In this document: one piece after another, positions 1 to 64,000 of the stretch | Position numbering within the stretch: the first letter of the stretch is position 1 | Layout of the letters: each line of letters opens with the position of its first letter | Assembly (NCBI RefSeq): GCF_008831285.2 | Contig: NC_045144.1 | Span: 16,929,616-16,993,615, forward strand | Direction: 5' to 3' | Source of the DNA: Nymphaea colorata | Lineage: Eukaryota > Streptophyta > Magnoliopsida > Nymphaeales > Nymphaeaceae | Length of the DNA: 64,000 nt | Notes under the pieces: model-generated | Databases searched by the model: none | Seen by the model: the letters and a program-made list of their open reading frames with translations, nothing else | Told to the model about the DNA's origin: nothing | Made by a program: the position numbers and the translations under genes

Positions 1-423
1 GCCAGAGTGGTCGATAGAATGCGTTGACAACTAGATGAAAGACTTTAATGTCTGGTTGACTTATGTTTATTAAACTTTTTCATTGGTACTAGTTGGGATG
101 CTGAAACTCTTACCCTTGCCCATCCCCAATAGCATGTGATTGCTTTTGGTGGCTTGGGATCGGCGTCGAGGCCTAGGCATCGGGTTGGCCCGGCCCGACA
201 CCCGAAAATCGAGTTCAAGCCAGGCTCGAAACCCCACATCCGAGCATGTGCCCAGCTTGGTTAAAACAAAAAAAATATTAATGTAAAACCAAAATTTTTA
301 AATATAAAATATTTTTTAGTAATAAAAAATGTATCATTATTAAATAAAATTAATATTAAAAAATAAATTGGTCCCGATGCCCAGGCTTAGTCCTGCTGTG
401 CTTTTCATTGGAACTAGAGATTA

Positions 424-735
424 AGGGGGTATTTGGATGACATCCATCTCTAACCCAATTTTGTAAAAACTAGCTTTTATGAAAACCAAGTTTTTCAATA
501 AGTTTTAGAAACTTGGCTTTTATGTTTTGGAGACATCCAAAACTTGATTTTGAATAGCTTATTGGGGATCAGGCTTGTCACTTTCTCTTACAAAGCCAGG
601 TTTTCTTAAAATTGGGTTTTCTTCAAACCAGTTTTGTTGGCACCCAAACACTCCAAAAACGTGGTTTTGGAGGGCAAAACTATGTTTTGTTTTGCATTCA
701 AAACGTGGATTTCAAGTGTCACCCAAGCATCCCCT
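424..735. mobile_element. hAT-like MITE, 312 bp
   Basis: The left end AGGGGGTATTTGGATGACA and the reverse complement of the right end, AGGGGATGCTTGGGTGACA, form imperfect terminal inverted repeats of about 19 bp. The interior has no coding capacity and is rich in TTTT/AAAA-flanked direct and inverted motifs. Flanking octamers AGAGATTA and TGAGATTT match at 6 of 8 positions, as expected for a decayed 8-bp hAT-type target duplication. Identical-length copies sit at 32352-32663 and 49247-49558. The copies near 15490 and 26690 have lost the right end. The superfamily call rests only on TIR style and TSD length. Confidence 0.65.
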
Positions 736-1489
736 TGAGATTTTTGAAAAAAAAAAGGTTCTTTATAGTCTTTTTACTTTTTCAATTTCCCCACCCATCA
801 AACATATTTTGTATAGCGAAAAGAGTTCCAACTTATTTATTCAGGTGTGAGGTATCTACGTTTGGAGCACACATCGGACCTATCAAGTTGTCGTCTCGTG
901 GAGAAACCACACGGATGGTCAATGGATCATGGATAACTCGTCAGTGACCCATTTTAAAGACTGGATCTGCGAAAAAATGGGAAAAGAAAAAAGAAAACGG
1001 GCCATACCGATGAGTGCAACTAAGGCGAAACGTCAAGAACATGGGGAATGGGGATGCAAACATGGGCTGCTTGCAGGCCATATACATTGCATGTCCTGTT
1101 TTCCCAGGAACGCCAAGTTGGAACGCTCTGTCCTCCCTTATTCTCTCCAACATGGCAGATAAGAACTCCCAGCTCCGTGGGTACCATTAGTATGCAACGA
1201 AAATAAAAGAAGTAAATGTCAATATTATATTAAATTTTGTAGAAAATGTGGTATTGATAAATAAAATTAATATATGTCAATATAAGATGAAAAAAAAAAA
1301 CTATTATTTGTTTGTCATCAGCTTAGCTCGGTAAAAAGTTTGCGCCTCTCTAAATCCTTTGATTTGGATACTTTTTTTTTTTTTACTTCTTTATGATGTA
1401 TAGGTATATTGGATCTATCATAAGGACCGTTTGATGAATGAAACCCGAGTAAAGAAGAAGTTCCATCATTCCTGGTTATAGGATGTCAG

Positions 1490-1710
1490 TGGATCAGATC
1501 TAAATTGGATATCCTTTTTTTCGGATATTCACATATTCAGATTTCAAGATATGAATAAAAAAAGTCATATCAGAATCCAAATCCAAAATCTGATTTCATG
1601 ATCCGTATCCGCTTTTTCTGATATTCACATATTCGTATTCAAAGATGAACAAAGAAAAGTCATATCCAAATTCACAATCCGAATCTGATTTTTATATTCG
1701 TACTTGAATG
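1490..1710. repeat. Degenerate internal repeats rich in GGATATTCACATATTC
   Basis: A motif close to CGGATATTCACATATTC occurs near 1520 and again near 1615, each followed by a related run of GAATCCAAATCC-like words. The same arrangement is present at about 33430-33640 and 50320-50530. It is non-coding; I do not recognise the parent element. Confidence 0.5.
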
Positions 1711-3633
1711 CAAATCCGAATTTTGAACCAAATGTGGCCAATTTTCAAAATGTAACCGATGTGAATATAGAATATTTATTTAAAACTAAATCCGTTAAAT
1801 CTGAGTATGGTCATGTATATCGAAACTAGAATCTCCTCGGATGTCATTTCCTAAATCTGAATCAGCGGTTCCCTGAGTAAAACATTAAAAAAAAAACATC
1901 AGTTTGAAAATCAATGAGAATACTTGAAAATTATCTGTTAAAAAATAAAAACAGCATTGATTTAAAAAAGATTACCAAAATATTCAAAGCAGTACGTAGT
2001 TAAAACAGACATTATTACTGTTCTACAATCGGGCATCAAACTGGTTCGGTTGAAGCCAATTCAGGCGCTGATTCTGAAGACTGTAGCGCTTAGTGTATAA
2101 ATATACGTAGGGACTTCCCCAAGATACACGTTTTCAAGGCAAGGTGAGCTTTATAAGGAACCAAAAGTTTCCTACTAGAACATTGGTCTCTGATCATATA
2201 TGGTCATGAACAAGGTATGTTCTGCGTTCACAATCCCACAGAGAAATTTTTCAACCATTCTTTTATTGAAAGATAATTATTAAAACAGGCCAAGTGGTTA
2301 CATATAAGGACATATGAATAGGTGATCCAGGTACGAGCAAATCTATTCATCAATAGGGCATTCTTCCAAGATAGGATCCTTTCTGTCAATTTTTTTTTTA
2401 AATTATTGTATGCGAGTAACATAATGATATATTCACCTTATTTGAGATTTAGTTCTTTTGAAGCAGGTTAGATATTGTTTCTGCCGATTTGTCCTGCTTG
2501 TCCTCTTATGTAGAGTGGAATATTAGGTTCGTGCCTTTAGCTAATAATCACTCCAAACTTTTGAAGCTCAAGATTCTAACTCCAGCATGCATTGGCGCTA
2601 CAGGCCACCCTACACCAACCAAACTCTTCCTGACTCTACAGCGCAAAAATATGATTTTGGATATTATCCGGTTCCTTGATTATATTCTGAAACAAATAAG
2701 CCTGGTTAATTTGATCAGGAATTAGAGCCCAATTAGTCATCAAACTTGAGTCCGTTAATGAACGATCTTCTTACTGGTTCCAATCCCTATCTGATTCCTG
2801 GGGTATGTGAAAACTCCAACTCGGCTGTGTATTGTTTATATAGGAATCCAAATCTAATACCAAGAATGCTAGAAGAACGAAGTATCTCTATGATTGGATG
2901 TGAGTAGGAAAAGTATTTTGTCCTACTTCTTGGTGAAGTTGTTGTATCTCATTAGAGGAACCCGGTAATAATAATGTCTAATTCAATTAGGTTGTGTTTG
3001 ATGGCCTTGGATCTGCATAAAAATGTGTGTTTTAGGAGAGCATGGATTTTAAATCCACTCCAACCATAGATTTAAGGTGGGATGGGGGGAGGTCTGACCT
3101 TAAATCCATGAATCTAAGATCCCAAAATTTTAGATCACTATAGATCTCAGATCCGTGATAAAACGATCATAACCTTATGATCCAAATATTGATTAAAAAG
3201 CTTAGAAATAAAGGGTGGGCAATAGGTTGGGTACTCAATGCATAGTTGGGTATTTCACTTGTAATGGACCAGACTTGGGTTTGTTATTAAACACCTGGAT
3301 CGGCCCGATCCAAATATTCACCAGATTGGGTTGACCGGAGTTGGGTATTGTGGGGCCGACTTGGCGGGTATATATATGTGTGTATGTGTGTGCCATCTAT
3401 TTCCTTGTGTATGTGTGCCATCTTTAGCATACGACACCAGCAATCGTTTCACTTAGAAATTATTGGTGCATTGTTCATGCACTTATTTGGAAACTTTCAT
3501 GGCACTTTAAAACCTCTTGATCCATCGCTTAGGGTTTTTTAAATACTAAAATATGAAATATTAAGGGTTTCAAATATAGGTGGACATCCAACCAAACTGC
3601 CCGCCACTTTACTGTTTTGAGATTTTTTTCCTT
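1711..3633. other. Non-coding spacer upstream of the X8 gene
   Basis: No ORF here has recognisable protein similarity. Most of it aligns with spacer upstream of the X8 pseudogenes near 33650-35040. The part 2500-3230 differs from units 1 and 2, but its TTCTTACTGGTTCCAATCCC segment near 2770 recurs near 16905, so it belongs to the older repeat version. A short (GT/TA)-rich tract lies near 3370-3400. Confidence 0.5.
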
Positions 3634-3640
3634 TATAAAT
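3634..3640 (+). promoter_or_regulatory. TATA box of the X8 gene
   Basis: TATAAAT is followed by AGAGAGACGC and lies 99 bp upstream of the chosen ATG at 3739. The same box and context recur at 35047-35053 and 51942-51948 upstream of the pseudogene copies, which supports it as the ancestral core promoter. The transcription start would be expected near 3665. Confidence 0.65.
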
Positions 3641-3738
3641 AGAGAGACGCTACCCGCCACTCTTACTTGCAAGCGCATCATAGACCACCTGAACATCAAT
3701 CTTTCTTCTTCTGCTCCTGTGATGGAAGCTAGAGTGAC

Positions 3739-5475
3739 ATGAATTCCTTGGTTCTTCTTCTCCTGATGTTAATCTTCAGTCATGGTACTGAGATCTCCTA
3801 TTGTTGCTTTGTTATCTCACTTTATTCTTTCCCCTTGTTTCTACAGTCGTAATCTCGAGTCCTGCCTATACTTTTATGCTGCATATCTTGAAATTGTGAA
3901 TATATTTTTCTTTCTTGTCAGCTTCAATCTTCACAAATAACTTCTCATTTTGTTTTCGTGTTTTGACATTATTTTCAGGGTCATTCGTGAAGGTGGTAAA
4001 CGGGCAGGTACTTTTCTACATTCTGAAATGATTAATGTACTTGTTTTAGAATCAAATGGTTCCGATAAACTACCCGCTTCAGTACTCCATACTTTCTGCC
4101 TCGTTCTTCTTTTCTTTTGGTTTCCAATTTGAGTTTCTCAAGAATGACAGTGCCCTGTTTGTCTCCTTTCCATTTTTTTTTTTTACTATTGTTAGTGCTA
4201 AGCAAATGGTCCCAATTAACCATGTCTAATCATCAAATAGTATATCTCAAATAAATGAATGCTGAGATTTCTTTCCTTACCATTGCTTCTTGCAACAGAA
4301 TTACTTGACTACGATGCTACATATATATTAGTTCTTCTACCCTTAAATAGGCATTTCTATTTTTTCTGCTCTATTACTTCTTGAAATTACAAATTCCATA
4401 GCTGATTTCTTTTTCCAATAGATCAATTGTACTTTATGTATATACCTTCCAATTTAACGTTTCAACTTGTTATTAAAAGAAATTACTGGTGCCCAAAAGT
4501 GTTAGAGGTTCATGATTAAGTGAACTGGCTTAAAATTTCTAAGTGTCCACCTGTACCATACTAAATTCGACTCTGACCTGATCATCTGTAATGTATTTTG
4601 CTGTTCCGGATTTGATCCATCTCCTGTACTCAGATCATTTGTTAAAGAAGGTTTATAACTAATTAAGGGGAGTGTCTGATGAGCAGAATAGTTTTCAACA
4701 TAAAGAAACTCACTCTTCATATTGCCTCTTAGTTTAAAGGGAAAAAGAAAATCCATCAAATGCCACTTAAAGATTTTATACTTCAAAATGAAATCTATAA
4801 CACAGCTTGGTTGTGAACAGAAGCACACATGGTGCATAGCGAGGCCCTCTAGTGAAGAAACTATGCTTCAGAACAACATTGATTTTGCTTGCTCCAATGG
4901 CGTCGACTGCAGCGTCCTGGCTTCAGGGCAGGCCTGCTCTCTCCCAGACACCATAATCAACCATGCCTCCGTTGTCATGAACCTCTACTACAGTGCCAAT
5001 GGCAGGCAGCCCCACACTTGTAGCTTTGGCAATTCTGGCCTGATCACCACTGTCGACCCAAGTAAGCCTTCCCTCTCTCTCTCTCTCTCTCTCTCGATAT
5101 ATATATATATATATAATACAGAAAAAATAAAAATGAGCAGACCAACTTCAAATGTCAGGTGTGATAGCATTTGAAGTGCCAAATGTTTTTGCAATAAGTG
5201 AATTCTATGTAATTACTGGGCTTTTGTATTGTAGGCCCATGTTTGCAGGTTATGGGAATTTACTTTAAGCTGTTAGTTGACAACTTTTCCATTGAAAGAG
5301 CAGTTCTTATTAGGAAAATCATAAAGTTTATTCCCTTTGTTTTTGGAATTGTAAACAAAAGGTAAGCCTGAAATGGAAATCTCCCTATTCCTTAGGTGGG
5401 AGTGAACTTGAAATGCCAAGCAGAAACTAATGCAGTTCCTGTTTTGCAGGCTATGGCAGCTGTGTCTATCCGTAA
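3739..5475 (+). CDS. X8-domain (CBM43) secreted protein, PDCB-like, four exons
   Basis: Spliced model: exons 3739-3784, 3979-4007, 4821-5061 and 5450-5475, about 113 residues. All introns are GT-AG, and phases join cleanly, with codons split at exon 1/2 and exon 3/4. Exon 1 encodes a hydrophobic signal peptide (MNSLVLLLLMLIFSHG). Exon 3 encodes the X8 domain: HTWCIARPS, NNIDFACSNGVDCS, the CSLP motif, HASVVMNLYY and HTCSFGNSG. Exon 4 completes DPSYGSCVYP, the usual domain end. The six family cysteines are present. Family knowledge: X8/CBM43 proteins bind callose (beta-1,3-glucan) in cell walls, including at plasmodesmata. No hydrophobic GPI-anchor tail is encoded, so a soluble secreted form is likely. 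The ATG at 3722 used in frame in other copies is frameshifted here by loss of one C, so 3739 is the start. A Copia element lies 33 bp after the stop. Whether it is expressed is unknown. Confidence 0.82.
5073..5115. repeat. (CT)n(AT)n microsatellite beside a splice donor
   Basis: About 11 CT and 9 AT dinucleotides start roughly 11 bp after the donor GT of X8 intron 3. The equivalent tract in units 1 and 2 is pure CT (about 16 and 15 repeats, near 36251-36282 and 53146-53175). The length differs between copies. Confidence 0.85.
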
Positions 5476-5508
5476 AGATGCTATAGCAGGAGAAAATGAA
5501 GTAGAATC

Positions 5509-5985
5509 TGTAAGATCATTTGGTGGGCCAGCATATGTCTATGAGGAATTTCAGACATTATGGCTGTCTTAACGTAAATATCCGCTTAAGTGATTGCATT
5601 TTGGGATATTACGTCATTTTAGATGGTATGGGGTAATTTTGAAATGTATAGATACCAGTACGGAATTACGGACTCTTTGATGGGTTGAATCCGTAATTGT
5701 CCTTATTATATAATGGTAGTGGTCCCTGGGGTCGTGCAAGGGTTTTTGCCAGAAACATTGGTTTCTAGGGTTTTCCTCTTCCCCATCTGAGAGAGACCTA
5801 AAGCGCGCCGCACGTACCCTAGAAGACCCTGCTGCGATCTTCCCGTGCACCAGATCAGATGGATTCTGGTACGCTTCCGCTTCAGTTTAAGGTTTCGTTT
5901 ATTTCAATGATTTAGCAAGAGCATGATCCTGTTTAGGGTATATACGTTTGGTTTTGTATATGCGTTATGGGGAGAAATTCCAACA
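5509..5985 (+). repeat. Copia 5' LTR
   Basis: TG...CA ends; 477 bp, matching 11416-11892 at the same length. A related but diverged LTR occurs alone at 36410-36869 and 53303-53762. Confidence 0.93.
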
Positions 5986-5987
5986 TT

Positions 5988-5999
5988 TGGTATCAGAGC
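5988..5999 (+). promoter_or_regulatory. Copia primer binding site (initiator Met tRNA type)
   Basis: TGGTATCAGAGC lies two bases after the 5' LTR. It is the standard plant Copia primer site complementary to the 3' end of initiator methionine tRNA. Confidence 0.9.
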
Positions 6000-6111
6000 C
6001 TATGTTCTTCGTTAAATTGTTGAATTTTTTTGGATGATTTTGTACGTCTTGCCGTTGGGTTCATCCCTGTCCTTCGGCTGCAAGTATTGTTTTCAAAAAA
6101 AAAAAAATTTT

Positions 6112-6745
6112 AGGGTTGAGGGCGTGCGACGGAAGCCGTCGGGCTTCCGTTGCAGCCATGAGGAGGATTGGGCAAGGGGACGGCCGGATCGGTGGGCGTC
6201 CATCGCTGGTAGGCGATGGCAGGCTTCCGGTAGTCGTGAGGAAACCCCGACGGCGGCCACCCACACTGTGGGTGGCCTGCGGTGCCCTCTACGCCTCAGA
6301 TGCAACCGTAAGGGCAGGAACAAGGGAAAACGGCGGCATACAGGGCGATGGCCGGTCATAGGCCTGCCGGCGACTTTCATGTCGCCGGACGGGGCCGTGC
6401 GACCCTCAGGCGTCCACCCACGGTCTCCGGCGGGCCGCCGGTGGCTTCGTCGCCGCTGCAACACACAAAAAAACGACAAGAAAAGGGGCAGATGTTCAAA
6501 ACAGAGAAAACCCGTGGAATCCGGCGGCTTGCGGCAGGCATCGGCCCGCCATCGCCGCCACCGACGTCCGGCGGCCCTTGCGGCACCCGCTGGCGCCCAC
6601 CCAAGGCTCCCGGAGGTCTGCCGGTGGTGAATCCGCCGTTCGCTGCCGTTCGGCGTCAGGCAGGCGAACGGCGGTTTCGGTCGAGTGGAGACGACGCTCG
6701 GGCGGTCTAGCCGGGTCGGTTCGGGTCGGGTCTTGACAGACCCGA
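6112..6745. other. GC-rich island inside the Copia leader
   Basis: A sharply GC-rich block (CGGCGG, CCGGCG and GTCGCCG words) sits in an otherwise AT-rich element. It is bounded by A-runs at about 6095-6107 and 6765-6780. Several overlapping ORFs cross it on both strands (up to about 250 codons). All have Arg/Pro/Gly/Ala-rich low-complexity translations, as GC-rich DNA gives in any frame. I recognise no domain. It may be a captured host fragment or an expanded leader; the sequence does not decide between these. Confidence 0.6.
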
Positions 6746-6837
6746 TCCGGATCCAACAGTTTTTAAAAAAAAAAAAAAAATTTGTTTGCCGCCTCGCGCC
6801 CGAGCCCCGTTTAATTATAAAGAAACGGTTCATCATT

Positions 6838-7050
6838 GTCAAACCGGTTCTGTAAAGACTCGAACCGGTTCATTCGGTTTCAGACCGGTTCAATACGATT
6901 CAGAACCGATTCGGACCATTTTGAGACCGGTTAATTCAGTTTTTTAACCTATTTTTGCCATTTTTTTTTTAACTGGTTCATTGGGATTTAGAACCGATAC
7001 GGTCTATTTTTGACCGGTACGTCCAATTTTTAGACTGGTTCAGCCCTATG
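6838..7050. repeat. Degenerate array of ACCGGTTC-like motifs in the Copia leader
   Basis: At least eight variants of ACCGGTTCA (AACCGGTTC, GACCGGTTC, AACCGATTC, GACTGGTTC and similar) are spaced about 15-40 bp apart. The core ACCGGT is palindromic, so each copy reads similarly on both strands. It is non-coding and its function is unknown. Confidence 0.6.
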
Positions 7051-7834
7051 TAGGGGTATGCGGGTGTTCTAATTGTGGTTTAAGAACGATACGGGCCATT
7101 TTAAGGCCGATTCAGTAGTTCTTGACCCTCTTAAGCACGATTATGATACTGGTTTATAAGTTTTGGACTCTTTTGGGCTCATTTCATTGAATCATTTTGG
7201 TTTTGGATTTAATGTAGGGCATACGCGTATGGTAATTTGTTTTATGCATCAGGTTTTGGATTCAATGAATGACAAATTTTGTATGTAAATTTTAATTCAT
7301 GTATCATGTTTTGCATGTTATTAAAATTATGGGTGTACATTAGATGAATGTTCGGATTATGAATTTTGATCTTTGGCCATGTCTGTTGTTTGAAATGAGT
7401 ACGTTTGTACTTTATGTCGCCAAAGTGACCTCTGTTGTACGAATTTGCTTGTTTTAAACATTAGATGATAGTATACTTGATCCATGCGAACAATGATCAG
7501 CCCAAAGGAGGATTGTTGTTTGGTCAGGTTTAAGTATACAAGGCAATGAATATGTGATAATTTTTCAGGTTTCCATGTGAATAGCGAGTCAATCCAAAGA
7601 TAGGCTCGTTCTTTGACAGGGTTAATTATTCATATTCATTGTTGACTAAGAATACCACTTGCAGTTAGTATTTCAATCCAAAGATTGGATATTAACGTTG
7701 CACCGGTAACTTGTGATGGGATTTAGGTCATTGTATTTAAATTCATTTATATTTGTTGTTTCATCTTTGTGCATGTATTGATTGTGAGCATGTTTGGTAT
7801 TTTTGTTGTTCTTTGTACAGTGAGTTCTGCTTCT
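7051..7834 (+). other. Remainder of Copia leader
   Basis: AT-rich and non-coding. A pyrimidine-rich stretch ending TTTGTACAG at 7820 resembles a splice acceptor 15 bp before the gag ATG, so the 1.8 kb leader could be spliced out. That is inference only; no donor was fixed. Confidence 0.4.
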
Positions 7835-8650
7835 ATGATATCTGCAAATTTGAGTACTGTTCCTGAGTTAAATGGTTCGAATTTTAAGGACTGAAAAGAA
7901 ACTGTTATGATTGTTCTGAGTTGTATGGATCTTGACCTTGCATTTAGGGAGTTGTGCCCACCTCATCCAACAGATCAAAGTTCCCATGAGGATAAGCGGT
8001 ACTTTGAACGGTGGGAACGCTCAAACCGCATGTGTCTAATGATCATGAAGAGATCAATCCCAGAAAATTTTCGGGGATCTATTACTGAAAAGTCTAGTGC
8101 CAAGGCGTTCCTTGAAGAGATTGAAAAACGTTTTGCTAAAATTGAAAAGGCTGAAACAAGCACTCTTTTGAGTAAACTTGTGACGCTGATGTTTAAAGGA
8201 AAGGGGAACATACGGGAGCACATTATGGAAATGTCTCATCTTGTTTCAAAATTACAGGCACTAGGTCTGAGGTTACCTGAAGATTTTATAGTGCATATGG
8301 TTCTTCTTTCTCTTCCACCACAGTTTGGACAGTTTAAAGTTAGTTATAACTGTCAGAAGGAGAAATGGACTCTTAATGAGCTCATTTCGCACTGTGTGGA
8401 AGAAGAGGAGAGATTGAAGCATGATAGGATAGAAAGTGCTCACTTGGCTACTACGCCTAAAAGTAAGAAAAGAAAGACGGCTAAAGAAATTACAGTTGAT
8501 CACGCATCCATCAAGAAACAAAAGAAGCATAAGGAAGGCAAATCAAGTTGCTTCTTTTGCAAGGGTGAAGGTCATATGAAGGAGGATTGTACTGAGTATC
8601 ACGCATGGCGTGAAATGGAGGGTACACTTCTCACTTTGGGTTTGTTCTGA
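7835..8650 (+). pseudogene. Copia gag (UBN2-type), broken
   Basis: Gag packages the element RNA into virus-like particles. The natural start is probably ATG 7835. A TGA at 7892-7894 interrupts codon 20, at the position where gag proteins of this type usually have Trp (inference from family). The frame is then open to 8650. The C-terminal CCHC knuckle (CFFCKGEGHMKEDC) is present near 8551-8592 and is preceded by a Lys-rich basic segment. The reading frame ends because of an apparent one-base insertion near 8638-8641; the protease frame continues one base over. In an intact Copia element gag and pol are one continuous frame. Confidence 0.85.
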
Positions 8651-11020
8651 GGTTAATTTAATTTCAGTACCAAGGCACTTGTGGGTAGATTCGGTTGCTA
8701 CTACTCACATAAGTGTTTATTGTGCAGGGCTGCCTAAATTGTCAGACGCCAATTGATGCTGAAAGATTCATCGATGAGGGCGATGACATGAAGGCGAAGA
8801 TTGAAGCCATAGCAGATTTTTTGTTATCGTTAAAGACTGGTTGCTATTTGAATTTGACAAAAACTTATGTGGTACCGTCTTTTAGATGGAATTTGATTCA
8901 TATTTCTTCATTGAACAAGTTTGGTTATTATTGTTCATTTGGAGAAAGTAAATTTAAGTTGTTTCTGCACTCAAATTTGATTGCCACTGGTTCTTTGTCT
9001 AGTAGCGATAACATTTATTTGCTTGATATGGTTGCTTCATATAATGAAATCTTGCATGTTACGTCTAGTGGTACTAAAAGTAAAATTAGCAAATTAGAAT
9101 TCTATTATGTTGTGGCATTGGCGCTTAGGACATATCTCTGAAAAGAGAATATAAAGGCTCATGTCAAAAGGAATTCTGGAGTCCCTTGATTTTGCAGATT
9201 TTAGTGTTTGCATTGAATGTATAAAGGGAAAATGAACAAACATTAAGGGGTTATAAGTTTTATAATCCATTCAGTAAGTCTTTCTTTGAAAAGGAAAATG
9301 CCCATTTCTTTGAGGATATTGAGTTTGGGGAGGTGATCAGGTTAGAAGCATTGCCTTTGAAGAGGGACCTGAGTCCACTCTATTCAGAAGAAGGCAATGA
9401 TGTCGATCTCCATACTGAAGAACAAACTCAACAACCTCAAGAAAATCAAGTAGAGGTGCCACTGAGGAGATCCACTAGAGAGAGGAGAAATACAATTTCA
9501 AATGATTTTGTCTATCTCCAAGAACATGATGTTGATATGGGCTTAATGGAAGATGATCTTGTCAACCTCCAGCAAGCAATAAAGAGTTCTAAATCTCTTG
9601 AGCGGATGGATGCCATGAATGAGGAAATAAAGTCCATGATGGATAATGACGTATGGGAAGTTGTTCCTTTGCCTGAAGGTGTGAAACCCATTGGTTGTAA
9701 ATGGATATTTAAAACCAAGAGGGATTCATTAGGTAACATTGAAAGGTATAAAGTACATCTTGTCGTTAAGGGCTTTACTCAAAAGAAAGGCATTGATTAT
9801 ACAGAGACTTTCTCTCCAGTTTCGTTGAAAGACTCTTTCAGGACTATAATGGCACTTGTAGCTCATTTTGACTTAGAGCTGCATTAGATGGATGTTAAAA
9901 CAGCGTTTCTAAATAGAGACATTAATGAATTGATATATATGGTGCAACCAGAAAACTTTGCTTTAGGTGATGCAAAGAAAATGGTCTGCAAACTCAAGAA
10001 ATCCATCTATGGGCTAAAGCAAGTTTTCCAGTCAATGGTATTACAAACTTCATCAAGTTATAGTTTCATTTGGTTTCGAAATTAATATGGTTGATGAATG
10101 TGTATATTAAAAGTTCAGTGGGGGCAAATTTATCTTTCTAGTTTTATATGTCGATGATATATTGTTGGCAAGTAATGATGTTGGCATATTGCATGAAACT
10201 AAGATTTTTTGTCAACAAAAGTTTGACATGAAGGATCTTGGTTGTGCATCTTTTGTATTGGGGATCCAAATATTTCGAGATCGTTCTCGGGGTATTCTTG
10301 GATCATCACAAAAGGCCTACATTGATAAGGTGCTTCAGCGATATGACATGAAGGATTGTAAACCATGAAAGACTCCAGTTGCTAAATGAGACAAGTTTAG
10401 TCTCAAACAGTGCACTAAAAGTAAAATCGAATCTAAAGAAATGGAAAGGATTCCCTATTTGTCTGTTGTGGGAAGCCTTATGTATGTTCAGGTTTGTACT
10501 CGTTTGGATATTGCATTTATCATTGGAATGTTAGGCAGATACTTAAATGATCCTGGTATGGGTCATTGGAAAGCAGCCAAAAGAGTTTTGAGGTACTTAA
10601 AAGAACATAAGATTTTATGCTCACATACAGGAAGTCAGACCAGTGGGAGATCATTAGGTATTCAGATTCTGACTTTGCTGAGTGCCAAGATAATGACATT
10701 CAATCAGGTTTTGTGATTGCAGAATTTTGTCACGAGGCTGCACATTATATATGGTATAGAAATACCACTAAGGTTGTTGTGTAACAATAATTCAGCAGTC
10801 ATGTACTCTTATAACAGCCACAGTTTATCAAAGTCGAAGCACATCGACATTAAGTTTTTGGATTGTTAAAGAGGGGATACAGAATGGTCAGGTGTCTTTA
10901 GATCATATTGGGACAAACTCTATGATTGCGGATCCGCTTACTAAGGGTTTAACACATAAGGTCTTTCACGAACATGTTGTTCGTATCGGGGTGTTATCCT
11001 TGGATGATGTGCTGGTTTAG
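8651..11020 (+). pseudogene. Copia pol remnant: protease, integrase N-terminus, RT, RNase H
   Basis: Protease region near 8667-8720 reads LWVDSVATTH, where the family has the catalytic D-S-G-A; the Gly is Val. GAG-pre-integrase and the HHCC zinc region follow (8713-9235, including LGHISEKR and CIECIKGK in broken frames). The sequence then passes directly into YKFYNPFSKSFFE (about 9250-9300), which normally follows the integrase DDE core, so that core is deleted. The RT N-terminal part is at 9333-9887, a TAG follows at 9885-9887, then MDVKTAFLN; the catalytic YVDD is intact near 10147. RNase H and the C-terminal IADPLTKGL region end at the stop 11018-11020. Several stops and frameshifts separate the pieces. 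Confidence 0.88.
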
Positions 11021-11400
11021 TGGGAGTTTGTATTTTGTTTGCTCTTATGTATGGACACATATTCAGTTTTCTGCAAAATAATGTTTAAAGTTCTTTGGTT
11101 CCATTCTGTGTTTGTGTTTTGATCTCCATAAGGTTTTTAAAGTTGGACCAGTTGAGAATAGACATGTTGTAATCACATTACATGTAATTCTCATGCTATA
11201 CATCCATATCAGATCTATGTCATTGATTATGTTAACATTTGTGATCATTGAAGGTTTAGCTAATTTTTATTATAGTGAAAGCCGCTTTGGTTCTGTGTTG
11301 ATATGGTCATGGACGAGATTGGTGAAAATGACGTTTATAAGATAGCAATTATGAGCTCCTAAGGTTTTATGTAATGTCTGAATGTATTAAGACATATTTG

Positions 11401-11415
11401 GCCCAAGTGGGAGAT
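11401..11415 (+). promoter_or_regulatory. Copia polypurine tract
   Basis: GCCCAAGTGGGAGAT abuts the 3' LTR. AAGTGGGAGA is the usual plus-strand primer tract form in plant Copia elements. Confidence 0.75.
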
Positions 11416-11892
11416 TGTAAGATCATTTGGTGGGCCGGCATATGTCTATGAGGAATTTCAGACATTATGGCTGTCTTAACGTAAATATCCGCTTAAGTGA
11501 TTGCATTTTGGGATATTACGTCATTTTAGATGGTATGGGGTAATTTTGAAATGTATAGATACCAGTACGGAATTACAGACTCTTTGATAGGTTGAATCCG
11601 TAATTGTCCTTATTATATAATGGTAGTGGTCCCTGGGGTCGTGCAAGGGTTTTTGCCAGAAACATTGGTTTCTAGGGTTTTCCTCTTCCCCATCTGAGAG
11701 AGACCTCAAGCGCGCCGCACGTACCCTAGAGGACCCTGCTGCGATCTTCCCGTGCACCAGATCAGATGGATTCAGGTACGCTTCCGCTTCAGTTTAAGGT
11801 TTCGTTTATTTCAATGATTTAGCAAGAGCATGATCCTGTTTAGGGTATATACGTTTGGTTTTGTATATGCGTTATGGGGAGAAATTCCAACA
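11416..11892 (+). repeat. Copia 3' LTR
   Basis: 477 bp with TG...CA ends, followed by the target duplication GAATC. About six substitutions and no indels separate it from the 5' LTR, implying a fairly recent insertion. Confidence 0.93.
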
Positions 11893-12179
11893 GAATCTTC
11901 CATCAATAAAGGTTTCATTGGAGTAATGCGGCAGCCGATGCTGATATTGGACCCTCTATTTTGTAGAATTTTGGTTTAGGTCGAGATGTGATAATTTTGC
12001 CAGTCGAGTGGATTTGTCATGTTGCTCAGTCTTGCTTATGATTGGTCGGAGTAAGACAAAACGCAAAGAAATAATTTTTTGATCGCTTCTACTTGTTGCA
12101 GATATTTGAGCACATGGTTTTTCTTGCTTTTTTTTGTTTTTACTCCCAAAGTATCGGCATTTCCTTTAAAGAATTGCCA

Positions 12180-12830
12180 GGCAGAGCATAACCTTACTGA
12201 TATCAGCAACTGTTCAAGAAACTAAACACCATAAAGAATTAAAAAAAGACAGAAAGCAAGGATGTTCATCCCTGTAGAATATTCCGTTCTGGAGGATGAC
12301 TTCCCAATTCTACATATCAACATTGGAACAATGCCAGACATGAAATGATTCAGAAAAACCTTCCAAGCCAAGGCCTCAATCAAAATCCTTCTTGATGTCT
12401 CTCCTCTCCTCCACAATGAACAGTTCTTCTATCAGACCTTCCAAGCCAAGGCCTCAATCAGTATCCCTACCAACTATTTAAAACCCACCATATCTAGGAA
12501 GATAAAATATGAAGATTCTTTATAAAGTCCTCTGCATTAATCTGCATCCTCATCATATTTGATCGGGTACATGGCAAGCCTTTTCTGACCCATTTTTGCA
12601 GAATTTAATTTGATGAGTTCTGTTTGGAGGAACAGATCCTTGCTTTGGGCCAAATAAGCAAACTTCTCTTTCCACACCAACCCAACTTGATGGTACTCCT
12701 CCACACCAACCCAACTTGATGGTACTCCTTCACCGTTACAATTCTCTTGAATAGATTTTTCTGGAGAAGATGCTATCGAATTTAAAGTATCTATTGTCAC
12801 AAATTAATCTGTTTATGAAGAACCAGGGCA
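12180..12830 (-). pseudogene. Possible terminal exons of an unidentified gene, decayed
   Basis: The minus strand reads an 87-codon frame (12537-12800) with a protein-like end (WKEKFAYLAQSKD, then KMGQKRLAMYPIKYDEDAD before the stop). It is preceded on that strand by a possible acceptor TTCATAAACAG. A second minus-strand frame is at 12222-12416. I do not recognise the family. The frame contains an exact 29-bp duplication. The related copies at 37400-37990 and 54293-54883 do not preserve it, so there is no sign of selection. It could equally be chance coding in spacer. Confidence 0.3.
12671..12728. repeat. Perfect 29-bp tandem duplication
   Basis: TCCACACCAACCCAACTTGA plus nine further bases occurs twice back to back. 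It is absent from units 1 and 2, where this stretch is also shortened. Nearby, a roughly 24-bp word starting CCTTCCAAGCCAAGGCCTC occurs at about 12359 and again at about 12438. Confidence 0.9.
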
Positions 12831-13188
12831 AGGTAATTGCTTAAGGAGAAAGGACCAACAATGCATCGTTATGTAATAGTTTGCCAGTAGAGACACTTTG
12901 TGAGTTTTTTATGAATCTGCCTAAAAGTTTGTGGCAGATTCATTAGACACATAACTATTATTTCATAACTATTATTTCATGAACCTGCTCTAATCTTCAG
13001 GTGGGGAATATGTTCACAAGAAATCATCCAGTATATATATATATATAGAGAGAGAGAGAGACAGAGAGCATGACAACATTCGGATGATTTTTTTTATATT
13101 TGGCAATGCAAAAAACGATCACATTTATTTGATGGCTAAAGAGTTATCACCAATGAATTGTCATCGTGAATGCACTATTTAAATGTTT
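12831..13188. other. Spacer with (TA)n(GA)n tract
   Basis: Contains no gene. The first part still matches 37990-38160. A (TA)n(GA)n tract is at about 13033-13070. The boundary between the block B and block A copies falls here. Confidence 0.5.
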
Positions 13189-13738
13189 TAACTGCTTACC
13201 ATTTGAAGTTCGTTGGACTTGACCAATATATTTGAACTGAAGTTAGAAAAACAAAGAAAAAAAAATTAATGGCAGCAAATGTGAGGGCCATTTCCAGAAA
13301 AACTTTTAGAAAAAAAAAAGAAGCAAAGGATGATTTTCAGAAGTATGCGACACAAGGTTGGGCATCAAAGTGGAAATTTTCTAAATATATTTGGGTAGTT
13401 TCTGGGTCCAATGTATAAGGAAACCATGCACCTTGCCTGAGTCCAGAGCAGAGGCGGAGGCAGGTTTGAACAGCAAGTGGGCAGTAGCCCAAACAAACCA
13501 AAAAACAAAAAAGCCTATTTTCTTATTGATAGATTAGGGTAATTTTTTTCTTTTGTATATTGATGCTCTTTAAAAAAATTTAAATGTCTCGTAGCCAGAA
13601 TTTTCTAGCTCTGTCCCTGGTCAAAAGACTTAGTTGCTACTTGCTAGAGCCCAGATTAATCCGGTTATCTTGAGTTCCATTTAATATTGCATATAAATTT
13701 ATGCTTTGACCCAACATTATTGTCGTTGTTATTTGTGC

Positions 13739-13760
13739 TATATATATATATATATATATC

Positions 13761-13809
<49 letters not shown>
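13739..13809. repeat. (TA)n(GA)n microsatellite
   Basis: About 20 TA units broken by one C, followed by about 15 GA units. The unit 1 equivalent near 30920 is much shorter. Confidence 0.9.
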
Positions 13810-13920
13810 CTAGTGAGTAATTGGTATGTCCCAGAATACAAACCATACTACTTAAATATAATGATTATGGTGCACTTTTTGTTGTCTAACCAGGCAGTTA
13901 CGATTTCAAGATTGAACGAC

Positions 13921-14272
13921 TGTAACGACTGCAAGAGGGGCCCGCAGGGAAGGGCCGAGGGTGACCGGAGGCTCGGGTAAGGGTGCCGGGGACAACTGGG
14001 TCGTCGCAGCCACCTGCTGCCGAGGTGCCATGCGTGGGATGGGCAGCCACCTGCTGCTTGGCGCCGAGAGGAGCGACCGCTTGTCGCTAAGGGCTGCGGC
14101 CTGTGAGGCGGCCGAGAATACCGAGGGGGGCAGAAGCCGGGAGGGGGCCGGCAACGCCTACCTGCCTATCGCCTGATGTGGCTCGGCCACGTACATCGGA
14201 GAGGGCCAACGGAGACGGGGTAGGCCGAGGAGAGGTCCGAGTGGTCTAGCGGGTGAGCTAGCCCAATCGGCC
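13921..14272. other. GC-rich insert in the old block A copy
   Basis: Block A in unit 1 passes from GATTGAACGACCC to AAACTATAACATG through about 85 AT-rich bases (31050-31110). Here a block of about 350 GC-rich bases replaces them. The word CACCTGCTGC occurs twice. Overlapping ORFs on both strands (82 and 71 codons) are Ala/Arg/Gly-rich, and I recognise no domain. No terminal repeats or target duplication were found. Confidence 0.6.
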
Positions 14273-14329
14273 AAACTATAACATGTTTTGTATTAAATTA
14301 GGTTTTATATACACATTAGGATGTTTATA

Positions 14330-14340
<11 letters not shown>

Positions 14341-14372
<32 letters not shown>
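14341..14372. repeat. (AT)16 microsatellite
   Basis: Uninterrupted AT dinucleotides, preceded by TATATGTGTGTAT. Confidence 0.9.
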
Positions 14373-14376
<4 letters not shown>

Positions 14377-16964
14377 CCGAAACCGTTGCGCAGCCATACC
14401 TATACATGTTTGACAAGATATAATTAATAACCTATGTTCTTGTGAGATGTATGTAAGATTTAATGATTATGCACAATTTTCACTAAAAAAATTTCACTCA
14501 ATAAACCCAACATGTTGATAATAATCCAGGCCTTCCCGGCAATACCCAGCTTAACTTTTGGTGGCGACTGTTTATGAGTTTCAAACTGGCCCCTGCTTCC
14601 ACGCCTGGTTGGGCCAGACCAGACTCAAGGTTTATTGGGCTCGAGGGTCAAACTTCGACTTAGACTCGGCTCGGCTCAGCTCCGCTCGGCCTACCTACTT
14701 CTGAGCTAGTCATAGGACTCACATTAATTTGTGGGCTCTACAGTATTTGATGAAACCCCACTACACAATTTTGTACTGATTGAAGGGGACACATAGAGAA
14801 TATGCTTGGTCCGATTGGTGTAATTTCTCCCACTATCTTGTACACTCTCTATCAGGCTTTAATATATATACTCCTTCTACTCACCCAACTATTGTCGATC
14901 ATAGGATATATTCAAATTAGAGTCATTTTTGAAAAAACATACTCAATGATCAACATGTATGAGTGATAAGACTTAGTTGAAAGCATATAATGCCCTGATG
15001 ATGTAGCCAAATAAGAAAATTGGGATCAAGTCACTACTTGTTTGAATCACCCATCATCACAAAACACATGACTGGTTTTGCTAGAGTGGTCGATACAATG
15101 CGTTGACAACTAGATGAAAGACTTTCATGGTTGGTCGACTTATGTTTCTTAAATTTTTTCAATGGTACTAGTTGGAATGCTGAAACTCTTACCCTTCCCC
15201 ATCCCCAATTGCACGTGACTGCTTTCGGTGGCCTGGGATCGGCATCCGGGCCTGGGCAACAGGCTGTCCTGGCCCGTCTGGCACAACTCGAAACCCCACA
15301 TCCGAGCGTGTGCCCAGCTTGATTAAAACAAAAAAAAATGTTAATGTAAAATCAAATTTTTTAAAATATAAAATATTTTTTAATAATAAAATATGTATCA
15401 TTATTAAATAAAAATAATATTAAAAAATAAATTGGGCCCGATGCCCAGAGTTAGTCCTGCTGTGCTTTTCATTGGAACTTGAGATTAAGGGGGTATTTGG
15501 ATGACATCCGTCTCTAACTCAGTTTTGTAAAAACTAGCTTTTATGAAAACCAAGTTTTTTAATAAGTTTTATAAACTTGGCTTTTATGTTTTAGGGACAT
15601 CCAGAACTTGATTTTGAATAGCTTATGGGGGATCAGGCTTCTCAGTTTCTCTTACAAAGCCAGGTTTTCTAAAAACTGGGTTTTCTTCAAACCAGTTTTG
15701 ATGGCACCCAAACACTCCAAAAACGTGGTTTTGGAGGGCAAAACTATGTTTTGTTTTGTTTTCCAATTTCCACAGCCATCAAACGTGTTTTCTGTAAGGA
15801 AAACAGTTCCAACTTAATTATTCAGGTGTGAGGTATCTAAGTTTGGAGCGCACATCGGACCTATCAAGTTGACTTCTCGTGGAGAAACCACACAGATGGT
15901 CAATGGATCGTGGATAACTCGTAAGTGACCCGTTTTCAAGACTGGATCTGTGAACAAAAGAAAAAATAAAAAAGAAAACGGGTCATACCGATGAGCGCCA
16001 TGAGGGGAAACATCGAGAACATGGGCCGCTTGCAGCCCACGTATATTGGATGTCCTGTTCTTCCAGGAGCGCAAGGTCGGAACGTTCTGTCCTCCTTATT
16101 CTCTCCAACATAGCAGATAAGAACTCCCAGCTATGTAGGTACCATTTGTACGCAACAAAAATAAAACAAGTAAATGTCAAAATTATATTATATTTTGAAA
16201 AAATCCTTTTTAGGATCCTAAAGAATCAATGAGAGGTTGAAATGTATGTTTTTACTATAGCTGTTTACAGGTAGAGTATCTTGTGGATTATGACCGTATG
16301 AACTCTGATTTTGTGAATTTTTTATTGAATGTTGAACTGATGATGATGATATCATGATTAGCAAATTGCAATTTTAATCTTGTCATTGATCAATTTTGTG
16401 GTTTATGACAATTTTCAGTCATATATATTATATACATAATATTATTATGATTATCATAAATTAATCATAATAATAATAATAAATACTCTCGCCACACCGC
16501 CTCATCTAAATTTTTTGAAATGCGCTGTGCCGGCACCCACATCCGCGTCCGCACCCGCACCCCGCACCTTGGTGACATAGGTTTTCAAGGGAAGCTGAGC
16601 ATTATAAGCAACCAAAAGTTTCCTAGTAGAACATTGATCTCTGATCATATATGGTCATGAACAAGGTATGTTCTGCGTGCACAATCCCACAGAGAATTTT
16701 TTCAACCATATAAAGACATATGAATAGGTGATCCAGGCACGAGCAAATCTATTCATCACTAGGGCATTCTCCTTCCAAGATAGGATCTTTTCTGTCTAAT
16801 TTTTTTAAAATTATTGTATGGAAGTAACATAATAATATATTCAACTTATTTGAGATTTAGTTCTTTTGAAGCTCAAGATTCTATCTTGGAAGGAGAATGA
16901 TCTTCTTACTGGTTCCAATCCCTATCTGATTTTTGGGGTATATGAAAACTCCAACTCGGCTGTG

Positions 16965-16970
<6 letters not shown>

Positions 16971-17054
<84 letters not shown>

Positions 17055-17078
17055 GTGTGTGTGTGTGTGTGTGTGTGT
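16971..17078. repeat. Long (AT)41 then (GT)n microsatellite
   Basis: 82 bases of pure AT repeat followed by about 12 GT units. Any ORFs across it on either strand are repeat artefacts (Tyr-Ile or Thr-His runs). It can extrude as a cruciform and is prone to length error in assembly. Confidence 0.95.
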
Positions 17079-17333
17079 ATGTATATATGTGTGAGACGTT
17101 CGATATATGACACTAGCAATCATTTCACTTAGAAACTCTTGGTGCATCGCTGATGCACTTCCTTGAAAACTCTTTATTTGTCACCAATAATACCGGTAGA
17201 AACTGTTGGCCCATCGCTATGGGTCTTTGAAATACTAAAATATAAAATATTAAGGGTTTCAAGTATTGGTTGACATCGAACCAGACACCCGATGGGTATA
17301 TTATTGATGGACAGACCCGACCCAATAACTAAG

Positions 17334-19329
17334 TGTTAAGACCCCAAATTTTTCCACATCAGAACTAAAGCGATATCAAAATTTTACGAAAGAAAATGTG
17401 AAAAATTGCAATTTCAAAGCCAATTTCGAATCTAAAAAACAATTTACAATCAAATCATGAATTAATCTCTCTCTCTCTCCCTTAGTTAAAGAAAAATCAA
17501 ATTCTAAAGAAGCAATAAGTGTTAGAATTAAGCTCACCTAACCTACTTAATCCAAGTAGGTTTGATCCTGGTGCACCCAAATGTGATGTCAATTTGAGCT
17601 AGGTTCGGTAAGCATGGGCTCAGCTCAGTCAAAAGGGTAGGTCTGTCCTGTGACCCAATCAGTGGACAAAAATAGACTTTGACCGAATCGAATCCACTTT
17701 GACTAAGCTCAAACAAGTATAACTTTCTTAAGTCAAATTCATCAAATTATCTCAAACAAAGTCAAACTACTCGCAAATGAGCTTTGACTTTGGTCAATTG
17801 CTGAACAATTTTGCCCTTTTATGATCCAATTGAGATTACGGAGCCTAAATTGGTTTATGAAAGGAAAATATACATTTGGATTTGTCAAATAAATAAATCA
17901 AATACAAAATTAAAATTCAATATTTCAAACCAAAGTTGGATTTAGTTCAAATCCATCTTTAATCAAGTTATGAACGAAAATACCCTTTTCGAACCAAATT
18001 TGATAGAATTTTCAAATTTTATTCATATTTTAATTGAATTGTCATAATTTAATAACATTTAGAGCTTAACAACTAGGTTTTAACCTAACAAGCTCAATTT
18101 CAAACCAAGAAAAAAATAAATAGTAAAATAAAGCAAAATCAGGTGCAAGGGAGTTTTTGTCTAAAATTTTGGTCAAAGTTGGTCAGCTAGGTCTGAACTA
18201 AGGTTGACCACACCAAGCCCAGCCCACCTAGCTCATGTAAATGAGCTAAGAATGGTTAATTAGAGCCATTAAACCATATTTAACTCATTTTTTAAGTCCA
18301 CAAGGTCTTAAGTAAGTTCCCAATGTGAGTTAAGAAAGTGGTTGAACCCACCTCCTCCTTTATATAAACCTTCCCTTGGCCACCAAGGGGGAGGATGAAA
18401 ATTTTGATGTGGTATCAAGTTGCTACAGATAAGGAGCTAAGAGGGAGAACCCAAGGAGAAGAAGAAGAATTTATCCAAGCCCCCTTTCCCCTTTCTCCAT
18501 TCTTCTTCTTCATTTTCCACTATTCTTTCCATTGATTTTGCTAAGTTAGGGTGCTTAAGTGAACCCTTTCTTAGGATTTTCATAGTGATAAGTTCTCTTT
18601 CTCACTCCAAATTCCAGCAAGCAAGATATTCTTCTTCTATCTTTGCTAAGCTCGAATCCAAGCTTAGATTCTTGCTTATGATTGCTTGATTTAGAAAACA
18701 AGTGAAGAAGAAGATCAAGCATCAAGACCGACCACAAGGTAGGTGATTTTAACTCATTTCTCATGTACTTTAGCTTCTTTGTTTCATTTTAATTTCAGCA
18801 ATTCTTGGGAGGGGTTTATTTTTATTTATTTTATACCTGACAATGATGTTCAACTAAGGAAAACCTACAATTAAATGTACATATTAATGCATAATGCATG
18901 CATGAGTCAGTTTTTCTAAAAGAGGAACCCATGAATCAAATTTTTGAAAAGGGCCCCAAGGCCATGTTCCTTTCAAAACAACAAGCTTAAAACCATTTTG
19001 AACTCCATATCATGAGAGAATCCAACAGAGAGAGAGTGATTTTGCTGCAACATATATGATGAAAATGCCTATTAGGGATGGATACATTCTTATGAATGTG
19101 ATCCACCTTGCATGGCAAAATTATGGATGAATTAGCTTGAACATTGTTTTGTTTTCTTTCTCATTTGAAGTCATTTGGATTCATGTATTTCAATTTAATT
19201 GGTCAAGGGTGGTAGAGAAGATTAAAAACAAGTTTTCAATCTTCCTAGTAAAAGAACCCAGCCATGAATCGTCATGATTCATGAGTTATAGGGTCCCTTG
19301 ATTAAATTACCTTTTAAAGAGTAGGATAC

Positions 19330-19377
<48 letters not shown>

Positions 19378-20873
19378 GCACATGCAATCTCTTTTTTCCT
19401 CATTTAACATCAGGTTGGAACATGTTTCCAAATTGATTTTTAAAAAAATGGATCATTTTGTTGATTTTCACAGTACAAAGCTATGAAGTCACCTTCATTT
19501 AATTTTAAAATTTATTAAATTTCAGCAATCCATACGTAAAACGTATGCAAGTGGTTGAAATTAGACCACACTTTATAGGAATTAGCTTAAGAATGTCAAA
19601 TGTTACATATCTGAGATGTCAATTTTCAGCCACAAATTGGCTATGCTTTGAGAAACAATAAAAAAAAATTAAACATATCCAATCAGCCTCCTAAAACACC
19701 TTTTATGGGTTGTTGATATCATTCATAAATCTTCATATTTGCATGGGATAAATAATCTCTTAAAACGCTGAAAATTTTCATTTTTCCTTTTCCTAAAAGG
19801 GGGATCAACTATCCTAAGATCGTCCAAAGAAGTTGACGATTCCATTGGCATGACATTTGAAATTTGAATAGGTTTGAAAAACTTATTGTTTCTATCTAAG
19901 AAACAAACTCTCTATTGGAATCAATGTCCACAATTTTCAGCTATCCAAATCAACACAAGATCTGATTTTTTTTAGCTATTTTGAGACAAAAGTGAATGTC
20001 TTCCACGTCTCCGATCAATTTGATAAATTGATTTTGGCATGATTTATATATTTTTCATTATTTTGATAATTTTATGTTAAGCCTCAAGCTTATGGACTGC
20101 TTCTCTAATTCTTGTGTTTAATAGTATAATAAGCACACTTAGAGAAAGTCATACATTTTAATTAAAATCAATCTTTATGTGTAGATTGTATGACATGTAA
20201 TGAATGGACTTCGAGAGATTATGAGAGAGTGAAGAATGAATGTTTCATATGAATGAGCTTTGAGAGATTATGAAGGAGAGAATGATGAATGTCTCATGTA
20301 GTTTCACTTCTCATTTCATGCATTCACTTTCACCAAAGTCAATAGCACCACATGCACATTCTCAAGAAACTAAGTAACTCAAATTTGAGTTGCACAAAGT
20401 GACCAAGTCATATTGCAACAAAAATTTGTAAACTTCACTTAACTTCAAAAGAAAACACAAGCAATGCATTTACTATTAAAAAATTCAATTTTAATCTTCA
20501 AAATCCCCAAGAATTGTGGATTCAAATCAAATGGCACCAAAAACAAAAGTTTTTAAATCAGCTTGAAAACCCTCCAATCTTCGAATTCATTTTCAAAATA
20601 AGTTCAAATCACTTATTCAAAATGAATTTTGGTTCTTGAATCTGAAACCTTAGAGTACAAGCATATAAGATTTGCATCAATAACTCGTACATGATTCAAA
20701 TTATCCTTAGTCCTTGGTTCAATTACCCCTATTAAAGGTGGCAGGAACAATTAGACCTCGTACTGACAAGCGGATCCCTTTCTCTTAAAAAGTATTCTTC
20801 TAAACCCCAATTTTAAAAGAATTTTGCTGATTCGCATTTCAACCCCCTTTGGAAAAGGGATGGGGTGCGAACA
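17334..20873 (+). repeat. Gypsy 5' LTR, about 3.5 kb
   Basis: Starts TGTTAAGACCCC at the point where homology to block B stops, and ends GCGAACA three bases before the PBS. It contains an internal TATA box and (AT)n tract near 19332-19376, and no coding ORF. No partner LTR is present, so the ends are inferred from TG/CA, PBS position and the homology break. Confidence 0.7.
18361..18368 (+). promoter_or_regulatory. TATA box of the Gypsy LTR promoter
   Basis: TATATAAA follows CCTCCTCCTT, and a CCTTCCC/GGCCACCAAGGGGG segment lies downstream, a normal U3/R promoter arrangement about 1 kb into the LTR. Confidence 0.55.
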
Positions 20874-20875
20874 AA

Positions 20876-20894
20876 TGGCACACCTGGTGGGACC
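20876..20894 (+). promoter_or_regulatory. Gypsy primer binding site
   Basis: TGGCACACCTGGTGGGACC resembles the TGGCGCCCACCGTGGGGCC-type primer site common in Tat-lineage Gypsy elements, and lies two bases after the LTR end. Confidence 0.65.
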
Positions 20895-21764
20895 CGTCAT
20901 CGTTTGTTTAAGGGCCTATTTGGATCGTATACAAGTTATATCAATTGCAACAATTTTTCATAAACATGCGTAGTAAACATTGGCGAGATTCCATGAACCT
21001 CTTTTATTTATCCTACCCCTCCTCAATTTAGGGATTGTATGCAGCCCATGTATGCTCTCAAGTTTTCAAATCTATATCTTAGGAATGTATGCAATAGAAC
21101 CATCTATTTCACATCTTAACATGAGTTTTGAAAAACAAATCCTTACCTACATCATATTCCGGTCATCATGTTGCCGGGCTATTTTTAGGATATTAGTCCA
21201 AGATATAACCTTACAACTGGACCACCCAATTGGACTGAAAAGTCCTCCGATTAGTACTGAAACAGACAATAGTTCTGGTATATCGATGGGTGAACAAGGA
21301 GAATTGGAGAACCCAAATCTAGAAAACCCTTGGAGGAGTCTATGCCAGTACCATAGATTTGTTATATAGGCATACCTTAAATTTTGGATAAATTAAGAAC
21401 AATTTACCTGTTTATTTTCCATAGGTTCCAAGACCAATTTTTCAAAACAATGCATATAGGCAGGAGTCCTAAAAAATGCATTATCAATTTTTCATTAATT
21501 ACTTGTTTGAATGCATGAGATGTGATGTTTTACCTTGTCTCCAAACCATGTCCAAACCCATTGTCAAAAATCTTCTCAAGTTTTTAGTGGGTCAATTCAT
21601 GTCAACGTCTAATACTTTCTTTTGTCTAGATGGACTCAAAAAGTACTTTCCCATATGACCACATCCTATTCGGGTAGTGTCAAAGTCGATTCGGACTTTG
21701 CATCATCCCAAGTGGAGTCTACCTACCTCAATGGTATCTTCCATGGCACCCAACTTTTCGGTGT
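20895..21764 (+). other. Gypsy leader region
   Basis: One 129-codon frame (20980-21369) begins with hydrophobic residues and ends with a Ser/Glu/Asn-rich stretch (GEQGELENPNLENPW). I recognise no domain; it may be the decayed start of the element's first ORF. Confidence 0.4.
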
Positions 21765-22831
21765 ATGTTCCCAGACAATTTAGACGATTGCGGTCTCGAA
21801 GAAGCAGTTAGTCTTGCCATGCAACCTGTCAACGGCAGTCTAATCCATGCAATTACTGAAAGATGGAACCCAATGACCAATACATTTTGGTTTTTATGGG
21901 ATGAAATTACAATCACTCTAGATGCGTTTTCAAGCATTATGGGTTTGCCAGAGCCAAAACGTGACCCAAAAAGACCAATTGAAGACTAGTTCCTTGTGAA
22001 TCAAGGTAAAGTCAAAACTCTAAAAGTGATTCGTAAGCTCATAGGAAAACGAAGTTGGCGCTTTCTAGAGAAAAATGGATATCAATATTTTTGACTACAA
22101 GAACTTGGTGAAACATATTCCCAATATGTCAACCCTGCTTCACTATCTAGAAGTGTTCCAGACAAGTAAAAAAACTCTATGGTGACTTGCACCACGGGTC
22201 TTATCTTCTTCAACAATGGAGAACACGTAATGGATTTTCGCACAGCTCGCCTCTTCAGAAAATGGGAGCATGTCAAAGTCCGTCACATATCCATAGCAAT
22301 GGCAGCTGTAGCATTTCTTTACAGAGGGCTGACCAAATTCTCAGTTAGGGATGCAGACTCGATAGAAGGATGTGTCTTCGCACTACAAGCATGATTCTAC
22401 AAACACGTGAGGCTACAATCATGTCATTTTCAAAACACCAATGGCCAGTTATCTTGTATGGAGCACTACCATAGGAAGTGGATGACTCAACCATCATTTG
22501 GGATTTCTTTGATAAAGAAGTCATCAAGTCAATATATACCTACAACCCAGTTAGAGGAAGTCTTCTATTAGGACCATTTTTCGTAGTTGAATACCATCCA
22601 GAGCGTTGCCTCGAACAATTCTCACTGTGTCAAAGGAAAGCCTATCCAATTGAGTCAGAAGGAGCCATCATAGAGTGTGAATTGGATACCGAAGAGTGGT
22701 CCGAGTTATACACCTATGCCCAATAACGTTGGAAATCATTTGCTCACTTTTATCTTGTCTTTGGTCCGAGAATGAGTCCCGAATATGTAAAATGGTGGGA
22801 TGAAGTCCCCCCATCTATCCTTCTGTCCTAG
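21765..22831 (+). pseudogene. Plant-mobile-domain / DUF7745-like ORF of the Gypsy element, broken
   Basis: Pieces in order: LIHAITERWNPMTNTFWF and DEITITLDAFSSIMGLP (21840-21950), the classic N-terminal PMD pattern. Next come TTGLIFFNNGEHVMDFRTA and SIAMAAVAFLYRGLT (22190-22340), EGCVFALQA, and finally HFYLVFGPRMSPEYVKWWDE near 22745-22805. Stops lie near 21987, 22094, 22168 and 22392, and a frameshift lies near 22450-22478. PMD/DUF7745 proteins occur as host genes and inside plant transposons; in retroelements they lie before gag, as here. The choice between PMD and DUF7745 is uncertain. The tandem-unit breakpoint (22101) falls inside this ORF, so units 2 and 3 carry only its second half. 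Confidence 0.65.
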
Positions 22832-23056
22832 ATTATCATGTCTAGTTAATCAAGCCAGTTTTTGTCAAGTTGTGCTGAACTTTGTCAAGCCTTGTCAATC
22901 TCATCTTTCTTTCAATATGAAATCAAAATTTGTCGTTTTCTCCTTTATACAAATTATCTCTCATCAATTCAAATCCTAACATTTTCAATTTTTCTTCTTA
23001 CAAGGTGAACATCTGCTTTATGGTCGAGACCAGAAGCCAACAAAGGAAAGATTGAA
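22832..23056 (+). other. Short spacer between PMD-like ORF and gag
   Basis: CT/TC-rich with repeated TTGTCAAG words (22862-22902). No gene. Confidence 0.5.
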
Positions 23057-24430
23057 ATGAAGTTAGAGCAATCTTTTATGGGAGATAAGCGAGAAGAATC
23101 TTCCTCAGAAATACCTCCCACGATAGAAGCGAATGATCCAGAATTTAAAGAATACAGAAGATTTCGAAAATACATGATTATGTTCAATGAAGAACAAGCC
23201 CAGGCAGAGAGGACCAAAAAAAAGGGAAGAAAACAAAGAAATATTCATCGAGCAGTTCCGACTCTTCTGAAGGCACTGCCATAGAATCCAGTAGTGAGGA
23301 TGAACCAAAGACTCCCAAGATAAAGAACAAAGGAGAATTATAGAAAAAAAAATTCAGGAAGTTGAAAAAAGTTGAACGCAGTTCAACTCAAAGGAAAGAA
23401 CTAAAGGAATTTCACCTGCGAAGATTTCTATGAAAGTTTTGAAAATGACAAGTATATAAAAAATTTACCTAAAAAATTTATAAAATTTGATGGCCATGGA
23501 GACCCAAAGGCACATTTGGCTATATTATTTGCAGAATGCTATAAATTTCACCACAATCATAGAGCTCTCTTTCAATGCTTCCCAAGGTGGTTAGAGGGAA
23601 TTACAACACAGCGGTACCAGAAGCGTATCAATCCAGTTGAATTGAAAAATTTTGACAAATTAATTAACCTTTTCATCGAAAGGTTCATCCAGAATGTCGA
23701 AACTGCACCAACAATCACCACGCTGTGTTTTCTGAAACAAAGGCCAAGTGAAAAGGTGAGGTACTTTATTCAAAGATGGAGGTCTTCAAGCAACAAGATG
23801 AGTGACCCAATCTCTGAATCCCACTCACTGGGACTGATCGTGAACAATTTGACACAACCACTGAGGAGCCTCATTTATAATGCTCCAATCAAGTCTTTTA
23901 TCGATCTCACCGAGAGAGCAAAATGCATTGAAGCAGTAATTGAAAATCAAACTTTTGATGTTGTCATCCCGGTAAAGGTTAGGGAAGTTACAAAGAAGAA
24001 CAACGTGAGTCAAAATGCTCCAGCCAACATCATAGCCGATGCCGCCACCTTCAAAAAAGAAAGGGCAGAGTATCCCAAGAATAAAGGGGTAACAGACAAA
24101 GCTAGTAGCAGTAACAACGGAACTAAAAACAAACATCCTAGATGAGGATACGATAGAAAATTCACTCAATTACAGCAAACTTATAAAGAAGTCATGCACA
24201 TGTTGATTGAAAGAGGCACTCTGTTTTTTTCGAAAGTTTTCAACCGCTCACCAATGATGGGGAAAAACAAAGAACAATTATGCAAATTTCATGGTGCACC
24301 AGGACATGATACAGAAAATTGCCTTGTACTAAAAAATATTGTGCAATATGTACTCAACAAAGAAATCATCAAGGAGGTCAGTGAACAACCGGAAATCCTC
24401 AAAAACCCTTTTCCTAAACATGGAAAATGA
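23057..24430 (+). pseudogene. Gypsy gag, unit 1, nearly continuous
   Basis: The N-terminal part (23057-23284) ends in a Lys-rich stretch. A frame shift at the A-run near 23215 leads to a Ser/Glu-rich acidic segment. The main gag domain is open from 23405: KFDGHGDPKAHL, then FPRWLEGITTQRY, FIERFIQNVETAPTITTL and EKVRYFIQRWR (Retrotrans_gag type). One TGA at 24143-24145, probably from CGA, interrupts before YDRKFTQLQQTYKEVM. A Cys/His nucleic-acid-binding motif CKFHGAPGHDTENC follows near 24281-24322. The frame ends at 24428-24430. This is the least damaged of the three gag copies in the window. Confidence 0.8.
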
Positions 24431-24639
24431 ACAATTTCAATGGTCAAGTTTTCAACAAATCTTCAAGTCGTGGTGGCAAACAAAAGGGATACAACATCCC
24501 TGGATTTCTTTGGGTTACTCTCCAAACATGATAAAGGATCTGTCAATGTACAAACTTGGTCGGGCAAACAAGACAGTTAGACAGAGATCGATCAAAAGTC
24601 ACAAATATGGGATCCTAAACCTTTGGAATCCATTTTAAG

Positions 24640-25510
24640 GAATTAGATTCCTTACCTCAAGTCAAGAAAGAAGGATTTAGCCCTAACAGGTGGAATGAAT
24701 GGGCTTTTGGACTATATGAAAATGGTCCGATCGCATTTTCTGATAAAGATCTACCAATTGGAGGCACGTCACATAATGATGCCTTACGCATAGTGGTAGA
24801 AACAAGGGACACTAGAGTTTCTCATGTTCTAATCGATGGTGGAGCAAGCGTGAATATTTGTCTACAGCAGACATCTTATACATTAGGCATAAGGTAAACC
24901 GACTATACTCCATCATCAATTTTCATCCATGGATATGACTGAACAGGACAACCTTGCATAGGATGTATATGTTTGGATCTGAATATCTCTGATACGTATC
25001 ATTGGGTTTTATTCCATGTGGTGGATATAGAACCCTCATTCAATTTATTGCTTGGTGGACCATAAATCCATGCTACCATGCTACCAATGCGGTTCCTTCC
25101 ACTCTACATCAGCGTGTCGAATGGACTCACAACAGTAATACTTTAACAATCTATGTAGAGGATAGACAAAATCATCTTGTGCATCCAATGATTCTAGTAC
25201 CAATATATACAATCAAGGTACCTAGTATTCGTGTCTGCAGAGAAGAAGAAATATCTCAAGGATTTAGCAAATTGGCCATTTGGAAACCAAAGAAACAAAT
25301 GTGGGTGAAAAATGATACCAAGCTACAAACAAGTTACAAAAGTCATCCATTGTTCAAAAATTTTTGCTAGAATGAGAAAGGATTGGATTTGCTCATGCGC
25401 CATGGCTACCAGCCATTCCCTGACCTTGGCAAACATAAAATGGAATCTTGGAACCAATTACCTTGATAGGACAACGAGAAACTCAAGCCTTGGGATGTCA
25501 AAGTTATGAA
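24640..25510 (+). pseudogene. Gypsy aspartic protease region, unit 1
   Basis: The active-site loop reads HVLIDGGASVNICL, with the catalytic Asp at 24835-24837 (D-G-G-A in place of D-S/T-G-A, a variant common in Tat-type elements). Downstream pieces HWVLFHVVDIEPSFNLLLG (near 25000-25055) and the HATNAVPSTLHQ region lie in shifted frames. Unit 1 keeps a 19-bp stretch before the active site (about 24732-24751) that is deleted in units 2 and 3. Confidence 0.75.
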
Positions 25511-25721
25511 AAAGTGGATGCTGAGGAAGAAATCAACCCAGTACCTTTTGTCAAGAGCAACCACATAGGCGGATGTTCACCATCATTCTGAATCAACAAA
25601 TCTGTTATCATTTTGTCATCGTTTTGTCATTTTGTAGTCATTGTACTCCAATAGACCAAGTGTCTTTATTTTGTAATACCTTCAAATTTGCAATGACATA
25701 TGCAATTTACTTCCATATAAA
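25511..25721 (+). other. Protease-RT spacer
   Basis: Repeated TTTTGTCAT words (25611-25640); no recognisable domain. Confidence 0.5.
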
Positions 25722-26220
25722 ATGTCTCAAATCTCATCTAACCTCTTTATAATCTTTAGGATGGCACCTGAGGATCAAACACCAAGAGCCTTCAAGGAGG
25801 TAAATCCAGAACTCACTGAATCAGAATGTCAAGAGTTCATCCAAATAAGAAAGCAAGATCAACCGTCACCTTTGATTAATGATCCAATTGAGGAAATTAA
25901 CATTGGCACGAAAGAGAATCCAAAGATTTTGCAAATCAAAACAAGTCTCTCAGCAGAAAAAAGAAAAGAGTTGAAAGACTTCCTCAAAGAGCATCAAGTA
26001 GCCTTTGCATGGACTTATGAGGATATGTCAGGACTCAATACAAAATTAGTAAAGCATGACTACCATTGAAACCAAAATGCAAGCCAATCAAACAAAAATT
26101 GACGAAACTAGACCCACGTCTTAAATGACAGGTTAAGGAAGGTCTAAAAGACCTACTAAAGGTAGTCTTCATCCGAACAATTGACTATCATGAATGGTTA
26201 GCAAACATTGTGGTCCTAGT
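25722..26220 (+). pseudogene. Gypsy RT N-terminus, unit 1, truncated
   Basis: Reads AFAWTYEDMSGLNTKLV and then, after a one-base loss near 26060 (GCATGACTACC where units 2 and 3 have GCATCGACTACC), KPKCKPIKQKLTKLDP, QVKEGLKDLLK and DYHEWLANIV. This is the conserved start of Gypsy RT. The fingers/palm catalytic region is absent because the element ends at the junction with a block-B fragment. Confidence 0.82.
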
Positions 26221-27573
26221 TGTTTGAATCACCAATCATCACGAATCACATGACTGGTTTTGCCAAAGTGGTCGATAGAATGCGTATTGACAACTAGATG
26301 AAAGACTTTCATGGTTGGTCGACTTATGTTTCTTAAATTTTTTCATTGGTACTAGTTGGGAAGCTGAAAGTCTTACCCTTCCCCATCCCCAATTGCACGT
26401 GATTGCTTTCGGTGGTTTGGGATCAGCGTCGAGGCCTGCGCATCGGGCTGGCGCGGCCCGACTCCCGAAAATCGAGTTCAGGCCCGAGTCGAAACCCCAC
26501 ATCCAAGCTAGTGCCCAGTTTGGTTAAAACAAAATGAAAATTAATATAAAATAAAAAATTTTAAATATAAAAATATATTTTTAATAATAAAATATATATC
26601 ATTATTAAATACAAATTATATTAAAAAATCAATTGGGCCCGATGCACAAGCTTAGTCCTGTTGTGCTTTTCATTGGTACTAGAGATTAAGGCGGAATTTG
26701 GTTGACATCCTTCTCTAACCCATTTTTGTAAAAACTGGCTTTTAAGAAAACCAAGTTTTTTAATAAGTTTTAGAAACTTTGTTTTTATGTTTGGTGACAC
26801 ATCCAAAACTTGATTTTGAATAGCTTATGGGGGGATCAGGATTCTCACACTCTTTTACAAACCCAGGTTTTCTTAAAAGTGTGTTTTCTTCAAACCAGTT
26901 TTGATGTTCTTTATAGTCCCTTTACCCATTTCAATCTCCACAGCCATCAAATGAGTCTTCTATAACGAAAACAGTTCCAACTTAATTATTCGGGTGTGAG
27001 ATATTAAGTTTGGAGCACACATCGGACCTATCAAGTTATCATCTCATGGAGATGCAACATGGATGGTCAATGGATCGTGGATAACTCATCAGTGACCCAT
27101 TTTGAAGACAGAATCTGCAGAAAGAAAAAAAAAAGAAAAAAAGAAAACAGGCCATATGCATGAGTGCCACGAAGGCAAAACGTCAAGAACATGGGGAATG
27201 GGGACTAAAATATGGGCTGCTTGCAGCCCGTATATATCGCGTGTCCCATTTTTCCAGGAATGCCATGGCGGAACGTTCTGTCCTCGCTTATTCTCTCCAA
27301 GATAGCAGATAGTAGCTCCCAGCTCCGTGGGACCGTGGGTACCATTAGTACGCAACAAAAATAAGAGAAGTAAATGTCAAAATTATATTAAATTTTGTAT
27401 AAAATGTGATATTGATAAATAAAATTTATATACGTCGATATGAGATGAAAAAAAAAGTTATTTGTTTGTTCTCAGCTTAGCTCGGTAAAAAGTTTGTGCC
27501 TCTCTAAATCCTTTAATTTGGATATTTTTTAAAAATTCTTTATCATGTATACTTATATTGGATCTATTATGAA
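26221..27573. repeat. Block-B 5' fragment joined to the Gypsy RT (unit 1)
   Basis: From TGTTTGAATCACC onward the sequence matches the start of block B (compare 31889 on, and 1-1430), including a MITE left end near 26690 whose right end is gone. Homology stops near ATTGGATCTATTATGAAG. It is non-coding; small ORFs here are also present in every other copy and have no recognisable domain. Confidence 0.75.
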
Positions 27574-28440
27574 GCCTGACATTTAGAGAGCAATTTAATT
27601 CATTTGGAAACTTTTAATTTTTTTTGAAGCTGGTGAAAAATTTTCCTTTAGGTAATTGGCGTTTAGAATTGTTTACAATAAAAATAGAAGTTTGGCATTA
27701 GCAAATTTAGATGCTTTAACAAATCTTAGATTTCAAACTTTTCCGGTTTTCATTTCCGCTACCTTTTTTTTCCATATAGCCTTTAATTTCCTTTAACGTT
27801 TTTCAGGTCATTTCATAGTAATTATTGTGTAATTTTGTCGTTATTTCTGGTTATTTTCATACTTTCCCTATATAATATTAAATTTACACCGTAGACGGTA
27901 GACAATTTATTTCCAACTCACATTTGGGTTTGCGTAACTGTTAAACATTTGCAATGAAGAAACATTTGAGTTAAATATATGCATATGAACTTTGGCGACA
28001 TAAAAATTTTTCATTAGAGAGGACAAACAAAGTTTTAACAAGGGCTACAATATAACTTTTTAAGATTTTATATAACCTAAATGATTTTTTTTTTTAAATT
28101 ACATGTATTTTTTTTTTTTTTAAACTGTAGGGGACATCATGGCAACCCTGAATATGAACCTAGCCAAACCATATGATGGGAGTATCCAATGGCACATGCT
28201 CATGTAGGCTTTGCAGATTTACATACTAATCCTTCATTGTAATTTAATTAGTAATTCATTTATTTATATATTGGTGCCCCTCAACTATTAACTTTTTAAA
28301 GGTTCTGCGCTTCAATCAGAAATTTCGACCACCACCTTTAGATGTAGTAGGGTTCGACTAAAGCCTTTCTTCCGAGAAGATGCTTTGAAGGGGAAGGCAA
28401 GCAACTGGCATAATCCTTTCGACCCCAACTTCTTCTCACA
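27574..28440. other. AT-rich spacer 3' of STIG1 (unit 1)
   Basis: Contains poly-T tracts near 28087 and 28110 and no recognisable gene. The part nearest 28440 is probably close to the STIG1 3' end on the minus strand. Confidence 0.5.
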
Positions 28441-28448
28441 CTGTGAGA

Positions 28449-28798
28449 AGCGCCGAACACCAACACTGTAGACACTGAGGAAAGAACATTGGGCGTACTG
28501 TTCATAAACCAAACTCCAACTGTAGATTCACATTACAAATTACAATGAGAGAAGGAGACAAAATGATTGTGAAGAGAAGTCGCAGAGAAATAGGAATGGA
28601 AAGGAATGCAAAACGAAATACAAACAAACAAACAAACAAAAGGAGGCATCTTAAACGAAGGCAATACAGTATAACGTAAACTAAGTATGCAAGTTGAAAC
28701 TGAAAAAGAGAGAGAGAGGTGGCACAATGTAGCACCACATTTTAATGCCAATAACATTCAAGGGGAGCAGTGCTTCGTAAACATCACCGCAGCAAGCA
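28449..28798 (-). other. STIG1 3' flank / probable 3' UTR (unit 1)
   Basis: This stretch, CAACACTGTAGACACTGAGG to the stop codon, contains an (ACAA)n tract near 28621-28640 and (GA)n near 28707. Its distal part (about 28449-28590) is duplicated in diverged form at 38866-39006. No ORF of interest. Confidence 0.55.
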
Positions 28799-29269
28799 CT
28801 AAGCGTAGCCACACATGCCATATAGGCAGTAGGACCCCTTACGGCACTTGTTCCCGCATCTCCCGCAGTTCTTTCTGTCGAACGCCAGATTCACGCACCT
28901 CCCCTTGCAGCACGTCTTCGTGAACCTGCACCTCCTCCCACATTTGCCGCAGTTGAGGCGATCGGTCTTCCGATCCACGCACTTCTTGTGGCAGCAGTCA
29001 GGGCCAGGGCTTCCCTTCAGTTTGCAGATCTTCCGTTTTTTGTCGCACCTTTGCGGCTTCCAGGATCTGGCCAGGTACCGGCGCAGTCCGAGCGACGGCA
29101 GGTCGCCAGAGTAAGGCTCCTCCTCGGCGGTGGGGTCCTCACTGCCGCCAACTACACCTTCCTCTGGTTCCTCGTGTTCTTCGGTTGCGGCTGGGAGTGT
29201 CGTGGATGCGACCACCAAAATGAGAGCCCCGATGACTGCTGCTGTTAGGAGTAACCGTGGTGCGGCCAT
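28799..29269 (-). CDS. STIG1: STIG1-like cysteine-rich secreted protein (unit 1)
   Basis: Single-exon, 156 codons; ATG at 29267-29269, TAG at 28799-28801. The N-terminal MAAPRLLLTAAVIGALILVV is a signal peptide. An acidic Glu-rich pro-region (EEHEEPEEGVVGG) follows, then the Stig1 domain from about residue 73 with 16 cysteines: GSPGPDCCHKKCVD, LNCGKCGRRC, TCCKGRCVNLAFD, KNCGRCGNKC and the terminal YCLYGMCGYA, which is diagnostic. Known role of the family: secreted stigma/style proteins such as tomato STIG1 act in exudate and pollen-tube growth signalling; other members act in other tissues. The domain here is notably Lys/Arg-rich. The start context ACCACCATGGCC is strong. The 5' leader has a CCACC/CCGCC-rich stretch. 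Which tissue expresses it cannot be read from sequence. Confidence 0.93.
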   Translation of the reverse strand: MAAPRLLLTAAVIGALILVVASTTLPAATEEHEEPEEGVVGGSEDPTAEEEPYSGDLPSLGLRRYLARSWKPQRCDKKRKICKLKGSPGPDCCHKKCVDRKTDRLNCGKCGRRCRFTKTCCKGRCVNLAFDRKNCGRCGNKCRKGSYCLYGMCGYA

Positions 29270-29363
29270 GGTGGTGGCGGCGGAGGCGGAGGTGGTGGTG
29301 GTCGTACGGCTAATGATGGAAGCAAGAGGTGGATTGAGAGGGAAAGAAATGAGATGATGTTGG

Positions 29364-29371
29364 TTTTATAG
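29364..29371 (-). promoter_or_regulatory. TATA box of STIG1 (unit 1)
   Basis: The minus strand reads CTATAAAA about 95 bp upstream of the ATG. It is conserved in the other two units. Confidence 0.7.
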
Positions 29372-30345
29372 AGAATTAGCCAGTACTGCTTGGGCTCTTA
29401 GTTGCCGGCATGACTGGGCTTGAGTTTGCCAGTCAGGCTTAGCTCATAGCGACTTGGTCTATGCAAGATAATTAATGATTGTTATAATGAAATAGACCGA
29501 GTCTAAATCGTCATGCGTAATCACACACTGAGTCCAACATTCACAATCAATGGAATGTGAAGTCACGTATGATTAGTTGTAAAAACAACGTATTAGTTTC
29601 AGTAAGTCATTATATAAAACCTACTTATTCAGCCTTCATGTTTACCAAACGTACTGGATTAATCACAATTAATTAACACAAATTCATTTAAAATATAAAT
29701 GTAAATGACAATTAAAAAATATTAGTAACGTAGAATGGATTTAATTAAAAATTTTTGTATTAAACCATTGTATTTGCAAATCCAGTAGCGTGTTCTAATA
29801 TTTCTTTTAACAGAGAACCTATCAATTGAAACCATTGTATGTGGGCACTATAACTTTGTGTCCTAAGTGGTGGAGCATGGCATCATGTTTAAGAATGCAT
29901 CAGTGACCGCTATGATCCTTATTTCTAGGCATTGGTTGTTAACTTCACCAATAAAGAACCACTACTGAAACAGCCTGTTTAACCATGGGCTTACTACAAG
30001 TAATATTGAGAGGAAGGTGGTTACAAGATAATTTTATTCCATAAAAATTACGAGCACACCCCCAAAAGCCTAGTGAATTATGTTTTGCCACAAAAACACA
30101 AAAACAGATTATGTCTACATTCTAGGGAGAGAGAGAGAGAGAACAAAGTTACTGGAGAAAATTTACTCTACCTCTTCGTGTGGACATAATAATAAGTCAA
30201 GGTTTGTCCACACACAGAGCAAGGAAAAAAGAAAAAGGCATGGAATAAATCACAATTGATTCTTTCAATTAACATTGAACTTTTATTCTTTCTAGTAATT
30301 AAATCAATATTGGGATGAGAGATGGCGTATCGCTGTTAAATTTTT
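29372..30345. other. STIG1 upstream region and spacer (unit 1)
   Basis: Non-coding and AT-rich. A (GA)n run lies near 30126-30143. It would hold the STIG1 promoter proximal to 29372. No gene or element recognised. Confidence 0.5.
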
Positions 30346-31927
30346 ACTGCCTAAAATTTGAAGTTCATTGGACCTGACCAATATATTTGAACTGAAGTTA
30401 CAAAAACAAAGAACAAAAATTAATGCCAGCAAATGTGAGGGCCATTTACAGAAAAACTTTTAGAAAAAAAAAAGCAAAGGAGGTTTTTCAGAAGTATGTG
30501 ACACAAGGTTGGGCATCAAAGCGGAAATTTTCTAAATATATTTGTGTATTTTCTGGATCTAATATATAAGGAAACCATGCACCTTGCCTGAGTCCAGAGT
30601 AGAGGCATAGGCAGTTGTGAACACAATGTGGGCAGTAGCCCAAACAAACAAAAAAAAAGTTTATTTTCTTATTGATAGATTAGGGTAATTTTTTTTTGGA
30701 TATATTGACGCTCTTTAAAGTTTAAATTTTTTAACTTATGTCTCGTAGCCTGATTTTTTTAGCTCTGTCCCTGTTCGAAAGACTTAGTTGCTACTTGCTA
30801 GAGCCCAGAGTTACATAACTATGGCAAGTTAGCTACTCAATCCGGTTACCTTGAGTTCCGTTTATTATTGCATATACATTTATGCTTTGACCTAACATTC
30901 TTGCCGTTAATATATGTGTAATATATATATATATATATAAAGCGGGAGAGTAATTGGTATGTTCCAGAATACAAACCAGACTACTTAAATACAATGGTTA
31001 TGGTGCACTTTGTGTGGTCTAACCTGGCTTTCACGATTTCAAGATTGAACGACCCTTCTAACATTGATATGTTGATGGTTGAGAAATCTCCATCTTTCAT
31101 AACAACAAACTATAACATGTTTGGTATTAAATTAGTTTTTATATACACATTAGGATGTTTTTATTTTGTTTAAAATATTTTTGGCAAAACAATTGAATGA
31201 TCTGGTTTTTTTTCTGACCTAACGGTCTGGGATGGTGTGTGTGTGTGTCTATATATATATATATGTGAGAACTCTATATGTTTGACAAGTCATAATTTGT
31301 GAAATGTATGTAATATTTAATGATTATGCACAATTTTCTTTAAGAAAATTTCACTCAAAATCCCAACATTTTGATCATAATCCAGGCCTTCCGGGCAATG
31401 CCCAGCTTAACTTTGGTGGCGACTGTTTATGAGTTTCAACCTGGCCCCGGCCTCCGCCCCTGGTTGGGGCATACCAGACTCAAGTTTTATTGGGCTCGAA
31501 GGTCAAACTTCGACTTAGACTTGGCTCTGCTTGGCTCGGCCTACCTACTTCCGAGCTAGTTATAGGACTGACTGTAATTTGTGGGCTCTACAGTATTTGA
31601 TGGAACCCCACTACACAATTTTGTATTGATTGAAGGGACGCATAAAGAATATGCTTGGTCTGATTGCTGTAATTTCTCCCACTATCTTTTACACTCTCTA
31701 TCAGTCTTTAATATATATACTCCTTCCACTCACCCAACTATTCTCGATCATAGGTTATATTCAAATTAAAGTCAATTATGAAAAAAATACTTAATGATCA
31801 GCATGTATGAGTGATAAGACTTAATCGAAAGCATATAATGCCCTGATGGTGTAGTCGAATAAGAAAATTGGGATCAAGTCACTACTTGTTTGAATCACCC
31901 ATCATCACGAAACACATGATTGGTTTT
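30346..31927. repeat. Block A (unit 1)
   Basis: Matches 13189-15080 (older copy) and 47239-48821 (unit 2). It contains (TA)n near 30920 and (GT)n(AT)n near 31238-31264, and a GC-richer stretch 31384-31560. It looks transposon-derived, but I cannot classify it. Short ORFs in it are not conserved as proteins in the older copy. Confidence 0.7.
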
Positions 31928-32351
31928 GCCAGAGTGGTCGATAGAATGCGTTGACAACTAGATGAAAGACTTTAATGTTTGGTTTGCTTATGTTTTCTAA
32001 ACTTTTTCATCGGTACTAGTTGGGATGCTGAAACTCTTACCCTTCCCCATCCCCAATAGCACATGATTGCTTTTGGTGGCTTGGGATCGGCGTCGAGGCC
32101 TGGGCATCGGGTTGGCCAGGCCCGACACCCGAAACTTGAGTTCAAGCCCGGCTTGAAACTCCACATCCGAGCATGTGCCCAGCTTGGTTACAACAAAAAA
32201 AATATTAATGTAAAACCAAAATTTTTAAATATAAAATATTTTTTTAGTAATAAAATATGTATCATTATTAAATAAAATTAATATTAAAAAATAAATTGGA
32301 CCCGATGCCCAGGCTTAGTCTTGTTGTGCTTTTCATTGGAACTAGAGATTA

Positions 32352-32663
32352 AGGGGGTATTTGGATGACATCCATCTCTAACCCAATTTTGTAAAAACTA
32401 GCTTTTATAAAAACCAAGTTTTTTATTAAGTTTTAGAAACTTGGCTTTTATGTTTTGGAGACATCCAAAACTTGATTTTGAATAGCTTATTGGGGATCAG
32501 GCTTGTCACTTTCTCTTACAAAGCCAGGTTTTCTTAAAATCGGGTTTTCTTCAAACTAGTTTTGTTGGCACCCAAACACTCCAAAAACGTGGTTTTGGAG
32601 GGCAAAACTATGTTTTGTTTTGCATTCAAAACCTGGCTTTCAAGTGTCACCCAAGCATCCCCT
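32352..32663. mobile_element. hAT-like MITE (unit 1 copy)
   Basis: Same 312-bp element and same insertion point as 424-735, so it was inserted before the block was duplicated. Confidence 0.65.
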
Positions 32664-35046
32664 TAAGCTTTTTGAAAAAAAAAAAAACGTTCTTCATAGT
32701 CTTTTTACTTTTTCAATTTCCCCAGCCATCAAACATATTTTGTATAACGAAAAGAGTTCCAACTTATTTATTCAGGTGTGAGGTATCTACGTTTGGAGTA
32801 CACATCGGACCTATCAAGTTGTCGTCTTGTGGAGAAACCACACGGATGGTCAATGGATCGTGGATAACTCATCAGTTACCCATTTTAAAGACTGGATCTG
32901 CGAAAAAAAGGGAAAAGAAAAAAGAAAACGGGCTGTACCGATGAGTGCAACTAGGGCAAAACGATAAGAACATGGGGAATGGGGACGCAAACATGGGCTG
33001 CTTGCAGGCCATATACATTGCATGTCCTGTTTTCCCAGGAACGCCAAGCCGGAACGCTCTGTCCTCCCTTATTCTCTCCAACATGGCAGATAAGAACTCC
33101 GAGCTCCATGGGTACCACTTGTATGCAACAAAAAATAAAAGAAATAAATGTCAATATTATATTAAATTTTGTAGAAAATGTGGTATTGATAATTAAAATT
33201 AATATATGCCAATATAAGATGAAAAAAAAAACTATTATTTGTTTGTCATCAACTTAGCTCGGTAAAAAGTTTGCGGCTCCCTAAATCCTTTAATTTGGAT
33301 ACTTTTTTTTTTAATTCTTTATGATGTATACGTATATTGGATCTATTATGAGGACCGTTTGATGAATGAAACTCGAGTAAAGGAGAAGTTCCCTCATTCC
33401 TGGTTATAGGGATGTCAACGGATCAGATGTAAATTGGATATCCTTTTTTTCGGATATTCACATATTCAGATTTGAAGATATGAATAAAAATACTCATATC
33501 AGAATCCAAATCCAAAATCTGATTTCAGGATCCGTATCCGCTTTTTCTGATATTCACATATTCGTAGTCGAAGATGAACAAAGGAAAGTCATATCCAAAT
33601 TCACAATCTGAATCTGATTTTTATATTCGTACTTGAATGCAAAGCCGAATTTTGAACCGAATGTGGCCAATTTTCAAAATGTAACAGATGTGAATATAGA
33701 ACATTTATTTAAAACTAAATCCTTTAAATCTGAGTATGGTCATGTATATTGAAACTAGAATGTCCTCGGATGTCATTTCCTAAATCCGAACCAGTGGTTC
33801 CCTGAGTAAAACGTGGAAAAAAAAAACGTCAGTTTGAAAATCAATGAGAATACTTGAAAATTATCTGTTAAAAAATAAAAACAGCATTGATTTTAAAAAT
33901 ATTATCAAAATATTCAAAGCAGTAAGTAGTTAAAACAAACATTTTTACTGTTCTACAATCGGCCGTCAAACTGGTTCGGCTGAAGCCAATTCAGGCGCTG
34001 ATTCTGAACACTGTACCGCTTAGTGTATAAATATACGTAGTGACTTCCCCAAGATACATGTTTTCAAGGCAAGGTGAGTTTTATAAGGAACCAAAATTTT
34101 CCCAGTAGAAGATATGGCGTCTGTGAGCATATATGGTCATGAACAACGTATGTTCTGCGTGCACAATCCCGAGGAGAAAATTTTCAAGCATTCTTTTATT
34201 GAAAAATAATTATTAAAACAGGTCAAGTGACTACTTATAAAGACAAATGAATAGGTATAGGATTTTTTCATCACTATTCATCACTAAAGCATTCTCCTTC
34301 CAACATAGGATTTTTTCTGTCTATTTTTTTTATATTATTGTATGCAAGTAACATAATAATATATTCACCTTATTTGAGATTTAGTTCTTTTGATGCAGGT
34401 TAGATATAGTTTCTGCCGATTTGTCTTGCGTGTCCTCTTATGTAGAGTGAAACAATCACGATCTTGTGATCCACTTTTATAAAAATCTAAGAATAGAATA
34501 AGAAACAAAGAAAATATCTTCTAATATATAGTTCAGAAATTGTGGATAACCAAGCTTTTGGATCTTCTTAAATTCATAAACATTTTATAAGGTCTTTTAT
34601 GTCGATTCCATAGAGACAACCTAAAGATCATGACATCTGTGAGGCCAAGCAATTAGCACGTTAATGGCTTAGGGTTGGAAATGACTAAAATAACCTTGTT
34701 AGGCATATGGCTTTGACCACCGAAAGAGAAACAATGATTAATAAAATTGAAAATAAGGGTGGGCAATGGGCTGGGAACTGAAAAGGTAATTGGGTACCCG
34801 GTTCTAATGGGCCAGGCTTGGGCTGTGGCTATTGGACACTTGACCAGCCTAATTAAAAAATTCACCATACTGGGTTGACCCGAATTGGGTTTAGGAGGCC
34901 GACCTGGCCGGATACATATATACATATATACTATTGTAACTTCTCGCCCGGCCTTTCTGTCTTCTTCCTTTCTCAGTGGCTTCATCCTGTGGCAGAGCGC
35001 CAGAAAATTTATTAGGTGGCCTTTCTATTCCGAGACTTTTTTCCTC

Positions 35047-35053
35047 TATAAAT
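35047..35053 (+). promoter_or_regulatory. TATA box of the X8 pseudogene (unit 1)
   Basis: TATAAAT in the context CTCTATAAATGGAGAGACGC, 106 bp before the ATG at 35153. The core promoter is preserved although the coding part is broken. Confidence 0.55.
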
Positions 35054-35152
35054 GGAGAGACGCTACCGCCCACTCTTACTTGCAACAGCACCATAGACCA
35101 CCTGATCATCAATCTTTCCTCTTCTCCTCCTGTGATGGAATCTAGAGTGACC

Positions 35153-36243
35153 ATGAATTCCTTGGTTCTTCTTCTCCTGATGCTACTCTTCAGTCATGGT
35201 ACTGAGATCTCCTATTATTTTTTTGTTATCTCACATTATTTGTTCCCCTTGTTTCTACTGTCCTAATCTCGAGTCCTGCCTATAGTTTTATGTGAATATA
35301 TTTTTCTTTCTTGTTCGCTTCAATCTTCACAAATAACTTCTCATTTTGTTTTCGTGTTCTGACATTTTTTCAGGATCATTCGTGATGGTGGTACACGGGC
35401 AGGTACTTTTCTACAATCTCAAATAAATGAATGCTGAGATTTTTCTTCCTTACCGTTGCTTCTTTCAACAGAATTACTTGATTACAATGCTACATGTATA
35501 TTAGTTCTTCTACCCTTAAATTGGCATTTCTATTTTTTCTGCTCTATTACTACTTGAAATTACAAATTCCATAGGCTGGTTTCTTTTTCCAATAGATCAA
35601 TACTACTTTATGTATATACCTTCCAATTTAACGTTTCGACTTGTTATTGAAAGAAATGATTGGTGCCCAAAAGTGTTTGAGATTCATGATTAAGTGAACT
35701 GGCTTAAAACTTCTAAGTGTCCATCTGTACCATACTCAATTCGATTCTGACCTGATCATCTCTAATGTATTTTGCTGTTACGGATTTGATCCATCTCTTG
35801 CACTCAGATCATTTGGTAAATAAGGTTTATAACTAATTAAGGGGAGTGTTTGATGAGCAGAATAGTTTTCGTCATGAAGAAACTCGCTATTCATATTGCC
35901 GGTTAGTTTAAACGGAAAAAGAAAATGCGTCCAAAGCCACTTAAAGATAATACACTTGAAAAGGAAAAATATAACACAGCTTGGTTGTGAACACAACCAC
36001 ACCTGGTGCATAGCGAGGCCTTCTACTGAAGAACCTATGCTTCAGAACAACATTGATTTCGCGTGCTCCAATGGCGTCAACTGCAGCGTGCTGGCTTCAG
36101 GGCAGGCCTGCTCTCTCCCAAACACCAAAATCAACCATGCCTCTGTTGTCATGAACCTCTACTAGAGTGCCAATGGTAGGCAACCCTACACTTGTAGCTT
36201 TGCCAATTATGGCCTCGTCACCACTGTCCACCCAAGTAAGCCT

Positions 36244-36283
<40 letters not shown>

Positions 36284-37117
36284 AAGTGAGCAGACCAACT
36301 TGAAATGTCAGGCATGTTAGCATTTGAAGTACCAAATATTTTTGCAATAAGTGAATTCCATGTAATTATTGGGCTAGTGTATTGTAGGCCCATGTTTTCA
36401 GGTTGTCGGTGTAAGGATCATTTGGTGAGCCGGCATATGTGAATGAAGAATTTTAGACATTATGGCTATCTTAATGTAAATATCCGATTAAGTGATTGCG
36501 TTTTGGGATATCACGTCATTTAATATGGTATGGGGTATTTTATAATATATAGATACCTGCATGCAATTATGAATTCTTTGATGGGTTGAATCTGTAATTG
36601 CTCATAATATAAAAGGGTAGTGGTCCTTGGGGTCGTGCAAGGGGTTAAAACATCGCTTTCTAGGGTTGTCTCTTCTTCATCTGAGAAAAACCACACGTGC
36701 TCCGCACAGGCCCTGGAAGATCCCACTACGATTTACCCACCAGTTGTTCAGATGGATTCAGATACGATTCCGCTACAGTTAAAGTATTGACTCAATGATT
36801 TATCATGAATAAGATCCTGTTTTAGGACATATTCTCTGTTTGTGTATGCGTGAGGAAATCTCCCCAACAGTAGAAATTTACTTTAAGCTCCTAATTGACA
36901 ACTTTTCCATTGAAAGAACACTTCTTATTAGGAAAATCATAAAATTTTATTTCTTTTTTTTTTTTGAATTATAAACAAAAGGTAGGCCTGCAATGGAAAT
37001 CTCCCTATTCCTTAGGTGGGAGTGAATTAGAAAACCCTTTCCCAGTAGGAGAAATTATCACGAAGAAGCTAATGCAGTTCATGTTTTGTAGGCGATGCCA
37101 GTTGTGTCTATCAGTAA
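35153..37117 (+). pseudogene. X8-domain gene copy, inactivated (unit 1)
   Basis: Exon equivalents: 35153-35198, 35374-35402, 35995-36235 and 37092-37117. An in-frame ATG also exists at 35135. Three lesions are visible relative to the intact copy at 3739-5475. The exon-3 acceptor, AACAG there, is AACAC here, with no AG. A TAG at 36163-36165 falls after MNLY in the X8 domain. The last exon reads SDASCVYQ in place of SYGSCVYP, losing the conserved Tyr-Gly. Intron 2 is shorter, and intron 3 carries a 460-bp solo LTR. A truncated X8 fragment might be made, but a full domain cannot. Confidence 0.85.
36410..36869 (+). mobile_element. Solo Copia LTR in X8 intron 3 (unit 1)
   Basis: 460 bp, TGTAAGGATCATTTGG...CCCCAACA, clearly related to but diverged from the LTR at 5509-5985. 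The left copy lacks it (CAGGTTATGGGAATTTACTT at 5245-5265 is the empty site). Flanks GTCGG and GTAGA match at 3 of 5, so the target duplication is eroded or the LTR arose by unequal recombination. Confidence 0.82.
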
Positions 37118-37399
37118 ATATGCTACAGCAGGAGAGAATGAAGTAGAATCCTCCATCAATAAGGGTTTCATTGTAGTGATGGAGCAGCCGCTGCTGCTAT
37201 CGGTCCCTCTATTTTTTAGAATTTTGGTTTAGGTCGACATGTGATAGCTTATGATTGGTCAGAGTAACACAAAATGCAGAGAAATAATTTTTTTATTGCT
37301 TCTACTTGATGCAGATATTTGAGCAACATTTTTTCTTGCTTTTTTACCGTTGATGTATCAGCATTTCCTTTAATGAAAAATTGCCAGGCAAAGCTTAAC

Positions 37400-37990
37400 C
37401 TTACTGATATCAGTAACTGTTCAAGAAACTAAACACCATAAAGAATTTAGAAAAAAAAGTAAGAAGACAAAAAGTAAGGTCGTTCATCCCTGTAGAATAT
37501 TCCATTCTAGAGGATGACTTCTCAATTCTACATATCAACACTGGAACAACACTAGAAATGAAATGATTCAGATAAACCATTCAAGCCAGATCCTCAAGCA
37601 AAATCCTTCTTCATGTCTCTCCTCTCCACCACAATGAACAGTTCTACAAATTTTTTCCACTTCTCATTTGTTAGAGGTCCAGGATACTGTCAGGTCCTTG
37701 GGATGAAAATATCCCTACCAACTTTTTAAAACCCACCATACCTAGGAAGATAAAATCAGAAGATTCTTTATATAAAGTCCTCTGCATTAATCTGCAAACT
37801 CATCATACTTGACAGGTACATGACAAGCATTTTCAGACCCATTTTTGCAGAATTCAATTTGATGAGTTCTGTTTGGTGCAACAGATCCTTGCTTTTCCAC
37901 AATTCTCTTGAACAGATTTTTCTGGAGAAGATGCTATTGAATTTGAAGTATCTATCCTTACAAATTAATGTTCATAGAGAACCAGAGCAT
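37400..37990 (-). pseudogene. Counterpart of the unidentified minus-strand gene remnant (unit 1)
   Basis: Aligns with 12180-12830, but the 87-codon frame is lost through a deletion (the section equivalent to about 12640-12735) and substitutions. No coding claim; listed as homologous sequence. Confidence 0.25.
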
Positions 37991-38160
37991 GTTAATTGCT
38001 CAAGGAGAAAGCACCAACAATCATGGTTAAGGGATTGTTTGTCAGCGGAAACACTTTGTGAGTTTTTCATGAATCTGCCTAAAAGTTTGTGGCATATTCA
38101 TTACACATAACTATTGTTCCGTGAACCTGCTCTAATATTTCGGGTGAAGAATATGTTCAC

Positions 38161-38865
38161 AAAAATGTAAGATTGCTAACTCATGACGGTTGACGACGGT
38201 TCCGAGCATTTATTTATAACAAAATAAGGGCATTTTATTTTTTTATGAAAAAGAAAATGTTTGGATCACCTAGTAAAGTGGGTAGGCTCACCAATTAAGT
38301 AATATTGTCCATCAAAAGTTACTTGGTTGTTGTTATATATATATAAATATATATATATTAAAATAAACCCATGGCTGTAGGTTTTTCTTTATATTTTGTG
38401 ATTTTAAAAACTGTTGTAAATAGTGCATTCAGGATGACAGTTCATTGGTCATAACTCTTTACACATGAAATCCATCATTTGTGATAGTTTTTATCATTGC
38501 AAAATATAAAAAAATCATCTAGTATATATATATATATATATAACTTATTTCTTTTTGTCAGATTTTGTGAAGAATAGGTAGTAAATTCAAATTCAGTTTG
38601 CAGTTAACTGAATTCAAATATGATTACCATTCAGGTGCACTTAATCAAATTTTAATCCAAGTGTGTAGAAATGTACAACGAGCTCAGATCAAGTCACATA
38701 TTCCTTGCTCAAGGTTGGGTCGAGCATTACGAGATGTACTCAGCTTGACTCGGTAAAGCTCATGTCACTTGATTCATATTTTGTATGCACAAACAATCTT
38801 CTCTATGATCCACACATGTTATAAATTTTGTAATAACAGGCTATCAATTACATAAATTAGCTATT
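38161..38865. other. Spacer before the unit junction (unit 1)
   Basis: AT-rich with (AT)n tracts near 38334-38360 and 38523-38542. No gene recognised. Confidence 0.5.
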
Positions 38866-39006
38866 GAGGACGCCATGAACAACAACACTGTAGACACTGA
38901 GGGCAAGAACATTGGGCATAACGAGCATAAGCCAAACTCCAACTCTAGATACACATTACAAATTACAATGAGAGGGGGACAAAATGATTGTGAAGAGAAG
39001 TCACAA
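38866..39006 (-). pseudogene. STIG1 3'-flank relic at unit 1/2 junction
   Basis: Aligns with 28449-28590 in the same orientation (CAACACTGTAGACACTGAGG, then CACATTACAAATTACAATGA, then ACAAAATGATTGTGAAGAGA), with substitutions. It stops abruptly where the Gypsy sequence of the next unit begins. The coding part of this STIG1 copy is absent, so it is the stump of a lost older gene. Confidence 0.75.
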
Positions 39007-39007
39007 A

Positions 39008-39737
39008 GAACTTGGTGAAACATATTCCCAATATGTCAACCCTGCTTCACTATCTAGAAGTGTTGCAGACAAGTAAAAAAACTCTATGGTGACTTGCACC
39101 ACGGGTCTTATCTTCTTCAACAATGGAGAACACGTAATGGATTTTCGCACAGCTCGCCTCTTCAGAAAATGGGAGCATGTCAAAGTCCGTCACATATCCA
39201 TAGCAATGGCAGCCGTAGCATTCCTTTACAGAGGGCTGACCAAATTCTCAATTAGGGATGCAGACTCGATAGAAGGATGTGTCTTCGCACTACAAGCATG
39301 GTTCTACAAACACGTGAGGCTACAATCATGTCATTTTCAAAACACCAATGGCCAGTTATCTAGTATGGAGCACTACCGTAGGAAGTGGATGACTCAACCA
39401 TCATTTGGGACTTCTTTGGTAAAGAAGTCATCAAGTTAATATATACCTACAACCCAGTTAGAGGAAGTCTTCTATTAGGACCATTTTTCGTAGTTGAATA
39501 CCATCCAGAGCGTTGCCTCGAACAATTCTCACTGTGTCAAAGGAAAGCCTATCCAATTGAGTCAGAAGGAGCCATCATAGAGTGTGAATTGGATAACGAA
39601 GAGTGGTCCGAGTTATACACCTATGCCCAATAATGTTGGAAATGATTTGCTCACTTTTATCTTGTCTTTGGTCCGAGAATGAGTCCCGAATATGTAAAAT
39701 GGTGGGATGAAGTCCCCCCATCTATCCTTCTGTCCTA
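39008..39737 (+). pseudogene. PMD/DUF7745-like ORF, 3' half only (unit 2)
   Basis: Starts mid-ORF at the array breakpoint. The premature stop after FALQA in unit 1 is Trp here (a 117-codon frame, 39086-39439), so this segment is slightly less damaged. The frameshift before the TIIWDFF segment remains. There is no promoter or start. Confidence 0.65.
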
Positions 39738-39963
39738 GATTATCATCTCTAGTTAATCAAGCCAGGTTTTGTCAAGTTGTGTTGAACTTTGTCAAGCCTT
39801 GTCAATCTCATCTTTCTTTCAATATGAAATCAAAATTTGTCGTTTTCTCCTTTATACAAATTATCTCTCATCAATTCAAATCCTAACATTTTCAATTTTT
39901 CTTCTTACAAGGTGAACATCTGCTTTATGGTCGAGACCAGAAGCCAACAAAGGAAAGATTGAA

Positions 39964-41339
39964 ATGAAGTTAGAGCAATCTTTTATGGGAGATAAGGGAG
40001 AAGAATCTTCCTCAGAAATACCTCCCACGATAGAAGCGAATGATCCAAAATTTAAAGAATACAGAAGATTTCGAAAATACATGATTATGTTCAATGAAGA
40101 ACAAGCCCAGGCAGAGAGGACCAAAAAAAAGGGAAGACAACAAAGAAATATTCATCGAGCAGTTCCGACTCTTCTGAAGGCACTGCCATAGAATCCAGTA
40201 GTGAGGATGAACCAAAGACTCCCAAGATAAAGAACAAAGGAGAATCATAGAAAAAAAAAATTCAGGAAGTTGAAAAAAAGTTGAACGCAGTTCAACTCAA
40301 AGGAAAGAACTAAAGGAATTTCACCTGCGAAGATTTCTATGAAAGTTTTGAAAATGACAAGTATATAAAAAATTTACCTAAAAAATTTATAAAATTTGAT
40401 GGCCATGGAGACCCAAAGGCACATTTGGCTATATTATTTGCAGAATGCTATAAATTTCACTACAATCATAGAGCTCTCTTTCAATGCTTCCCAAGGTGGT
40501 TAGAGGGAATTACAACACAGCGGTACCAGAAGCGTATCAATCCAGTTGAATTGAAAAATTTTGACAAATTAATTAACCTTTTCATCGAAAGGTTCATCCA
40601 GAATGTCGAAACTGCACCAACAATCACCACGCTTTGTTTTCTCAAACAAAGGCCAAGTGAAAAGGTGAGGTACTTTATTCAAAGATGGAGGTCTTCCAGC
40701 AACAAGATGAGGGACCCAATCTCTGAATCCCACGCACTGGGACTGATCGTGAACAATTTGACACAACCACTGAGGAGCCTCATTTATAATGCTCCAATCA
40801 AGTCTTTTATCGATCTCACCGAGAGAGCAAAATGCATTGAAGCAGTAATTGAAAATCAAACTTTTGATGTTGTCATCCCGGTAAAGGTTAGGGAAGTTAC
40901 AAAGCAGAACAACGGGAGTCAAAATGCTCCGGCCAACATCATAGCCGATGCCGCCACCTTCAAAAAAGAAAGGGCAGAGTATCCCAAGAATAAAGGGGTA
41001 ACAGACAAAGCTAGTAGCAGTAGCAACGGAACTAAAAACAAACATCCTAGATGAGGATACGATATAAAATTCACTCAATTACAGCAAACTTAAAAAGAAG
41101 TCATGCACATGTTGATTGAAAGAGGCACTCTGTTTTTTCCGAAAGTTTTCAACCCCTCACCAATGATGGGGAAAAACAAAGAACAATTATGCAAATTTCA
41201 TCGTGCACCAGGACATGATACAGAAGATTGCCTTGTACTAAAAAATATTGTGCAATATGTACTCAACAAAGAAATCATCAAGGAGGTCAGTGAATAACCG
41301 GAAATCCTCAAAAACCCTTTTCCTAAACATGGAAAATGA
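39964..41339 (+). pseudogene. Gypsy gag (unit 2)
   Basis: Same domain order as 23057-24430, main frame open from 40314. It has three in-frame stops: TGA 41052-41054, a TAA replacing TAT near 41092, and TAA near 41295. The last two are absent from unit 1. Confidence 0.78.
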
Positions 41340-41547
41340 ACAATTTCAATGGTCAAGTTTTCAACAAATCTTCAAGTCGTGGTGGCAAACAAAAGGGATA
41401 CAGCATCCCTGGATTTCTTTGGGTTACTCTCCAAACATGATAAAGGATCTGTCAATGTACAAACTGGGTCGGGCAAACAAGACAGTTAGACAGAGATCGA
41501 TCAAAAGTCACAAATATGGGATCCTAAACCTTTGGAATCCATTTTAA

Positions 41548-42400
41548 GGAATTAGATTCCTTACCTCAAGTCAAGAAAGAAGAATTTAGCCCTAACAGGT
41601 GGAATGAATGGGCTTTTGGACTATATGAAAATGGTCCGATCGCCCAATTGGAGGCACGTCACATAATGATGCCTTACGCATAGTGGTAGAAACAAGGGAC
41701 ACTAGAGTTTCTCATGTTCTAATCGATGGTGGAGCAAGCGTGAATATTTGTCTACAGCAGACATCTTATACATTAGGCATAAGGTAAACCGACTATACTC
41801 CATCATCAATTTTCATCCATGGATATGATTGAACAGGACAACCTTGCATAGGATGTATATGTTTGGATCTGAATATCTCTGATACGTATCATTGGGTTTT
41901 ATTCCATGTGGTGGATATAGAACCCTCATTCAATTTATTGCTTGGTGGACCATAAATCCATGCTACCATGCTACCAATGCGGTTCCTTCCACTCTACATC
42001 AGTGCGTCGAATGGACTCACAACAGTAATACTTTAACGATCTATGCAGAGGATAGACAAAATCGTCTTGTGCATCCAATGATTCTAGTACCAATATATAC
42101 AATCAAGGTATCTAGTATTCGTGTCTGCAGAGAAGAAGAAATATCTCAAGGATTTAGCAAATTGGCCATTTAGAAACCAAAGAAACAAATGTGGGTGAAA
42201 AATGATACCAAGCTACAAACAAGTTACAAAAGTCATCCATTGTTCAAAAATTTTTGCTAGAATGAGAAAGGATTGGATTTGCTCATGCGCCATGGCTACC
42301 AGCCATTCACTGACCTTGGCAAACATAAAATGGAATCTTGGAACCAATTACCTTGATAGGACAACGAGAAACTCAAGCCTTGGGATGTCAAAGTTATGAA
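41548..42400 (+). pseudogene. Gypsy protease region (unit 2)
   Basis: The active-site loop LIDGGASVNI is present near 41720-41750. 19 bp just upstream (between GATCGC and CCAATTGG, near 41643) are missing relative to unit 1, shifting the frame. Confidence 0.72.
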
Positions 42401-42611
42401 AAAGTGGATGCTGAGGAAGAAATCAACCCAGTACCTTTTGTCAAGAGCAACCACATAGGCGGATGTTCACCATCATTCTGAATCAACAAATCTGTTATCA
42501 TTTTGTCATCGTTTTGTCATTTTGTAGTCATTGTACTCCAATAGACCAAGTGTCTTTATTTTGTAATACCTTCAAATTTGCAATGACATATGCAATTTAC
42601 TTCCATATAAA

Positions 42612-43111
42612 ATGTCTCAAATCTCATATAACCTCTTTATAATCTTTAGGATGGCACCTGAGGATCAAACACCAAGAGCCTTCAAGGAGGTAAATCCAGA
42701 ACTCACTGAATCAGAATGTCAAGAGTTCATCCAAATAAGAAAGCAAGATCAACCGTCACCTTTGATTAATGATCCAATTGAGGAAATTAACATTGGCACG
42801 AAAGAGAATCCAAAGATTTTGCAAATCAAAACAAGTCTCTCAGCAGAAAAAAGAAAAGAGTTGAAAGACTTCCTCAAAGAGCATCAAGTAGCCTTTGCAT
42901 GGACTTATGAGGATATGCCAGGACTCAATACAAAATTAGTAAAGCATCGACTACCATTGAAACCAAAATGCAAGCCAATCAAACAAAAATTGACGAAACT
43001 AGACCCACGTCTTAAATGACAGGTTAAGGAAGGTCTAAAAGACCTACTAAAGGTAGTCTTCATCCGAACAATTGACTATCATGAATGGTTAGCAAACATT
43101 GTGGTCCTAGT
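42612..43111 (+). pseudogene. Gypsy RT N-terminus (unit 2)
   Basis: Open for 135 codons (42612-43019), with EDMPGLNTKLVKHRLPLKP intact, unlike unit 1. It ends at the same block-B junction, TGTTTGAATC. Confidence 0.8.
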
Positions 43112-44464
43112 TGTTTGAATCACCAATCATCATGAATCACATGACTGGTTTTGCCAAAGTGGTCGATAGAATGCGTATTGACAACTAGATGAAAGACTTT
43201 CATGGTTGGTCGACTTATGTTTCTTAAATTTTTTCATTGGTACTAGTTGGGAAGCTGAAAGTCTTACCCTTCCCCATCCCCAATTGCACGTGATTGCTTT
43301 CGGTGGTTTGGGATCAGCGTCGAGGCCTGCGCATCGGGCTGGCGCGGCCCGACTCCCGAAAATCGAGTTCAGGCCCGAGTCGAAACCCCACATCCAAGCT
43401 AGTGCCCAGTTTGGTTAAAACAAAATGAAAATTAATATAAAATAAAAAATTTTAAATATAAAAATATATTTTTAATAATAAAATATATATCATTATTAAA
43501 TACAAATTATATTAAAAAATCAATTGGGCCCGATGCACAAGCTTAGTCCTGTTGTGCTTTTCATTGGTACTAGAGATTAAGGCGGAATTTGGTTGACATC
43601 CTTCTCTAACCCATTTTTGTAAAAACTAGCTTTTAAGAAAACCAAGTTTTTTAATAAGTTTTAGAAACTTTGTTTTTATGTTTGGTGACACATCCAAAAC
43701 TTGATTTTGAATAGCTTATGGGGGGATCAGGATTCTCACACTCTTTTACAAACCCAGGTTTTCTTAAAAGTGTGTTTTCTTCAAACCAGTTTTGATGTTC
43801 TTTATAGTCCCTTTACCCATTTCAATCTCCACAGCCATCAAATGAGTCTTCTATAACGAAAACAGTTCCAACTTAATTATTCGGGTGTGAGATATTAAGT
43901 TTGGAGCACACATCGGACCTATCAAGTTATCATCTCATGGAGATGCAACATGGATGGTCAATGGATCGTGGATAACTCATCAGTGACCCATTTTGAAGAC
44001 AGAATCTGCAGAAAGAAAAAAAAAAAGAAAAAAAGAAAACAGGCCATATGCATGAGTGCCACGAAGGCAAAACGTCAAGAACATGGGGAATGGGGACTAA
44101 AATATGGGCTGCTTGCAGCCCGTATATATCGCGTGTCCCATTTTTCCAGGAATGCCATGGCGGAACGTTCTGTCCTCGCTTATTCTCTCCAAGATAGCAG
44201 ATAGTAGCTCCCAGCTCCGTGGGACCGTGGGTACCATTAGTACGCAACAAAAATAAGAGAAGTAAATGTCAAAATTATATTAAATTTTGTAGAAAATGTG
44301 ATATTGATAAATAAAATTTATATACGTCGATATGAGATGAAAAAAAAAGTTATTTGTTTGTTCTCAGCTTAGCTCGGTAAAAAGTTTGTGCCTCTCTAAA
44401 TCCTTTAATTTGGATATTTTTTAAAAATTCTTTATCATGTATACTTATATTGGATCTATTATGA
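43112..44464. repeat. Block-B 5' fragment (unit 2)
   Basis: Near-identical to 26221-27573; non-coding. Confidence 0.75.
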
Positions 44465-45340
44465 AGCCTGACATTTAGAGAGCAATTTAATTCATTTGGA
44501 AACTTTTAATTTTTTTTGAAGCTGGTGAAAAATTTTCCTTTAGGTAATTGGCGTTTAGAATTGTTTACAATAAAAATAGAAGTTTGGCATTAGCAAATTT
44601 AGATGCTTTAACAAATCTTAGATTTCAAACTTTTCCGGTTTTCATTTCCGCTACCTTTTTTTTCCATATAGCCTTTAATTTCCTTTAACGTTTTTCAGGT
44701 CATTTCATAGTAATTATTGTGTAATTTTGTCGTTATTTCTGGTTATTTTCATACTTTCCCTATATAATATTAAATTTACACCGTAGACGGTAGACAATTT
44801 ATTTCCAACTCACATTTGGGTTTGCGTAACTGTTAAACATTTGCAATGAAGAAACATTTGAGTTAAATATATGCATATGAACTTTGGCGACATAAAAATT
44901 TTTCATTAGAGAGGACAAACAAAGTTTTAACAAGGGCTACAATATAACTTTTTAAGATTTTATATAACCTAAATGATTTTTTTTTGTTAAATTACATGTA
45001 TTTTTTTTTTTTAAACTGTAGGGGACATCATGGCAACCCTGAATATGAACCTAGCCAAACCATATGATGGGAGTATCCAATGGCACATGCTCATGTAGGC
45101 TTTGCAGATTTACATACTAATCCTTCATTGTAATTTAATTAGTAATTCATTTATTTATATATTGGTGCCCCTCAACTATTAACTTTTTAAAGGTTCTGTG
45201 CTTCAATCAGAAATTTCGACCACCACCTTTAGATGTAGTAGGGTTCGACTAAAGCCTTTCTTCCGAGAAGATGCTTTGAAGGGGAAGGCAAGCAACTGGC
45301 ATAATCCTTTCGACCCCAACTTCTTCTCACACTGTGAGAA
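44465..45340. other. AT-rich spacer 3' of STIG1 (unit 2)
   Basis: Copy of 27574-28440; no gene seen. Poly-T lengths differ slightly from unit 1. Confidence 0.5.
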
Positions 45341-45689
45341 GCGCCGAACACCAACACTGTAGACACTGAGGAAAGAACATTGGGCGTACTGTTCATAAAC
45401 CAAACTCCAACTGTAGATTCACATTACAAATTACAATGAGAGAAGGAGACAAAATGATTGTGAAGAGAAGTCGCAGAGAAATAGGAATGGAAAGGAATGC
45501 AAAACGAAATACAAACAAACAAACAAACAAAAGGAGGCATCTTAAACGAAGGCAATACAGTATAACGTAAACTAAGTATGCAAGTTGAAACTGAAAAAGA
45601 GAGAGAGAGGTGGCACAATGTAGCACCACATTTTAATGCCAATAACATTCAAGGGGAGCAGTGCTTCGTAAACATCACCGCAGCAAGCA

Positions 45690-46160
45690 CTAAGCGTAGC
45701 CACACATGCCATATAGGCAGTAGGACCCCTTACGGCACTTGTTCCCGCATCTCCCGCAGTTCTTTCTGTCGAACGCCAGATTCACGCACCTCCCCTTGCA
45801 GCACGTCTTCGTGAACCTGCACCTCCTCCCACATTTGCCGCAGTTGAGGCGATCGGTCTTCCGATCCACGCACTTCTTGTGGCAGCAGTCAGGGCCAGGG
45901 CTTCCCTTCAGTTTGCAGATCTTCCGTTTTTTGTCGCACCTTTGCGGCTTCCAGGATCTGGCCAGGTACCGGCGCAGTCCGAGCGACGGCAGGTCGCCAG
46001 AGTAAGGCTCCTCCTCGGCGGTGGGGTCCTCACTGCCGCCAACTACACCTTCCTCTGGTTCCTCGTGTTCTTCGGTTGCGGCTGGGAGTGTCGTGGATGC
46101 GACCACCAAAATGAGAGCCCCGATGACTGCTGCTGTTAGGAGTAACCGTGGTGCGGCCAT
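45690..46160 (-). CDS. STIG1: STIG1-like cysteine-rich secreted protein (unit 2)
   Basis: The predicted 156-residue protein is identical to the unit 1 copy, with signal peptide, acidic pro-region, 16-cysteine Stig1 domain and terminal CGYA. The nucleotide sequence also looks identical by eye. Promoter, leader and 3' flank are copied too, so both genes would be expected to be regulated alike. Expression of this copy cannot be distinguished from unit 1 by coding sequence. Confidence 0.93.
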   Translation of the reverse strand: MAAPRLLLTAAVIGALILVVASTTLPAATEEHEEPEEGVVGGSEDPTAEEEPYSGDLPSLGLRRYLARSWKPQRCDKKRKICKLKGSPGPDCCHKKCVDRKTDRLNCGKCGRRCRFTKTCCKGRCVNLAFDRKNCGRCGNKCRKGSYCLYGMCGYA

Positions 46161-46254
46161 GGTGGTGGCGGCGGAGGCGGAGGTGGTGGTGGTCGTACGG
46201 CTAATGATGGAAGCAAGAGGTGGATTGAGAGGGAAAGAAATGAGATGATGTTGG

Positions 46255-46262
46255 TTTTATAG
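46255..46262 (-). promoter_or_regulatory. TATA box of STIG1 (unit 2)
   Basis: CTATAAAA on the minus strand at the same distance from the ATG as in unit 1. Confidence 0.7.
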
Positions 46263-47238
46263 AGAATTAGCCAGTACTGCTTGGGCTCTTAGTTGCCGGC
46301 ATGACTGGGCTTGAGTTTGCCAGTCAGGCTTAGCTCATAGCGACTTGGTCTATGCAAGATAATTAATGATTGTTATAATGAAATAGACCGAGTCTAAATC
46401 GTCATGCGTAATCACACACTGAGTCCAACATTCACAATCAATGGAATGTGAAGTCACGTATGATTAGTTGTAAAAACAACGTATTAGTTTCAGTAAGTCA
46501 TTATATAAAACCTACTTATTCAGCCTTCATGTTTACCAAACGTACTGGATTAATCACAATTAATTAACACAAATTCATTTAAAATATAAATGTAAATGAC
46601 AATTAAAAAAATATTAGTAACGTAGAATGGATTTAATTAAAAATTTTTGTATTAAACCATTGTATTTGCAAATCCAGTAGCGTGTTCTAATATTTCTTTT
46701 AACAGAGAACCTATCAATTGAAACCATTGTATGTGGGCACTATAACTTTGTGTCCTAAGTGGTGGAGCATGGCATCATGTTTAAGAATGCATCAGTGACC
46801 GCTATGATCCTTATTTCTAGGCATTGGTTGTTAACTTCACCAATAAAGAACCACTACTGAAACAGCCTGTTTAACCATGGGCTTACTACAAGTAATATTG
46901 AGAGGAAGGTGGTTACAAGATAATTTTATTCCATAAAAATTACGAGCACACCCCCAAAAGCCTAGTGAATTATGTTTTGCCACAAAAACACAAAAACAGA
47001 TTATGTCTACATTCTAGGGAGAGAGAGAGAGAGAACAAAGTTACTGGAGAAAATTTACTCTACCTCTTCGTGTGGACATAATAATAAGTCAAGGTTTGTC
47101 CACACACAGAGCAAGGAAAAAAGAAAAAGGCATGGAATAAATCACAATTGATTCTTTCAATTAACATTGAACTTTTATTCTTTCTAGTAATTAAATCAAT
47201 ATTGGGATGAGAGATGGCGTATCGCTGTTAAATTTTTA
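46263..47238. other. STIG1 upstream region and spacer (unit 2)
   Basis: Copy of 29372-30345; non-coding. Confidence 0.5.
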
Positions 47239-48821
47239 CTGCCTAAAATTTGAAGTTCATTGGACCTGACCAATATATTTGAACTGAAGTTACAAAAACA
47301 AAGAACAAAAATTAATGCCAGCAAATGTGAGGGCCATTTACAGAAAAACTTTTAGAAAAAAAAAAAGCAAAGGAGGTTTTTCAGAAGTATGTGACACAAG
47401 GTTGGGCATCAAAGCGGAAATTTTCTAAATATATTTGTGTATTTTCTGGATCTAATATATAAGGAAACCATGCACCTTGCCTGAGTCCAGAGTAGAGGCA
47501 TAGGCAGTTGTGAACACAATGTGGGCAGTAGCCCAAACAAACAAAAAAAAAAGTTTATTTTCTTATTGATAGATTAGGGTAATTTTTTTTTGGATATATT
47601 GACGCTCTTTAAAGTTTAAATTTTTTAACTTATGTCTCGTAGCCTGATTTTTTTAGCTCTGTCCCTGTTCGAAAGACTTAGTTGCTACTTGCTAGAGCCC
47701 AGAGTTACATAACTATGGCAAGTTAGCTACTCAATCCGGTTACCTTGAGTTCCGTTTATTATTGCATATACATTTATGCTTTGACCTAACATTCTTGCCG
47801 TTAATATATGTGTAATATATATATATATATATAAAGCGGGAGAGTAATTGGTATGTTCCAGAATACAAACCAGACTACTTAAATACAATGGTTATGGTGC
47901 ACTTTGTGTGGTCTAACCTGGCTTTCACGATTTCAAGATTGAACGACCCTTCTAACATTGATATGTTGATGGTTGAGAAATCTCCATCTTTCATAACAAC
48001 AAACTATAACATGTTTGGTATTAAATTAGTTTTTATATACACATTAGGATGTTTTTATTTTGTTTAAAATATTTTTGGCAAAACAATTGAATGATCTGGT
48101 TTTTTTTCTGACCTAACGGTCTGGGATGGTGTGTGTGTGTGTCTATATATATATATATGTGAGAACTCTATATGTTTGACAAGTCATAATTTGTGAAATG
48201 TATGTAATATTTAATGATTATGCACAATTTTCTTTAAGAAAATTTCACTCAAAATCCCAACATTTTGATCATAATCCAGGCCTTCCGGGCAATGCCCAGC
48301 TTAACTTTGGTGGCGACTGTTTATGAGTTTCAACCTGGCCCCGGCCTCCGCCCCTGGTTGGGGCATACCAGACTCAAGTTTTATTGGGCTCGAAGGTCAA
48401 ACTTCGACTTAGACTTGGCTCTGCTTGGCTCGGCCTACCTACTTCCGAGCTAGTTATAGGACTGACTGTAATTTGTGGGCTCTACAGTATTTGATGGAAC
48501 CCCACTACACAATTTTGTATTGATTGAAGGGACGCATAAAGAATATGCTTGGTCTGATTGCTGTAATTTCTCCCACTATCTTTTACACTCTCTATCAGTC
48601 TTTAATATATATACTCCTTCCACTCACCCAACTATTCTCGATCATAGGTTATATTCAAATTAAAGTCAATTATGAAAAAAATACTTAATGATCAGCATGT
48701 ATGAGTGATAAGACTTAATCGAAAGCATATAATGCCCTGATGGTGTAGTCGAATAAGAAAATTGGGATCAAGTCACTACTTGTTTGAATCACCCATCATC
48801 ACGAAACACATGATTGGTTTT
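47239..48821. repeat. Block A (unit 2)
   Basis: Near-identical to 30346-31927. Confidence 0.72.
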
Positions 48822-49246
48822 GCCAGAGTGGTCGATAGAATGCGTTGACAACTAGATGAAAGACTTTAATGTTTGGTTTGCTTATGTTTTCTAAACTTTT
48901 TCATCGGTACTAGTTGGGATGCTGAAACTCTTACCCTTCCCCATCCCCAATAGCACATGATTGCTTTTGGTGGCTTGGGATCGGCATCGAGGCCTGGGCA
49001 TCGGGTTGGCCAGGCCCGACACCCGAAACTTGAGTTCAAGCCCGGCTTGAAACTCCACATCCGAGCATGTGCCCAGCTTGGTTACAACAAAAAAAAATAT
49101 TAATGTAAAACCAAAATTTTTAAATATAAAATATTTTTTTAGTAATAAAATATGTATCATTATTAAATAAAATTAATATTAAAAAATAAATTGGACCCGA
49201 TGCCCAGGCTTAGTCTTGTTGTGCTTTTCATTGGAACTAGAGATTA

Positions 49247-49558
49247 AGGGGGTATTTGGATGACATCCATCTCTAACCCAATTTTGTAAAAACTAGCTTT
49301 TATAAAAACCAAGTTTTTTACTAAGTTTTAGAAACTTGGCTTTTATGTTTTGGAGACATCCAAAACTTGATTTTGAATAGCTTATTGGGGATCAGGCTTG
49401 TCACTTTCTCTTACAAAGCCAGGTTTTCTTAAAATCGGGTTTTCTTCAAACTAGTTTTGTTGGCACCCAAACACTCCAAAAACGTGGTTTTGGAGGGCAA
49501 AACTATGTTTTGTTTTGCATTCAAAACCTGGCTTTCAAGTGTCACCCAAGCATCCCCT
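49247..49558. mobile_element. hAT-like MITE (unit 2 copy)
   Basis: 312 bp, same site as in unit 1 and in the left copy. Confidence 0.65.
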
Positions 49559-51941
49559 TAAGCTTTTTGAAAAAAAAAAAAACGTTCTTCATAGTCTTTT
49601 TACTTTTTCAATTTCCCCAGCCATCAAACATATTTTGTATAACGAAAAGAGTTCCAACTTATTTATTCAGGTGTGAGGTATCTACGTTTGGAGTACACAT
49701 CGGACCTATCAAGTTGTCGTCTTGTGGAGAAACCACACGGATGGTCAATGGATCGTGGATAACTCATCAGTTACCCATTTTAAAGACTGGATCTGCGAAA
49801 AAAAGGGAAAAGAAAAAAGAAAACGGGCTGTACCGATGAGTGCAACTAGGGCAAAACGATAAGAACATGGGGAATGGGGACGCAAACATGGGCTGCTTGC
49901 AGGCCATATACATTGCATGTCCTGTTTTCCCAGGAACGCCAAGCCGGAACGCTCTGTCCTCCCTTATTCTCTCCAACATGGCAGATAAGAACTCCGAGCT
50001 CCATGGGTACCACTTGTATGCAACAAAAAATAAAAGAAATAAATGTCAATATTATATTAAATTTTGTAGAAAATGTGGTATTGATAATTAAAATTAATAT
50101 ATGCCAATATAAGATGAAAAAAAAAACTATTATTTGTTTGTCATCAACTTAGCTCGGTAAAAAGTTTGCGGCTCCCTAAATCCTTTAATTTGGATACTTT
50201 TTTTTTTAATTCTTTATGATGTATACGTATATTGGATCTATTATGAGGACCGTTTGATGAATGAAACTCGAGTAAAGGAGAAGTTCCCTCATTCCTGGTT
50301 ATAGGGATGTCAACGGATCAGATGTAAATTGGATATCCTTTTTTTCGGATATTCACATATTCAGATTTGAAGATATGAATAAAAATACTCATATCAGAAT
50401 CCAAATCCAAAATCTGATTTCAGGATCCGTATCCGCTTTTTCTGATATTCACATATTCGTAGTCGAAGATGAACAAAGGAAAGTCATATCCAAATTCACA
50501 ATCTGAATCTGATTTTTATATTCGTACTTGAATGCAAAGCCGAATTTTGAACCGAATGTGGCCAATTTTCAAAATGTAACAGATGTGAATATAGAACATT
50601 TATTTAAAACTAAATCCTTTAAATCTGAGTATGGTCATGTATATTGAAACTAGAATGTCCTCGGATGTCATTTCCTAAATCCGAACCAGTGGTTCCCTGA
50701 GTAAAACGTGGAAAAAAAAAACGTCAGTTTGAAAATCAATGAGAATACTTGAAAATTATCTGTTAAAAAATAAAAACAGCATTGATTTTAAAAATATTAT
50801 CAAAATATTCAAAGCAGTAAGTAGTTAAAACAAACATTTTTACTGTTCTACAATCGGCCGTCAAACTGGTTCGGCTGAAGCCAATTCAGGCGCTGATTCT
50901 GAACACTGTACCGCTTAGTGTATAAATATACGTAGTGACTTCCCCAAGATACATGTTTTCAAGGCAAGGTGAGTTTTATAAGGAACCAAAATTTTCCCAG
51001 TAGAAGATATGGCGTCTGTGAGCATATATGGTCATGAACAACGTATGTTCTGCGTGCACAATCCCGAGGAGAAAATTTTCAAGCATTCTTTTATTGAAAA
51101 ATAATTATTAAAACAGGTCAAGTGACTACTTATAAAGACAAATGAATAGGTATAGGATTTTTTCATCACTATTCATCACTAAAGCATTCTCCTTCCAACA
51201 TAGGATTTTTTCTGTCTATTTTTTTTATATTATTGTATGCAAGTAACATAATAATATATTCACCTTATTTGAGATTTAGTTCTTTTGATGCAGGTTAGAT
51301 ATAGTTTCTGCCGATTTGTCTTGCGTGTCCTCTTATGTAGAGTGAAACAATCACGATCTTGTGATCCACTTTTATAAAAATCTAAGAATAGAATAAGAAA
51401 CAAAGAAAATATCTTCTAATATATAGTTCAGAAATTGTGGATAACCAAGCTTTTGGATCTTCTTAAATTCATAAACATTTTATAAGGTCTTTTATGTCGA
51501 TTCCATAGAGACAACCTAAAGATCATGACATCTGTGAGGCCAAGCAATTAGCACGTTAATGGCTTAGGGTTGGAAATGACTAAAATAACCTTGTTAGGCA
51601 TATGGCTTTGACCACCGAAAGAGAAACAATGATTAATAAAATTGAAAATAAGGGTGGGCAATGGGCTGGGAACTGAAAAGGTAATTGGGTACCCGGTTCT
51701 AATGGGCCAGGCTTGGGCTGTGGCTATTGGACACTTGACCAGCCTAATTAAAAAATTCACCATACTGGGTTGACCCGAATTGGGTTTAGGAGGCCGACCT
51801 GGCCGGATACATATATACATATATACTATTGTAACTTCTCGCCCGGCCTTTCTGTCTTCTTCCTTTCTCAGTGGCTTCATCCTGTGGCAGAGCGCCAGAA
51901 AATTTATTAGGTGGCCTTTCTATTCCGAGACTTTTTTCCTC

Positions 51942-51948
51942 TATAAAT
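51942..51948 (+). promoter_or_regulatory. TATA box of the X8 pseudogene (unit 2)
   Basis: TATAAAT, same context as 35047-35053. Confidence 0.55.
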
Positions 51949-52047
51949 GGAGAGACGCTACCGCCCACTCTTACTTGCAACAGCACCATAGACCACCTGA
52001 TCATCAATCTTTCCTCTTCTCCTCCTGTGATGGAATCTAGAGTGACC

Positions 52048-53138
52048 ATGAATTCCTTGGTTCTTCTTCTCCTGATGCTACTCTTCAGTCATGGTACTGA
52101 GATCTCCTATTATTTTTTTGTTATCTCACATTATTTGTTCCCCTTGTTTCTACTGTCCTAATCTCGAGTCCTGCCTATAGTTTTATGTGAATATATTTTT
52201 CTTTCTTGTTCGCTTCAATCTTCACAAATAACTTCTCATTTTGTTTTCGTGTTCTGACATTTTTTCAGGATCATTCGTGATGGTGGTAAACGGGCAGGTA
52301 CTTTTCTACAATCTCAAATAAATGAATGCTGAGATTTTTCTTCCTTACCGTTGCTTCTTTCAACAGAATTACTTGATTACAATGCTACATGTATATTAGT
52401 TCTTCTACCCTTAAATTGGCATTTCTATTTTTTCTGCTCTATTTTTTCTTGAAATTACAAATTCCATAGGCTGGTTTCTTTTTCCAATAGATCAATACTA
52501 CTTTATGTATATACCTTCCAATTTAACGTTTCGACTTGTTATTGAAAGAAATGATTGGTGCCCAAAAGTGTTTGAGATTCATGATTAAGTGAACTGGCTT
52601 AAAACTTCTAAGTGTCCATCTGTACCATACTCAATTGGATTCTGACCTGATCATCTCTAATGTATTTTGCTGTTACGGATTTGATCCATCTCTTGCACTC
52701 AGATCATTTGGTAAATAAGGTTTATAACTAATTAAGGGGAGTGTTTGATGAGCAGAATAGTTTTCGTCATGAAGAAACTCGCTATTCATATTGCCGGTTA
52801 GTTTAAACGGAAAAAGAAAATGCGTCCAAAGCCACTTAAAGATAATACACTTGAAAAGGAAAAATATAACACAGCTTGGTTGTGAACACAACCACACCTG
52901 GTGCATAGCGAGGCCTTCTACTGAAGAACCTATGCTTCAGAACAACATTGATTTCGCGTGCTCCAATGGCGTCAACTGCAGCGTGCTGGCTTCAGGGCAG
53001 GCCTGCTCTCTCCCAAACACCAAAATCAACCATGCCTCTGTTGTCATGAACCTCTACTAGAGTGCCAATGGTAGGCAACCCTACACTTGTAGCTTTGCCA
53101 ATTATGGCCTCGTCACCACTGTCCACCCAAGTAAGCCT

Positions 53139-53176
<38 letters not shown>

Positions 53177-54010
53177 AAGTGAGCAGACCAACTTGAAATG
53201 TCAGGCATGTTAGCATTTGAAGTACCAAATATTTTTGCAATAAGTGAATTCCATGTAATTATTGGGCTAGTGTATTGTAGGCCCATGTTTTCAGGTTGTC
53301 GGTGTAAGGATCATTTGGTGAGCCGGCATATGTGAATGAAGAATTTTAGACATTATGGCTATCTTAATGTAAATATCCGATTAAGTGATTGCGTTTTGGG
53401 ATATCACGTCATTTAATATGGTATGGGGTATTTTATAATATATAGATACCTGCATGCAATTATGAATTCTTTGATGGGTTGAATCTGTAATTGCTCATAA
53501 TATAAAAGGGTAGTGGTCCTTGGGGTCGTGCAAGGGGTTAAAACATCGCTTTCTAGGGTTGTCTCTTCTTCATCTGAGAAAAACCACACGTGCTCCGCAC
53601 AGGCCCTGGAAGATCCCACTACGATTTACCCACCAGTTGTTCAGATGGATTCAGATACGATTCCGCTACAGTTAAAGTATTGACTCAATGATTTATCATG
53701 AATAAGATCCTGTTTTAGGACATATTCTCTGTTTGTGTATGCGTGAGGAAATCTCCCCAACAGTAGAAATTTACTTTAAGCTCCTAATTGACAACTTTTC
53801 CATTGAAAGAACACTTCTTATTAGGAAAATCATAAAATTTTATTTCTTTTTTTTTTTTGAATTATAAACAAAAGGTAGGCCTGCAATGGAAATCTCCCTA
53901 TTCCTTAGGTGGGAGTGAATTAGAAAACCCTTTCCCAGTAGGAGAAATTATCACGAAGAAGCTAATGCAGTTCATGTTTTGTAGGCGATGCCAGTTGTGT
54001 CTATCAGTAA
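52048..54010 (+). pseudogene. X8-domain gene copy, inactivated (unit 2)
   Basis: Exon equivalents: 52048-52093, 52269-52297, 52890-53130 and 53985-54010. It shares all three lesions of unit 1 (lost AG before exon 3, TAG at 53058-53060, SDASCVYQ end), so inactivation came before the 16.9 kb amplification. Exon 2 keeps VVNGQ as in the intact gene, whereas unit 1 has VVHGQ. Confidence 0.85.
53303..53762 (+). mobile_element. Solo Copia LTR in X8 intron 3 (unit 2)
   Basis: 460 bp, copy of 36410-36869. Confidence 0.82.
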
Positions 54011-54292
54011 ATATGCTACAGCAGGAGAGAATGAAGTAGAATCCTCCATCAATAAGGGTTTCATTGTAGTGATGGAGCAGCCGCTGCTGCTATCGGTCCC
54101 TCTATTTTTTAGAATTTTGGTTTAGGTCGACATGTGATAGCTTATGATTGGTCAGAGTAACACAAAATGCAGAGAAATAATTTTTTTATTGCTTCTACTT
54201 GATGCAGATATTTGAGCAACATTTTTTCTTGCTTTTTTACCGTTGATGTATCAGCATTTCCTTTAATGAAAAATTGCCAGGCAAAGCTTAAC

Positions 54293-54883
54293 CTTACTGA
54301 TATCAGTAACTGTTCAAGAAACTAAACACCATAAAGAATTTAGAAAAAAAAGTAAGAAGACAAAAAGTAAGGTCGTTCATCCCTGTAGAATATTCCATTC
54401 TAGAGGATGACTTCTCAATTCTACATATCAACACTGGAACAACACTAGAAATGAAATGATTCAGATAAACCATTCAAGCCAGATCCTCAAGCAAAATCCT
54501 TCTTCATGTCTCTCCTCTCCACCACAATGAACAGTTCTACAAATTTTTTCCACTTCTCATTTGTTAGAGGTCCAGGATACTGTCAGGTCCTTGGGATGAA
54601 AATATCCCTACCAACTTTTTAAAACCCACCATACCTAGGAAGATAAAATCAGAAGATTCTTTATATAAAGTCCTCTGCATTAATCTGCAAACTCATCATA
54701 CTTGACAGGTACATGACAAGCATTTTCAGACCCATTTTTGCAGAATTCAATTTGATGAGTTCTGTTTGGTGCAACAGATCCTTGCTTTTCCACAATTCTC
54801 TTGAACAGATTTTTCTGGAGAAGATGCTATTGAATTTGAAGTATCTATCCTTACAAATTAATGTTCATAGAGAACCAGAGCAT
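54293..54883 (-). pseudogene. Counterpart of the unidentified minus-strand gene remnant (unit 2)
   Basis: Copy of 37400-37990 with the same losses; no intact frame. Confidence 0.25.
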
Positions 54884-55053
54884 GTTAATTGCTCAAGGAG
54901 AAAGCACCAACAATCATGGTTAAGGGATTGTTTGTCAGCGGAAACACTTTGTGAGTTTTTCATGAATCTGCCTAAAAGTTTGTGGCATATTCATTACACA
55001 TAACTATTGTTCCGTGAACCTGCTCTAATATTTCGGGTGAAGAATATGTTCAC

Positions 55054-55757
55054 AAAAATGTAAGATTGCTAACTCATGACGGTTGACGACGGTTCCGAGC
55101 ATTTATTTATAACAAAATAAGGGCATTTTATTTTTTTATGAAAAAGAAAATGTTTGGATCACCTAGTAAAGTGGGTAGGCTCACCAATTAAGTAATATTG
55201 TCCATCAAAAGTTACTTGGTTGTTGTTATATATATAAATATATATATATTAAAATAAACCCATGGCTGTAGGTTTTTCTTTATATTTTGTGATTTTAAAA
55301 ACTGTTGTAAATAGTGCATTCAGGATGACAGTTCATTGGTCATAACTCTTTACACATGAAATCCATCATTTGTGATAGTTTTTATCATTGCAAAATATAA
55401 AAAAATCATCTAGTATATATATATATATATATAACTTATTTCTTTTTGTCAGATTTTGTGAAGAATAGGTAGTAAATTCAAATTCAGTTTGCAGTTAACT
55501 GAATTCAAATATGATTACCATTCAGGTGCACTTAATCAAATTTTAATCCAAGTGTGTAGAAATGTACAACGAGCTCAGATCAAGTCACATATTCCTTGCT
55601 CAAGGTTGGGTCGAGCATTACGAGATGTACTCAGCTTGACTCGGTAAAGCTCATGTCACTTGATTCATATTTTGTATGCACAAACAATCTTCTCTATGAT
55701 CCACACATGTTATAAATTTTGTAATAACAGGCTATCAATTACATAAATTAGCTATTG
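55054..55757. other. Spacer before the unit junction (unit 2)
   Basis: Copy of 38161-38865; (AT)n tracts only. Confidence 0.5.
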
Positions 55758-55897
55758 AGGACGCCATGAACAACAACACTGTAGACACTGAGGGCAAGAA
55801 CATTGGGCATAACGAGCATAAGCCAAACTCCAACTCTAGATACACATTACAAATTACAATGAGAGGGGGACAAAATGATTGTGAAGAGAAGTCACAA
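55758..55897 (-). pseudogene. STIG1 3'-flank relic at unit 2/3 junction
   Basis: Copy of 38866-39006 with the same abrupt join to the Gypsy ORF, as expected if units were amplified after the join formed. Confidence 0.75.
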
Positions 55898-55898
55898 A

Positions 55899-56628
55899 GA
55901 ACTTGGTGAAACATATTCCCAATATGTCAACCCTGCTTCACTATCTAGAAGTGTTGCAGACAAGTAAAAAAACTCTATGGTGACTTGCACCACGGGTCTT
56001 ATCTTCTTCAACAATGGAGAACACGTAATGGATTTTCGCACAGCTCGCCTCTTCAGAAAATGGGAGCATGTCAAAGTCGGTCACATATCCATAGCAATGG
56101 CAGCCGTAGCATTCCTTTACAGAGGGCTGACCAAATTCTCAATTAGGGATGCAGACTCGATAGAAGGATGTGTCTTCGCACTACAAGCATGGTTCTACAA
56201 ACACGTGAGGCTACAATCATGTCATTTTCAAAACACCAATGGCCAGTTATCTAGTATGGAGCACTACCGTAGGAAGTGGATGACTCAACCATCATTTGGG
56301 ACTTCTTTGGTAAAGAAGTCATCAAGTTAATATATACCTACAACCCAGTTAGAGGAAGTCTTCTATTAGGACCATTTTTCGTAGTTGAATACCATCCAGA
56401 GCGTTGCCTCGAACAATTCTCACTGTGTCAAAGGAAAGCCTATCCAATTGAGTCAGAAGGAGCCATCATAGAGTGTGAATTGGATAACGAAGAGTGGTCC
56501 GAGTTATACACCTATGCCCAATAATGTTGGAAATGATTTGCTCACTTTTATCTTGTCTTTGGTCCGAGAATGAGTCCCGAATATGTAAAATGGTGGGATG
56601 AAGTCCCCCCATCTATCCTTCTGTCCTA
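55899..56628 (+). pseudogene. PMD/DUF7745-like ORF, 3' half (unit 3)
   Basis: Almost identical to unit 2; one visible change is Arg to Gly (KVGHIS). Confidence 0.65.
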
Positions 56629-56854
56629 GATTATCATCTCTAGTTAATCATGCCAGGTTTTGTCAAGTTGTGTTGAACTTTGTCAAGCCTTGTCAATCTC
56701 ATCTTTCTTTCAATATGAAATCAAAATTTGTCGTTTTCTCCTTTATACAAATTATCTCTCATCAATTCAAATCCTAACATTTTCAATTTTTCTTCTTACA
56801 AGGTGAACATCTGCTTTATGGTCGAGACCAGAAGCCAACAAAGGAAAGATTGAA

Positions 56855-58228
56855 ATGAAGTTAGAGCAATCTTTTATGGGAGATAAGGGAGAAGAATCTT
56901 CCTCAGAAATACCTCCCACGATAGAAGCGAATGATCCAAAATTTAAAGAATACAGAAGATTTCGAAAATACATGATTATGTTCAATGAAGAACAAGCCCA
57001 GGCAGAGAGGACCAAAAAAAAGGGAAGACAACAAAGAAATATTCATCGAGCAGTTCCGACTCTTCTGAAGGCACTGCCATAGAATCCAGTAGTGAGGATG
57101 AACCAAAGACTCCCAAGATAAAGAACAAAGGAGAATCATAGAAAAAAAAATTCAGGAAGTTGAAAAAAGTTGAACGCAGTTCAACTCAAAGGAAAGAACT
57201 AAAGGAATTTCACCTGCGAAGATTTCTATGAAAGTTTTGAAAATGACAAGTATATAAAAAATTTACCTAAAAAATTTATAAAATTTGATGGCCATGGAGA
57301 CCCAAAGGCACATTTGGCTATATTATTTGCAGAATGCTATAAATTTCACTACAATCATAGAGCTCTCTTTCAATGCTTCCCAAGGTGGTTAGAGGGAATT
57401 ACAACACAGCGGTACCAGAAGCGTATCAATCCAGTTGAATTGAAAAATTTTGACAAATTAATTAACCTTTTCATCGAAAGGTTCATCCAGAATGTCGAAA
57501 CTGCACCAACAATCACCACGCTGTGTTTTCTCAAACAAAGGCCAAGTGAAAAGGTGAGGTACTTTATTCAAAGATGGAGGTCTTCCAGCAACAAGATGAG
57601 GGACCCAATCTCTGAATCCCACGCACTGGGACTGATCGTGAACAATTTGACACAACCACTGAGGAGCCTCATTTATAATGCTCCAATCAAGTCTTTTATC
57701 GATCTCACCGAGAGAGCAAAATGCATTGAAGCAGTAATTGAAAATCAAACTTTTGATGTTGTCATCCCGGTAAAGGTTAGGGAAGTTACAAAGCAGAACA
57801 ACGGGAGTCAAAATGCTCCGGCCAACATCATAGCCGATGCCGCCACCTTCAAAAAAGAAAGGGCAGAGTATCCCAAGAATAAAGGGGTAACAGACAAAGC
57901 TAGTAGCAGTAGCAACGGAACTAAAAACAAACATCCTAGATGAGGATACGATATAAAATTCACTCAATTACAGCAAACTTAAAAAGAAGTCATGCACATG
58001 TTGATTGAAAGAGGCACTCTGTTTTTTCCGAAAGTTTTCAACCCCTCACCAATGATGGGGAAAAACAAAGAACAATTATGCAAATTTCATCGTGCACCAG
58101 GACATGATACAGAAGATTGCCTTGTACTAAAAAATATTGTGCAATATGTACTCAACAAAGAAATCATCAAGGAGGTCAGTGAATAACCGGAAATCCTCAA
58201 AAACCCTTTTCCTAAACATGGAAAATGA
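56855..58228 (+). pseudogene. Gypsy gag (unit 3)
   Basis: Main frame from 57203. It carries the same three stops as unit 2. Confidence 0.78.
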
Positions 58229-58436
58229 ACAATTTCAATGGTCAAGTTTTCAACAAATCTTCAAGTCGTGGTGGCAAACAAAAGGGATACAGCATCCCTG
58301 GATTTCTTTGGGTTACTCTCCAAACATGATAAAGGATCTGTCAATGTACAAACTGGGTCGGGCAAACAAGACAGTTAGACAGAGATCGATCAAAAGTCAC
58401 AAATATGGGATCCTAAACCTTTGGAATCCATTTTAA

Positions 58437-59289
58437 GGAATTAGATTCCTTACCTCAAGTCAAGAAAGAAGAATTTAGCCCTAACAGGTGGAATGAATGG
58501 GCTTTTGGACTATATGAAAATGGTCCGATCGCCCAATTGGAGGCACGTCACATAATGATGCCTTACGCATAGTGGTAGAAACAAGGGACACTAGAGTTTC
58601 TCATGTTCTAATCGATGGTGGAGCAAGCGTGAATATTTGTCTACAGCAGACATCTTATACATTAGGCATAAGGTAAACCGACTATACTCCATCATCAATT
58701 TTCATCCATGGATATGATTGAACAGGACAACCTTGCATAGGATGTATATGTTTGGATCTGAATATCTCTGATACGTATCATTGGGTTTTATTCCATGTGG
58801 TGGATATAGAACCCTCATTCAATTTATTGCTTGGTGGACCATAAATCCATGCTACCATGCTACCAATGCGGTTCCTTCCACTCTACATCAGTGCGTCGAA
58901 TGGACTCACAACAGTAATACTTTAACGATCTATGCAGAGGATAGACAAAATCGTCTTGTGCATCCAATGATTCTAGTACCAATATATACAATCAAGGTAT
59001 CTAGTATTCGTGTCTGCAGAGAAGAAGAAATATCTCAAGGATTTAGCAAATTGGCCATTTAGAAACCAAAGAAACAAATGTGGGTGAAAAATGATACCAA
59101 GCTACAAACAAGTTACAAAAGTCATCCATTGTTCAAAAATTTTTGCTAGAATGAGAAAGGATTGGATTTGCTCATGCGCCATGGCTACCAGCCATTCACT
59201 GACCTTGGCAAACATAAAATGGAATCTTGGAACCAATTACCTTGATAGGACAACGAGAAACTCAAGCCTTGGGATGTCAAAGTTATGAA
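58437..59289 (+). pseudogene. Gypsy protease region (unit 3)
   Basis: Shares the 19-bp loss with unit 2 (near 58532); LIDGGASVNI is present near 58609-58638. Confidence 0.72.
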
Positions 59290-59500
59290 AAAGTGGATGC
59301 TGAGGAAGAAATTAACCCAGTACCTTTTGTCAAGAGCAACCACATAGGCGGATGTTCACCATCATTCTGAATCAACAAATCTGTTATCATTTTGTCATCG
59401 TTTTGTCATTTTGTAGTCATTGTACTCCAATAGACCAAGTGTCTTTATTTTGTAATACCTTCAAATTTGCAATGACATATGCAATTTACTTCCATATAAA

Positions 59501-60000
59501 ATGTCTCAAATCTCATATAACCTCTTTATAATCTTTAGGATGGCACCTGAGGATCAAACACCAAGAGCCTTCAAGGAGGTAAATCCAGAACTCACTGAAT
59601 CAGAATGTCAAGAGTTCATCCAAATAAGAAAGCAAGATCAACCGTCACCTTTGATTAATGATCCAATTGAGGAAATTAACATTGGCACGAAAGAGAATCC
59701 AAAGATTTTGCAAATCAAAACAAGTCTCTCAGCAGAAAAAAGAAAAGAGTTGAAAGACTTCCTCAAAGAGCATCAAGTAGCCTTTGCATGGACTTATGAG
59801 GATATGCCAGGACTCAATACAAAATTAGTAAAGCATCGACTACCATTGAAACCAAAATGCAAGCCAATCAAACAAAAATTGACGAAACTAGACCCACGTC
59901 TTAAATGACAGGTTAAGGAAGGTCTAAAAGACCTACTAAAGGTAGTCTTCATCCGAACAATTGACTATCATGAATGGTTAGCAAACATTGTGGTCCTAGT
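59501..60000 (+). pseudogene. Gypsy RT N-terminus (unit 3)
   Basis: Same 135-codon frame as unit 2, ending at the block-B junction at 60001. Confidence 0.8.
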
Positions 60001-61349
60001 TGTTTGAATCACCAATCATCATGAATCACATGACTGGTTTTGCCAAAGTGGTCGATAGAATGCGTATTGACAACTAGATGAAAGACTTTCATGGTTGGTC
60101 GACTTATGTTTCTTAAATTTTTTCATTGGTACTAGTTGGGAAGCTGAAAGTCTTACCCTTCCCCATCCCCAATTGCACGTGATTGCTTTCGGTGGTTTGG
60201 GATCAGCGTCGAGGCCTGCGCATCGGGCTGGCGCGGCCCGACTCCCGAAAATCGAGTTCAGGCCCGAGTCGAAACCCCACATCCAAGCTAGTGCCCAGTT
60301 TGGTTAAAACAAAATGAAAATTAATATAAAATAAAAAATTTTAAATATAAAATATATTTTTAATAATAAAATATATATCATTATTAAATACAAATTATAT
60401 TAAAAAATCAATTGGGCCCGATGCACAAGCTTAGTCCTGTTGTGCTTTTCATTGGTACTAGAGATTAAGGCGGAATTTGGTTGACATCCTTCTCTAACCC
60501 ATTTTTGTAAAAACTAGCTTTTAAGAAAACCAAGTTTTTTAATAAGTTTTAGAAACTTTGTTTTTATGTTTGGTGACACATCCAAAACTTGATTTTGAAT
60601 AGCTTATGGGGGATCAGGATTCTCACACTCTTTTACAAACCCAGGTTTTCTTAAAAGTGTGTTTTCTTCAAACCAGTTTTGATGTTCTTTATAGTCCCTT
60701 TACCCATTTCAATCTCCACAGCCATCAAATGAGTCTTCTATAACGAAAACAGTTCCAACTTAATTATTCGGGTGTGAGATATTAAGTTTGGAGCACACAT
60801 CGGACCTATCAAGTTATCATCTCATGGAGATGCAACATGGATGGTCAATGGATCGTGGATAACTCATCAGTGACCCATTTTGAAGACAGAATCTGCAGAA
60901 AGAAAAAAAAAAGAAAAAAGAAAACAGGCCATATGCATGAGTGCCACGAAGGCAAAACGTCAAGAACATGGGGAATGGGGACTAAAATATGGGCTGCTTG
61001 CAGCCCGTATATATCGCGTGTCCCATTTTTCCAGGAATGCCATGGCGGAACGTTCTGTCCTCGCTTATTCTCTCCAAGATAGCAGATAGTAGCTCCCAGC
61101 TCCGTGGGACCGTGGGTACCATTAGTACGCAACAAAATAAGAGAAGTAAATGTCAAAATTATATTAAATTTTGTAGAAAATGTGATATTGATAAATAAAA
61201 TTTATATACGTCGATATGAGATGAAAAAAAAGTTATTTGTTTGTTCTCAGCTTAGCTCGGTAAAAAGTTTGTGCCTCTCTAAATCCTTTAATTTGGATAT
61301 TTTTTAAAAATTCTTTATCATGTATACTTATATTGGATCTATTATGAAG
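60001..61349. repeat. Block-B 5' fragment (unit 3)
   Basis: Copy of 43112-44464. Small A-run and T-run losses begin here. Confidence 0.75.
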
Positions 61350-62215
61350 CCTGACATTTAGAGAGCAATTTAATTCATTTGGAAACTTTTAATTTTTTTT
61401 GAAGCTGGTGAAAATTTTCCTTTAGGTAATTGGCGTTTAGAATTGTTTACAATAAAAATAGAAGTTTGGCATTAGCAAATTTAGATGCTTTAACAAATCT
61501 TAGATTTCAAACTTTTCCGGTTTTCATTTCCGCTACCTTTTTTTTCCATATAGCCTTTAATTTCCTTTAACGTTTTTCAGGTCATTTCATAGTAATTATT
61601 GTGTAATTTTGTCGTTATTTCTGGTTATTTTCATACTTTCCCTATATAATATTAAATTTACACCGTAGACGGTAGACAATTTATTTCCAACTCACATTTG
61701 GGTTTGCGTAACTGTTAAACATTTGCAATGAAGAAACATTTGAGTTAAATATATGCATATGAACTTTGGCGACATAAAAATTTTTCATTAGAGAGGACAA
61801 ACAAAGTTTTAACAAGGGCTACAATATAACTTTTTAAGATTTTATATAACCTAATGATTTTTTTTGTTAAATTACATGTATTTTTTTTTTTTAAACTGTA
61901 GGGGACATCATGGCAACCCTGAATATGAACCTAGCCAAACCATATGATGGGAGTATCCAATGGCACATGCTCATGTAGGCTTTGCAGATTTACATACTAA
62001 TCTTCATTGTAATTTAATTAGTAATTCATTTATTTATATATTGGTGCCCCTCAACTATTAACTTTTTAAAGGTTCTGTGCTTCAATCAGAAATTTCGACC
62101 ACCACCTTTAGATGTAGTAGGGTTCGACTAAAGCCTTTCTTCCGAGAAGATGCTTTGAAGGGGAAGGCAAGCAACTGGCATAATCCTTTCGACCCCAACT
62201 TCTTCTCACACTGTG
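61350..62215. other. AT-rich spacer 3' of STIG1 (unit 3)
   Basis: Copy of 44465-45340 with several one-base losses; no gene. Confidence 0.5.
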
Positions 62216-62567
62216 AGAAGCGGCCGAACACCAACACTGTAGACACTGAGGAAAGAACATTGGGCGTACTGTTCATAAACCAAACTCCAACTGTAGATTC
62301 ACATTACAAATTACAATGAGAGAAGGAGACAAAATGATTGTGAAGAGAAGTCGCAGAGAAATAGGAATGGAAAGGAATGCAAAACGAAATACAAACAAAC
62401 AAACAAACAAAAGGAGGCATCTTAAACGAAGGCAATACAGTATAAGTAAACTAAGTATGCAAGTTGAAACTGAAAAGAGAGAGAGAGGTGGCACAATGTA
62501 GCACCACATTTTAATGCCAATAACATTCAAGGGGAGCAGTGCTTCGTAAACATCACCGCAGCAAGCA

Positions 62568-63025
62568 CTAAGCGTAGCCACACATGCCATATAGGCAGTA
62601 GGACCCCTTACGGCACTTGTTCCGCATCTCCCGCAGTTCTTTCTGTCGAACGCCAGATCACGCACCTCCCTTGCAGCACGTCTTCGTGAACCTGCACTCC
62701 TCCCACATTTGGCCGCAGTTGAAGGCGATCGGTCTTGATCCACGCACTTCTTGTGGCAGCAGTCAGGGCCAGGGCTTCCTTCAGTTGCAGATCTTCCGTT
62801 TTTTGTCGCACCTTTGCGGCTTCCAGGATTGGCCAGGTACCGGCGCAGTCCGAGCGACGGCAGGTCGCCAGAGTAAGGCTCCTCCTCGGCGGTGGGGTCC
62901 TCACTGCCGCCAACTACACCTTCCTCTGGTTCTCGTGTTCTTCGGTGCGGCTGGGAGTGTGTGATGCGACCACCAAATGAGAGCCCGATGACTGCTGCTG
63001 TTAGGAGTAACCGTGGTGCGGCCAT
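62568..63025 (-). pseudogene. STIG1-like copy with many indels (unit 3)
   Basis: Start and stop positions correspond to the intact copies, but the span is 458 bp, not 471. About 15 separate small indels are visible (for example GTTCCCGC to GTTCCGC, CTCCCCTTG to CTCCCTTG, GGTCTTCCGATCC to GGTCTTGATCC, ACCAAAATG to ACCAAATG), with two one-base gains and almost no substitutions. The frame breaks soon after the signal peptide. Loss mostly of single bases, often in short runs, without substitutions, is the pattern of residual long-read error. True pseudogenisation is possible but less likely. The long minus-strand frame crossing it is an artefact of these shifts. Confidence 0.8.
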
Positions 63026-63118
63026 GGTGGTGGCGGCGGAGCGGAGGTGGTGGTGGTCGTACGGCTAATGATGGAAGCAAGAGGTGGATTGAGAGGGAAA
63101 GAAATGAGATGATGTTGG

Positions 63119-63126
63119 TTTTATAG
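63119..63126 (-). promoter_or_regulatory. TATA box of STIG1 (unit 3)
   Basis: CTATAAAA on the minus strand, retained; the following base run is one shorter than in units 1 and 2. Confidence 0.65.
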
Positions 63127-64000
63127 AGATTAGCCAGTACTGCTTGGGCTCTTAGTTGCCGGCATGACTGGGCTTGAGTTTGCCAGTCAGGCTTAGCTCA
63201 TAGCGACTTGGTCTATGCAAGATAATTAATGATTGTTATAATGAAATAGACCGAGTCTAAATCGTCATGCGTAATCACACACTGAGTCCAACATTCACAA
63301 TCAATGGAATGTGAAGTCACGTATGATTAGTTGTAAAAACAACGTATTAGTTTCAGTAAGTCATTATATAAAACCTACTTATTCAGCCTTCATGTTTACC
63401 AAACGTACTGGATTAATCACAATTAATTAACACAAATTCATTTAAAATATAAATGTAAATGACAATTAAAAAAATATTAGTAACGTAGAATGGATTTAAT
63501 TAAAAATTTTTGTATTAAACCATTGTATTTGCAAATCCAGTAGCGTGTTCTAATATTTCTTTTAACAGAGAACCTATCAATTGAAACCATTGTATGTGGG
63601 CACTATAACTTTGTGTCCTAAGTGGTGGAGCATGGCATCATGTTTAAGAATGCATCAGTGACCGCTATGATCCTTATTTCTAGGCATTGGTTGTTAACTT
63701 CACCAATAAAGAACCACTACTGAAACAGCCTGTTTAACCATGGGCTTACTACAAGTAATATTGAGAGGAAGGTGGTTACAAGATAATTTTATTCCATAAA
63801 AATTACGAGCACACCCCAAAAGCCTAGTGAATTATGTTTTGCCACAAAAACACAAAAACAGATTATGTCTACATTCTAGGGAGAGAGAGAGAGAGAACAA
63901 AGTTACTGGAGAAAATTTACTCTACCTCTTCGTGTGGACATAATAATAAGTCAAGGTTTGTCCACACACAGAGCAAGGAAAAAAGAAAAAGGCATGGAAT
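63127..64000. other. STIG1 upstream region (unit 3), to window end
   Basis: Copy of 46263-47135; non-coding. A (GA)n run lies near 63880-63894. Confidence 0.5.

Follow-up and report, generated by a model that had tools for sequence, protein, structure and literature searches.

On C7 of Nymphaea colorata (NC_045144.1), two complete and one incomplete copies of a ~17-kb block carrying a STIG1 gene lie head-to-tail, which raises the question of whether this array exists in the plant or only in the assembly, and, if it is real, how it was formed and where it ends. Coordinates below are those of the window, the whole stretch of 64,000 nucleotides that we analysed, with negative values to its left; positions on C7 are marked as such.

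Layout, contents and surroundings of the array

The initial annotation had described units alike in contents and order and arranged head-to-tail, and comparison of the window with itself agrees: 22099-47138 aligns to 39006-64000 at 99.46% identity over 25,052 columns, and 22099-30246 to 55897-64000 at 98.63%. The three units, U1 to U3 (Table 1), are 98.6-99.5% identical to one another, a length and identity that exclude a chance repeat. They share order and orientation, high identity in non-coding DNA and matching joints, as is characteristic of recent tandem segmental duplication, and the array is a recent yet ordinary gene-cluster duplication. The unit starts first given (22101, 39008 and 55899) are each 2 bp off, because a 5-bp microhomology leaves the position of the joint ambiguous. 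The third unit, said to leave the window, is indeed incomplete, and its end is set by the assembly and not only by the window, since a run of 2,600 N begins exactly at the window end, directly after 64000.

Table 1. Features of the array and its left flank (window coordinates).
Feature	Position	Strand	Details
Left flank, common to unit 0	17466..22098	+	alignment
U1	22099..39005	+	16,907 bp; self-BLAST and alignments
U2	39006..55896	+	16,891 bp; self-BLAST and alignments
U3	55897..64000	+	8,104 bp, incomplete; N gap starts at 64001
Ancestral left breakpoint, AAGAA	22099..22103	+	inside Ty3-type element
Tandem joint U1/U2, microhomology AAGAA	39006..39010	+	sequence comparison
Tandem joint U2/U3	55897..55901	+	identical to U1/U2 joint; sequence comparison
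Diverged edge (head) of U1	first ~3.4-4 kb from 22099	+	alignments
Ty3-type retrotransposon fragment	22099..26212	+	gag match E 0.00067, below curated cut-off; end inferred from onset of STIG1-cluster homology
STIG1 gene of U1, including stop codon	28799..29269	-	156 aa; PF04885 E 5.4e-29
STIG1 gene of U2	45690..46160	-	nucleotide-identical to U1 STIG1
STIG1 domain of U3	62571..62816	-	frame disrupted by one-base deletions that are probably sequence errors
X8-domain exon (PF07983), U1	36001..36210	+	one in-frame TAG
X8-domain exon (PF07983), U2	52896..53105	+	one in-frame TAG

A functional-looking STIG1-like gene had been named as the cargo of the units, and U1 and U2 each hold one such intact gene; in U3 the frame is not open. 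The U1 and U2 proteins match PF04885 with 101 bits (cut-off 24.1) over profile positions 2-85 of 85, carry 16 cysteines, all within the last 90 residues, and have an N-terminus that is hydrophobic as judged by eye. The product is a 16-cysteine protein of the STIG1 family (PF04885) and probably secreted. Its best match among solved structures was no better than E 0.11, and in the window no RNA family scored as high as its gathering threshold. With 40 of 588 candidates scored, at least five places hold the STIG1 body at 99-100% identity, namely U1, U2, U3 and two sites at C7:24.96-24.98 Mb. Besides STIG1, the unit holds a Ty3-type retrotransposon fragment and an X8-domain exon that is interrupted by a stop; the single in-frame TAG is present in all three X8-exon copies found. 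The Pfam scan covered 12 of the 18 listed ORFs of at least 100 aa in 17000-39100.

The broken frame in U3 most likely reflects one-base deletion errors. When four sequences are aligned, gap columns number 33 in U3 and 76 in a further unit, on a contig at C7:24.956 Mb, nearly all of them at unit positions 26-30 kb; we infer that U3 STIG1 is not a true pseudogene. In the same alignment the 24.956-Mb unit alone mismatches the others at 25 columns (27.7-29.4 kb), which we read as misplaced gaps because BLAST of U3 against that unit leaves 1 mismatch. Deletions show no steady rise towards the contig ends, and the 24.956-Mb unit is free of them in its first 1.4 kb.

Around the array extends an older and larger STIG1 cluster. 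Of the 47 STIG1-domain matches in the genome, 43 fall in two intervals of C7, 16.50-16.99 and 24.96-25.32 Mb. A diverged copy of earlier origin (93%), unit 0, is found 47.7 kb to the left; the stretch 17466-29802 as a whole aligns to -30243..-17913 at 93.45% identity.

The probable right end of the array

Past the gap that closes the window come a perfect tract of the telomere repeat CCCTAAA and then more N. A search for the telomere repeat gave 5,839 overlapping forward matches and 0 reverse. The DNA beyond yields just two matches longer than 150 bp to the cluster or to the 24.956-Mb contig (1,262 bp at 86% and 284 bp at 75%), and with the perfect repeat tract this makes the scaffold past 64000 suspect. 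The ends of C7 give no guide to where the inner tract belongs, as they are themselves nearly devoid of the repeat (one CCCTAAA in the first 3 kb, and neither CCCTAAA nor its complement in the last 3 kb).

At C7:24,956,206, directly after a 100-N gap, contig sequence begins inside a unit. This contig shares 4.6 kb with U3, an overlap in which BLAST leaves 1 mismatch and 94 gap openings. At the 6 clean variant sites of this stretch, few in number because the overlap is error-rich on both sides, the contig has the variant of U2 and U3 and not that of U1. It is probably the right end of the array, misplaced. No STIG1 match lies between C7 16,992,431 and 24,959,331 (52 of 52 candidates scored). Taken at its own placement, the contig would instead mark a true second locus, with the block copied 8 Mb away and the 16.95-Mb array ending elsewhere, and more STIG1 matches do follow up to 25.32 Mb. 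Yet both STIG1 groups end at gaps in the same unit and overlap almost without mismatch, and the scaffold just past the window's gap is doubtful, so that a second locus, while possible, is rather unlikely.

We also regard it as unlikely that the contig represents the second haplotype of the array locus, retained as a duplicate. A 7.9-kb block of it matches -18960..-11089, to the left of the array, at 98.5% identity, which would be a plausible allelic distance, but the contig runs in the order unit tail, block, further STIG1 body, whereas left of the array it is the 93% unit 0 that precedes the block. Its identity is moreover a mosaic: 1.5 kb are without any substitution, while elsewhere 0.5-kb bins differ by as much as 3-4%.

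Divergence between units, the joint and the origin of the array

Between U1 and U2 there are 62 substitutions and one 19-bp indel. Near-identity over kilobases, as first described, holds for the unit body (11 substitutions in ~12.9 kb, ~0.09%) and fails for the first 4 kb, where 51 substitutions fall (~1.3-1.4%; Fisher P 2.7e-22, with rounded denominators). When the 51 head differences are polarised by unit 0, it agrees with U2 at 28, with U1 at 22 and with neither at 1; the majority of four other copies of the element favours U2 at 10, U1 at 8 and leaves 33 undecided. This split between the two units indicates that the heads of both aged after their common origin. At the other side, private substitutions number 11 over the 2,752 sites of the unit tail on the 24.956-Mb contig and 2 over the 5,945 sites before it (P 1.2e-4); those of the tail are a small sample, and the one at 36249 lies within a TC repeat. 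The outer edges are more diverged than the interiors, on the left in the head and, provided that the contig is the right end, on the right in the tail, a pattern drawn from few comparisons among just two to three units.

This is the pattern that unequal crossing-over or gene conversion would leave, and the array is not uniformly young. The initial annotation's recent segmental tandem amplification is borne out as to tandem and segmental; with heads ~1.3-1.4% apart, the first duplication is older than near-identity implies, the bodies having probably been homogenised afterwards. No crossover history of a single step fits every variant site: the contig unit matches U1 and not U2 at 32092 and 32426 and matches U2 at 35394-35742, and at offset 1629 U3 equals U1 and not U2. 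A simple crossover conflicts with 32092, 32426 and offset 1629, and it would take gene conversion or several exchanges to account for them. A further copy on the contig (gene 24979915) has 0 substitutions relative to U2 over ~3.3 kb round the gene, flanked by edges with 18 and 12 substitutions, as would be expected of a conversion tract.

The joint reads GTCACA followed by AAGAACTTGG, and both unduplicated flanks were located, the left as GACTAC followed by AAGAACTTGG and the right as GTCACA followed by AAGAAATAAG; the microhomology is 5 bp (AAGAA). A query spanning the joint had full-length matches at 39006 and 55897 only, among the 40 of 379 first-look candidates scored. Unit 0 reads through the left breakpoint uninterrupted, with AATAA at that point, and a paralogue starting at -62041 is contiguous across the right breakpoint. 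A single microhomology joint could come from more than one repair route.

Plants are heterozygous to a degree that includes 1.3-1.4% divergence, and the head divergence would thus be compatible with an assembler having written one unit, or its two haplotypes, head-to-tail. The assembled sequence also stops within the array, the two sequence ends that meet in this unit are both rich in one-base deletions, and the scaffold past 64000 (N, perfect telomere repeat, N) is doubtful. Nevertheless, a tail-to-head joint needs a real molecule or a chimeric read, this one shows microhomology with both parental flanks present, and haplotypes would spread their differences where here they are concentrated in the head. 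The substitutions and the 19-bp indel between U1 and U2, with the clean joint and its two existing flanks, make a mere assembly copy of a single molecule unlikely, and we hold an origin of the array in the assembler to be quite improbable.

Although the unit starts with many-copy retrotransposon sequence (other genomic copies mostly 83-89% identical), recombination between two separate insertions of one element flanking the block is scarcely credible and was rejected: homology to the element in five other copies (L004-L008) extends left through 22099 to ~20600, 22099 therefore being rejected as a retrotransposon end, and the right-flank breakpoint, where the paralogue is contiguous, holds no element, so that the same element does not stand at both breakpoints.

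We consider it probable that a tandem duplication at the AAGAA joint was followed by recombination that added one or more units and homogenised them, that the assembly broke within the array, and that the 24.956-Mb contig is the right end. A 16.9-kb block of the old STIG1/X8 cluster would have been duplicated in tandem once, through two breakpoints sharing AAGAA, the left of them inside the retrotransposon. The pair would then have misaligned and recombined, by unequal crossing-over, gene conversion or both, giving at least one third unit and near-identical interiors; the outer edges, tied to single-copy flanks, would have retained older differences. The assembly broke within the array, whose right end would have been put elsewhere (C7:24.956 Mb). 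Each complete unit supplies another identical, intact copy of the STIG1-family gene. Microhomology repair and crossing-over are the putative agents, and any effect on dosage, or on pistil or cell-wall signalling, would be equally conjectural.

Relation to known arrays and STIG1-family genes

Unequal crossing-over homogenises tandem arrays and leaves diverged edges. The N. colorata array resembles this general model in that its interiors are near-identical and the head of the first unit and the tail of the last found unit are the most diverged, and departs from it in having only two to three units. It is a well-resolved case of the growth of a plant cluster of cysteine-rich proteins, through a single microhomology joint and a subsequent, probable homogenisation that left the edges diverged. 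It is doubtful, if conceivable, that the locus is live in copy number, with unassembled units, variation between individuals and conversion spreading one STIG1 version, so that the dose of a secreted ligand would be raised and kept uniform while neighbours decay or diversify, one of them into a five-domain STIG1 protein. Work on STIG1-family copy number or synteny would be misled by what is probably an error of the scaffold, which has the array and a telomere-repeat tract at C7:16.99 Mb but the end of the array at C7:24.956 Mb.

Pistil expression and the binding of pollen receptors characterise the founding STIG1 members. Like Arabidopsis GRI and the pistil STIG1 proteins of petunia, tobacco and tomato (reviewed in PMC7059789), the N. 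colorata product is cysteine-rich and belongs to PF04885; judged by eye, its N-terminus may also be of the secretion type. In Populus, two Stig1 tandem repeats are reported within an interval of Chr04 associated with rust, in P. trichocarpa and P. deltoides (PMC7297788); STIG1 is absent from the tandem expansions listed in Table 6 of that paper. Some of the Populus tandem Stig1 genes have Ka/Ks of 1.00-1.31 (PMC7297788), against dN/dS of 0.10-0.74 for the N. colorata paralogue pairs (11 of 20 at 0.30-0.41). Both Populus and N. colorata have STIG1-family genes repeated in tandem and, unlike the Populus case (PMC7297788), the repeat in N. colorata is a 16.9-kb segment with a resolved joint and edges.

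Structure and contents of the array

The head-to-tail array of 16.9-kb units with a STIG1-like gene proposed in the initial annotation is real and well supported as a tandem array, and its history is more layered than that annotation had recognised. The window occupies positions 16,929,616-16,993,615 of scaffold C7. When it was compared with itself, the three units lay head-to-tail (see table). Six of the 15 window ORFs scanned matched Pfam at E 0.01 or better; within the unit these were the STIG1 and gag-like ORFs only, a broken X8-domain exon (PF07983) being detected by separate searches. This plus-strand exon carries a single in-frame TAG in all three copies found (U1, U2 and 24,966,522). 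X8 exons recur in both STIG1 groups of scaffold C7 (9 of 47 PF07983 matches), and the old repeat therefore seems to be a STIG1 and X8 pair.

Features of the array and its surroundings (window coordinates unless C7 is named; those beyond 64000 lie outside the window)
Feature	Position	Strand	Description
Older X8-domain exon	4704-5174		Open frame; Pfam-matching ORF (4704)
Copia-type LTR retrotransposon	5509-11892		LTRs 477 bp, 98.7% identical; TG..CA ends; 5-bp target duplication GAATC; gag and reverse-transcriptase matches
Copia ORFs	7895, 9225		Pfam-matching
Plant mobile domain ORF (PF10536)	21678-21989		Immediately left of U1; Pfam-matching
Unit U1	starts 22099		16,907 bp
Ty3-type retrotransposon fragment	22099 to about 26212		Weak gag match below curated cut-off; many diverged copies elsewhere
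Gag-like ORF	23405		Pfam-matching
STIG1-family gene, U1	28799-29269, including stop	minus	156 aa, 16 Cys; Pfam-matching
Unit U2	starts 39006		16,891 bp
Unit U3	starts 55897		8,104 bp up to 64001, where 2,600 N start
CCCTAAA repeat	66601-69100		Perfect, 2,500 bp; flanked by 2,600 N and 5,000 N, inside scaffold C7
Poly-STIG1 frame (locus L035:490-1542)	C7:25,004,489-25,005,541	minus	351-aa open frame; five tandem in-frame STIG1 domains (5 PF04885 stretches, 251 bits)

Each unit holds one STIG1-family gene, and those of U1 and U2 are identical in nucleotide sequence. The U3 frame has three stops and is broken by one-base deletions, and the start of an overlapping contig at C7:24,956,206 (the 24.956-Mb contig) is broken at matching unit positions. 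We take these breaks to be sequence error, so that U3 is counted neither as a pseudogene nor as a functional copy.

Proposed origin and homogenisation of the units

The left flank of U1 reads GACTAC/AAGAACTTGG, the tandem joints GTCACA/AAGAACTTGG, and the exit from the unit tail on the contig at C7:24,956,206 GTCACA/AAGAAATAAG; the joint thus retains a single copy of a 5-bp sequence occurring at both parental breakpoints. Older paralogues are continuous through both breakpoints: unit 0 (U0), the diverged unit left of the array, through the left one, and a paralogue from -62041 through the right one. The left breakpoint lies within the retroelement, because element homology in five other copies extends left of 22099, to about 20600. 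We infer that the first duplication arose through end-joining or template switching at microhomology rather than through long-repeat recombination.

Between U1 and U2 there are 51 substitutions and one 19-bp indel within the initial 4 kb, and 11 substitutions over the following 12.9 kb (Fisher P 2.7e-22); U2 and U3 are separated by four substitutions in their first 3.5 kb. Polarised by unit 0, the head differences split evenly (U0=U2 at 28 sites, U0=U1 at 22, neither at one); with four other element copies the split is 10 to 8, with 33 undecided. The even split means that both heads have aged since one duplication and that the bodies were homogenised afterwards. The unit on the 24.956-Mb contig is the mirror image of U1, with a private tail (11 of 2,752 versus 2 of 5,945 sites); a uniform interior between outer edges that have diverged is the pattern that unequal crossing-over or gene conversion would leave. 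A further copy on this contig, at gene 24979915, matches U2 without a substitution for about 3.3 kb and then diverges abruptly at both ends, and this stretch resembles a conversion tract. One simple history does not account for every variant site: the contig sides with U1 at 32092 and 32426, and U3 sides with U1 at offset 1629. At 1-7 substitutions per billion sites a year, the age of the first duplication would be one to several million years and that of the last homogenisation much less, both as orders of magnitude only.

The probable right end of the array

The plant assembly (408 Mb, 783 contigs) breaks within the array. The CCCTAAA tract within C7 is likely a scaffold join or a misplaced telomere contig. 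To the right of it, as far as window coordinate 184000, comparison with the cluster and the 24.956-Mb contig gave only two matches longer than 150 bp (one of 1,262 bp at 86%, the other of 284 bp at 75%). The 24.956-Mb contig starts inside a unit, after a 100-N gap. Its overlap with U3 spans 4.6 kb and contains a single mismatch and 94 gap openings. Six variant sites in this stretch are clean (25738, 26028, 26242, 26737, 27400 and 28308), and at all of them the contig has the U2/U3 state. The genome-wide PF04885 search, with all 52 candidates scored, placed no STIG1 match between the two C7 places. This contig is likeliest the right end of the array, misplaced by about 8 Mb; less probably, it represents the other haplotype or a genuine duplicate at a distant site. 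If it is the array end, the copy number would be at least three.

STIG1 genes in the genome and their known relatives

That search returned 47 PF04885 matches, 43 of them in the two C7 groups. Twenty-five are near full-length and stop-free, including 24959331, which sits in an error-rich patch without an in-frame upstream start; 16 lie in C7:16.50-16.99 Mb, seven in C7:24.96-25.32 Mb, one elsewhere on C7 and one on C11. Unit 0 (-30243..-17913) is 93.45% identical to 17466-29802 across 12.4 kb. A 7.9-kb block (L030-L031, C7:24,969,935-24,977,831) matches -18960..-11089 at 98.5% identity across the two groups, including 1.5 kb with zero substitutions. Among seven STIG1 genes (one trimmed to 156 codons), one of the 21 pairs is identical and the other 20 have dN/dS of 0.10 to 0.74; as two of the seven genes are the same, 15 pairs are distinct. 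The values are consistent with purifying selection, although several pairs have few differing sites.

The STIG1 units may affect dosage. In petunia, tobacco and tomato, STIG1 functions in the pistil and stimulates pollen-tube growth via LePRK2 and PI(3)P, whereas GRI of Arabidopsis promotes cell death and superoxide production (PMC7059789); the array's gene may have some or none of these roles. A tandem array with a STIG1 gene is a known kind of arrangement. In Populus, a rust-associated interval holds STIG1 tandem repeats (PMC7297788).
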